NCBI RefSeq assembly: GCF_040807025.1
Contig: NC_090945.1
Span: 39,301,088-39,365,087, forward strand
DNA from: Struthio camelus
Lineage: Eukaryota > Chordata > Aves > Struthioniformes > Struthionidae
Direction: 5' to 3'
DNA: 64,000 nucleotides
Positions 1 through 64,000 of this stretch are shown here, in pieces. Under the pieces are notes generated by a model, which worked only from the letters and a program-made list of their open reading frames with translations, made no database searches and had not been told where the DNA came from. Position numbers and translations under genes: made by a program. Position 1 is the stretch's first letter; every line of letters begins with the position of its first letter.

Positions 1-402
1 CGCAAATCTGTCTTCATCGGTGGCCAGGAGCAGCTTTAAGAAATCTGTGGTTTGGGGACTTTGTAAGGTGGAGGTGATATATTTGTTATAGTTATGTTTG
101 TGCCCTGATAGGTTTTTATTTCATGAGTTTGTCTAATTCAAAAAGTCATTGAAAAATATACACTCTTCAATCACTTAGGTTGAACGTTTACAAATGACTC
201 TCTGGAAAAGTAGAACAATACAAATACATTCCTCTTTCTCCAATGATTCTTTCGTGTGATGTATCATGAAAATCAAAATGAAAGTAGAATTAGATATATC
301 TTTAAAATTGTTCACATGCAATCAGCAAATAAGGACAAGAATACTGTTGAAGAAGAAGTTAAGAGCTCTTTCAGTAACAGACACTTTGGCTTATAATTGC
401 AG
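1..402 (+). other. FGB intron (3' part)
   Basis: No exon is recognisable before 401. The expected preceding coiled-coil exon, which would end in a Ser-Gly-Lys region, is not present, so it lies left of the window. Confidence 0.75.
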
Positions 403-2716
<2,314 letters not shown>

Positions 2717-2953
2717 CCATTTTCAAAATGCACAGTCACAGATTTTCTTTTCATACTCATGCGTGGTTAACTTTTTAGGCATGATATTCAGGTTTATCTT
2801 TCTGTAGGAGAACCAAATATGACAAAATGTATGTATGACCATAATGTGATGTAAAGGGAAAAGCTGTGTCAACTGTAACCTGCAAGTGTATTTTATACCA
2901 TTTTTCATTTGTTAGTAAGACAGAAGTAACTAGCAGCTGTCGGTAACACTGAC

Positions 2954-2959
2954 AATAAA
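2954..2959 (+). promoter_or_regulatory. FGB: FGB polyadenylation signal
   Basis: AATAAA 238 bases after the FGB stop. A second AATAAA at 3199-3204 could serve a longer 3' UTR. Confidence 0.7.
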
Positions 2960-3429
2960 AATACCCATTTCATTGTTTTACAAAATAGTTCCATACTGCA
3001 TTTGAAGAGGGAGAGAACTATTTTTAAAATGTTTTCTAAAAATTAAAAAAAGCCTTAAAACTAAAGTTTTCTTCCTATAATTTCTGATTACTTATGCATT
3101 ATCTGGGGAGAAGCAAGCACATTCCACACAGTAGAGGACTGTCTTTTCCTTTCATATCACAAAGGTGTGCTAACTGCCTGTGTAACAAGTCAAGAAGAAA
3201 TAAAGCAAAAATATAATATCTGAAAAACTGCAGGTCACCAGTTGCTTTGTTCAGACCCTATATGCTGGATTGAATGTGTCCTTTCCTGGAACCTGACTCA
3301 CACAGTGTACCTCATCTTATCCCTTCCCCTTCCCACTGCCTTTTATCATTCAGCAAAATAGTGCATTAGAAGACCTGGCTATTGGCTATGACCAATTACT
3401 ATTGTGGGACTAGAGCAATTAGTGTCTCC

Positions 3430-3530
3430 AATCATAGGATAATTTTTATTTGAAAGAAACAATGGAGGTCATCTCATCCCACCTTCTGCTCAAACAGGGC
3501 CAACTTCAAAGTCATACCAGCCATGACCAA
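3430..3530 (-). repeat. CR1 LINE 3'-end fragment
   Basis: Reads AATCATAGGATAA, then GGAGGTCATCTCATCCCAC, CTGCTCAAACAGGGCCAACT and TCAAAGTCATACCAG. This is the familiar inverted 3' end of sauropsid CR1 elements, moderately diverged. Confidence 0.8.
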
Positions 3531-5163
3531 GAAGTAAAGAAGGACATAGTTAGGGCAAGATACAAAAAATAATCGTAGGAAACAGAGAGATAGGGTGGTG
3601 TACAGTAAGAGAGAAAGATAGTGAGGTGGAATAACTGTCTGTATATTGTGAAAATTAGATTTTTAAAAAGAACATTTTCCTTTGTGGACAGAGAGGCATC
3701 TGGGTCTCAAGTCTCTAAATGACATCAGCTGTGCCTGCGAAGAAGTCCTGGGCTGTGCTCTGATCCGCTGAGCCTGGCAGGCGCTGAGCAGCAAAGGCAG
3801 GCTCTTAAGATGGGCATCACTGAGAAGCATGTTTTGCAACTTTGCTAAAATGTTTCCTTAAAATCAGCTAAAACTTTTAAACAGAAGTTCTCCTCATATA
3901 ATTTCTAGCCACTTGTGCATTACTAGTGAAGAATAAATAGGAGTACTTACCACAAACACAATACAGATTACTATCTTAATAGAGGCATCCAATGAAATTA
4001 CAGAGGTGTATCAATGTTATTCTGAAAGACAGACTCATCCTTTTACTCCTTTTTGCTAAACACCTCTGCTTATTCCATTTGTGATTTGGACCAAGCTCTC
4101 TGTATGTAGATCAAGATTTTGTTGCCAGTAGAGCTGCCCTTCACATCTTTCCCATTTCTTTATCGGGTTATGATGACAGTCTAAAATTGAGATGCACCTC
4201 ATCTCACTTATCTAAAATTTGAGTATTTTATTGAAGCTAGTGGTCTGGGCTGGCTCTGTAGTCAGGAGCAGAGGTTGTCCCAAGGGCAGAACTTCCCAGT
4301 CAAGGTAGACCTCTCAGAGGGGACTGCCTTCTCCATGAAGGTGGGAACCTGGATGGCTAAAGGTAGCTGGATCTCATCTGCAGCCTCTCTCGTTAATTTA
4401 ATCTGTGGGGTTCTGGGGGAACAAGGAGGAGACATCATAGTAGCATCTCATTACATGACTGGAAACGTTCTGAGTCCTCGCAGCCAGGCTTACACTGCAG
4501 CTAGGAAATTAAAATAGATGGCATAAAGCAGAAGTGCTTTTTTCAAAAGCACAAACACTTCTTTGCACATGGTTGTGGAGATGTCTTAGCTTTTCAGCAG
4601 ACTCTCCAGCAGTGTGGACAGCGACTGAGCTTGAGAAATGCTGAAAAAAAGTGAATGTCTTTGTTAGTGCATGATGATATTGTTAAATGGTATGATAAAT
4701 GCTCACCAGTAAGATTTGAGGTAAAAAAGTCTGCTCATGCTCATTTCTCAGTAGAAACAGAAAAACTGAACACAGTGAATATTTGTTGTGTGATTTCATG
4801 TCATAAGGTATGAAGACAAACACAGCATGTTCTCGTGTAATCATATAGCTGGTATAACAATTTTTCCCATGTGACAGGCTGCTTTTTGTTTAAAAATCCC
4901 TATCACACACCATTATCAGGATGTTGATTTAAAAACCTTATTTGCATGTGAATCCTTGCCTGGCATGTGATAAGAAACATACTGAAAGCAAGAATAACAT
5001 ACCATTGCCATATAGATGCTCCCAATTTTGCTTGTGCTGGTTACAGGCATAACCTTTTAGCGGTCACTGCAAAATAAATGCTAATGTCTTGTATAGGCTT
5101 GGACAGGTCTGTACCAATCTAGGCAGGTGAATCTGGGAAACCTAGGAAGCTGAGTCTGGGTTC

Positions 5164-5192
5164 TTTTGTTTTGTTTTATTTTGTTTTGTTTT
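5164..5192. repeat. TTTTG simple repeat
   Basis: Imperfect run of TTTTG/TTTTA pentamers. Confidence 0.85.
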
Positions 5193-7004
5193 AGTCAAAC
5201 ATATTCTGCTCCCAAATAAGCCTTTTTCAGGAGCTATATTTTGGTGAGTTATCATGAACTGTCTTATTTTGAAGCTGTATGGTGAACTACCCAGAATTCA
5301 TCAACTGAATGAAAGGTCTGCTTCCATACTTGTAAAACCAAAGCTTAGTAGGCCAGTTGCCACTTAAAAGTCAGTCCTAAAATGCATACTTTGTTTATCA
5401 AAGTATATTCCATTCTAGGTGTGTGGCAAAAGTGTGGAAAACAGTGAAAGAGAACCCAAACGCTCTGCAGTTTGGACTGAGAACTAACTCCAGCCACTCT
5501 TGTGCTTCTGTGCAAATGAAAAAGAGAGTCATGCTCAAAAGCATGACTGCTGAACTTGAGAAGACTTTCATGCTTCAGGTTAGCGGCAACAGAAGTTAGT
5601 GGTGAATGTACTTCTAAATGTGTTACTTCTTTAATGCTCTTAAACAACATAAAACAATTTAAATTCTGAATATTTTGATCTCAAGTCAAGGTGTGACCTG
5701 CTAGCATTTTTCACATTGTTTTCACTACGCAGAAGCCCAGTTTTTGAACAGCAGTACTGAAGCTGTTTTATTGTGAAAGGATATAAATTGACTGGGCTAA
5801 TCATTTTATAAAATGAACTGTTAATGTACGGGGGAAATTCTGATAAATGATTAAATGTAGACGCCAAGAAAATGCTGCAATAGGAATACCTTATTCATTC
5901 CTCACAAAAAGGCTGGTTATCTGAAATGTACAAATATGAATCTCAACACTGAAAGTGTAACATAAAAAAGATGGAGTAAAAATAGTACCGTTGTATTGAA
6001 AAGATCTAAACCTGGACATGTTTCAAGTGTATACCTGCCTACTTTATTAAAATAGGGATCTTCCCCTGCAGGTTGTTTTGTATGGCCAGCTCTCTATCCT
6101 CATTTCTCTCTTGTGTTCACATAGAACAATGGACTGGATGAAGATCTATTTTGAACACCTTTTATTCCACATAGTGCTGCATATATGGTGTAGCTGCAGA
6201 AATGTGAGCAGTGCAGTTTATATATCCTACTCTATCTAGTAAAGCAATAAAAAATCATCCAGCTGCATAATCTTTTATGTGCATAATCTTTAATGTTGAA
6301 TATGCTAGAGAGAAAAAAAAAAGGATTGTCATGTTCAGGGAGAAGGTGCAGAATTGTCATTTAAATTTTAAAATATTGTGAAAAAAATTGAGAGATCAAA
6401 AATTATAGAGTATCACTAGCTTTTAGTTTTTTTTCTCCTCAGCTGAAGTAAATTATTAAGTTTGGCAAATGTTATTAAGTAGGAATCGAGGCTGTGAAGA
6501 GACTTGCTCCAGCTGACATGTTGCAAAGAGCACTGTAATTTGTCACTCTAATTTATTTACTTCTTCAGTCGATTGATGTCACTATTGATTTAGGAAGGAC
6601 ACCTACTATTGATTGCCAAAAGGAAAATATCCAAGAATCTCCTTCCCAATCAATATACACTCAAGCTGCATTTTAGAAAATAGTGATATTTTTACGATAT
6701 ATTATTTTTCATAAAGTTCGCTCCCGCTTTTGGAACATTTGCTTTTCTAGGCAAGATTTAGGGATATTCATTTGGTGCGGCTGTGACCCTTGAAGTGTTT
6801 GGTATGTGAAATGTGTAAAATATGCTAGCAGGAAACGCTGTGTCTATCAGAGATGTGTTTGCCAAAGTCTAGTAAACGCATCTGCATAAAGGCTGCAGAC
6901 TAAGTTTACATACATACAAAGGTTTTTAAAATCAGCGATTCCATGAAAAGCGTTGGCAGTTAAGAATAAGATGAAAAAACTATTTTGCTAATAATTAAAC
7001 AGTG

Positions 7005-7010
7005 TTTATT
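7005..7010 (-). promoter_or_regulatory. FGA: Polyadenylation signal for alpha-E form
   Basis: AATAAA on the minus strand about 130 bases after the exon 6 stop. Confidence 0.65.
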
Positions 7011-7140
7011 GGTTAAGTCACAGGTGTGTCCAGTCGCCTTCAATTTCATAGGGTAAAGATACTTCATGCACATATACATATATATATATAAAGAGCTTCT
7101 AATCTTGTAGTCTTAACAAATATATTAAAAGCTTGTCTTT

Positions 7141-7850
7141 CTACAGGGTTTCTATGGGCCTAATTTTCATCCTAACAACTTTGAGGGAATAATCAGAGGC
7201 TCTAAACGGTATCCAGACCACTCCATTTTCGATCTCATAAGGAACGTTGTACCTAGGGTCATAGTGGCCTCCCAGGTAATAAACGCCATTGAGGTTGGCT
7301 GCCTGGCAGCTGTTGTACCACCAGCCTCCCCCGTACACCTCCGCGCAGCTCTCCTCCCAGCGGTCATGGTCCCTGTCGAAAGTGCTGAACTGCATCTGGG
7401 CATGGGACGTGTATTCGGTGCCCTCCTCCAGCCAGCCGGTGATCAGCGCGTCGCCGGCATTCCCCTCGTAGGAAGACACAGCAAGGGCATATCCTTCCAA
7501 CTCAGACCCTACCTGTATAATATACTCTGCATACACAGCATTTCCATCCCAGTCCTCCAATTCTACTCGAAGGACAGTGTCGTTCTGAGTTAGCAAGTGT
7601 AAGTTTTCATTGCCCAGCCAGTACTCTCCTCGCCCTTTGCCATCCACGCTGCCGAAACCTCTCTTGTAGTCTTGCCAGGTCCGGTTAAAATTCACTGATC
7701 CATCCATTCTCTGTTGGATCAATAGCCATCCTCCCAAAGTGGTCTCTTGGTCGCAATAAACTGACAAAACCTTATTGGATCCCACCGGCTTGATTTTGAA
7801 AATGCCACTTTTGGCACCAAAAGTGTGTTTCTGGCGGATATCATCACAGT
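7141..7850 (-). CDS. FGA: FGA exon 6 (alpha-E globular domain)
   Basis: Acceptor AG at 7852-7851. Joined to exon 5 it reads GKDCDDIRQKHTFGAKSGIF. It then has the full fibrinogen fold: VYCDQETTLGGWLLIQQRMD, sequon FNRTW, GEYWLGNEN, DRDHDRWEESCAEVYGGGWW and MKIRPIETL. The 235 residues match the human alpha-E extension in extent. It is intact, so the fold is probably under selection. Confidence 0.96.
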
Positions 7851-10800
7851 CTAAAAAAAAAAGTTGATCTAGTTTGACAGGAGTTATCAGTAAAATTTAA
7901 TAAAAGGTTCACAGGAATCCAAGTAGCAATAGTTCTGAGGAAAATTTTTTAAACATGTCTTGGACTACACTAGACTTAGTGACAGGCAACATTAAAAAGG
8001 ATTCAGATATATTTTACATACTTCTTAATTGCAGATGACATTGTCTAGATAATACCCGAGTATTAATGATATATTTTCCTTTTTATTTTCAAGGTGGCAA
8101 CAAACAGACACCATTCTTGCATTTTTTTCATCACACTGACGTATGGCAGTATCTAAAACCAATGTGTCAGTTTGATTATGGATGGAGTTTTGCTCCGCTA
8201 CCTCAAAATCCACCTCCCTGACGTATATGTGTACCTTTCCCAGTGTAGACTGTCCTGTGATTCATTCCTCTTGTTCTGAAGCTGCGTGCCTGCAAGTCTG
8301 GGGTATCCTCTGCACTCTGATCATGCTGCATCTCACCTAGCTCCTTAGTTATTTCATGGGTCTTTAGTGATTTGGTTTCAAAAGTGGATCCTCCCTTGTT
8401 GAAACTAGAAGAGGCGCTGGTCACTACTGTCTTGGAGTGACTCGCGCTGCCAGATGGGAATCCAGATGGCTGAAGGTGTAGTCTTCCAAAATCATCTTCT
8501 TCCTCCTCTCCTAGGTCTGTAAATCTATCTTTTCCCCCAAAAGTCCCTGAATGACTAGTTACTCTGCTATCTAAGTGACTACTGGCTGTGCCAGTTCCGC
8601 GGCTGCTAGTTGAAGTGCTGCCAGGTCGACCAGAAAGTCTAGTAGAAGTGGCTGCAGATCCAGGGGTAAAATACGACTCTAGCTCGGGGAATAACCTTTC
8701 CATGCTGTGGAAGCTATCTGTCCCACTGATGTGGTACCTGCTCCCTTCCCCTCCAAGAGCTCCTGCTCCTTGTAAATGGGAGCAGTCTGAGCCGTCAGAG
8801 GAAACCATTTTTTCAACTACTTCTTCTCTAGGACCGTCAGGGCCACTAACAATTTTCTTGGTGACAGTTTTGGTGCATCTATGGACAGTGGAGGTTCTGT
8901 GTCCCAGATTAGGGCTGTCTATCCCGTGCACAGGAGGAACTACTATGCTAGTGCGTGGAGGTCCATCTCCCCTCGATCCTGCTACGTGATGTGAGCTATC
9001 ACCTCGGGAGGTGCTTGTGTCTGTTTCTGATCTTTCTAACACCACTTCCATCTGCCTGATGTTATCAACAATGTTCAGAGCTTGCATTTCTGGTAGAGGC
9101 TTATGCTTAAAATGCTCAGGAACAGTTAAGTCCTTAATTGGCCTCATTTTCAGTGTGCTCAAGGTAGCTGTTTGAATCTCTGGGTGCAAGTCGATGGAGT
9201 TGGCCTGAGTGAGCTGCTTCTGGATGTTGTCATAGCTTTCTTTGTCCACGTGGTAATCAAAACTTTTAGCACAGGATCCTTTGCAAGCTCGTATCTTAAT
9301 ATCAATGTCCACCTACATAAACAGAGAGAAATAACTTGATTAGGGAGCTTTCCCGACTTTCTCAAGGAAATGTATCCCTTAAGGGGACTTAGAAAAGTTG
9401 GTAGCTGCCCTGGTACACGCCATCTACAGCTGAGCTTCTCCAAAACTCAGTTTTGAAGTCTTCCCCCGGTTCATTTCCACCATAAATGTGAAATGCGCAA
9501 TAGCACAAAGCAGGTAAGTGCAATGGACCAATAAGCTGTGGCATGTTCCCAATTTCTGCCCCCTTTAATTCTCAGGGAATAGGGGAGTTCTTCTGGGTTT
9601 GGTGGAAGTGCCACAGAGCTGGGTGTGCTCAGCCGCAACCTGGAAACCTGGGCTGTTAAAGCCACTACAGACTGTGGGCAGTGGTGGCAGCACCAGGGAA
9701 GGACAGGGCATGTCCCTTCAGTCCTAGTTGCTCTGCAGCTCCTTACAGGAGGAGAAATGCCCCATACAGAGCTGGTTACATCAGCAGCCCTTGCTGCCTG
9801 TCTGAAAACAAAAGCAGCAAACAGGACCAGGAGTCCTCCTGAGCTCACGCTAGTTCCCACAGAGCAGGAAAAGAAAAACAAGTCCCACAGAAAAAGCAAC
9901 CCATTTGGGAATTTGCTTCAACTGGCCAGATCTGGTGAGATTTCTATCTTTTTTTTTTTTCCATATAGAGGACTGCTCACTGTGTATGGTATAATGGATA
10001 GACCCTGTTCCTGTAGTTAGACTTTGGAAATAATGGAAATTACATAGTAGGTGCCTACCTCCAAGCGCTTCATCTCTATCACCTGATCCTGGATGCTGCT
10101 TTGCAGAGCTTTAATTCTGTTTACTTGAGTGACAACTCTCTGCTTTAATGTCACAATTCTCCTTCTCAGTTCTGCTGACACGTGACCATAAGTCTCATCA
10201 AGCTCTGAAACAGAAACACTTCACTGTCAGCTATGCATGTGTGATTTTCTCTCCTAAAATAGTAGTGTATTGTAAAATATATAACTAAAACATATAAATA
10301 AGAATATATCTCTCATAACACTGAACAGGTAAAAAATACACTATTTTTTACTAGTTAAGTCTCATATGACTGTTTATTCTAGCTTTTGATGATAAAGTCC
10401 ACCGCAGTGTGTATTTTCACTAAATAATGCTTACGCACAAAAACGTAGAATTTTAGCAACAGTTAATAAAACTGGGTGTGAGATACTTACGCTGGGCACT
10501 GTCCAGGTTTGGTTTTAGTATGTTTATGGTTTCCACAATTACCCGATTAGATGTTTTGTAGTTGTTTTGGTTATCTGCAAGCAGCTTCTTAATTTTGTCT
10601 ATTCTGTGAGTATAATCCTGGTCAGTATCATCAATCAGTCCTTGCATTCTGCAACCCGATGGACATTTTGCACCCTAAAATTGGCGGAGGTAAATAACCG
10701 TGTTAAAAATCTTAGTGAGTGCGCCTTTTTCACCGTTACGCTTACAAATGTTTGGCCATCGGAAAAATTCAACTCCTGAATATTCTGCTGCTTCTCTTTA

Positions 10801-13477
10801 GATTTTGTCTCCTGCATGTCCAAGGACTTCTGTGATTCAGAGCAATTCACCTGGGGGCTGCCTCTGTGCCTCCTACCGCTCTGGTAAGAGCAGTGTGATG
10901 GAGTTAGTGAAGGGCAGAGGCAAAAGCTTGTCATAATGGGGGGGGGAAGGGGGGGGAAACGGGGACAAACAGGCCTTCGATTTTCCCTTTCCTCAGTTCC
11001 TCACCAGTGAAATTAAAAAAAAAGAAAAAAAAATCCCAAAGGGCTGCTGTATGGATCAATCTGTTGGTCGGTTTGAGCAAGTATGTTAGAGGCCAACTTA
11101 TTTAAGCAAAATTTTCCTCGGAAAAGCAAAATGTTCTCACAGATTCAAGCTCTTTGGCAAGATTTTGCTGTATACCTGTAGCACAGAGATGGACTGTGAT
11201 ATAAAAGGCAAGAAGACGATAAATTAACCGTTTGTACACAAAAACATTCAGTCAACTAATACGAATGTTTTACTGAACATTTTGCCCTCAGACATCCTCA
11301 AAAGTAACAGCTGAAACATGCGTTATTTCTGACTGTTTCTGCTCTTTGCCGTACGCGTTTCTCGGTGGCACCTTTTCCTTGCCGACTCCAAAAGTGGCAG
11401 TACCGAAATTCGGAGAAGAAATTCTTCTTTTTTATTCCTTTTCCCCTCCCCTAAGGATAACCTCCTGTCTCTTCCTGCTCTTTCAAGGCGTCTGAGCCTG
11501 CACCCTGCCAGCTTTCCTCCTCCGTCTGCAGCGCCGCCGCCTCTTGGCGAGCCCCTCCGCCCTTCCTGCGCTGCCGTTCAGCCTCTCCCCGCCATGTCCC
11601 CCCCGTCCTGCCCTGCGCCTACCGGCCGCCGCCGCCTCCCTATGTCCCTCCCGCATTTCAGGACCTCCTGGCGGCTTCCCTCCCGAGGGGCGAGGAGGCT
11701 ACGCCAGTACCTCGCCACCTCCCTGCCCCGCTGCGGTACGCCGGCTCTCCCAGGAAAGCTGACCCCAGAGGTGCCAGCCGTCCCCCGGGCCGACACGGCC
11801 ACCGAGTGCCCCCCAGCCCGGCCCGCTCACCCCGCGACGCCCCGAGAGGCCCCGGGCCACCCCGGCGCGGCCCTCACCCAGTCGTCGTCGGCGCAGATGG
11901 GCCAGGCCTTGTCGGTCCTGCAGGCCGCCGCCGCCATCTGCTCGGTGATGCGGGGGCCGCGCACGCCGCCGCCCTGGCCCTCGAAGGTGCTCTCGCCGGC
12001 CTGCGCCTGCCGGGGCGGGAGGGAAGCAAGGCGGAGGTTAGCGGCGGAGGCGGCCGCCGGGCCGAGCGCGCCAGCGCGGGCAGCGCGCCAGCTTTGTTGC
12101 CAGCCCTTCTCGGAAGACACACTTTCGTCTGCTTTGCCGGGATAGGGTTTTCCTCCCCTTCGAATTAGTGCCGCTCTCTAGGGAGCTGCTGGCGCTCAGG
12201 ATGTTTTATGGCCGCGTCATCGCACGGCAATCTTGTATGCTGTGTAAATGTAATATTAACTTCATTTGCTTTAGCTTAAGTTAAAGCAAATACTTTACCG
12301 GCCGTACGTTCATTAACATGTGCCATTACGCTCCTCAATTTCTATTTTCCTTCCGTCGCCTTCAGTCTGCACAGAACTGGGCTTAAAAAACATACGAATA
12401 CCGTCGTCCCATTAGCGTTTCTGATTTTAATCACAGAAGCTAACTATAAGCTTGGGGCAATGTATTGCTTGGCTTAAAGAGGAAGAAATGTAATAAAGTC
12501 AGCAATAAAAATAATAATGAGAATGATTCACGGATTCTACTGTGCTAATGGAAAAGAAGAGATATAAATATAGTGAGCTTTTGCTGCAAGCCGAGAGGCA
12601 GAAGTGCATATATACAAACTAACCCTAAACCGAAACACCGTAAAGGTTCCTCACTGTGCTATCGTGCAGTAAAGGGCTGGAAAATACTCCTTCTCCATAA
12701 ATGGTGAGGGAGACCATTTTAGGCCTTGAGATGTAATTAGGTCTGACTGGACTCCTCTGCACACATTGTAGTCTTTTCGAGCAGCAGAATTAATGCTTGA
12801 AAGGATTCGTGATTAATTCTGAGACGGAGAAAGTTTTCCTAATTCTAGCCTTACAACCAGACCTTCAGCCATCAGGAACGCCACTGGCACAACCAGCCGA
12901 TTCCTGCTCGTTTGCCTCAGGCTGAGGCTCTGGCCCAAGTGGCTCTTAAAAGTAACAACTAAAAGCTTTACTTTCATATGGTCTGTGCCTTCTCTGCATT
13001 ACCAGCTCCGGTACAACTGCTTTTGTTTCGTCAGATCTGCTCCCTGTAATTTCTGTGATTTGTTAAAACACTTATGTTCTTCCAAAAAGAGTCAGAGAGA
13101 AAATCTAACGTAAGATTATGGGCTGAGACCTAAAGGAGAGAACAACAAAGTTAAATTAGCATAGATGAAAATCAAGACTATCACTTTCCTTATTTAAAGA
13201 TCCGTTCTTGCTTAGCTTTAATTTAACCTGGTGTTGCTACCACAGACATTACTGGGTTTTTTCATGTGCGCTATCTAACAAAGCCATTGTGTGTCATTTG
13301 TAGCTATATGTGTGTGCATTGAATTTTACAAGCTAGATAGCAGCCAAAATGCATCTATCTAATCAGTGAACGTTACATGCTTCAAATGAGCAAGATAGGA
13401 AAAGAATCAAGTAAGCAAACTCATACCCAGGCTATGTGGAGGCACAGCAACACACAGAGGATCCTCATTGATACCAT
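7141..13477 (-). CDS. FGA: Fibrinogen alpha chain, complete (alpha and alpha-E forms)
   Basis: Six exons: 13477-13427, 12006-11878, 10674-10491, 10204-10059, 9312-8235 and 7850-7141. Joined, they encode an alpha-E chain of 765 residues. Reading through the exon 5 donor to the stop at 8203 gives the short alpha chain of 539 residues. Order: signal peptide (about 1-18), fibrinopeptide A ending GGGVR, knob A starting GPR, coiled coil opened by the ring KCPSGCR and closed by ACKGSC, a Ser/Gly/Thr-rich alpha-C region, then a fibrinogen globular domain in alpha-E. Exons 3 and 4 are 184 and 146 bases, as in human. Phe sits nine residues before the thrombin site, as in the human substrate. The product is secreted by hepatocytes as part of fibrinogen. 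FGG lies upstream on the same strand. Confidence 0.97.
8082..8087 (-). promoter_or_regulatory. FGA: Polyadenylation signal for short alpha form
   Basis: AATAAA on the minus strand about 115 bases after the exon 5 read-through stop and before exon 6. It would allow the short alpha mRNA to end here. Confidence 0.6.
8203..9312 (-). CDS. FGA: FGA exon 5 (second ring and alpha-C region)
   Basis: Begins in phase 0 with GTG (Val), VDIDIKIRACKGSC, the second disulfide ring. A long low-complexity connector follows, with a Cys pair (HRC and SDCSH) as in the alpha-C hairpin and an acidic GEEEEDDFG patch. Two RGD motifs occur at 8998-9006 (RGDS) and 8965-8973 (RGDG). With the internal donor GTACAC at 8234 the exon ends at 8235 and joins exon 6. 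Unspliced, it ends GTHIRQGGGF at the stop 8203-8205. Confidence 0.95.
   Translation of the reverse strand: MDIDIKIRACKGSCAKSFDYHVDKESYDNIQKQLTQANSIDLHPEIQTATLSTLKMRPIKDLTVPEHFKHKPLPEMQALNIVDNIRQMEVVLERSETDTSTSRGDSSHHVAGSRGDGPPRTSIVVPPVHGIDSPNLGHRTSTVHRCTKTVTKKIVSGPDGPREEVVEKMVSSDGSDCSHLQGAGALGGEGSRYHISGTDSFHSMERLFPELESYFTPGSAATSTRLSGRPGSTSTSSRGTGTASSHLDSRVTSHSGTFGGKDRFTDLGEEEEDDFGRLHLQPSGFPSGSASHSKTVVTSASSSFNKGGSTFETKSLKTHEITKELGEMQHDQSAEDTPDLQARSFRTRGMNHRTVYTGKGTHIRQGGGF
10059..10204 (-). CDS. FGA: FGA exon 4 (coiled coil)
   Basis: Acceptor AG at 10206-10205, donor GTAGGC at 10058. It encodes QLDETYGHVSAELRRRIVTL through QVIEMKRLE, a heptad-type helix. There is no RGD here, unlike the human alpha coiled coil. 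Confidence 0.94.
10491..10674 (-). CDS. FGA: FGA exon 3 (disulfide ring, coiled coil)
   Basis: Acceptor AG at 10676-10675, donor GTAAGT at 10490. It encodes GAKCPSGCRMQGLIDDTDQD, the first disulfide ring, then helix. Its 184 bases match the human exon. Confidence 0.95.
11460..12115. other. CpG-rich island spanning FGA exon 2
   Basis: A roughly 650-base block dense in CG dinucleotides, covering FGA exon 2 and its flanks, inside an otherwise AT-rich gene. Long ORFs on both strands here (for example 11594-12145 +) are by-products of the composition. Confidence 0.75.
11878..12006 (-). CDS. FGA: FGA exon 2 (fibrinopeptide A and knob A)
   Basis: Phase 0 at both ends, 43 codons. It reads AQAGESTFEGQGGGVR, then GPRITEQM and ICADDDW. 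Thrombin cuts Arg-Gly between GGGVR and GPR, exposing the knob that fits hole a of gamma. A second acceptor six bases inside, at 12001-12002, could drop the first two codons (Ala-Gln). The exon lies in a GC-rich, CpG-rich stretch unlike the rest of the gene. Confidence 0.95.
12264..12291. repeat. 28-base near-perfect palindrome
   Basis: Arms ATTTGCTTTA and TAAAGCAAAT around an 8-base centre GCTTAAGT. Only one base pair of the 14 is mismatched. It is in FGA intron 1, about 260 bases upstream of exon 2. Confidence 0.8.
13427..13477 (-). CDS. FGA: FGA exon 1 (signal peptide)
   Basis: Encodes MVSMRILCVLLCLHIAW, a hydrophobic signal sequence. Donor GTATGA follows at 13426. The first ATG is chosen because of family length; a second ATG three codons on gives MRIL and is possible. 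Confidence 0.9.
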
Positions 13478-13541
13478 CTTCAGGAGAAGAGCGAGCACAA
13501 CTCTGCCTGAGAGGATGCTTTTCACCCGTCTTTTGGTGCAA

Positions 13542-13578
13542 TTTAAACCTTAACGCAGAGTTGAGATTAATCATTATT
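13542..13578 (-). promoter_or_regulatory. FGA: FGA core promoter: TATA-like box and HNF1-like site
   Basis: On the minus strand TTTAAA (13547-13542) lies 65 bases before the ATG. Just upstream, AATAATGATTAAT (13578-13566) matches the HNF1 palindrome at 9 of 12 defined positions. Human FGA is known to carry an HNF1 site close to its TATA box, so the spacing fits liver expression. Assignment is by pattern only. Confidence 0.5.
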
Positions 13579-13708
13579 CCCTCTCCTGTTTGCAGACAAA
13601 ACATGCCAGGTGCCCCCAGGTGATTACCTAAGGTCTCTTGCACAAGTTACTGATGTTATTTGCTCCCAATCAGTTTGTACAACACCGACATGTGGGCAAC
13701 ACCAAGTA

Positions 13709-13717
13709 TTCCAGGAA
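13709..13717. promoter_or_regulatory. FGA: STAT-type palindrome upstream of FGA
   Basis: TTCCAGGAA, a perfect TTCNNNGAA, 232 bases upstream of the FGA start codon. It fits IL-6/STAT3 acute-phase control. Confidence 0.4.
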
Positions 13718-13749
13718 AGAATCTGTCTAAAGCTTACTTTCTGGTAACT

Positions 13750-16700
13750 GGACGTTCAACTAAGGTGTATGCAGGACAAAATAGGATCCAGCAGTACTTA
13801 ACCGCTCAAAGACAGACACTCTGTGTGCCTGGTATTTAACCAATATAATCAAAAAGTTGATATTTTAAACAGGAAGTCACTGTCCTTTCTGTGTGACTGT
13901 GTACCATTCATGTGAAGTCCCCTGGGCTTACCAAAGCAAGTAATAGTCTATGAAATGTTATTTTAGGCTATCTGTGACCGTGTGCTCATCAACAGGAATT
14001 TATTCCTGAGGACTGCAGAGCTCAGTCCAGTTGTTAGAACGCGTATCCAGTTCTAGAGCTGAACACTACTGCTATTTAACGTACGACACGTTTAGCGTTA
14101 TGCTGTCTCTTACATGAACAACATAAGCTTTCAGAAAGTGAGATTTGTTTAAAATTAACAGTTTGAACTGAACGCATATTTATGAAGAATATAGTATAGC
14201 GGTACATCAAAATGTCCCAGAAAAAATGTAAAGAATATTTAAATCTTCTTAAAGGGATCACATATTTTGCAGGTGGCACTTGATAACGTACTGCTGGAGC
14301 TGCTATGAGCTCTCTAACAAACCCTGCGGTTACCGGGGAATATTGCACTTGACTGTCAAACACTTGAAGTTGCTGCCCATCTCAGGAGTTGCCGCCATTA
14401 TGAGCAGAAATGACCAAGCAAATCTTTGCTTGGGCAAATGAGGGACTAATCCTTTGAAAGAACAAACCCCTCACTTGGCTTTCTGAAACAGCATCAAATT
14501 CACAAAACTCTCCATCATCCCAGGGCTGCAACATTATATCATAGACTGATCTAGAGTGATGTTTTTAAACTTAACTCTAGCACTGCATGACATGATCAGT
14601 CCAATATAATTGATTGTAGCTTTGGATCTATTCCCACAGCCTCTTGCATTTTCTTTTATCCTCCTTTCCTCTGCTTCTGCTTCTCCTCTAATTTCCTGCC
14701 TTGAGGCTTGATCCCTCTCCCCATAAAGGTCTCTGAAGTTGGACTGAACCGTTTGTTTCCTCCCATTTTTGGCCTTGCATTTCATGCTGGCCCACCTAGG
14801 AAAAGCCTTTTAAACTTAACAGCACTTACGCTGGTCTCAGAAATAGAGAGTCATATCCCCAGGTAGCAGAAGGCAGAAGAGCTCAATAAAATGCGGCTAC
14901 ATTGATTTACATCACTGATTTACACCTACACCATCAGGATCTGGTTTCGCCTGGCTAGAGATTTCTATTTTATTTTATGCTTAATCTTATCTGCCACACA
15001 TTCTGACACAAGATGTTTCATTCATCTCCATTCCCTACAGCATGCTCTGTAAAGTTTTCTGTTAAATACCATGCAGTGCTGGTAATGCTGTGATGCAACC
15101 AGCCTCTTCTGATTTCAGCAACAAAACAGCCCAGCTAACTTTGGCAACAAATTTCCAGACAGACCCCAGATTACCTTTGCTCAGCTTGAAGACCAGCAGC
15201 TAGCCATGGCTGTGTTGTTTGCTAAATGTACATAAGGCAGCTCCTAAACTGAAAGCACATCATGCACTTACATGTCAAAATGCCCCACTGCTGACTTCAG
15301 CACTGGCAGGATCAGTGCTGCCTCCCCGCTCCAAGACCTACGCAGTTGTGTTCACTCTGTTGTAACAGTACTATGAATGAATTTTAAAAAGCTTAGAGAA
15401 CAATAACATGCTTAAAGGAAGGAATAATGGCAATGAGAGAAAATATTACAGGATTAGCATTAATTATTTTACAGAACAGAGTAATACGGGCTTCACCCCA
15501 AATCTACGGGAGTCCACGGAAAGTCTCCCACTCAAGCCAGCGAGCTCTTACTCAGCTTCTGCAACAGACACAAAACTCCACTTGGAGATCTCAACTTCAG
15601 GCCCTCCTTTGTAACGAATGGATATGGAATTGCACATGCAACCTTCAGGTGCCCTCGTTGTGAATGCGTTAGAGTACTCCCCCCTGCCGCATAAGCATGT
15701 GTGATGTTTTTCCTGCAGAATCCCTCCCTCCTCCTTCTGATCGCATTTAGCATGGCTGGTGCTCCATGAAGGAGCAGATGCCCAAAGCTGTATTTTCTTT
15801 TCATTCTATGATGCTCTGCAGACTGTTTAAAACCTGAAGGGTTTCCGTGCAGTGCTCATCACTTAGCTATCTCAGTGCTTTATAAAAGAAAGAGAAAGGC
15901 TAAGTTCAAAAGTACATGTTAATTTGGGGGATCCATTTTGATGTTCTGAGACTTCAGAGCAAGCTACGTTTGCAGATCCCAAAGACAACAACTGTAGCTC
16001 TGTGCTTAGCTCTAGGGTCTCTAAGGAATATCCAGCGGCCAGCTCTGCCTATGGTCCCACAGGAACATGGTGGCAAGGGCAGGAATAGCATCTAATTCTG
16101 CAGGGTAACCTTCAGCTGAGAGTAAGAGACAATTGTGCCCTACCTGCTCTTATTCGCTACTCGTATTCCAGTCAAAAGCATCCTTGGCTCACCTTGCAAG
16201 CACTTTCCTTTCCCAAACCTGGTTAGGTAAGTATGCAATGGGAAAAAAAGACTAGGTGATTACATCTTTAGGATGGAATCATGATGGATAAATGAGCGTA
16301 ATTCAGGTGGCATATGTTGGCCTTAGTTCCAGCTTTTCCTCACTTCCTAAGAGCTTGATTGTGTGATCTTTAACACTCTCTGAACATTATTTTTGTCTAT
16401 AATTTACTAGGCTTTAAAAAAGTCAAGGATATGGAAGAAACTGAAAATCAATACCACTCTGTAGATGGCCGGGTGCTTGCAGTTTGAGCACATCAATGAC
16501 ACTAGCAGAGGATGAGACAATTTGCTAGCTGGTTTTACAGACACAGGCTGGCAGTGCAAGACTGGACGCTGTAGTAAAATGAGCCGGGCTTCCTTTGACC
16601 CGGCTGGAAGGATAAATTCTCTGGTGACCTTCAAACATAGAAAACTCACTTGGACTCAGATCCAAGTAAAACTCAGCCACAAGAAGCTAGAAGGACTGGA

Positions 16701-19700
16701 AAAAACTGATAACCAATCATAAACATTAGGTAAGGTAAGAAAGCTCTCCTGCTTCATTTGAAGGGGATTGCCAAGTGAAGCTGGGGCAGAGGAGGAGCTC
16801 CTCAGTCTCTCCTGATGAGCACTGGATCTGGGCCTGACCTTCAGCCTGTACCTTTGCTTTCATGTTGCAATTATCCAGTCGCTTCTCTGTATGTTTGTTT
16901 AAAAGGCTAAAGGTTAAGAGCTGGATAAACTTTGGGTTTAACTTTAATTCATGATTAAAGGACCGGCCTGCAGTTTACTAGTCAAGCTGCCTTGCTCTTG
17001 GCAGGTTACCACAGCAAGAGCTGAGAGGCTGGGATTTGATTGTTTTATGTGTCCTCGATGGCAGCCAGCTCTGCTGTCCCTGTCTCCTCTTCTATCATCC
17101 CCATTACCAGTTTCCTAGAGGTGGCTTATCCTCCTCTCAGCTGCTGGTTCCTGCCCCTCCTCTGGATTCCTTGTCTTAGTCTCAGTCCTCCTGCAGGCCC
17201 AGCTCTCAGCTCCGGTTTCTCTTCATGTGCTCCTCAGCCCGCTTATCTCTTTTGGTTTTGTTACCAGCCAGTGTCAGCATCTAGTCCCACATCTTCCCAT
17301 CCAACATCCCTGGAGGCTTCAGCTTCACATCAGCACCTAAGTCAGTGTCAGTGTTTTTCTGCTTTGCACTATCATTTTCCTCCAGTCTATCTTCTTGCCT
17401 GTTCGCACTGGCTGACCAGTCAGTACTAGCAAGTAAGTCCCTTCCCTTGCCGTTATCAGTCCTAGTATCCTTACCTAGCAAGTCCTCTACTCTGTCCACC
17501 TTATTTGCTTCTTTCTGCATGTATCACTTCCTCATTCACTTTCTTTCGGAGTGATCTGCTGAGTATGCTGAGCATGTGACAGAAAGACAAGCTCATTGTA
17601 GCTACCAAATCCTATAATGAACTTTTATAAACTCAGAGGGGGACAGGCTTGTTCTAAGTACAAAGGACTTTCGCTGTAGTCTATGCTCTGAGAGTGATGT
17701 ATAATAAAGACAGATTTAGAAAGATTTAGAAAAGAGAAATAGGACCTCTCAGAACACAAATTATTGCCATTAATTCAAAATGCAATGTATTTACTTGCAA
17801 AAAGCCGCACTGGGGCAAAAGTTATCTGAGTTCAGAAGAAACAGATCTTCTCAGACTCCTTTCTGATAGCTGCAGGGGCTGTAGCAATGAAAGGATCTCC
17901 AAAACCTTGACTCTTGCCAGTCTTCACTAGGACCCAGGGAATATAACTGCAGACTGTGGTCCTCCAGATTCTGTTATGAACCCTGGCATAGAAGTCTGTA
18001 AAAGATCAGGCTTGTCGGGTTCAACAGCTCTGACTTTCCAGCCTGCTGGAGCAAATGGGTCTCTCCAAAGACACTCAAAATTATTTGTGAGACCTTAAGA
18101 CACCAGTAAACACATCAACTGGGAGACTAAGCCAAACTTAATTCTTGTGAACAGCCCATAAAATGCCAGCTCACATCAAGGAAATGCGTGTGGTTAAGGC
18201 AGATTCTCATCAAATAAATTGCAACCAAAAGCTAAACTGGAAGAGACACTGTTTAGACCTAGAGGAGTTTGGACATATAAGTCAAAGTGATAGAGATGAA
18301 AGGAGTACTTTTTAATTCCATTGCCACAAACATACAAACCTCAACCTTAAAGTCGTGTCAGAGGTAGGATAAACTGAAAACGGAAAGGAGAAGTGACTCG
18401 GCCAATGCCACTCAGCCGGCTATTTGCAGAACAGGGATCAGACGCCAGGCTTGCCAGCTCCAAGTTTCCCATCCTTCCCACACGTTTCTCTACCCATATC
18501 TCTTCAGTGACAAGGAACCATAGGAGAGGCCTCACTACATAAAACATTCAGGAATATGGTGCTCCGCTTGGTGAGGACCTGGGTATCTGGACTGGTGCTG
18601 AGCTACGCAGCCTGGCTGGGTGCATGGATGCAACAGAGCCATGCAAACATACTGGGTCAACAGCATCCTTCTTGTCCCTCAAGACAAACATTCATTAACC
18701 CAATGCTGGCCCTTTGCTAGCAACGGCTTGTATTGTCTTCTGACAAATTCCTGAGGAATCTACCTTTCTCTTACACTTCAGCTTAAGGGTAAAAATTCAA
18801 CCAAGTCAAAACCACCTTAGTAAAAACGATACAGGGACAGCAGCTTCTCTTGCTGAGGAGACTCTGAGATAGATTCAAGGAAAAAGGCTCAGCCACAGCC
18901 TTCTTATACACCTTGGACGCCAGAACTGGTAGAGTGCCAAAGTTACCTTTAAGATGTGTCTTATTAGTGTAACATCACCCTGTCTTTAAAATAAGCCATT
19001 TGAATGTGCTTTTCAGAAATACCAGGCAAACTTCTGGCCTTTCAATAGTAGCTAACAATGAAGACTGGGAAATACTTCATATTTGTTTTAATGTATATAT
19101 CACACTTCCAGAGTGTATAAACTTGTTGCATTGAAAAGTATAACAGTTTTTCTATCCTAGCTCTGCGTATATTTTTTGTCTAGCAATTTATCTACAGACC
19201 TAATCTGATTTGCTAATGCAGAAACATTCACCAAATATTCCAAGTGAGTACATTTCAGACAAAGATAATTTGCAATATCTTTGGTATTCTTGATCTGTGC
19301 TGTGAGTTTGCTTACGTGAATCACATGGTATTATTTCATTGTCCTGAATGAATTGTTACCATGTTTAGAAAAAGAGAATGCAAGGAAAACATAATGAATT
19401 TCTAGTGAAAACTGCAGCATTTTTTGGTTTAACACTACAAATGTCGGATGCTATTCATTTTTAAATATCTATGATCAATAAAAAAAGTGGCATTCAGGAA
19501 TAACAGTTGTATAGTATAGTTGTACCACAGTGAAATAGTATAGTACTATGCACTAGGTAGCAAACCAAACTTGGGACTTTTATTCTGATTAATATTTGAT
19601 AAACTTGTTAATTTTTACGCTCTAGAGTAAAATATCTGTTCTCGGACATGTGACATTCCTAACACATACTAATTGCAAATGTATGCATTATTTGAGAGTA

Positions 19701-19990
19701 AGCTCAGTTAAGTGGCCTTCAGCAGTAAACCAGGCCCCTCCCAACTTGCTGGTACTTTGATCTGTGCCACAAATCAACAATTCCATCAGCAAGCAGAATG
19801 AAAACTTTTGGAAATGGGCAGCATTTTATGGAGAAATAGCTCCAACGCACACCTCTAAACAAACAGCAGAGACTGCTGTTGTGCAATTCAGGAATAAGTG
19901 AATCAAACAGATTTAATCAGAGTAACCTTCCAACCATGATAATATTTATTCTGTTTTGCTTGGTCAACACTAGAACACAAAAAGCAAGTT
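13750..19990. other. Intergenic region between FGA promoter and FGG 3' end
   Basis: About 6 kb without a supportable gene. It holds an inverted MIR-like relic near 18370-18440. ORFs of 60-130 codons here (such as 17040-17429 and 15408-15614) lack splice context and family resemblance. Confidence 0.65.
18370..18440 (-). repeat. MIR-like SINE relic
   Basis: GAAGTGACTCGGCCAATGCC, ACTCAGCCGGCTATTTGCAG and AACAGGGATCAGACGCCAGG follow the reverse complement of the MIR core and 3' part. Confidence 0.6.
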
Positions 19991-20014
19991 CAGATTTTTT
20001 GTAATAATCAAAAA

Positions 20015-20020
20015 TTTATT
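20015..20020 (-). promoter_or_regulatory. FGG: FGG distal polyadenylation signal
   Basis: AATAAA on the minus strand about 190 bases after the VGDA stop. Another lies at 19945-19950. Confidence 0.65.
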
Positions 20021-20211
20021 GAGATTTGGTACAGAAAAAATAACCATGTCCAGAGGTAAGTAATGGCTTTCACAGGGAAAAGGCTTGGACATTTTACAGT
20101 CAAAAGTGTTTTATGGTCAAAACTGAGCTGAAGAAGGTTAGGTAAGTTCAGTCTTCCACAGATATAAGATTTGTTTTCCCTGTTCAGATAAGTCTTTGTT
20201 AAATTGTCTAC

Positions 20212-20226
20212 TTATGCGTCTCCAAC
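20212..20226 (-). CDS. FGG: FGG exon 10, VGDA end
   Basis: After a long pyrimidine tract and TAG at 20227, five codons read Val-Gly-Asp-Ala-stop. The position, phase 0 and chemistry match human exon 10 (AGDV, the platelet integrin ligand). The call rests on this similarity. Confidence 0.85.
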   Translation of the reverse strand, partial: VGDA

Positions 20227-23200
20227 CTACAACAGAAAAAAAAAGAGCATTATAATTATTTTCTTCTGAAAGAAAGATGTAATATAGAAGCCTATGATGA
20301 CATGCTGATAGCGTTCATACATATTTATGTTAGTTGGAAATTAAAAATGTAGCATTTAAAATACATGAAGGCAAAGAATTATTTCTGATCACGAGACTAT
20401 TCTTTTATTTGTCAGTTAAAACAAATAGTAATGTGGTAGGTATACTAAAACAAAACCACAAATATTTCTGTGACGAAATGGTAAACAAAGCTGTCTTTTC
20501 TAAGATAGAGTGCGCTTAACACTTCCGCTGTATACGCTCTATAATTTGAAATGATAACTGTTAGGCTGTCATTTTACATATCTCCTCGGCCCTGTGGTCG
20601 AACCTGTTTGGTGCTGCCTAAGTTGTGCTGCTGTCCATCTACTGACAGTCTGTTGAATGGGATGATTTTCATTGCAGTTTTCTTCATGGAGTACCACTGG
20701 CTACGCCACGTTACCCAGATAATGCCATTGTCATATCCAGCTGGACCAGCATCTTCAGATGTGTACACGCCATCTAAAAATATTAGTTGCAGCAAAATAT
20801 TCAATTCGTTACTGAAATAATTAATGAGTCAGTGCATCTTTCTGGTACTTGACACCTCCATGGTATCCCTGGGCACACCAACAGGCCCTGCTCCCTGCCC
20901 CTATCCTACCAGTTTGCTCCTCTCAGGACTGACACTCCCACTTCAGGCTGGAGGGCAGCCAGAAGTTTCTACTACTGGTGTTAGTATTAACCGCTATTGC
21001 TAAGAATGAGCTATGCCTGCTTTAGGGAAACCAGACGGCTACAGATACACAATGAAACTGATACATTTTTCTTTGTCATTGGAATGTGGTGTAGAACTGC
21101 TGGGTTCTTTTTTCTACATAAAAATAGGTATTCAGAACATATTTTACCTATATAGTATTTGCCATTGAGGTGGCCAGCATGACACCTATTCATCCACCAT
21201 CCAGATCCATCTTCCGCAGCGCAGTTGCCTTCAAACTTGTCGTTGTCGTTATCATAGGTACTGAACTGCATGCCGTTATGGTAGGTAGATGCTTTGTCAC
21301 TTACAGCTCCAAAATCGAAGCCATCAAAAGCATCCCCAGCTTCGCCACCAATAAAGTAGGCGTAGGTCAATCGGTATTTGTCTTCTTCACTTCCCACTTT
21401 GAATACAGCATAGTCAGCAGTGCTGTTAACAAAGAAAAATGGTGAACGTGAGCACATGGCACTCCCACATTCACCACTGAAAAATATATAGGCAATGTAT
21501 TGCGGGAAAGGCATTTCTGCCATCCTAGCATGCAATTTTGAAAGGGGCTGTTCTTTGTAAGAATGCACACCTCACTGTAATGAAGCATATCTAATCAGTT
21601 TTTGTGCTCCAAGCATTAGATGTGTTTTCTGATTATTACTCTTCAGTGATGTACCAGAGATCTACGTTATATATGCCTATATATAGCCCAGGCTCATACT
21701 GTTTAGGCTCACTTAGCTCATGAGGAAATTCATAGCTGGAGAAAGGAACAGGTGTCTCCAGAAATAGCAAAGATAGCATGCCCTGCATACAGGCATCTAG
21801 TATGCCCTGTTTTCCTGGAAAACAGAAACAACCTAACCATCGTATATAAGACGTGAAGAAACTTTGAAGGGAAGAAACGGATTCATTCTGCCAGATAAAC
21901 TAGGGCTGCCAGCGCATGTTCTTCAGATACACACACGTCTGGCAACAGGTCACACACAGCGACTACAGTCACAGCCGTGGATTCAGAAACCAAGGAAGTT
22001 TCCTATGCATGTATAAGCAGATCTAAGGGCACCACCATTTTTTCAGAGATCTGTACGAACTGGCACAGCAGTGCGTTTTAAGCTGTCACTTTCAGAAGCT
22101 TCATTAGCCGATACCCTTTTTTGCCACTCCAGTCCTCCAGTTCTATTCGTAAGGTGTATGGCAGAGTAGACTGTGTAGTTATTAAATGAATCTTTTCATT
22201 GCCCAGCCAGAACTCTGTGCTGTCGTCTGGAGACAGATGTCCAAATCCTTCCTTGTACTGATCCCAGCTTTTCCTGAAGTCCTCACTCCCATCCAGTCTC
22301 TGGGAGAGAAAAAAAAAGTCTCAACATAAATATCATGTATCATGTGTAAGTAAATTAACCCAGTGCTGAGGCAATAAGCTTGCTCCTGTTACTAAACAGC
22401 TGACATACCCTCTGTAATACTGTCCACCCATTGCCATAGGAGTCAATCTCACAATAGACCAGGAACATCTGCTTGGCTTTTTGAGGTTTGATGAAGTAAA
22501 GACCGCTTTTTCTGGCACCTTTATTTGCAATATCTTGACAATCTGCAGTAAAGATATTCAAAGGATTGTTATCAATCTAGCTACTGTTCTATCTTCACAT
22601 TTATTTGATTTTGTAACTTTCTTAGTGCAAGAAGTGCAATTCATCTAAATATCATTGTCACAAAGTTAGCTATTTAGTCTACATCCTTTAACCTCATTAC
22701 CCTAAAAATTCCTACTGAAGTTCACAGGACTTGTGTAAGATGAGCAGGACTTTAGTATCACATACAGTTTAAGCAGCTTAAATGTAAAATGCAACCATTG
22801 CATTAATTTCTACAGCAACAAAAATGGCTGTAGAATGCTGTTTGGAGCTAATGAAGTAATTACATTTTCTTCAAGTGACTGCAGAAATGTGATAATGAGG
22901 TATCTTCTGGTTTTCCTATCTCTACAGAAACTCTCCTCCTCTCCCTGGTGTACAGCATGCATTTTGGGGGTGGTCATATTTTGGCAAACAAGGCCAAAGG
23001 AGTAAGTAAGACTTTTACTCCAACTGAATGTCCTTTTTGCAGAGCATCTACCTAGTACTTATGCTGATCCAAGTGCTAGTGGCATAGCTTGCAATCTGAT
23101 ATATCTTTACAGAAATCTGTTGCCCGTGGGACTACAAATAACTCAGCACTATGATGCCAACTGGCAATACTTGTAATTGAATTATCCCTCCACCATACGA

Positions 23201-25915
23201 GAAGTATTTTGTGCACCTCTTCCAGTTGTCTCCTGTATTTCAGCAGTATCTTTGCATGGCTCCTGACAGCGTGATTCAAGCTGAGCAATCTTCTGTTTTA
23301 GCAGTGTGATCTTATTGTTGTTAATTATATGCGTATCTGTCAACTGTCTGCAGAGACATAAAAATGGCTTGTCGTCAGCTTGTTGTCGGCTGTTTCTTAC
23401 TGACAGTAATAAACATTTTCCAACACACACATGCCTTACTTATCTAGTATGCCATTCCAAAAGGGCTGTCTTTCTTAGCACTGATATTTAAAGTTGAGGA
23501 AGCCCTGAAGAAAGGAAGCAGCCTTTGCATTTACCCCCAGGCAGAGAAGTACCATCAAATTCTCCTACAAGCAGTAGAGTAGGCGTTACAGCCCTCAGAG
23601 CTCCTCTCAGCTAGTGCTCTGGGAGAAAATGAATTTTCTGCTGCCAGCTACTGTTTGGTGCAGAAGGTTCAACCTATGCTCTGCCATTCACTGGCCCCTT
23701 TTTTCTCGTGGCTTTGACTGGCTGTGAGTGAGTATCAAGCACTACTGAGCTTGCAAGGACCACTGTTCCAGTTCGCGTCTCGGCAGGCTGTTTGAGTATC
23801 GGTAGGCTCTTTTCTCCTTACGCCCTCCCAAGTAGTGAGATTAGAGCTTGTTACCCGCTTGCCCCTTGTAAACAGTCAGCAGAACTATGGCAATAAGCAA
23901 ACAGAATTCAATTTTCACGTAGGCATAATGTTTTTAACCAAAATTGCATTCCAAAGGCTGCAACCTTTTCTGTTGTTAGATTACCATGAGAAGCATGGTC
24001 CCTCATTTCCTTTATCTTCGCTGTGACTTGCTCCTGTCCTGTATTCAATACTCCGTACCCAACTGGCCAAAACAGGAAAGCGTGCACTTGACCTTACACC
24101 AAACTTGACTTGACTTTATCTCTCCAATCAGCAAAGCTCAAACCAGTAATTAATACATGAATACAACTGTATAGAGAGTTTTTCTTTCTTCTCCTGAAGT
24201 ATATGATAAATTATTCTTTTTAATTATGGATACATTTGTAAAACATAGGTTGTACAACTAAACTGATGCAATAGCTAGAGGGCCTAAGTCATCATTGATA
24301 TAATATTATACGGAAGGGAGATTTTGCTACAGTCAGGTCAAAAAAACATACCATTAACATTTGGAAAAGTTAATGATCTTTTCAATCCTATCTTACAACG
24401 TCTATTTACAAAAGAAGGTCACTGAGTTTATAGTTGCTTATGATTTATATCAGCGGAACTAAGAGCCGATTTTCATGGATATATGCAGTAAAATTAGCCA
24501 GAGTCAGTGATTATATGGATATTCAATACACTCTTCAATACAGCACGAACTCATTTTAATAAATCGCCAAACTGCTTGGCAAAATTAGTAGGAATAGTTC
24601 ACATAGCAAATGAAACATAAATAAAAAATTTGCCAGCCTTCACAACATTCTCATCTCGCACCTCTTGCCCAATTAATGGGTTAGGTAGATGAGCAAAGAA
24701 TGCTACATGAGATCCTCATTATGACTTACTAGACAGCTATTAAAAATGTGAGCGTAACGGTCCAGATAAGCACAGAAAACCTTTCTGAGAAAGCCTTAAT
24801 GCAGTTGATAAAAGAAGAGAAAGAAAATGGTCTGGACTGGGATACCAAAGGTGGAAGATACCTACTGTATAGTATTTTCATGAGACAAAATAGTGTTTTC
24901 ATATCTGATAATTTCTTCAATTATTTTCCTGGACTTTTGAGTAAATCCATCAATTGAATCTGTAAAACAGGCAAAGATGTAAAATTAATGTAACTAATTG
25001 AGCAAATGAAAAAACAAGCAAACTGCATAAATGATATTTTTTCAATGGAGTCATTATTTGTGTATTCTCACTTGGTAGTGTCTGCTTCTCAGGAGGACTG
25101 ATGGTTCGGATGTGTTGGATCAATTGCTCTGTTGATGCTGTGGAGTTAGTGATTTGCTGCAAAATTCCCTCAATTTCCTGCAGTTCATTATCCATAGTGA
25201 GATGGTATTTATTAAAGAAATCTGCAATGCCACAGGTAGTTGGGCAATAGCTACCCTAAAGAGGAAAGAATAATAATTGATAATGTTTCAGGAGCAAAAA
25301 ATAGCAGCAGAATATTTGGGCAGGAAAACTTGCTGTCACTTTTTATACAAATAATTGTGGACAAAAAAAAGGTAGGCATTTGCCATTTTGTCTGCAGTAT
25401 TTGAATTTATAGGGACAATTTAGTGTCACGCACATATACATACACACACATAACAAGAAAATAGTGCATGCTATTACTTTTAGTGCCTTCTGGATAAGTG
25501 CTTTTATCAACAGTGCAACCTCCTGTACATTTTTAACAAATGTGTACCGCTATTAATAACTGGTTTAAGCACAGAGCATTTAATAAGTGTAGAAAATAAC
25601 AATGAGGCTCAAATAAAGGTACAAATGTGTGCCGCTAGTTCATAACCAGTGCAACAAAGCTTTAGTTAGCCTCTTAACACAGAAGAAAAGTATTCAGATA
25701 CTTACAAATCGCTCATCTAATATGCAGCAGTTTTCTCTAGTAGCGATGTACTGAAGAGAAGAAAGAAGATCATTTTCAGTGAATTTTCTCTGACAGCATT
25801 TTCAGCACTGACATGTTTTCTAAAACTCTCTAGCTCCACTTACCGCCATGCTAGTAGAAAAGAGCAGGGAGAAGAGAGGCCCCAGAGGCACCCAGCTGCC
25901 CAGCTTGAGCACCAT
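20212..25915 (-). CDS. FGG: Fibrinogen gamma chain, complete (gamma-A and gamma-prime-like ends)
   Basis: Ten exons: 25915-25844, 25750-25706, 25255-25072, 24959-24866, 23347-23217, 22542-22409, 22299-22115, 21422-21148, 20773-20604 and 20226-20212. They encode 434 residues. Exons 2 to 5 are 45, 184, 94 and 131 bases, equal to human, and phases agree throughout. Order: signal peptide (1-24), ring [17 protein letters not shown], coiled coil with sequon NST, second ring CQEPC, then the globular domain with hole a and a calcium loop [10 protein letters not shown]. The tail has the factor XIII cross-link region [11 protein letters not shown]. Splicing to exon 10 adds VGDA, comparable to the human AGDV that binds platelet integrin alphaIIb-beta3. 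Retaining intron 9 adds VRPQGRGDM instead (439 residues). Confidence 0.97.
20404..20409 (-). promoter_or_regulatory. FGG: Intronic polyadenylation signal for gamma-prime-like mRNA
   Basis: AATAAA on the minus strand 165 bases after the gamma-prime-like stop, within intron 9 and before exon 10. Confidence 0.6.
20574..20603 (-). CDS. FGG: FGG gamma-prime-like tail by retention of intron 9
   Basis: Continuing past the exon 9 donor gives VRPQGRGDM and TAA at 20576-20574. The human gamma-prime chain arises in the same way and also begins VRP. The GRGDM end holds an RGD integrin motif. Whether this mRNA is made is inferred from the layout and the nearby poly(A) signal. Confidence 0.65.
20604..20773 (-). 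CDS. FGG: FGG exon 9 (end of globular domain and cross-link tail)
   Basis: [20 protein letters not shown], then [15 protein letters not shown] and [12 protein letters not shown]. The hole-a Asp of GYDNG and the two Gln plus Lys used by factor XIII are kept. The donor GTTCGA at 20603 is weak. Confidence 0.94.
21148..21422 (-). CDS. FGG: FGG exon 8 (hole a and calcium site)
   Basis: [20 protein letters not shown], then [34 protein letters not shown]. The calcium loop and the hole-a Asp and His are present. The residue matching human gamma Gln329 is Glu (codon 21212-21214). Confidence 0.96.
22115..22299 (-). CDS. FGG: FGG exon 7
   Basis: [20 protein letters not shown], then [18 protein letters not shown] and [12 protein letters not shown]. 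Donor GTATCG at 22114. This boundary gives the same loop length as human after the DW pair. Confidence 0.93.
22409..22542 (-). CDS. FGG: FGG exon 6
   Basis: [20 protein letters not shown], then [19 protein letters not shown]. This is the start of the globular domain. Donor GTATGT at 22408. Confidence 0.96.
23217..23347 (-). CDS. FGG: FGG exon 5 (coiled coil, second ring)
   Basis: 131 bases. [20 protein letters not shown], then [25 protein letters not shown] is the second disulfide ring. Donor GTGCAC at 23216. Confidence 0.95.
24866..24959 (-). CDS. FGG: FGG exon 4 (coiled coil)
   Basis: 94 bases. [20 protein letters not shown] then [11 protein letters not shown]. The donor is GTAGGT at 24865; reading three bases further would meet a stop, so the boundary is well fixed. 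Confidence 0.92.
25072..25255 (-). CDS. FGG: FGG exon 3 (first ring, coiled coil)
   Basis: [19 protein letters not shown] onwards. The N-glycosylation sequon in ITNST aligns with the conserved human gamma site. Donor GTGAGA at 25071. Confidence 0.95.
25706..25750 (-). CDS. FGG: FGG exon 2
   Basis: [15 protein letters not shown], 45 bases, phase 0 both sides. It contains the paired Cys used in the antiparallel gamma-gamma disulfides and starts the mature chain with Tyr, as in human. Confidence 0.95.
25844..25915 (-). CDS. FGG: FGG exon 1 (signal peptide)
   Basis: [15 protein letters not shown] followed by SLLFSTSMA. Donor GTAAGT at 25843. The upstream in-register alternatives are out of frame with exon 2. 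Confidence 0.93.
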
Positions 25916-26000
25916 TGCATCCACCCTACCACGCGCTGCCGGCTGCTCTGGGCAAGTGCAGGCAGCAGCCGAAAATGTTCAACCCTGCGCCCTGGACAGT

Positions 26001-26010
26001 GCCTTTATGG
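26001..26010 (-). promoter_or_regulatory. FGG: FGG TATA-like box
   Basis: CCATAAAGGC on the minus strand, 86-95 bases before the start codon. It would place the start of transcription near 25975. Confidence 0.45.
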
Positions 26011-26104
26011 TCCTCGGCACACCAGAGCAGCGGTTTAATGGAGCAGGCTGGAGCGGGGGGCGGGCACCGGGAAGTAGCGGGAAGAGGCGGGGGTTTGAGG
26101 TAGA

Positions 26105-26113
26105 TTCCTGGAA
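26105..26113. promoter_or_regulatory. FGG: STAT-type palindrome upstream of FGG
   Basis: TTCCTGGAA, a perfect TTCNNNGAA, 190 bases upstream of the FGG start and about 95 bases upstream of its TATA-like box. It fits IL-6/STAT3 acute-phase induction, which is established for fibrinogen genes. Confidence 0.5.
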
Positions 26114-26444
26114 TTTGCACACATCTCCTCCTCCTCCAATGTTCAGGACCCGCTTCCCACTCACCCACCTTATCTCTGTTCCAGCCAGGCGGTCTTAAGA
26201 CAGGCCAAAAGGTGGAAAAGGGCACGGAGACACCACTTCCACTAACATGAGAGCAAGAAAACTCACACAGGGTTTTGGAACGGGGCCTGACGGAAGTTTC
26301 ATTTAATGAGCATAAGGACATACTAACCCTCTGAATTATGTGTAGGAACCATCAATAGCCTAGTAAATACTACCTATCTAAACTATCAATATACTATCAA
26401 TACTAACCTATCAACAAACTATCAACAGCCAAATAAATAAAAAG

Positions 26445-26590
26445 AAAAATTTGCTGCTATGTAGTACTTTCCCTCAGCAGATCTCAGCGTGCTTTGCGAA
26501 GGGGACCGCCATTCTCCCTATTTTGCAAATGACAAAACTGAGGCAGAGAAAGAGCAAACTGAGGCAGAGAAAGGTATGAACCCACACTGG
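26445..26590 (+). repeat. MIR-like SINE relic
   Basis: CCTATTTTGCAAATGACAAA followed by ACTGAGGCAGAGAAAG is the MIR tail pattern, with ACTGAGGCAGAGAAAG present a second time just after. Confidence 0.6.
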
Positions 26591-27144
26591 GCAGTGGCGT
26601 ATCTGGAAAAAGAAGCCCATGGTATTTCTCACAGGCAATGAAAGTGTGGACCTTTTCCATCCCTCAATCCAAGGAGTCCGTTTGAACAACTTTGATCAAA
26701 ATTTCCTTGTGGGGAATTAATGTTTTCAGTATCGCAGGATCAGAAAGGTTTCTTTGTCAGTTGCCATGCGTCTGGAACTAGTGTTTGCGGAAATGTACTA
26801 CTTCTAGATAAAACTATTATCTCCCTGGGGGCAGAGGCTGACTCTGAGTTTACATTTGTACTCTGCCTCATTCAATACACCTAAGAAGACTGGTGACAGG
26901 ATCCCTGCTCTGCAACAGACTGTATCCCAGGAGAATTATTTTCTGTACGTGCTTCTGCTTACTCTCTGTAAAATACCAGTGTTAATATCTTTCTACTCAG
27001 GTTCTGCACCTAAATCTTCTGTTTAGGCTACAGCTTCTTCAGAGAAAGCCTGCATTTGTGCCTGTACCATATCAGGAGCGATGGGGCAGTGTGGACTGTG
27101 ACTTCTGACTTCAGTGTATGATTGACCAAAAGATGAGAAGAAAG

Positions 27145-27250
27145 GTGGGACTGAGACTCAGGAGTGCTGAGCGTCACCACTAGATCTGTTACTGGCTGGC
27201 CTCATGATTTCAGGCAAATGTCTTCACCTCTGTACTGTAGAGGTGCAGTA
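27145..27250 (+). repeat. MIR-like SINE relic
   Basis: GACTCAGGAGTGCTGAG, CTAGATCTGTTACTGGCTGG and CAGGCAAATGTCTTCACCTC follow the MIR core order. Confidence 0.6.
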
Positions 27251-30200
27251 TTGATCTTCAGCTTTCTTTGCTAGCTATTTAAAAACCGTAAGAAAAAAGC
27301 ACATCATAAAAGCTAGATGTTATACTATTACGAAATTAGATATGATTATGTCGTGAAACACAAGAGTTCCTGCCCTGTACATCATCTTTTCACCTGGCCA
27401 ACTGGGAAGTTCCCATCATGTTCAGGGATCCAAAAACACATTGCCAGAACCATATGTGAGCATTTATGATGCTAAAAATCAAACTTATGGGACATTTAAG
27501 TGGAAGCTGAAGCACTGTGGATGGGAGAATCAGCTTTGTAGCGACCATACCAATGACGGTGATTCAGTTGCCTGCCTGCCAAAAATCCTTTTGAAGGGAT
27601 GACCCTAGAAGTTTGTTCTTGCAAATCTTGCATTGGTTGGTCCTTTTTCCCACATAGTGAAAACGAAATAAATAGAAATGGGTAAAAAGTCAACCTGCTC
27701 TTGTTGTGTTTCTATCATTGCTTCATTGGAGCTCTTAACTTGGGCTCAGGAAACGACTATCAGGACCCACTGGACTTGGAGAGAATCTCCTTGCCACTGC
27801 TGCTCACACATTGCTTGAGCTTGCTTTGCTGCTTCACAGGCTGCAGGTCTTCTGCTGGAGTGAGGCTGCTCTTGGGGCCAGAGGGTCCTGGATACACAGT
27901 TTCAGTGGCTGTGCACCACCAGGCTTCCGTGAGAAAAGATTATATAGCGTGAGTAGGTCACTGGCATGAACTTCCCAAAATAACTGGGCAAACTTCAACC
28001 ACAAACGTGCATTCAAGAGCATGGACGGGCACGTAACGTTCACAACATGACAGGTGAACCACGTAACACGATCCGGGTATCCTTCATCCCTTAGCAGAGT
28101 TCAGAACATGCCCTTTTCTTTTTTCACTAATAATGGTACATATAGGCGTGATACTCTTTCAGAACTATACTTGGTAACAGAACACGGAAATTTTGGTCTT
28201 GCATTGCTAAGCAGGAATTTCAGGATTCACAAAAGATTGTAAAAGTCAGTACTGCCAGTGATAACCATTAGTTAATCTTGAGATAAAATGTCTAACATCT
28301 TAAAATTAAAATATGATGACAGTTGTAATGAAATAATTTCAATGTATAATGTGATAATTTTTACTAAAGTCCTTAATATCTTAGGTAACAAAAAACAATG
28401 TGAGAGTTTCATTGTTCCAAATAATTTGCTAGTTGGTTTTGGAAAACAAGCAGATCATTATGCCTACAAATGGGTTAGGAGTTGGAAAAGTGAATTTTCA
28501 GCAAGTTGCTTGTATTATGCAACTTTCTAGGATCACTTTATAGATCTATATTCACAAAGGAATCAATCTGAAACATTTCTTTAATGATTAGCAAATATGT
28601 GTATACTGTATAAGTGCTGTCTAGTTGTATTTCTGGTGGCAACCTCTTGTACTTCTTGGCAGGAGATGCAGCTATTTAAACCTCACAAAATGTTTGTTTG
28701 CTTTGCTGATTACACGGTCATGACTTAGCCTTGCGTGATTAATCCTTCCACATCCTTGCTTCCTTCTCTTTCCTTCTATGGTTTCACTTGGCATGACTTA
28801 GAAATAATTTATTCCTACTTTCTCATTAGGTTGAAAACAATACTTATGCTTAGTGGAACGGCTATGCAGTCGTTTTCCTGCCCTACATACTATTTTCCCT
28901 TGGTTGGTCCTGGCTGCAAAACAGCTGACCCAAATGCTCTAGAGATCTAGTTGTACTCTGCTATATGTCCAACATAGTTCGACTGTGTTGATTTTATGAC
29001 CAAATTTATCTTTCCAGCAGGTTTATTTGCTGATTTGCTAACGAATTAGGAATGATTAATGTAGCACAGACTGAAGGAAGAGTTCTCAAATTCAGTTTAC
29101 CATTTTTCTTGCCATTTATTATTTCAGTAGATAGTAAAGGTGAATCATTATTTGTTTAGAACAGCCTTGTTAATGAAGCTCAATGGGTGAGTAGCGTTTT
29201 ATTCATCAGATACACCCTCATCTTCTCTGTCTCCGTACCTCCATATAAATGCAGCTATAATTCAGTGAGTTTATTATTATCGTCAAAGAGCCACTGGGAA
29301 ACTATCCAATACCTTGCTATTATTCATAGTAAATCTTTCCTCAGAAATACAAAGCAGGAAAAGAAACGTGTTTCTATTTGTAAATTAGTTCCTGAATATC
29401 AAAGCATTCTTACGGCTGTCTTGGAAAAACAACTGTTTCCAAATGTATGACTCATACTTATGTGTGCTTACGAATCTAACATGATCAATATATACAATTT
29501 CAGAAATGCTAGAATGATACTTTAACATTTCCAGTGGGATTTTGTTATTGTTTTAACTGAAACTGTTGAGTGGGCTTGAGTTGGATTTGCCTGTTTTTTC
29601 AGGTGCTCTAGAAGTGAATTTTCTTATAAAAAAATAAATACCAAAAACAAATATTGAAAAAAAACCCAGAAGTAAATACTGAAAAAAATGTCTGTTTTAC
29701 TTCACAATCCATCATCAACATAAGTTACTCTGGCTTGTACTACTAATAAGCTATATAGATTGGTGTGCACAGACTCTTTTGCCAGGCCAGTCTATGAGTG
29801 AGTTGATAATTTGGATGAGAAACAGAGATGGTTAAACAGCTGTGTAGTGTTGAAGCCATGCTGCCAGTGTGCTAGGAAAACTACCGCTTTACAAATAAAA
29901 AATAGAAAAGTGAAAATGAAAAAAAAATACAGTTTTGTATGTCATCTTTCTCTTTCTCTTTCAGTATTTAAATTTTAGTCAAAAAGTACAGGGCAACATT
30001 TTTGCCAATTCAACAGTCCACTCTCTCCAGCCAACATGCTTCCTCACACTTCTGGGAGTGAAAGGCCTCGAGAACTTCTGAGTCAGCAACAATCAGCTCT
30101 CACTTGCTTTGCATGCGAGAGGCTTTCTACTTCTTTCCACTTCTGAAACTAGTATAGATACTGACTGTGCTTCTGTTCAGACACCGTCTGGGAATGGGTC

Positions 30201-33189
30201 TGTCTCTTTTGAAAACTAAGTGAAGAAAAAGCCTGAAATTCATCTGTCTCATGTCAGTTATGGCTTCCATTTGGACCGTTTTGGAAAGAATTTGCAGGCT
30301 ATTTTGCTGCATGCACACCATCAATAAGACCCATTCACTCCTGCTAGAATGTATTCTTAAGTAAGGATGTGATATTATGCACTTTTAAATTGGAACAGGG
30401 AAACCACACTGATGCACGATTGCTAAATGCCATTTGACTTCTGACTAATGTTCTTGTGGTGGTTATTTTTTCCAGCATTTTTTCTACGTAATATAGCCAT
30501 GTAAAAGACCCTGAAGAAACACCTTTGATTTCTGCAAAGAATAACAGAGTTTTTATACGGCTTCTTTACTTGAATACATTGTTCTTAGTTTGATTTCAAA
30601 TGTAATTACAGATAAATTTTCAAAAGTGCTTAACAATTAAAAAGGCCAACAATCCAGGTGCTCTATCATTTAACTATTTTTGAAAATACCTCAGGTCCAT
30701 GAGTCAGCTGATGGATGGTTTGGATAATGGTTTGATGGTTTTATTTTCTAAAATCATATAGTCTTCCTTTTTGACACTTACTTTCAAATGAAATAACATT
30801 TTAGATGCTATTCAAACTTCATTCAAATGTTGAGGAATTAAGAGAGAACTTATCTCTAAAAAACCACCAGAAATGTAGTATAAAGGAACAACATCAATAT
30901 AGTCCATGATTACAGAAGATTATTTTCTTGCTTTATCGCAGTCAAGGTTTCTCACTTGAGGATATGATGCTGTACCTAAAAATATTAGGAAGCTACTAAA
31001 CATATTAAAAAGAGCAAACAATATGTTGGGAACAGTCAAACATCAGTATTGAGCTTTGGGTGGTTTGTGCCTTATTTGGGGGTATTAGATGCAACGCTGC
31101 AACTTCTCTCTCTGTACTGATTTACAGAGATCATTTTCAACTGTTGATTCATTGAGAAAAGGTTGGGTTTTAGACTATCTGCAAAAAAGAGATTGCAATG
31201 TATACTTTACCTTGTGGGCAAGAGCCTTGAACTCCATTTGTTAAACAAAGATTTGCACTAATTTGTGGGAATAAGATAAGTAATACAGTCAAATATTTGC
31301 TGAATATTTTGTAATTAGTTGAGAGGCCAAAGCTTCCATAAACTAAACAGAGCCTTCTCAATAAACAAAAATACATGTTGGTAACTGTTTATACTGTTGT
31401 TTTGGATAGGAACATATTTTCAGTGACATTAATGGGAACATAGTGAAAAGTAATCTATTTGACAATAAAAACCTGGCCTGTGAAATACTTTGCTTGTTCT
31501 TTTTAGCAACCAGAGGAAGTCTGACTGTCAGCAAAATCCTAGAAAAATACGTGGAAACTGTATTTGATCTGGAACAACAAACTCTCATATTTTTTTCAAA
31601 TCTGTGTTGTCCACCCCGACTTCCAGGATTAGCTGTGAACAATATTAATTCAGGATGATGGTAACAGGAGAATGAACTGTGCGTTCCCTCTACGCATCGT
31701 CTGTGCTCCAGGCTGGCGCACAAATCTGTTTATAGGGAGGGAAATACAGGCCTACCTTTGAAACATTAATGGCATTAACACAATAAAAGTAAACCTACAT
31801 ATTTAGGGTCACTGTAGGACACTGTGAATCTGAGACAGACCTACATCAGAACTGGGAACAAGAAAGAAAGAATATTCTTTAATCTGTATGTTCCGCTCTG
31901 TAACCTTTGTGTTTCTCCAGCAGCCTCACCCGGCATAAAAATTCAGGCCAAAAGATTGGGTTTTTTTCCCTCTCATAATTTATGAGCAAAGGAATTCAAA
32001 ATCTGGCTTTGGCTTAAAATTTGTATGTGAGGCTGATGGGCAGTGACCCTTACGGGGCGACAGAGTCACAGTGTCTTATTATTGTTCACCAGTACCCCCT
32101 AACTGGGCCACAAATACAGCCAAGCTTTTACCAGCAGCTCCATCTACTAATTTCACGTACCCTTGTTCCTAACTACTGTAGTGTCTTTGGGGCTTCACAA
32201 GCAACCGCACAGTGCCACCCAGTGTCCTCAGCGAGCAACGGCCTTTTCCTAAAATCTGCATTAAGTCACGATAACAGCTGAAACTAGAAGGTGGGGCAAT
32301 ACTCGGCAGAAACATCCGTTGTCAGTTGTCGCAAGGACCCACAGCCACCTACCGACACAGTTATGTTCATCCATGTTAAATATACAGAAAGGGCATTTTC
32401 CAGAACTACATATGCCACCATATATATACTGCTGGATAGAGCTGTAGACCCAGCGTGGGGATATGTAGCTGTATGGCTGCCTCTGGATGACCAAACCAAG
32501 ACGCCCCACATGACGTTCATCCGGGATGAGGCACCAGTCCTCGCTCATACACACCCCTGCACAAACCTGCGCCCCCGCCGTCTTTATCATAACTTTAATT
32601 ACTGAAGATCCACAGAAAATAATCTGCCTAATCAAAGCGAGAGCATCCGAGGGGCGCATAAATTACTCTCACTGATCAAACTGATGATTTTGCCAGAGCC
32701 TTAACAACCCTATTAAATGGCCTACTTGCTTAAGGACAAGTCTAAACTGAGTCAGAAAAGCATTTGCTGAGGGAACCAGCAAAATACCTTCTTTGATCCC
32801 TTCAGCTCTCCGGCGCACCATTACAAGTAACAGCAGCAATCCTAAACCCTGTCCTTGCATTTAATGAATTAGCTTGACAGACCAATTAAGTCATAGGTGT
32901 GTATTAGCACTTATGTATTAGTACCTTATGCAGTGTCTTATGCATGTCGCATATTAGTTCTCTGACACACGCATACATGAACATCCCCATGCAAAGGCTG
33001 GTAAAATTGTACTCATGCTGCGCGGGGGGCTTTAAAATGCTTTACGACAAAGCCAGGCCCAACCCGTCATAGAGCCGTGGGCCGCTGCTGTCAAACTCCA
33101 CGCTGCAAACATACGGAAGAGAAGTCAAAAGTCCCTTCTGGATTTATACCTGGATTTATGTATTCATATGGACTGCCATGCCAACGCGT

Positions 33190-33239
33190 ACGTGTGTGTG
33201 GTGTGAGAGTGAGTGAGTGAGTGAGTGAGAGTGAGAGTG

Positions 33240-33311
<72 letters not shown>

Positions 33312-33325
33312 TGTGCGCGCATGCG
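33190..33325. repeat. Compound GTGA/GA/GT microsatellite
   Basis: GTGA repeats from about 33208, GAGAGT units, then an uninterrupted GT run of more than 60 bases to about 33308, ending in GCGCGCATGCGC. Confidence 0.95.
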
Positions 33326-33772
33326 CATCTTTACACATTAATATAATTTCATATGTGAATATAAAACTAAAAACAGCATGCAGCTTATTTATATATGAAT
33401 AAAAAGGAAGTGTTTAAAGTCGGGGGAGGTGCGGCGCACCCAGCGCTGCCGGCGAGCGGCGGCGGCTGCCGCTGCCCTGGGCTGCGGCTGGGGGCGGGGG
33501 GGGGGGGGGGGGCACGGCGGCCCCGGCCGAAACGCAGCCTTGTAGCGTGAAGTCTGGGCCCAGGCGATCTCGGCGGAGCTCTTATTTCTGTTCCTGGGTG
33601 ACAGATTTCGCAGGGCATCGTTCCTAAGTGCAACCCGACGCTCGCCTGCGCGGGCTGTGCACCCGGCAGAAAAAAAAGACACGAACAAACGTCAGAAGTG
33701 CTTGTTGAAGTATGTTCAAGGTGGCTCCTTTCTACGTCCATATCGCCGCCGCTCATCACCATACACTTACAA

Positions 33773-33779
33773 TATAAAG
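33773..33779 (+). promoter_or_regulatory. TATA box of the AtuA-family gene
   Basis: TATAAAG, 138-144 bases before the start codon. It would give a transcription start near 33800 and a 5' UTR of about 115 bases. Confidence 0.5.
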
Positions 33780-33916
33780 ATCCGACACGGCCCCGACGGG
33801 GGAGAGCCAGAGGCCCCCGGTGCCCGCCCCACAGAGCCCGGCCGGGCCGGGGGAGGCGGAGCCGGGCGGTGCCGCTGCCGCCGCCGCCATCCCGCCCCGC
33901 CGCCGCCGCCGCCACC

Positions 33917-34082
33917 ATGAGCTGCGCCGCGCTGCTGGGTCGCCGGGGGCCGCGGGTCCTGCGGGCCGCCGCCGGCCCGGCCGGCTGGAGCAGGCGGCGC
34001 AGCGGCGGGTGCGAGCCGCCGGCGGGCGGCGCCGTGCGCATCGGCTGCGCCTCGGGCTTCTGGGGGGACACGGCGACCGCAG
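33917..34082 (+). CDS. AtuA-family exon 1
   Basis: Residues 1-55. Starts MSCAALLGRRGPRVLRAAAG and ends GCASGFWGDTATA, the glycine-rich start of the domain. Donor GTAGGC at 34083. Confidence 0.88.
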
Positions 34083-37000
34083 GTAGGCGGCGGCGGCAGC
34101 CCGGGGGCCGCCGGGCCGGGCCGGGCAGCGGGCGGCAGCTCGCAGCGCCCCGAGCCGCCGCGTTGCGTAAGCGGCCGGGGCGAAGCCGCCGCCGCCGCCG
34201 CCGCCGCCGCCGCCCGGGCAGAGCGGCCCCGCGGCGGGAGCGGGTGGGCGGCGAGGCCCTGGCGGCGGCGGGGAGCTGGCGGCGGCGGCGGGCGGAGGGG
34301 CCCGGGCGGTGGGAGCTCACGGCCAGCGCGTCTCCGCCCGCCAGTGCCGCAGCTGCTGTACGGAGGGAAGCTGGACTTCCTCGTCTTCGACTACCTCTCC
34401 GAGATCACCATGTCGCTGCTGACGGCCGCCAAGGCCGGGTCGCCCGTAAGTAGCTGCGGCGCTGCCCCGGTGGGACCGGCGAGGGTCAGGGCCTGGCAAC
34501 GCGCCCGCCGGGGGCAGTGGCTGCCCCGGCCCCCAAAGCAGAGCGGCTCCCGGCGCAGGGCCGGGGCCGGCCGGCGGCGCGGGGGGGGCCGCCCCGGGCC
34601 CAGCGCCCCCGGGCGAGGCTGGAGGCGGCCCTTGCCAGGCCCCCTTCCGAGCTGCATCGCCCTGCCGGCTCCGCCCGGCCTCTGCCCGCCTCTTGGGCAA
34701 GCGGCCCCTTCGCTTCTGCGTTTTCCTACTCGCATGCCGTTGCTTGTTCTCACAAGCCGGGCGTTTTACTTGGTCCCGAGTGAAAACGAGCGCGTCCTCT
34801 TCCGCAGCGTTACGTAAGCGTTGCGAGAAGTGGTTGCTCGCCAGTGTTTTCTCCCCTCAGCCACGAAAAGGGGGTTGGGTTGACTTATCCATAACAGCGA
34901 GTTACAGCTTGTTGTTGTTTCAGGCTTTGGGTTACGCTCCTGACTTTGTCTCCGCCGCAGTGGCTCCCTACATAAAAGACCTTCACAGGAAAGGTACGCC
35001 GCTCTTCGCGCGAGTGCGTATGTTCGTGACGTTCAGTCGTCGTTTGGATGTGTTTTCCTTAGTGCGTCTTAACTAGAAGCAGCTGCTTTCCACCCCGCGT
35101 TTTGCTCTTCTCTGAGAATAATATTTTAAACACCAGCAGAAGTCTCATCCCTGATTTTGACAAGTGCGAAGTGGAAATCTAGTGGTAACACTTGAACTGG
35201 GTCAATTTAAAATGCTTGCCTGTAAGTATAAACATACACGTATCTCCATGTAATTATTATTCTAGCTTTAATTCGGGAGTGGAAGATAACTTTGTCTGCG
35301 AATCTTTGCGTTGAAAACGTCTGAAGTCTGTTTTGACAAACTAAAAACTTGTCAACGTTCCCAAATAGTTCTAGCTTTTTATATACAAACGTTACTTATT
35401 TTCTGCTCACTTATTTCTCTTGCCATTTATATTAGTATGTTTTCGTAGCTCACTCAGTTTGAAAGGAAAAAGTGAATTATTTCTCCTAAGCTTCCAATAC
35501 AGTCTGCAATTTATATATAGATGCATAGATCTGTTAAAATGAAGTAGTATGAAGAGCACAGCTGCTCTGAACGACCAATGTCAAACGTTGTGGTTGTGGG
35601 AACTGTTGTGACGCTGTCTGTTTTATCCTCATCATGTCTGTGTCTCTTCAGTTACTTTCCATACGTGAAGAGATGGTGTATAAATGCAAGATGATCTATA
35701 GCAATTATTTTGCTGTATAACCCTTCTACAGCGACTCAATCCTTTTATTTCACAGTATAATGCAGGTTGATACTTCAATGTAATTTTAATGCGCTACGTG
35801 ATTAGATGTCTGACACCTTGCAGAGGTGATGTCTTGCTTGTGTTTCTGCATGCTTTAAGTGTCTGAAATACAGATGATTGTTAATGCTGCTGAACTTGGC
35901 TTGTCTTTTTTGTTTAGGTGTTCGCGTCATCAGTAATGCCGGAGGAATTAACCCACTTGCTTGTGCGGCTGCCCTTCAGGAGGTGGCAAAGAAAGCAGAT
36001 GTTGACTTGAAAATAGCCGTTGTTGCTGGAGATGACCTAATGAGTGAGGTATTTTACTTTGTCTTAAGGCTTAGTAGAATTGTGAAAGTTCTTTTCTATA
36101 GCAAAAGATGGCATTTATTATCCAATGAGAACTTCTTTTGTGCATCTTTATGCAGTATCTTTCTACTGCTAAAAGCATCTAAAAATTGCTGCTTCATTTT
36201 GTTTTTTTTTTTTTTTTAATGCATGAAAATAATCTTTGACACATTTTGTTTGGTGTGTAAAGGGGTGAATTTCGTTCTCAGTCTGCTGCTGTGTGCCTTT
36301 TTGAAGCAGACTTTGAATCCCTGATTTAAAGTCTTCTCTCTCTTCAGGAGACTATAGGATGTGCTGTTACTTACTGCTTCTGTCTAAACTAAATAATAAT
36401 GCCTACCTAATCTCTTAAACTAAGATGTGGTGTAGTTACCACGTATTCCAAGTGTTCATGCCTCCTGGCTGGTTTTAGTAGTTTGCACTCATTACCTGCT
36501 GTTACTTTGCTTATATCCAGTAAGGTAGCTTTAAGTGGGAGAGCTGAAGTTTGAATCTCTTCACAGAATTTGAAATCTAGAGAGGAAGTGTGTGGCTTTT
36601 TTTTGGTCTTATTTTAAAGGACTTTCATTCCTGTATAAAATCTGTTTCTGCAAAAAATGTTGGGCGTACCTGAAAAGATACCATGAAAACCATTCTATGC
36701 ATTGGTAACATTTAAGAGGTGATAGGTTTGAGCTACAGTTCAATCTCTGCCTGCAACTTGACAAATTATTAATTTCCATAGACTCTGATTAGTCCTTGCA
36801 TGGGATTGAGTACGGAAGAAGTTTGAATAAACTTTTCTTCACAAATTATGTGCAATACTTTGACTTTCTTTCAAGAAATGTTTGTCCTATTGAAATTAGC
36901 GTAACATCAGTGGTCCAGTAGTTCATTACTGGTATGATGGTGGAATGGTTGTTATTTGAGCTTGGCATGGATATCTCTGATCTGAAATGGATCGTTTTCT

Positions 37001-40000
37001 GTGTTATTGTCGGTACATAACTGATATGAGCAAAATACAGCTTTAGAGATAACTTTATAGTTTTGACACCAAAAATCATAAATGACAGTAGGAAATGTTA
37101 TTTGTAGTTTTGAAGATTTCAGTCCTTACCCATAGTATACTAAATTCAATAGAAACAGAAGGATTTTTTTAATGCTAGGTTACCAGCTAATTATCATAGT
37201 GATAACGGTGGTGGAAAATACTTGGAGAAAAGGTTGAAGGTAAATACACTTTAAAAAACAATTTTTTTAAAAAATTAATGTTATCAAATGATCTCAAAAA
37301 GAAAGATCAGCTGTCAGAAAAGTTGTCAAGGTGCTATGAATATTCCAGGTCAATATGTTGAGAAGTGTCCAGGAAAAGTTCTACTATTTATAAAATGTCA
37401 ACTATTCTCTAACCTGATTGATGCTCTGTTAGGAGTTGCCGAATCTGGTAGTCTGATAGAGGTGAGGCTGCTGCAGCTCCATGTCCATAAGTCCAACCAC
37501 TGGCAAGGCTGAGCATGTATTTCTCATAGGTGCATGTGCACACTGTATATGTTCGTGTGTGTGTATATATATATGCACACAAACACACATAGATGTGTAT
37601 AGAAACATACACACATGTATATACAGGTGTGCATATATGTGTTAAGTTGCATATACACCCATCTACACACGCACACACAAATTAGGCAGACACACAAGCC
37701 AGTCACATGGTTCAGCGCATACAGAAGAGACAATACTCACGCAAACACAAGCAGCATGAGTGACCTAATCTGTTTCCCATCTCCACATGATCACGATAAA
37801 AGCTCACTGGTGGAAAATATATACAATATGGATGATCCCTCTAGTAGCTGAGCTCGGACACTCAGTCTGTCCAATAGCTGGCCCTTAGATCCACCTGGTC
37901 TTCCCAGTTACTAGCACCTGGGCGTGTGAGCTCCCAAGGTGTGCAGCCCTGCTCCAGCTGCTGGTTCTCAGACCTTCACGCTCTGTCTCGTGCATGCATG
38001 TATGCTCTAAGGACCCTGCCAGAAAGTAGCCCTAGACGTTGGGTCAGTCCAGTTGCCTGCCTCTGGATCCCCTAGTCTGCCCAGTTGCCTCATGCACAGA
38101 CAAACACACTCGCGTGCAAATGGGTCTTTCTGGTAACAAGGTGTACTGTGGAAAACAGCAAAGCGTTGCCTGGAGCTACAGTATTAGCCTTGTTTTCTGG
38201 CCGTGCAACCGTTGCTGTTACAGCAGACATGTTTTTTTGGTGTGGTTTGATTTATTCAGTTCTACAGGAATTAAAGACAGTTTGAAACCCTAAAGAATAT
38301 ATCCGCTCGTTGTGATTGATCATCTGTGAATGCACTTGCATTCTTTAAAGACTGATTTCTTTTTCAGTGTGCAGGAACACTATGATTAAAAGTGTGTCTA
38401 AAGCTGCAAGTTGTTGAACTGATTTGTATTTTGTTTTGAATTCCAACAATTATGCTTTTCTTAAGAGTTGCTACAAAGTGGATCTGTTGTCTGAAATCAA
38501 TAAAAGGTTTACAGTAAATACTACAAGATATTCATAGACTTGAGTTTTGTTTTTTCTTTTAATAGAAAGAGAACCTGAAAGGAGCTGGTATCACTGATTT
38601 AGAGAGTGGCAAACAATTTCCAGAGAGCGTTCACAGCATGAATGTGTACCTTGGGTGAGTTACGTAAACAAGTTGTTTTTATTGGGGTGGGAGGGAGAGT
38701 AACATATTGACTACGTGACATGATTTTGATTTGTAGGTAGAACAACCTAGTATTTAAAGTTGTCCATTACATAATTAAAGCAAACAGAAAAAATAAATTT
38801 ATTTCCTTTATTGCTTCTAAATAATTTTCTAATTTAGAACTTTGCCAGTTGTGCCTCTTTAGCATGACATCTCCTGAGACTCTTCAGGTTTTAGTTCAAG
38901 CTAAAATCACTAGTTTAATTATAACAATCCCCCAAATCCCTTTGCATATGCAGAGTATCCTATCACTTCATGGAGCGGGGTTGTTCAGGATTGTCATCCC
39001 TAGAGAAACACAACTCGGGAGCTGAGGTACCCTGACACGTGATGAATGCTGTAGAAGCCTGCAGTATGTCAGGCTGATTTGTGTGTCAGATTTTGTGCTT
39101 TTGAAACTCTGGAGGCTGCCTTTTTGGAACAGATGACTGTTGTGAAAGACGTTAGGTGCTCTCTTCAAAATACTGAACACCTCCTGACAACCTCTTAAGT
39201 GCGAGTGTTCTAACTGCCTGTTTGTGAATGGTGACATTGCAAGTGCAAATTATGACATTTGCATTGTCGTCATCAGTTTCCTCAGAGGAATCAAGGTAAA
39301 TCAAGTTTATCAAAAGTGAAGGACTGAGAAATGGCCAAGAGTCAGGCATTCCCAAAAGCTAGCATCTCTTCCAGTTGACAGTCCTGGTGATCCTGCTTTT
39401 GCTTTTTCACCCTTTATGCCCTATATACCATCCCTTCTGTATTTCTTTTCTGTGTATTTCTTAAGTCCCTACACACAGCACCCCTTAATTATTACATTAA
39501 TCTTTTTTGGGGAAAAACTGCCCTGCTCTCTCTTGTGTCACTGTCACGGCAATTTCTAGAAATGCATCACTGGCACGTGGCAGGGTATGACTGTACCCTA
39601 ATCTAATACAAAATATGTTTTTCTCTATAAAACAAAGATCTTCTAATAGCTTACTCTTTCGATTTGTATTTAGTGTTTCCTGTTATAGTTGTTACTAGAT
39701 TTTCTGTTTGTTAATCTTTGATTCACAACATTTGTGGATCATAAGTAACTGAGGTCTAAGAAATAATGATTAATATTTATAACCGTAAGAAAGTGTTAAC
39801 TCCAATCTTGAATGAGTCATGTTTTATTCATGATTTAAAAAAAAAAAAAAAGTCCAACTCAAAGCAGAGAGGACAAAAGCAGACCAGTTATCAGGATAAT
39901 GCATTCTAAAATTCTGCTTCTGCTCAGCTTTGCCAACAAGTGCTACAACAGCAGAGAAAGGAGAGTCTTGCTCTTTATTTTCTAATGCAGTGAACATTTC

Positions 40001-43000
40001 TTTATGGACTGCTTATTCTCGGATGAGTTGAAATGCAAAGCTACTACCAGTCCTTTAGTCCTTTTAGTTGTACTTCATAAGTTACATTTTTCTTTGACAT
40101 CACCAGCAGTGGAGGCTTATTTGTAAAGCAAAGGGAAATTTATATATGCCTGTAAAACAATTTGAAATCATAACGTACTGGGTAAAATCTGTAAGTTCTG
40201 CAGATTGATCTGGTTTTTTTTAATTCCTTAAGTCAGGTGTGTTTACAGTTTGAGAGGGTGGTTGGTTGGTTGTGGTTTTTTGTTGATTTATTTTTGATTC
40301 AGAATGTAAACTCCACCTGAAGAATTTGCATTGAGATGTAGATTCTGAAGTGTTTCTTCTGTCCCTCCTGATTTGGACTATTATAAATTTTGCAGACTGA
40401 ACTCATGTACATCTTTAATAATAAGATCCAGACTGCTGCTACACTTAGTGACATATACTACTTTTTTAAAGGTAGTTATGCAGTTGCTGTGTCACTGTCC
40501 TGCATATTTGCATGCAGAAATCCTATTTATGCTGCTTACCAGTGACTGTTACTTCACACTGTGCTCAGAGGTATAAATTCTTCTGGTATACTGCATATAT
40601 GCTTATTTATCTGGCTAATATCCTTTAGTCTATGTAGGATTGGCTACATATGTATTTATTTACCTTGTAGGTTATTTATATCATTAAGATAATTTCTGTG
40701 CATTCTAACCTTTTTCTTAACAAGAGCAGGACTAAGTCTCTTTATAGAAACTTAAGAACAAAATCAAGATTTTTCTAAAAAGCACCCAAATAATGTGGTG
40801 TGTGTTTTCAAGCTGCTTATTTCGTGAAGAATAGAAGGATCCAGTACAGAGCATGGGTTTAGAAGCCAGGAGACGCGCGTTCTGGGCAAAGATTTTTTAC
40901 TAACCTTCTGTGTAAACTTGAGCAGTTCACCTGGATGAATATTTTCAAGCACTGCTAATTCTGACTGGGCTAACTAATCTGGAATATCTGTTGCCTCAAT
41001 TTCTTCAAAAATAATTAGTTTACAATGCTCTTCTTTAGAGTGGTGGATGTTATTTTTAAAAACACTCACTGTGTATACAAAATGACTGATTGATCGTTAA
41101 TTTATGTGATCAGGACATGTAAGTGATTTTTATCCTATCTGTGGCAAGCAACTGGTTTTTAAACGGCATTTTAAAAAGTGAGAACGCACATTGTTTTATT
41201 TTGTCATCTTCAGAGCAAGACCAATAAGCAGGGCTCTTGACCTTGGAGCTGATATTGTTGTGACTGGTAGATGTGTTGACAGCGGGATTGTATTGGGACC
41301 CCTCATTCATTCAGTAAGTTCAAGTTAATTATCATATGATGCTGAACGTATGGGAATTCAGTAATCATTGTCAGATGTTTCTGCTCCTTATGAAAATAAA
41401 GATGCAAAAATAAAAATAGTGAACTCTTAACTTTTTTTTTCTTTCTTTTTTTTTTTTTTGCTTACGTGCATGAAGCTTTACCAACTTTCACTGCTTCTAA
41501 ATTTATGGCAGGAATATTTAAACATGTATATACCATGAAACTGGAAATCATCTCAATGAAGTTCAGGGAATTTTGCCTTGTCTTACCAGGATTTCGCTTT
41601 TAACTTCTTCCACTTTCAAATTTAGTGCATAAGGCTAAGAAACATATAATTTTCTTTACCACAAGGTGGCGCTTGTAGATCTCGTTTTCTTTTAGGGGAA
41701 AAGGCTTGTGAGGTGGTCTAAAACAGTGGCCTTTTTCAATGGGTAAGCAGTTTTATTTGAAGAAGTTGAGTTTCAGTGTGACGTTTTTCAAATTCTTTCA
41801 GTTTCAAGAAATAATAAAAGGCAGGGTATGTGGTTTTCTGCAGTGTTTTTAATAGCATGTACACCTTTTTGAATGACCACACGTTGTGGAACATTCAAGA
41901 TTTCTTTTGGTACACATTTACAAATATACTGGGATACATGTTAATGTCTAGTTACAGATGTCCTTTCTAAAACTTATTACTTATTTGACTTCATGCATAT
42001 AAAATACTGTATAATCTCTAGTTAAACTTCCCCTCTTATAATTGCCGTTATGACTTCTTATTCTATTCCTATCTATTTATATACTCAAAACAGTTGCCAG
42101 CATATATTATTTACTCTAGAGAGGCCTTATCTGTTATTTATGTCTTATGGTGGATTCTGTTAAATCCTAAGTAAGAAACAAGGAATATATTGTTTGCGTT
42201 ACATTGAACTTATAAAAACAATCTGTAGTTGCACGGACCAGTAGTGATCCAGGAACTGATAAATTTCAAAAATTGGGAAAATAGTGCTTTGTTTATGTGG
42301 CACAACATATTTGTTAGATATTTAACCCTATAGTATATGCAAGTTTTGAAGATTTTGAAAGTCGTCCGTTTAAAGTATTATGAAGAGGATGAGACTTTGA
42401 GAATTTATTTTAGTTTGGACGTATTAATAAGAGGAAAACTGAAACACATCGGAACTCTTTTACTCTCTTACAGTGTAGCAACTCAAATCCACCTGCAGCT
42501 CCTACCAACTAGTTAGATTGTTGTTCAGATTTCTGCAGTTACTTAGAAAATATGTACAATGTGTTGTTGCTCAGAGCAGTGAACATACTATATGCTGTTT
42601 CCTGTATTGTATAAAATGTTGTATATGTAACATATTTGTATTTTTCTTCTAGTTTGGCTGGAATAGGGATGAATTTGACTTATTAGCTGCAGGAAGGTAA
42701 ATGATATAAGAGGAAATGGGTAAAATTATGTTCGATATCAAATAACATCAGAATGACAGATCTTTAATGTGCAAAATCCCTAAGTGCTCGTATTACTGAT
42801 TTCATTTGTTGGAATGTTACAGTTAGGCTCACTTAATAATCTGTTGTTGGAACTGAAATCATAAAAACTTCACTTTGGAACGATTTAAAATAACAAAATG
42901 AGGGAAAGAGTGAATGATTAAACAGCATAACTTTTTCTTCTTGTCCGTTTTGTGTCAAAAGAGGTGAAGTCTTACAGTACAGACCAGTGGTTCCCAGCTT

Positions 43001-46000
43001 TTCCTATTTGGGCATCACTGTTACTAGTTGAGATGGCAGCAGCTCTTGTCCTCAAACATGCACAGAAGGAAAGATTCAGTCATTGGTCAGCATCCATATA
43101 TGGTTTTGCAGAAGCTAAGTGTGAGTATCCCCCTTTGCAAAACTAGTTGTAAATCCCAAGGTTAGGAATCGGATGTGGAAAGTACAGGGTAAAAATCTGC
43201 TTTATCTAATTTAACTTTCTGCATCACCTTTACTGTATTGAAGTCCATAAAAATGAATGACTACTTAGGTGATCTAAGTGCACCTAGTAGTAGTATTTTG
43301 GAGCTCCTATGGCTCGAGAATAAATACGGAAAGAAGTTCTGGCTCCAGTGAATTGGAGATATAGTGAGCAACCATTTGGTTTAGAGAGAGCAGGATTTCT
43401 CTCATAGCTCTTTTAAGTATTCAGTATTTACAGAATATGGCAATCAAAGATTTGAAAATCGTAATACGATAGTTCAGGGATGTCCTTCACCTTTTGATTG
43501 AGACCTTATAGTTCTTGATTAAAAGTGGGCTTTGCGTGTTTAGTTGTTAACAATGCAAACCAACCAGAATACTGAATTTTGATGAAGATTTTTGGAAACG
43601 AGCACTCAAATTTTGGTGTCAGATGATGTCTTTTTAGACTGTTTTCACTTTTTTTTTTTTTTTAAGAAAGTTCATTTGTTCCTTCATGTAGAATTCTAGT
43701 TTTTTCAAGCCTTCTTAGGTTAGACTTTCAAAATCCTTAGTCATATTTAGTGCAAAGTTTGTAAACATAGTACTGGATGCTTATGAAAAAAAATTTAGCG
43801 TATTCTGTTATTTAGCGTTCTTTTCATTGTACTATAATATTTTCAGGCTGGATTTGTGAAACCTTGTTTTACAAAATACTTAATTATTTGAATGTGTGTC
43901 ATCTTCCCAGCCTTGCAGGTCATCTCATTGAATGTGGTGCTCAGTGTACAGGTGGAATATTCACTGACTGGCATGCAGTACCCGACTGGTAGGTAACCGT
44001 GACATCGGCATGCATGTTTATAGGGAACCAAAGATAAGGTTTCCTGCTATTTCTGTGTTGTGAAATCTGTTTTCACTTTTTATGGAGGAAGAGGGAGGAG
44101 GAGCAGTATTTGCCTTTTCATATTTTCCGGCCTTAGAGTTCATTCTCCCTCTTCAAATTTTCCTTTCAGGTCAACTGGAGACTTTGGTAACTTGAAAAGC
44201 AGATAATTTGAAACATTTATCAGCCCTTTTATTTTATTTTATTTTTTTCTTCTCTCTTTTGGTGTTTCCTTTTCTGTCGTCTGCTTTTTGGAAAAGTTTA
44301 TTATAGTTTTTGATAGATCACTATATGTAATGGGAAAGACAATAAGAATATTTTATGTGCTCTTTTGTCAGTCTTCGATTAGATCACAGGCGCCTGTTGT
44401 GTAGTCACCACTCTCACATAATTTACTCTGGCAGGAATGACTATATGCCACAGTCCTCTCCTGACATATGACCTGATCTCCATAAGTGCATTGAACTGTC
44501 TGTTCATCCGAATACATTACTGTCCTTTCAAAGTTACATTCAGCTCATGTGTCCAGACCTACTGAATTAGACCTCCACAGAGGTAGGTCTCTTTCTGCCT
44601 GCTGAAAAAGGCCACAAGGAAGGTCTAGTGTAGCCTGCTTTCAATCAACTTGTTTTTGAATAGTTTAAAAGCAGTCAAGGAACATGTTTTATACAGGATG
44701 AATGATTCTGGGTGTGGTTTATTCACATTTTTCATGGGGTGAGAGGGAGGAATCTTGACCGCTGCCTTGTCGTGAGCAAGGCAGTGCTTCCATTATGTGA
44801 CGAGTGAAGTGCTAGAGGAGGGATGTAAGAGAGAAGAGTGCTTTCATCTGGCCATACGCCTGCTGCCAAGCTGACTCTAGGAAGGAGGCCACTGGGAACA
44901 GTCTGTAGGTCAGATGCAGTGAATTAGCAGGACAGCCATGCCCTGTAGACGCGCTCGCTTGCCCCCCGCCCGCCCTTGTAATGGCTGTTGCTAATTCAGA
45001 GCTTGATCCCGATATTAGCGCTCCACTTCTGAGTCACTGAACACCGTTGACTTACAGGTGAAGACACGTATTACATGGAAGGGATGAGGGGCAGACGTTT
45101 CTCTTCACATATTAGAAGGCCATTACACCGGAACAAACTGCGCTTGCTCTTCATTATCATGTTCAATGGGAATGACAAATGTTAAATGACAAGATTTATA
45201 GTTACGAAACATTTTGCTCCGTTCAGAAGTTTATAAGTGCTAATCTTATCCCTGTGTCTGTATCTCTTGATGATTTTATTATGCTCCAACAGACCTTTGA
45301 TTTGTGAAAGAATGAGGAACCATCCCCCTGTGGTTTTTTTTTTTTGTATTGAAGTACTGGCTTGTTCTTTATTTTTAAAGATTTTTCTGTAAGCAATGAC
45401 AATCTAGTTTAAAAAAAAAAAAGGACGTTTGACTGTCTTAAGCCATGGGCTGCTGGAATAAGAATAGGAGTAATTTTACATACACAAATACACATTTATT
45501 AGACATGCATAACTAATACTAAGGCATATATATGTAAATCAGAGAGGTGTGTCTAAAATTACAATAGTCTTGTAGCATACAGCTGACTGGTAGTAACTTG
45601 AATTGCTACTAACGAGTATAGAAGATTAGCACTAAATACTGCTCTGTTACCTTATCCCCACCATCTGCATGCACACATTTGAACTGTGCCTGATTTTTAT
45701 AACAATAATTTATTTACCTTCAGATTAAGTCTGTTGAAGCATTATTGCAGTGCCTTAGAACTGATAAATGTTTTTGTAATTCCAGGAAGTCTCAGGCATT
45801 TAATTGATCAAATTCTTGAAATGCAAGCATGGTATTCTGCCCATAGGATTTATTAGTAATGCTTTTCAAAACAAAAACCAAATCATTTTTGAGCTTTAAA
45901 ATTTTGTATTTGGAGAGGCAGAATAGACGACTTGACTAAAGCAGACTTGTGGTCCAGTGTATTTGCTTGGGATATAGTGAAAAATTGATTTGTTAGAGCT

Positions 46001-49000
46001 TTACCTTTTTCTTTTCTTTTTCAAGAAATAGTTGTTTATTATAAATAGGTCCTAGTAAACTAAGGAGAAATACTATGAAAGTTTTTAGGTTGCAGATAAA
46101 TGGATTTTCGATTTGCTAGCTTTATTAACAGTAGTCTGTTCATTCTTAAGCTAACAAAAAATGGCTTTTTTATTTGAACATTTGAAATTGGTTGTTAATA
46201 CATGCAGGTTCATGTAATCTTATAATAATTATTCATATTTTCTCCGTAATGATCAAAACACGCAATATCTGCTGTCACCAGTATTGCTTATATTGCCAGT
46301 AGGTCAATGGAGTTCTCAAAGAAGATACTCGACTATAGTCTATTAATGATTTTTGCTTAGTTTAGAAAGAGGTACGTTTTTATCAATCTCTTGAAAGTAA
46401 GTTTGTGTAATTTAAATCTCAGTAAGTCCTAGTATCTGTGGTATGCAAAATTATGTCCAAACCAGCCCAACAGAGTCAGTAAATGCAGGAGGAAGAAGCC
46501 AAGTCGAATCCCTGTGTTGTCGTTAGTGCCTTTTATATGTGAAATTCTGACCACCATGAATACATTAGTGCAGCCAAGAATGCTTGTCATTCAGCTTTGC
46601 AGACATTTACTGGGCCTTTAGCACTAGAGTTTAAGAATACCTTTAGCACCATTTATGCTATTACCTCTGGAGACTAAACACTAGAGGGCAATCTCTCTCA
46701 CTTGCATGTGCTTGCTCTCTTTCACTCTCTCGCTCTTGCACTCACACGCTTACCTTCATTATGGAATATGATTTGGTTGTGGTCAGACTCAGGTTATTCC
46801 ATTGTCTGTGCCTTTTCTTTTTTTCCTCTCTTCTTGAGAATAGTCCACTTTGCTGTTCAGTCCTTGGCTATTGAAAAAGGTAAAAGTGTACTTTTAAGCA
46901 GGCCTGATGAGCATGGGTTTTTCTAACTTGTAGACAAAAATAAAGCAAATTATAGATCAAGTTTTAGACCTACAAGCCTTATCTGTCTACTGTTTAAGCA
47001 TAAGCAAAAATCCATAAGTTATGGATAAATCGAGATTATTGTGTCTCTATGAGTACTGAGGCAATGAGTGGGACCTGCTACATTCATCCAACGTAATATT
47101 TTGAATTTTCTTGAACTATTTGGTACAGACCACTTTTGGAAACTGAATGCAACTGCCAAAGAGCGTTTTAGTTAAGTCTCAGGAACATTCATGTGGGTAT
47201 ATTGTGGCAATTGAATAGTTAGCTTTTAAAACCTAAGCTACTCTTCCTTTATCTTCATTGTCTCAGCAAAGTAGATTTTAATATAAAATGAGTAAAGTAA
47301 ATCTTCTGACTCATGGCTCTCCAGATTGTTTTAGTTGTTAGAAGCTTGAGTTAATTGATTTCAGTCAGGTGGCCTAATGCACTGACACTTCTAGTTGTGC
47401 TGGATTGTAATGCTGGATGCATTGCTAATGTGCTTTAGTGTACTTAACTTGGAGGCAGGAATCTTGAAGCTGTGAAATTTCTACCAGTTTCCATTAAAAC
47501 AGGCAGACAGGTAGAGAAGATGGACAGTATCTACTTCTCCAGTGAGGGGAAGGCTCCTGAAGTCATCCTTTTTGTGAGTTCTCTGATGTTTAGTAGAGAA
47601 GATGCAGGAAACCATTAATTCACAGTTTACGGAAGACTACCGAGTATACTTACTGATTTTAAGTAAATAAAGTTATCAAAAGACTCATTCCTTTTCTGTG
47701 TTTTGTCCAGTAATATGTTCTAGCGGATGGATAAAAGAGGCAATTAATATTTTTGCTTGATGCATCAGCACTCCCTGTTTAATGTCTAGCCGCAGCGATC
47801 AATAAGGAATTCACACTGAGTCCAAATGTACTGTGGTACCAAAAGTATATTGATAATGTGCAGCTCTGAATTTCTTTCTTGTTTAACCCTGGACATTGCT
47901 CTCTCTTATTATTTAGTGCCAGTAGATGACTAGTACTTTCTTTTATTTTGAAATGCAGGAGAGAATAAACTAAGGCTGATCAGTAGTAATCATTTTGAGG
48001 AGATGATAAACACTGACATTTTGCCCTAAGTCAAGAGTGTACAGTGGTTGAGACTGCATAATCCTCTGGCCTGGGATGACCAAAAGGGTAAGTCAATAGT
48101 TGTAGTCTCTAAGGGCTGGATTCAGATTGCTTAATTTGGGACCTGAACAGAATCCAGCATGCAAGTCCCGATCAGCAATGTGGAATGCCTTTCCTCTGCA
48201 GCACCATCTGTTTCCAGGCACCTGGAATCACTAGGCAGCCTGTCTGGTTGACCTGAAAATTCTCTGGGCATTTAGAGTGCTATGTACTGTGCATACTCTG
48301 AAGGGCCCTAGTCTGAGGAGACGGATGATATAGCTAAATTCTGCCTAAATCTGAATTGCAGCAGAGCTTAAAGACATGATGGATACCTGTATATCAAGAG
48401 ATGCCTTACCCATAAATATGTGCTCAGCTTGCCTGAGGCATGCTAGCAGTTTTGAATTGGTTTGGAAAAAAAAAAAAAACATAGCTAGACGTCGTAGCGT
48501 TTCCTGCTTTTGCCTAATAGCATTGTGGCTAAAATACTTGCCCAGGGAGTTGAGAAACTTGGCTCTGAGCTCTGTTCAGCCTGAGGTTCATTGAGTCACA
48601 TCCCAGGAAACTGTATTAGCTATAAAGCTGAAAGTTCATACCATAGCTTACTTGGGCCCCTGGCCACTTCCATGTCATATGCATTTTTGGGGAGGTGGTT
48701 GGGGAGTAGGGGATACCTTGTAGCATCTTCCTCCACAAGTATATATGCTACACTAACTGTCTTCTCCTGTGTTGCCAGTAATCAGTTCAGTTTGCCAGTA
48801 GTGGCCAGTGAGATACTTCAGGGTTTTGGTACTTAGAGAAATGGGGGAAGCAAGATCCAATTTTATCTCAGAAACTGTATTTTTCCACTGAGCATATCAG
48901 GACCGAATATGGATCATATATGATTATTATTTGTGTAATGCAAATAGTGTAAGATGTGCAACACAGCAAGAGAGAAGGATGTCTAAGAGCAGATCAAGTT

Positions 49001-52000
49001 CTCGTAGACGATTCATGTTACAGCTTGTGGGCATGTCTCAGGTGATAACGTTTCTCAGAGCCAAAACTGCAGAAGAATCAGCATTTTACACAGGAAAAAA
49101 ATTGATCCAAGAGTAAATGTTTGTCAGGATGGAGAACTGACATGAGGTTCAATTTCAGAGCCTTAGTTCCTATTAGAGTAGGACAGTGACTGCAGATATG
49201 AGAAGCTGGCTTCAGCAGCAGAACCAGGTTGAACTTTGCTGCACCTATGCTGCAGTTAGTGAGGGCCTGCTTTACCTGTTAACTCCTCAGTTAACCCTGA
49301 ATTGTAAGGGAGGGGAGCTGAGAGGTTTTTTTTTTGTTTTCTGAGGATTAATCTTAGCCTAGATTTATTCAGGGCTCTAGTTAATTAACCCAAATATACA
49401 AACCGCAACAGACATGTTGGATAAAGCAGTGGTAGTTACCATCTCCTTTCACAAACTTGATTTACAGTATTTCTTCTGTTTCAACTCCATATTAAAAGAA
49501 CAGCTCAAAATGCTTCTAATAGTACTTTAATATTTTTATTTCTAGTGTTGGCTCTTATTAATTGCACAATCATATAATTTAATCGGAATAGATCTTACTA
49601 GTTTCTTTTCAGTTTTTGTCTGTGTTTTGTTTCGTTTTTTCTTGATATTGCCCCATCCTGCTGGGGGACTTTATCATTAAACTTATGCAGTCCTTTTATG
49701 AAAGCATGCCCTTTGGCTGCCATGACTGCAATTGACCACTGGTGAAGTGCAAGTTCACAGTTTTGTGGTTTAATTCCCTTGCTGTGTTGTACAAGGTTAC
49801 GACTTGACCGTGGCTTACGTGAGTTTATGTTGGCACATTACAGAGCAGATTACGTATGATCTTTAGTTGTTCAGCAAAACCTGCTAGTAAGTCAGAGACA
49901 GAATTATTTCTTTTAGTGGAAGCGCTGATCAAATTGGAGGTGTAATTGTAGTATATGTGGTTATGCACGAGAATACTTTATCCAGGTAGCTATTGCTGCT
50001 GGTGAGCTCTAACTCCAGATTAAAGGAGCTGTCATTTGACTGAATAATTGGAAAACAGCAACAGTGGAGAATATTCCTGATGATCTCTGGTTTGTGGCAT
50101 CTGATGCCTTAGGGGTAATTTAGCCTGGTTTGTTTCCAGGATGAAGATAAATTTTAAGTAATGTCTTATGGCAATATGCCGAGTCCATTTTTTAGATTAA
50201 GAAGACACATTTTAATGCAAGTTGTTATTGGCGTCTGTTATGAGGTAGCATAGGATATTTTCCCAAAGAGAGCCTGTTACAATATTGATAGAGTGTAGGG
50301 GCTTCTTGCTCAGTTTGTTTGCGTTAATTTAGCGTTTATATAAATGTCTAGGTTAATGCCTATATATGACTGACACCAGTGCTGGAAGTACTCCTGGCTT
50401 TTTGTTGTACGGTGGGACTTGGCTCACCATATGTGGTTAGAATGGAGATTGTTACTGAGTCGTTTTGAGTCAGGCTGTCATACTGATACCGTATGTGGTA
50501 TGGGTGTATATGGATAAGATAAAGTAACTTTTAGGTACTGTAATTTAGAATGAAAGTATTCTTAATGGCAAATCCATGTATTTGATAAAGGAATGCTTCA
50601 TTGTTTGTTTTATGCAGCAACAGTTGATTACGTTCTTGAATGTTCAGTCCTGTCCATGTCAGTCAGACTTTGCCAGAGGAACACTCTGGGAGAGTTGTAA
50701 CTGGAAGTAGGAGACCTGGAGCTTGTCCTTTTTGAACAGATCTCATAGTTTTTTTTTTTTTTTTTTTGAATAATAATACTTTATCGTAAAATTCTAATGA
50801 TTCTTCACTGGATTAGTTTTTCTTTACATGATCTAAGTTCATGATTTGGGCTTCCTGAAGGGAATATAAAGAAAAAGGAGCTCAAGGGGGACACAAGTGA
50901 AACTAGCACTGAGTGCAGGGAAAAAGTGTGCCAGGTCCATACCTGTATTGAAAGTGAACAGAAGCTCCCTTCCCCAGGAGCAGTTTGAGATTTGGTGTCT
51001 TGGAAAAAAAGGAAGCTTTCAGAGCTGACATGACCTGGCAGAACACATTGTCTTCTGCTACTAATTGAGCACTCAGGAAGGTTTCTCTGGGTGATGTTGA
51101 ATGTTGAGAAGGAAACATCCTTTGTCCTTATCTTGGAGGAAGACAAAAAGCCTTCTTCAATGCCCTCACTTCTTCAACAGACATTGAGAATAATGATTTG
51201 ATAGACTGCCAAAGAATAAGTCACTATGAATACATTGACCTCTTCCTTAATGTTTTGGGTCCTGAATTTCAGATTGGTTTAAATGTGGCTAAAGTGTCTC
51301 AGACACCTAAAGCTTACCCGATATAGTGTCAACCTTGAACAAAATTCTCGACATCTTCTTGTATTACCAAAAAAGCTAAGAAGGAGGAAGTATTTTAGTC
51401 TGGTTTTCGTTTGCTATGAAGCAGGAGTATAGATCCTGTCTTAGGCTGTACAAAAAATATTCCAGGAGAGGATGCAGTGTAGATTCTTAATTTTCTGTTT
51501 AGTTCTGAACAGATAAATCCTTCTCTCCCTCTCTCTCTCTCTCTCCCCCCCCCCCCCCCCCTTACTGGTTTCTGCATCTCAGCAGAATGTCTATTTGATA
51601 TGGAAGGCTGGAGATAGGAAAATTCAGAAGTTTAGTTTCTCTATCTCAGTTCAAACCTCTGAATTTTCATCCTAGCTTCCTGTATCAGCCTGCCTTTCCT
51701 AGGAAGATTACCACTTTTATTTTTACCCTCTTGCTTTCTTGTTAGACTATCTTCTTCAAATGCTTCTCTTTTGCAACGCTTTGCTGCAAGTGATAAGAGT
51801 TGAATAGCATTTGTATATAGCAAACAACATCTCAGCTTTAGAAACTACTGTTCTAGCAAGTGTTGTTCCTATCTGGTCTCCTCCCCGCTACTATGGCGAT
51901 GTGAAAAATTCCACCAGAAAGATCCCATGGAGGGTCCTAAGATATCAGGAAAATCAGAATCATACTTTCCTCTTACATATCAAATAACTTGAATGATTGT

Positions 52001-55000
52001 GTTATTTATACTGATACTGTTTGTCTGCTCCCTTCCATGGTTGGTCCACTTTTAGTGACCTAAGTCTTTGCCAGATTTCAAACATTTTAGGGATGCAGTT
52101 CTATCTTTGCCTCGGTATATTGTTGTCTTGTTTTCGTGTTTTGTTTTTTAATGGCCCAAATCTTTTTCAGATCGGACCTTGGGTAAACTGAAGTTTAATC
52201 AATGTTAAATTTTTTCAAACTTCTCTTCTAATTTCTTTTCTTTTTTTTTTTTTGGCGGGGGGAGGCGGCAGGAGGGAAGCTCTAGTGGACTCAGAGGTTC
52301 CAAGCAGAAAGTTGAATATCTGTAGTTTACATTTTACTTTCAAAGCGAAGATGACTGGGGAGTAGGTGCACAAAAGTGTGTCTTAAGAGTTGCATGTGTC
52401 GATGGTTTAGAAGGATGCCTGTTCTCCCTGCTACCTTGCAGTGTGGCTGCACTGCCTGGATTGCACTGAGTAATCTGTCTTGATAGAAGTGATTTAAGTT
52501 TTGGTAAGTGATTCAAATAAGCTGCGTTCAGCTTGCTAGCAAGGCACCCGATGGTATTGCCTGAAGAAAAGACAGACAGTAGGGCCAAAGCGCACAAGCA
52601 TGGCACTAAGAGGTTAACAGCTCCTTAATTCTAGCGTTGTTCAGTCACTGATCTTGCTGTGTAACATTGGGTGAATCACCTTCCTTCCTCTGTCTGTCTC
52701 CTCATCTGTAAAAGTGCGGTAATTACATATGTTAGTTTATTAGCTTACAATGATATTTGAAGCTGAGAATTGAGAGTTATTTTTGGGGTATTGCTTTCTT
52801 TTGTTTCACGTTTTAAAATGATGAGTGTTGCATACTTTCTGCCGGTGTCTTTTCTCCCTCCTATTCGCCTCAAAAAATCTGGAATCATCTAGAATCACCA
52901 GCTTCTTACAAATCAGTTCTCCCTATTCACAGGTTTCTTTTTTTCTCCTCATCTGTTTAGTGGTTTAAATAGTTTTAAACACCAGGCTAATGAAGTATGG
53001 TCTTTTGTGATTCGTGGTGGGCTTTTCTAGGTGTTCCCCAGCTACCATAGTTTCCAAGTTTTGTATACAATCAGTGTTAAAGTTGCTGATCTCTAGTAAC
53101 AGAGCTTGTGTCTTAATCCTTTTTTTTTAAATAATGGAATTATGTTTGAAGCTTCCTCATGTTAAGGAATCTGTCCAAACTCCCATGAACTTTTACAAAT
53201 GTCAGTTATAAGAGTTCACTGGTTTCTTTACTTACTTCCTTTAAAACTTTGTGGATTTATGTTATCCAAACTGTGTTCCTCTAACCTTTGCTAATAACCA
53301 GTTTGGTTGTATGTTCAGCACATTGTTCTGCTAGCACCCACGGATAATTAATTTCAGGGATGAACTGAGCTTAAGTAACATACAAAGGACCTGAAGGCCA
53401 TTGACTTTAATGGGAATGGTGATCTTCAGCACCTTTTATTATCAGGTCCTTTTTAGAACAGTTTAGATTTTGTGAGGGGCTCTATCTGCTTAGCTCCCCT
53501 TTTTCTGTCAGCTGCTCCTTTTCTGTTCCTGGGAAACTTTATTTGGACAAATCTCCAACTTCTTGTGAGACGGGAGTGAGTCAGGCAGCCTCTTTAAGAG
53601 AATATTAAGGCTTTGCTTTGATTTTCAGGTTTCGTTTTTATCGTTACATTTGCTGAAAGAAATTCTCTGGAGATGAAAGAAAAGCCTTTCAACCTGGAAA
53701 GCAGCTATTTAGATCTGCTCTACATAGTCCTGAAAATGCTGTCCTGCTGCTGTAACAGTGGCAGCGTACCTTTCACTATGAGCTGTTTGGTGACTTTCTG
53801 TATGTTAATCTTGTGAAGATGTGGGGAGGGGGAATATTTTCATTTATGAAGACCTCTGTAATTTGCTGCTTTACTGCCTTTTCTCTTTGCTGTGCCTGAT
53901 TTTTCTGTCTTTCTGTGTTGTATTACTGTTCTGATCTAGAGATCTTAATTTCTTCTATCTTCCTGTTTTCTTATTATGATTTGTTGTGTATATAATTTAA
54001 CACAAACATGCGAAATTGTCCTTAATAGCTGTGATTATTCCTGTTTCCTACTTCTCTTGGTTTCTGAGATCTCTGGCACAGACTGTTTTTACCTCTTTGA
54101 CTTTCTTACAAATCCAGATGTTACCTTCATTCTGTGTCTGCTGCTATAGTTTGACTAGGATGACACTACTTAGTTTGACTTTTTCTCAATCTTTTCTCTG
54201 GCCAGAACTAGCAATCATGCTTTTCTTCTGAATTTGCCTCCTCAGTTATAGTTCCTCTAATTCTTTCTACCTCTCCTACTGCTACGGTTTCTGTTAGTGT
54301 CCTAACTGGTGTTTCTCCTCCATTGCTTTCTCCTCTCCCGTCCCTTTACTGTTGATGTTTGATGTTATATCTGCACTCCTTTGCCAGGCAATAAAATGCA
54401 TCCCCGTGTTATCTTGGTTAGCGGTTTATTCAGTGCTTTTTCTTGTGTACATGCTGTGAAATGCTGATATGCTGTTAATCGTTCTTTTCCCGCTCCCTAT
54501 TTTTAAGTTGTATATTTTTTGTTTTTTTTTTTTGGTTTTTTAATATTCCAGGCATAACATAGGCTTTCCCATTGTAGAATGTACCTCTGAAGGAGACTTC
54601 GTTATTTCCAAACCGCCGGACACGGGGGGGCTAATCTCTTTTGGCACTGTGGCCGAACAATTGGTGTATGAAGTGGGCAACCCTCGGCGTTATCTCTTAC
54701 CAGATGTCACGTGTGACTTTTCTGAAGTTTCCATCACTGAAATTCCAGGTTAGTTCTATAACATGTTAAGAGATCTAGGTCAGTGAACTGGGTTATCAAA
54801 CTAAAACAGTTACTTTGGTTTCCATTTTTTTTCCTCTGCGTATTTGTACTGTGATAATATTCTGAACTCCATAACATCAGAAATACTTTGCTTCAATAAT
54901 AAGTTAGGCTAAAATTGTACAGTAAAACTTCTGCTCATTCCACATAATCGGCAGTCCAATAAGGCCAGCTTGTTACTCTAGTTCTTTTTTAAAAAAAAAA

Positions 55001-58000
55001 AAAAAAAGCCGGTTGGGGGGGGGGGGAGAACCCTAACCTTGCTATGAACTTTTAGCTTGCAAATGACCCGATATGACATGTTTGAACTTAAAATGAACTT
55101 TCACATGAACTTTTAGTTAGTCCTCTTAGAAATATAGCAGATGGAAAATAGGCAGATTTCTTAAATATTTTTAGTTTGAAGTGCTTTGACACGTACTCTG
55201 GTTAGATCAGGGCAAGCTATCTGCTTTTGTTGTTTACATTGCTGGTTTTATTATCCTGCTGGATTAGTTGCAGTGCTGCAACTGAGAGGTGCTTCTGTTT
55301 TCTTTTTGTCAATGAATGCCATGTATTTTGTTTTGTGAGGTTTTTGCTAGTGTTTCTCCATCACCTGGCATATAAAGCTCCTCCAGATCTGTACTCTGAC
55401 TGCAGAGATACTGTTCGGTATTGACAGAGTGGGTTAACCTCATGTCAGCCTGTGGAGAGAGCGAGAATGTTATTTTTGAGTGACGTGTAAAAATTCTGCT
55501 AGTCCCTTTCAATTGTTAGATGTGTGCTGAAGGAATTTCTGTTTTCATCTCCTCAGAATATTTATATAAAGCTTTAAATTGTTTGCTAAATATTTTAAAG
55601 CACAGGTTAGCTACAGGTGAGCTACAGGGTAATTCTGTCTGTGTTTGATAGACACATAAATGAGGTGCTGGTCCTGCACTGCTAGTTTTCAAGGGACTGT
55701 GCCTGTTGATTTTCAGCAGCACAAGGTCAGACCTGATGACATGGGAGCATTTTCTCCAGTTTCTTATTGTCATTAGCACACCTGCCACAGAGCACAACGT
55801 TTGCCCTGGAACATATGTTCAGGCTGTTTGTTTCTGTTAGCAACAAGAAAACTACAGTTAAATTACTTTTTCACTTGCCAAGCTCCCAGCAAATAAGCTC
55901 TCGCTGTTTTCTTGTCTTTCTCCTGTTCTGTTTATGTGCCAAGTGAAGGACTTCAGTCTGCTCCAGCCAACTACAGTAAATTGAATGCTATATGTGACTG
56001 CAATAACTGGCTGTTAAATGGGAGATAATTATTGAGTCCAAAGTCCTAAGGTTACTTTCTGTGTTAAGTATTTTAAGTGCATGAATAAACATTTCAAGGA
56101 TGATATTAAAATGTTCACTGAAGTCATAAATTTAGTCACCAATTTGCTGTCTGTGTTTTCCCAAGGCATGAAGGGCTGAGTAGTAAATGTTTTTTCTTCT
56201 GTGGCAGTACAGGTATCAATGTTTCTTTTTTTTAAGTATAGTTGTTTGATATGTATCACAAGCAAATGTCTCTGAAGTTATCCTGAAGAACTTTAAGTAT
56301 TGATTTTTAACTATTTTAGGTATTGAAGGTGGGGCAGTGAAAGTTCATGGAGCAAAAGGATCACCTCCTTCAACATTTTATAAGGTATTATCTCCTTCTA
56401 TGGAGCGTAAGGTATTTTTGACTTCAACCTGGCATTTTTTTTAGATAACACTAAGTATCTTCTGTCAAAAACCACCACCATATTAAAATCTTTATTTTTC
56501 TTCCCCCAGGAGTAAAGAAAAGAAAAAAAAACTACCTCATATATTGAAAATGTTCATTTATATAACAGGCTAATCCAGAAATCTTCAGAAAAGGCTCAGG
56601 TGGTTCTATAATTTTCCAAAAAAAAAAAAAAGTCTGTCACCCCACTGTCATTTTTACAATATTTGTTCATATTTATACTGGCATGCCAATCTTGTATTTC
56701 ATTATGAAGTGTATCTGCCAGCTGTTTCTCAAAAGTTAAGTACTGAGTAACTACATCTGTCAAGAGAGCAATTATATAGTCTCTTGAAATATGCTACTGA
56801 AAGAAACTTGCACTTCTGGTAAAAGTGCAAAGTTTCATTTGACATTATTCTTCCCTTGGTCTCCCTTCCCTGAGCAGATGCAAGTGTAATACAATTCTGG
56901 TGAAGTACTGGTAGGGCTGGATCATTTTCCTGTTTAAACTAATGGGAAAACTAACTTTTACAGAAACAAGGTTAAGGCCAGAAATTGACTGTTTAGTGTG
57001 GCCATATCAAACGTGAGTTAACCTAAGTACTGGATCGCGCAGATCTGCTTAGACTTCTATTTGTTCGATAAAACGTGTGCCTAAGCATAAATTTAATTCA
57101 TACTGCATTTTAAACATATTTTAAACAGTTTTTAAACCGGTTTTATATGAGATAGTTTCACAGGTTTTCCAAAATATATTTCAAAATTAAATATCATCAT
57201 CATTAAGGAAGGTTTGGTTTTGGCAGGTTGTAACGTCCATTTAGAAGACAGAACTCTCTAAAGGCTCCATAATTGGAGCATGCTGCCAAAGGCTTTTTAG
57301 CATTGAGCAGTATACTGCAATTCACTTTCTCAGGTACTCAGTCATCAAGGTTTTCACTTCTTTTCATTTTCTAGTAATCACCTTTATGAAAACGGGCTTT
57401 GATATTTTAAAAGTACCGTAGCAGCATAATTGGATCATGAATTTTTCTAAACTTTCACCCAATTTAATAAAACATTGGCTTTTTTTGATTAACACCCTCC
57501 AGTTTCAGTACAATGTTGTCTTGTCAGGCTTTTGTATATTTTGTTTTAATTATTAGATCAAGAATGCTCATTACAAATTTCCCTCCTGGGTGACCTGTGT
57601 CTGTAAATAAATGTATTTTTTCAAATCTGAAAATAAGCTGTAGTTGTGTTTGAATTTAAAAAAAAAAAAATCCCTTAAAATATAAACACATTTCTGAAAT
57701 ATATTTAATTTTAAAAATAAAATTTAAACCAGTGATGATATCACTGACAGAAGTCAATTTAGCAGTAATTCCTAAAAAATGACAGTGAAGAGCACATGTT
57801 TTTACATAACATAAAATCCTTTTATCTAAATGATAGCTACCCTAGTGCTTCCTATTACTCCTGTATTGAATAGTGAAATTTTGATATTGGCAAATACAGA
57901 CAGCAGTGCATGTGTGAAGCAAGAAATATTTACTCTTTCTTGATCTGAGCGTGCAGTTCAGAGCAAAACTTACTTGGTTCTGCTCAGTGTCCTCCAGTAA

Positions 58001-61000
58001 TTTTTGTCTTCAGCAGCCTTGTGCACCTGCAGTTACTGTTCTTGACTTTGCATTTGCATGCTTTTGTACCGCTAAAGGAAATAATGAAAATAACTAAGGT
58101 TAATAAGAGATCAAGTGAACCATTTCAAAGTGGAAGTGGTTATATTTAGTTGTTTGTGCTTGTAGCTGTCCAGATTGAGACTTTCAGTTAATGAACCATG
58201 AAATGGAAGCAAGTAAATAGAATGAGATTTTTGTATTATTATTATTATTCATCAATGCAGTTCTTTCTTTTACATAGCAGTAAAACAGTAAGAAGTCTCT
58301 CAAGGAGGTGATATGAATATATGTTCTGGCTTTTTTTTGAATATATCTTATGTTTAATATTTGAAACAGTGTAATAATGTTCTAACATGCGAAAGTTAAG
58401 AGTTCCTGTGAAATATTTTCATTTTTTGAGACTCTTTGTTTAATTGTCTGTCAGTGTCAAATGGATGGATTTTGGCAAAGCACGTCTACTTGAGAAGTCA
58501 TTTTTAGGACGTGAACTTTAGTGTGGTCGACTTGGCTAAAAAGTGACTTAATGGGCATTATAACAAGCTAGAAATACTTAAAGGGTGTGTTTACATCCTT
58601 CAGTAATTTTGCAGTAAGCCTAGAGGAGAATCATGTAGTTGATGCATCAAAGTTGAAATGGAGTTAGTGGGAACAGTGGTAAGAGAAAGTGAGATATAAA
58701 GTAAAATTGGAGGGAAATAAAGATCAATACCTTACCTGTGAAATAGCTTTCCAAAAGAAATAGCTGCAGCCCTGTTACTTGGGACATTTAAAAGTAGACT
58801 GGATAAAGTGCTGGAAAACTTACTGTAGGAAGCACACTTCTGTGTGTAGACAGTTATACCGTATATCTTAGCAGATCCTTCCCTCTGTTTTTCCTGTTAG
58901 GTAACAAATCTTATCTTGACCATACTCATCATACTTAATTTAGATAAATTTATTAAAGCCCCTCTACCATTTATGGCCACGCATTATGATCATTACTTTT
59001 ATTGTATTAGAGCTCTGTTGAACAGTTGTAACATTGGAAGTGTAGTAAAATGATTATTTAAATGTTTGCAACATATGCTGTGTTCTTTTTAACACACGCG
59101 CACGGACACTCGCACACGTGCGCGCACACACCCACACACTACCTGCCCCCCCCGCCCCCAGCATTTACTGCAACACTCCAGGAAAATTTATTTCTAGTTT
59201 ATTTCTTGTTGATAGTTTATGCAGCTTTTCAACATCATAATGTATCCTATGTTCCAAAGTGGATATGTACAAGAGAATTTTTTTTTTTTAAATCACAGTG
59301 AGAAGCAGTTCTGAGTTTTACAGTTTTGCAGATTTGAAACTTCCTCCAGTACAATTTTGCATTTTAAATAATGGAATAAGTTTTCTTGATGCCATGGTGA
59401 TGATGACGACTTCCCGTTATTCCACTTCTTACTAGTTATGAAGAATGATTGTCAAAGAGATTTATAGTACATCAATACTGAATCCCATGTAATTGTATGC
59501 TCCCTTTATCATTAGGTAAGTGCCACTTACCTTGATGGTTTCAGAGCTACTGCTGTCTGCCCAGTGGGAGGGCCAAAGGCTGTACAAAAAGGAAAACACA
59601 CGGCGGAAAGTATTCTGAAACGGTTAGTATTTGAGATTTGGAACAGTTTGTTGTTTTGTTTTTAGGGTCAAAATCAAAACAGAACGGTGAACTGTGCATA
59701 TGATAGCAACCATATCCAACTAGAAGGAATCCTGGAAGATCATCATCTTCCAGTTGGAAGGACATTTCAAGATATGAGTAGTCTCCTTAGGAAACCTGCC
59801 TTCAGGGTATAACTACATTTGACAGAGGGGAAAGAGGTCTCAAATGTTGTTGAAAATAGACAGCTAGATAGCAGAGAGGGACCCATATTAATGAGGGAAA
59901 AGCTGCAAGTCAGACTAACGTTTTTTTAGATGTCAGAGAGAAATTCAAATAAAAACAGGTTTCATTGATTCCCACAGAACTTTTTTCTTTTTAATCAAGA
60001 GTCTTAGTGCTGTGACATGTAGGCAGTTTACCCAGATCGTGTTTTAAGTGTTTAAAGTTTAATTTGCAACCTTGAGACAGAAATTATTTTGTCTGCCAGA
60101 ACAATTTTCTACTTGTAAGGCAGCCTAGTACACCTGTAGTCATGTTTTCATGTCAGTGTATGTGGGGGATGAGGGATTCCTTTTAAAAATGTAACTCCAT
60201 ATCCTCAGAAAAGTCTTGGAACATTTACTCCAGTAGCACCCAATCTTTCTAGCTGTTAGCTATTTACTTCCTTTGCATGATGTTACACATATGATCTCTC
60301 TCCCATCATACGATAGACCTGTGGAGCAAGTATGCTAGGACAGTTGCCTGTCAGAAATGCATGATTTCATGTGGTCCTACAGCGTAACATATTGTTCCTC
60401 ATATATTAATAAAGAAAAAAATCCTTCAAGATCTGTTAAATACAAAGACTCAAGGGCTCAGGAAATCCCTGAAAAACACTTTTTTTGTTGTTTTTTTGAA
60501 AGCTAGGCAAGTATTCTGGAAAAGAATGGTGTATTTACTTTTCTTAAATTTTGCTTTCATTTACTCTTGGCCACTATTTCAGACTGGACTACATGAATCT
60601 TCTGTCTGACTGAGAAAGTTTGTGGCACTGCTGCTGCTGCCACTACCACCGATAAATTAATTCGGCCTGCTTACTGGGCTGTCCTGAGTAATCCTCAGAA
60701 TAGGGCTGGTGGGAGATAGCCAAAGGCTGGTTAACTGGCTTGATGAGTTGCATCTAGCCTGAGAGTCATGCCTCAAGCAGCTGTTGCTAGTTCTGTGCAT
60801 TAAAATTGACAATATAGAGCATCGCCCTATAGTATAGAGAACAGTGTAATATGAGGAATTGTTTATGCAGCATGTCCAAAAGATGTGTGTATACGAACCT
60901 AGGTACAGAACAACAGTTAAGGCGTTTCTGATCCCTGTCAGAGAACGCTCTACCAGGAAATGCTTCCTTTTAGGGAACACTAACTTCAGTCTTTCCACCA

Positions 61001-62787
61001 ATTTCTATTGCAAGAGAATGTCATAAGGACAGTTAGGATCTTTCAGGTAGCCAGCTTCTAGTATTTTATAAATTAAATTCCTCCCAGTCATCTAATGACA
61101 AGAAGTATAGATTTCAGCATAGAGACTTAAGCTGCTTCAGTTGTACAACTTAATTTAATAGGCAGCCTAAGGTATTAAGCAGTTTTAGCAGCTTTTAATA
61201 TGGCTACTGCTTTCACTTCTTTCTTGCATGCTTCCTCTCCTTTACTCATTTATTAATTTTAAATGCAGGAAAGATTTGGCAGAATACGTGTGAAATGTGT
61301 TTCAGGTAGTCTTCAGTGTCTCTGTTGCATTACAAAGGCACGTGAATGGGCTAAAAATTACCTACAGAATGTATTTTGAATTCTGATGTCTCTAGCTAAC
61401 TATTTTTAGGTAAATAACTTAGCAAAAATTAGTTGCAAACATAGTTTGCAAATTTAAGTGCCTTAAATCAGGTATTTGTCTTTCTGTGGTCATCAAAATA
61501 AAAATGGCCCCGTTCTATGCTACACTGACCACTTTCGTCTCTATACAACAATTAGAAAGTTGCATTTGATATTTAAGTCTCATTTACTCTTTTACTTCTC
61601 AGTTACCGCAGTTAATACTGACAATGATGGCATACTAACAGAGTCTTCAAAATGTTTCACTGATCCAAAATATTTTTCTGATTCTAGCTTAATTCCCATG
61701 TTTCAGCTGATAAAATCTTTTCAACAACTGGAAGGATGCCAGACAAAGGGTTATTGGGGAAACCAGTTTAGGTGCTTAATGGTTTCAGAGTTTGACGGTT
61801 TTAAACTACACTAGTAATTGTCAGCTTGTTCAGTGTTTGAGCATTGTGCTATATTTTAAGAGTTGTTGCAAATGCTCTATTTAATCCAAATTTAATATTT
61901 GACAAAACCCAGTATTTATTAATTGGTGGCTCTCTTGAAGCTGACCTGGATGGAAAAAAATGAGAAAATAGCAATGTGTTTTTATGCTATCTAAAAAGAA
62001 AGTCCATACCCATTGTTAAGCATAATAGGACAGACTTGGCATTCTTGACACAATGTGCTTTTGTTGGAAATACTCTTAGAAAAAGGGTTTGACGGCTTTC
62101 ACAGTACCAGATTAGAAATGCATGGATAATGAAGAAAAGTTCTGTTTAAAAATTTCATCTACTTTTTGGCCTTTGAGTTGTATATTCATTACTCCCAAAA
62201 AAGTACCTTTAAAGTTTGAATAAAAGTTCCTTCTTCAGTTAAATTTTTCTTCCTTGGTGCCTGTGATGTAGTGATATAGTTTCATGTGTTTATTGGTTGT
62301 TCATAATGTCTTACAGGAGAAACAAAGACAGGAACTGAATTTCCAGTACGAAAACCAGGAAGATTGTATATATTGTAACTATATTTTGAACTGTCTTTGT
62401 CTTAAAGACGAAAGTAAAAGATCTGGAATCCATGTATTTGCCTATCATCTTTCAAATAATTTGAGTAAAGAAAAGATTCAAATTGAAACCCAGGAATAAA
62501 TTCAGAGGTGTAATTTCTTGACAGCATCACTCGATTTGTAGTATTCAAATGTACTTGGCTAGTGAAAAGTAGTGATATTCAGTCTACATCACAGAGCTAA
62601 CTGCTGTGGATCACATAAGGCTATTTCAGAGAATCATTTTGAGGCAGTGCACTAATAAAACATCATTTGTTGCAGGACTCGTCTTATTTTCAGTCAGCTT
62701 GGGTATGAAGATTACAGTGCAGTTAACGTACAGGTTTTAGGGTCTGAAGATGCATATGGACCTCATGCTAGAAGAACTATAGATGGT
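33917..62787 (+). CDS. AtuA/DUF1446 family protein, first 12 exons (3' end outside window)
   Basis: Exons: 33917-34082, 34345-34445, 34924-34993, 35918-36048, 38566-38654, 41214-41313, 42653-42696, 43911-43988, 54552-54748, 56320-56384, 59516-59622 and 62676-62787. They give 420 codons in one frame with GT/AG signals throughout. The start has a strong Kozak context (GCCACCATGA). Residues 1-40 are rich in Arg and Ala with almost no acidic residue, suggesting a mitochondrial presequence. The rest follows the DUF1446 order: VRIGCASGFWGD, LDFLVFDYLSE, VISNAGGINPLACAAAL, VAGDDLM, NVYLGARPISRALDLGADIV, VTGRCVDSGIVLGPLIHSFG, LAGHLIECGAQCTGG, FVISKPPDTGGLISF and VAEQLVYEVGNPRRYLLPDV. Bacterial AtuA belongs to citronellol/geraniol breakdown but its reaction is not settled, so no substrate is assigned. 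The gene is divergent from FGG. The family C-terminal part is expected right of the window. Confidence 0.9.
34185..34214. repeat. GCC trinucleotide repeat in intron 1
   Basis: Ten perfect GCC units in the first intron of the AtuA-family gene. Confidence 0.95.
34345..34445 (+). CDS. AtuA-family exon 2
   Basis: VPQLLYGGKLDFLVFDYLSE then ITMSLLTAAKAGSP. Donor GTAAGT at 34446. Confidence 0.9.
34924..34993 (+). CDS. AtuA-family exon 3
   Basis: ALGYAPDFVSAAVAPYIKDL then HRK. Acceptor TTTCAG, donor GTACGC at 34994. Confidence 0.9.
35918..36048 (+). CDS. AtuA-family exon 4
   Basis: GVRVISNAGGINPLACAAAL, then KIAVVAGDDLMSE. NAGGINP and the VAGDD turn are hallmark positions of the family. Confidence 0.92.
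37430..38260. repeat. Unclassified repeat-like block with TG/CA tracts
   Basis: In intron 4 of the AtuA-family gene. It starts with alternating TG, TA and CA tracts (37551-37695), followed by CT-rich, GC-richer sequence with recurring CCAGTTGCCT pieces, unlike the flanks. It could be an old LTR or satellite-like insertion; no boundaries were found. Confidence 0.35.
38566..38654 (+). CDS. AtuA-family exon 5
   Basis: KENLKGAGITDLESGKQFPE then SVHSMNVYLG. Donor GTGAGT at 38655. Confidence 0.9.
40835..40940 (+). repeat. MIR-like SINE relic
   Basis: GGTTTAGAAGCCAGGAGACG, TTCTGGGCAAAG, then ACTAACCTTCTGTGTAAACT and TGAGCAGTTCACC follow the MIR order. Confidence 0.6.
41214..41313 (+). CDS. AtuA-family exon 6
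   Basis: ARPISRALDLGADIVVTGRC then VDSGIVLGPLIHS, the best-conserved stretch. Donor GTAAGT at 41314. Confidence 0.93.
42653..42696 (+). CDS. AtuA-family exon 7
   Basis: FGWNRDEFDLLAAG in a 44-base exon. Acceptor TTCTAG, donor GTAAAT at 42697. In the family the FGW motif directly follows LIH. Confidence 0.9.
43911..43988 (+). CDS. AtuA-family exon 8
   Basis: SLAGHLIECGAQCTGGIFTD then WHAVPD. Donor GTAGGT at 43989; a 10.6 kb intron follows. Confidence 0.92.
48495..48600 (+). repeat. Possible MIR-like relic
   Basis: AGCATTGTGGCTAAAATACT, TTGCCCAGGGAGTTGAGAAA and CTTGGCTCTGAGCTC resemble the 5' part of amniote MIR-type SINEs, strongly diverged. Confidence 0.4.
51522..51561. repeat. CT tract joined to C17 run
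   Basis: CTCTCCCTCTCTCTCTCT followed by 17 C in a row (51545-51561). Confidence 0.95.
52640..52730 (+). repeat. MIR-like SINE relic
   Basis: CTTGCTGTGTAACATTGGGT, GAATCACCTTCC and TCTCCTCATCTGTAAAAGTG are the MIR core and tail in order. Confidence 0.75.
54552..54748 (+). CDS. AtuA-family exon 9
   Basis: WHNIGFPIVECTSEGDFVIS, KPPDTGGLISFGTVAEQLVY and EVGNPRRYLLPDVTCDFSEV. KPPDTGG is a family signature. Confidence 0.93.
56320..56384 (+). CDS. AtuA-family exon 10
   Basis: GIEGGAVKVHGAKGSPPSTF then YK. Donor GTATTA at 56385. Confidence 0.88.
58700..58845 (+). repeat. CR1-like LINE fragment
   Basis: AATAGCTTTCCAAAAGAAAT, then TTGGGACATTTAAAAGTAGA and CTGGATAAAGTGCTGGAAAA match the 3' UTR pattern of amniote CR1 in sense orientation. 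Confidence 0.65.
59090..59160. repeat. CA/CG-rich alternating tract and C run
   Basis: ACACGCGCACGGACACTCGC, CACACGTGCGCGCACACACC and a run of Cs, in intron 10. Confidence 0.85.
59516..59622 (+). CDS. AtuA-family exon 11
   Basis: VSATYLDGFRATAVCPVGGP then KAVQKGKHTAESILKR. Donor GTTAGT at 59623. Confidence 0.88.
62676..62787 (+). CDS. AtuA-family exon 12
   Basis: TRLIFSQLGYEDYSAVNVQV then LGSEDAYGPHARRTIDG. Donor GTAAGT at 62788, phase 0. Confidence 0.88.
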
Positions 62788-62799
62788 GTAAGTATTCAG

Positions 62800-64000
62800 T
62801 GGAGTGTTTTTAAACTTCTGTTGACCTCTGTTAATCTCTTTTTATTGTTATCTTTTCTGTAACTTTAAAGGAAGTTGCTATCATCTCAGGAATTTCACCC
62901 CAACATCTTGCAAAGAATTCAGTGTCATTACTTACTTGGTGCGCAAAATTATGCAAAGACTTAAGTCTTTGCAGTATTGGCTTTTCCAGAGAATGGTTGT
63001 GAAATCTTACAAAAATGTTGTTGCAGTCTGTTCTAATGTTGTTCATCTAAAGAAATATCTTCTTATAAAAGTTCTTGTGATGTAAGCTTTTAAGTTGCAT
63101 TAAAGATAACTCTAAAAGACCACAGTCAAGAGATTGCAGCCAGGAAATGGCAGAATTATTATTTCCCATGCAGCTTTAAAACTGTCTGTGAGTACTATCT
63201 GTGAAACAGTCTTCAGCTCATCATTTTGTATTGTGTTTTGTGACCTCTTACATTTATATGTAAGAATCTGAATGATGGTCATAGCAACTGAGACATCCGC
63301 AGTAAATTTACTTAATCTACAATATGAAACTCTCTCTCTTTTTTTTGTGTATGTTTTTTTTAAAGGCTGTAAATCTTGTCCTCACTTACATACACTTTAA
63401 ATATTTAGACAGTTTAGCTTTCTCCAAAACAGTAGCATCTAATTCTTCTTTGTAAATGGCAATGTCTTGCGAAACTCTAAGGTACGCATGTGGCAAAAAG
63501 CTCTGTGAGTTTGATACAAGGAATGTCCACACTTAAAATAGCTGAGTATTTGTATTTATAGGGAACAAAAACATACAATAGTGAGAAGGGACTTTTTACT
63601 GTAGAAATTAATTGTTCATAGAAATTGGTTAAGTTATATCTGCAGTTGTTCATTTTAGTGTTTGAGCTTCAATTTAATTCTGTGCAGCAGCAAGAGTCAC
63701 TTCCTGATGAACCATCTATATAATGTGATCTTTTTCCTTCTTAGGATCATAAACCCTACTGTGTTAAAAGCATATGACTGAGATTGCAGAATCAAGATTT
63801 TCGAACAGGAACAGATGTTCCAGATGTTAACTTGTCTGTGTTCTGTTAGTACCAGCTCCTTATGATTAGTCATTGTGATAACATTCTTTAATAATGTGGT
63901 TACATAGTATGTTTTCTGTCTTGATTATTGTATAGAGTGAATAATGATTTGAGAAGGAGCGTCTCCTTATTGTTTAATTTGTCTATTTTACTGTACACTA
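62800..64000 (+). other. Start of intron 12, AtuA-family gene
   Basis: No further family exon is recognisable. A possible short terminal exon at 63745-63777 (acceptor CTTAG, then ten codons and TGA) has the right phase but does not resemble the family C-terminus. Confidence 0.5.

Follow-up and report, generated by a model that had tools for sequence, protein, structure and literature searches.

The window, that is, the whole 64,000-nucleotide stretch of ostrich DNA that was analysed, carries three loci with fibrinogen C-terminal domains (PF00147), which we take to be FGB, FGA and FGG from the known order of the cluster, and a plus-strand gene that by its sequence is a member of the AtuA/DUF1446 family (Table 1). 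Among five LRAT-family matches found genome-wide, the best is located at window coordinate 107188 (+), and the AtuA gene, which lies between FGG and LRAT, fills most of that interval. With PF00147 exons on one side and the LRAT match on the other, the position beside the fibrinogen cluster that a preliminary description of this DNA had given for the gene was confirmed. The window corresponds to C4:39301088-39365087 of a 1.45-Gb genome. A PF07287 search of this genome returned four matches, all inside this window, and no second AtuA copy, in a type of search that short exons can escape. The PF02422 keratin family gave 150 scored matches in the genome, as would be expected of a bird, although the family occurs in other sauropsids as well. 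Neither an Rfam family at the gathering score nor a tRNA was found in the window.

Table 1. Features of the fibrinogen-AtuA locus in window coordinates
Feature	Position	Strand	Remarks
Fibrinogen C-terminal domain exons, by position FGB	399..2704	+	PF00147
Fibrinogen C-terminal domain, by position FGA	7156..7851	-	PF00147
Fibrinogen C-terminal domain exons, by position FGG	20658..22549	-	PF00147
CpG island over gene start	33400..35099	.	GC 0.59-0.87, CpG o/e 0.86-1.07, seven 500-base windows starting 33400 to 34600
Exon 1	33917..34082	+	aa 1-56; ATG context GCCGCCACCATGAGC, Arg/Ala-rich presequence, AtuA domain start
Exon 2	34345..34445	+	aa 56-89
Exon 3	34924..34993	+	aa 90-113; weak profile match alone
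Exon 4	35918..36048	+	aa 113-156; NAGGxNP and GDD motifs
Exon 5	38566..38654	+	aa 157-186
Exon 6	41214..41313	+	aa 186-219; GRCVDS motif (R205, D208)
Exon 7	42653..42696	+	aa 220-234; weak profile match alone
Exon 8	43911..43988	+	aa 234-260; GHLIECGAQCTGG and TDW (E241, C242, D253)
Exon 9	54552..54748	+	aa 260-326; best single-exon PF07287 match, 79.6 bits
Exon 10	56320..56384	+	aa 326-347; weak profile match alone
Exon 11	59516..59622	+	aa 348-383
Exon 12	62676..62787	+	aa 383-420; last exon within window
Exon 13	69517-69616	+	beyond window
Exon 14	79313-79352	+	beyond window
Exon 15	80824-80875	+	beyond window
Exon 16	84854-84965	+	beyond window; least certain
Exon 17	90265-90348	+	beyond window
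Exon 18	91904-92027	+	beyond window
Exon 19	99375-99465	+	beyond window; GC donor after exon
Exon 20	100605-100679	+	beyond window; ends TAA

Exon structure and presequence of the AtuA gene

A profile built from 26 bacterial AtuA relatives was searched against the window, extended upstream by 20 kb and downstream by 80 kb. The exon pieces were ordered along the plus strand, and their splice sites and phases gave one consistent model of 20 exons that encodes 645 residues (1938 coding bases, stop included), which extends from an ATG at 33917 to a TAA at 100679 (+) and contains no internal stop or frameshift. Exons 1-12 (33917-62787, +) are in frame, agree in phase and correspond to exactly residues 1-420; exons 13-20, which end in the TAA stop, lie beyond the window at 69517-100679 (loci L085-L088). 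The intact frame and correct phases previously reported for a 12-exon gene were therefore borne out, but the gene has 20 exons and encodes 645 residues.

In the 68-kb gene region, 13 open pieces on the plus strand matched the bacterial AtuA profile at E<0.01, all 13 of them exons of the model, compared with no match on the antisense strand and none in each of 10 dinucleotide shuffles. Exons 3, 7, 10, 15 and 20 had profile E-values of 0.25-3.5 when taken alone, exons 14 and 16 gave no match of their own to the AtuA profile in the window plus flanks, and these seven exons were placed by order, phase and splice sites. Exon 14 was sought as a piece entered in phase 1, left in phase 2 and bearing a PGxT or GGRP motif, and the exon identified carries both motifs. 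For exon 16, which encodes a linker, two candidates (84854-84965 and 82198-82261) had an equal splice score (9.7) and both fitted the phase; the former was chosen because the latter is a low-complexity stretch, and it is the least certain exon of the model. Use of the alternative would alter residues 485-522 only, that is, the linker and neither domain.

The introns begin with GT in 18 cases out of 19 and with GC in one, and all 19 end with AG. The GC donor belongs to intron 19 (CAG/GCATGT at window coordinate 99465/99466, L088), and the donor of exon 17 has a low splice score. A GT microsatellite of approximately 124 bases (33192-33315) is located just 5' of the CpG island.

Of 33 intron blocks of two kb, 30 had a positive sum of skews, compared with 31 of 46 blocks outside, and this intron strand asymmetry was rejected as proof of transcription because the downstream flank is positive too. 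An excess of T and G was observed over the gene body and persists downstream of the gene, and the intron sequence at window positions 52001-56000 is strongly T-rich on the plus strand (AT skew -0.227).

The protein begins with an N-terminal extension of 39 residues, in which seven Arg and eight Ala, in agreement with the Arg/Ala-rich presequence recognized earlier, are accompanied by no Lys and one acidic residue. The two properties considered, this composition and the hydrophobic moment (0.56), would fit a cleavable presequence for import into mitochondria, where the bird AtuA protein may be located.

Domains, conservation and bacterial relatives

Pfam analysis identified the AtuA domain (PF07287) at residues 40-486, with 451.4 bits against a cut-off of 22.8 and coverage of profile positions 1-434 of 437, followed by AtuA_ferredoxin (PF23544) at residues 531-635, with 122.1 bits against a cut-off of 27 and coverage of positions 2-113 of 113. 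The AtuA/DUF1446 membership proposed in the preliminary description, for which a PF07287 search had been suggested as the check, is thus upheld by a match over nearly the whole domain; the 420 residues said to follow DUF1446 almost end to end stop short of the end of the domain, which continues to residue 486, and a second one comes after it. These two were the only Pfam domains detected at E 0.001, an HMGL-type domain being absent, and at E 0.001 the bird protein and two bacterial AtuAs were all without a match in NCBIfam.

Identity between the bird protein and 21 long-form bacterial AtuAs is 41-52%, and of the 96 columns that are invariant in these homologues the bird protein keeps 94, with conservative differences in the remaining two. 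In a 27-row tree, whose other rows are all bacterial or archaeal, the bird protein was found within a 15-row group that holds, besides several other loci, the Acinetobacter-type atu clusters, with a support of 87/95, which is below the star of the tool, and without a resolved internal order; CmlA was left out of this tree, and three very long branches lie outside the group. A placement of the bird protein among bacteria was rejected, given this support, the lack of internal order and the prokaryotic rows.

DUF1446 genes occur in tables for Arabidopsis, rice and Aspergillus in excerpts of published papers, and the family, earlier characterized as mainly bacterial, is therefore not exclusively so. 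Because of these plant and fungal members, an old eukaryotic gene is a natural reading. The AtuA/DUF1446 literature, at the level of titles and the beginnings of abstracts and with few subscription journals, described no vertebrate member, and the literature on the terpene-pathway intermediate and on FGG/LRAT/RBM46 synteny added nothing on vertebrates. The gene adds a vertebrate member to a family already known, and we expect that an unnamed predicted database entry for it is likely already present; new are the full gene model at the locus, the reading as a CmlA-CmlB fusion and the carboxylase lead described below.

For the gene context in bacteria, 146 stretches matched the search pattern, 101 encoded a relative, and the best 80 of these were taken as loci; domain names were obtained for 20 sampled neighbours. 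A carboxyltransferase was present in 73 of the 80 (45/45 from Acinetobacter and 28/35 others), an enoyl-CoA hydratase in 70, a biotin carboxylase in 59, an acyl-CoA dehydrogenase in 59 and an SDR in 54. The set behind these counts is biased towards Acinetobacter, contains the query loci with their matches to themselves, and includes several loci truncated at the end of a contig; some of the enoyl-CoA hydratase matches reach an identity of only 28-30% and may not be true relatives. The other seven relatives had no carboxyltransferase in the locus. Two relatives, L005 (7745-11024) and L006 (near 10502), have an aldehyde dehydrogenase and no carboxylase among their neighbours, and the former also adjoins a GMC oxidoreductase.

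A distant long-form AtuA, 34% identical, likewise lies within a carboxylase cluster. Two distant split AtuA pairs are located directly 3' of a citrate:proton symporter gene (L098 6550-9655, Roseomonas plasmid) and directly 3' of a degradative HMG-CoA reductase gene (L099 6730-9693, haloarchaeon plasmid). Given such different neighbours of these distant forms, the substrate appears to vary within the AtuA family, and the HMG-CoA reductase hints at HMG-type substrates in part of it. Citrate, HMG and citramalate each have a tertiary hydroxyl adjoining a carboxylate arm. According to an excerpt of a paper on mesaconate and citramalate (PMC4682846), the methylaspartate ammonia-lyase gene of Enterobacteriaceae has a DUF1446 gene downstream of it, an arrangement that fits citramalate. 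The step of AtuA in the terpene pathway is given to LiuE instead in an excerpt of a review (PMC4097962), and its role is disputed between papers. The link to isoprenoid or branched-chain metabolism speculated upon earlier is plausible from the bacterial context and these excerpts; a link to LRAT or retinoids is speculative, drawn from adjacency.

Proposed reaction and alternatives

The sole solved relative found is the citramalate lyase CmlA/CmlB (PDB 9erq and 9evf, with pyruvate bound), for which the AtuA family is named in the PDB; the activity of this enzyme is the cleavage of citramalate to pyruvate and acetate. The fold of the CmlAB large subunit was matched by a model of a bacterial homologue, used as a proxy for the bird protein, and the small-subunit chain 9evf_B was ranked first for the proxy C-terminal domain (L013; probability 1.00, with a modest E-value of only 1.9e-3). 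These models thus relate the fold of the bird protein, through the bacterial homologue, to that of citramalate lyase. CmlA shares 17% identity with the modelled homologue; with the bird protein it agrees, over a fragment only, at 51 of 223 aligned positions. When the PDB was searched by sequence, phmmer with the bird protein alone missed 9erq/9evf at E<=10 (best E 0.5, nothing relevant), a split AtuA as query reached the citramalate lyase structure only at E 0.0099, and neither the split small subunit nor the C-terminal domain of the bird protein returned anything relevant. No paper behind 9erq/9evf was found in the literature. Because the bird protein is a single 645-residue reading frame in place of two subunits, it is classed as one that would work like CmlAB, and not as CmlAB.

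The explanation that we favour, and consider probable, is that the gene is functional in the bird and encodes an AtuA-family carbon-carbon lyase of mitochondria, in which a large CmlA-like domain (residues 40-486) and a small CmlB-like domain of ferredoxin fold (residues 531-635) are naturally fused. It starts from the observed gene structure, domains, conservation and fold relation to citramalate lyase through the bacterial homologue, and extends to a putative mitochondrial location, lyase activity, active site, substrate and use of a nucleotide. The enzyme would bind a substrate in which a tertiary hydroxyl is placed beta to a carboxylate or to a CoA thioester, and would split the neighbouring carbon-carbon bond in a retro-aldol manner, so that an acetate-type fragment would be released and a 3-oxoacyl-CoA (or keto acid) would stay. 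A nucleotide would probably be present in the active site, as ADP is in 9evf, and the candidate active-site residues are R205, D208, E241, C242, D253, Y299 and E300. We infer this reaction class from homologues because the reactions on citramalate, isohexenylglutaryl-CoA and cyclohexyl substrates are alike in breaking the bond beside a tertiary hydroxyl carbon and leaving a carboxylic fragment. The likeliest substrate class would be a 3-hydroxy-3-alkylglutaryl-CoA (HMG-CoA or a longer prenyl homologue), which would make the reaction a branch-removing step; the substrate is a guess guided by the bacterial context. Activity on citramalate itself need not extend to the bird protein, because of the low identities to CmlA (17%; 51/223).

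Alternatively, the gene might encode an AtuA-family protein of other chemistry, such as a hydratase, CoA transfer or nucleotide-dependent activation, or a protein with a non-enzymatic role. The literature, in the excerpts available, contains no bird or vertebrate biochemistry, and the disputed terpene role of AtuA gives this explanation some weight; it is nevertheless unlikely, as two separate relatives are named or, in excerpts, reported as lyases and the residues common to CmlA include polar invariant ones. A true lyase of citramalate (or a related C5 dicarboxylate), serving mitochondrial clearance of itaconate/citramalate and not acting on a CoA thioester, would agree with a pyruvate-bound citramalate lyase as the only solved relative found and with the excerpted gene order in Enterobacteriaceae (PMC4682846). 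Such a function appears quite unlikely, since the 21 long-form AtuAs that are 41-52% identical to the bird protein come mostly from acyl-CoA carboxylase loci, compared with 17% identity between CmlA and the modelled homologue, and since the bird protein groups with Acinetobacter-type atu clusters (87/95, below the star, in the tree without CmlA).

A decaying or unexpressed relic, with a frame that is open by chance, might account for the one GC donor and the low score of the exon 17 donor, but a coding frame of 1938 bases that no internal stop or frameshift interrupts, the retention of 94 of 96 invariant residues and a CpG-island start make it very improbable; the intron strand asymmetry has the sign of transcription and adds to this only weakly, the downstream flank being likewise positive. 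Bacterial contamination or a recent bacterial transfer, to which the 41-52% identity to bacterial proteins might point, is practically negligible in view of the 19 introns, the 88-Mb contig, the vertebrate flanking genes and the plant and fungal family members in the excerpted tables; an ancient transfer of the AtuA gene is possible.

If the proposed mitochondrial carbon-carbon lyase used prenyl acids, a prenyl-CoA carboxylase would be required, and such an enzyme was therefore sought in the genome. PF01039 carboxyltransferase exons were detected on C8, C9, C16 and C17 and, with like scores, in three places on C40/C41; we take C16 and C17 to be acetyl-CoA carboxylases, C9 to be PCC beta and C40/C41 to be MCC beta. 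The C8 paralogue (C8:37222053-37230610, L101-L102) was modelled as ten exons with consistent phases and GT-AG introns, encoding 477 residues with no stop and leaving out the first and last coding exons. Its closest relative in the PDB was mitochondrial methylcrotonyl-CoA carboxylase beta, with 499 bits, and geranyl-CoA carboxylase beta scored 343 bits.

According to an excerpt of a study of MCC (PMC4673880), Phe191 sets substrate size, F191G MCC gains geranyl-CoA activity, and a 3-residue insertion is located just before Phe191. When this insertion was used to locate the selectivity position, the C8 protein was found to have Gly (SDGGRIF), compared with Phe in the C40 copy (DRDHFGRIF), and in the same alignment bacterial carboxyltransferases from AtuA loci had Gly in 12/13 cases and Ala in 1/13. 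The carboxyltransferase of a Pseudosulfitobacter plasmid (L096 11853-13460) has the MCC-type insertion and Gly together, as in the C8 protein. In its C domain the C8 protein has diverged, with GSESYVM for GAGNYGM and GGEQAA absent, and no clear second MCC-alpha-like locus was found among five PF02785 matches, from a search that apparently missed expected genes.

A tentative and rather doubtful extension of these results is an Atu-like mitochondrial route of birds for methyl-branched prenyl acids, in which the C8 paralogue would carboxylate a prenyl-CoA, a hydratase would hydrate the product and AtuA would remove the carboxylated branch as acetate, leading to beta-oxidation. If the C8 paralogue acts with AtuA, birds, and perhaps other vertebrates, could own a branch-removing isoprenoid route; we know of no route of this kind from pathway maps. 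The link to citramalate lyase turns a domain of unknown function into a hypothesis on an enzyme for which candidate residues and a few substrates are named, for a strongly conserved open metabolic gene in the well-studied vertebrate neighbourhood from the fibrinogen cluster to LRAT. The mammalian FGG-LRAT interval is the obvious site to seek loss of the AtuA gene.

Comparison with known systems

ThnQ/ThnS of anaerobic naphthalene breakdown are AtuA-like by name and, in an excerpt of the paper concerned (PMC12016498), cleave at a tertiary hydroxylated carbon to give a 3-oxoacyl-CoA, but their substrate is cyclic, their activity is cited there as unpublished, and they are likened by name and not by sequence. 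HMG-CoA lyase (LiuE/HMGCL) would have a common site with the bird enzyme in the tertiary hydroxyl carbon of 3-hydroxy-3-methylglutaryl-CoA, but the HMGL-type domain is absent from the bird protein at Pfam E 0.001. CmlA/CmlB (9erq, 9evf) belongs to the AtuA family and, through the models of the bacterial homologue, resembles the bird protein in the folds of both parts, although it consists of two chains, A of 456 residues and B of 105 residues, whereas the bird protein is one chain. The fused AtuA of bacterial atu clusters has PF07287 and PF23544 in the same order, 41-52% identity and 94 of 96 invariant residues in common with the bird protein; the bird gene differs in its 19 introns, its 39-residue Arg/Ala-rich presequence, its position outside an operon and its site between FGG and LRAT.
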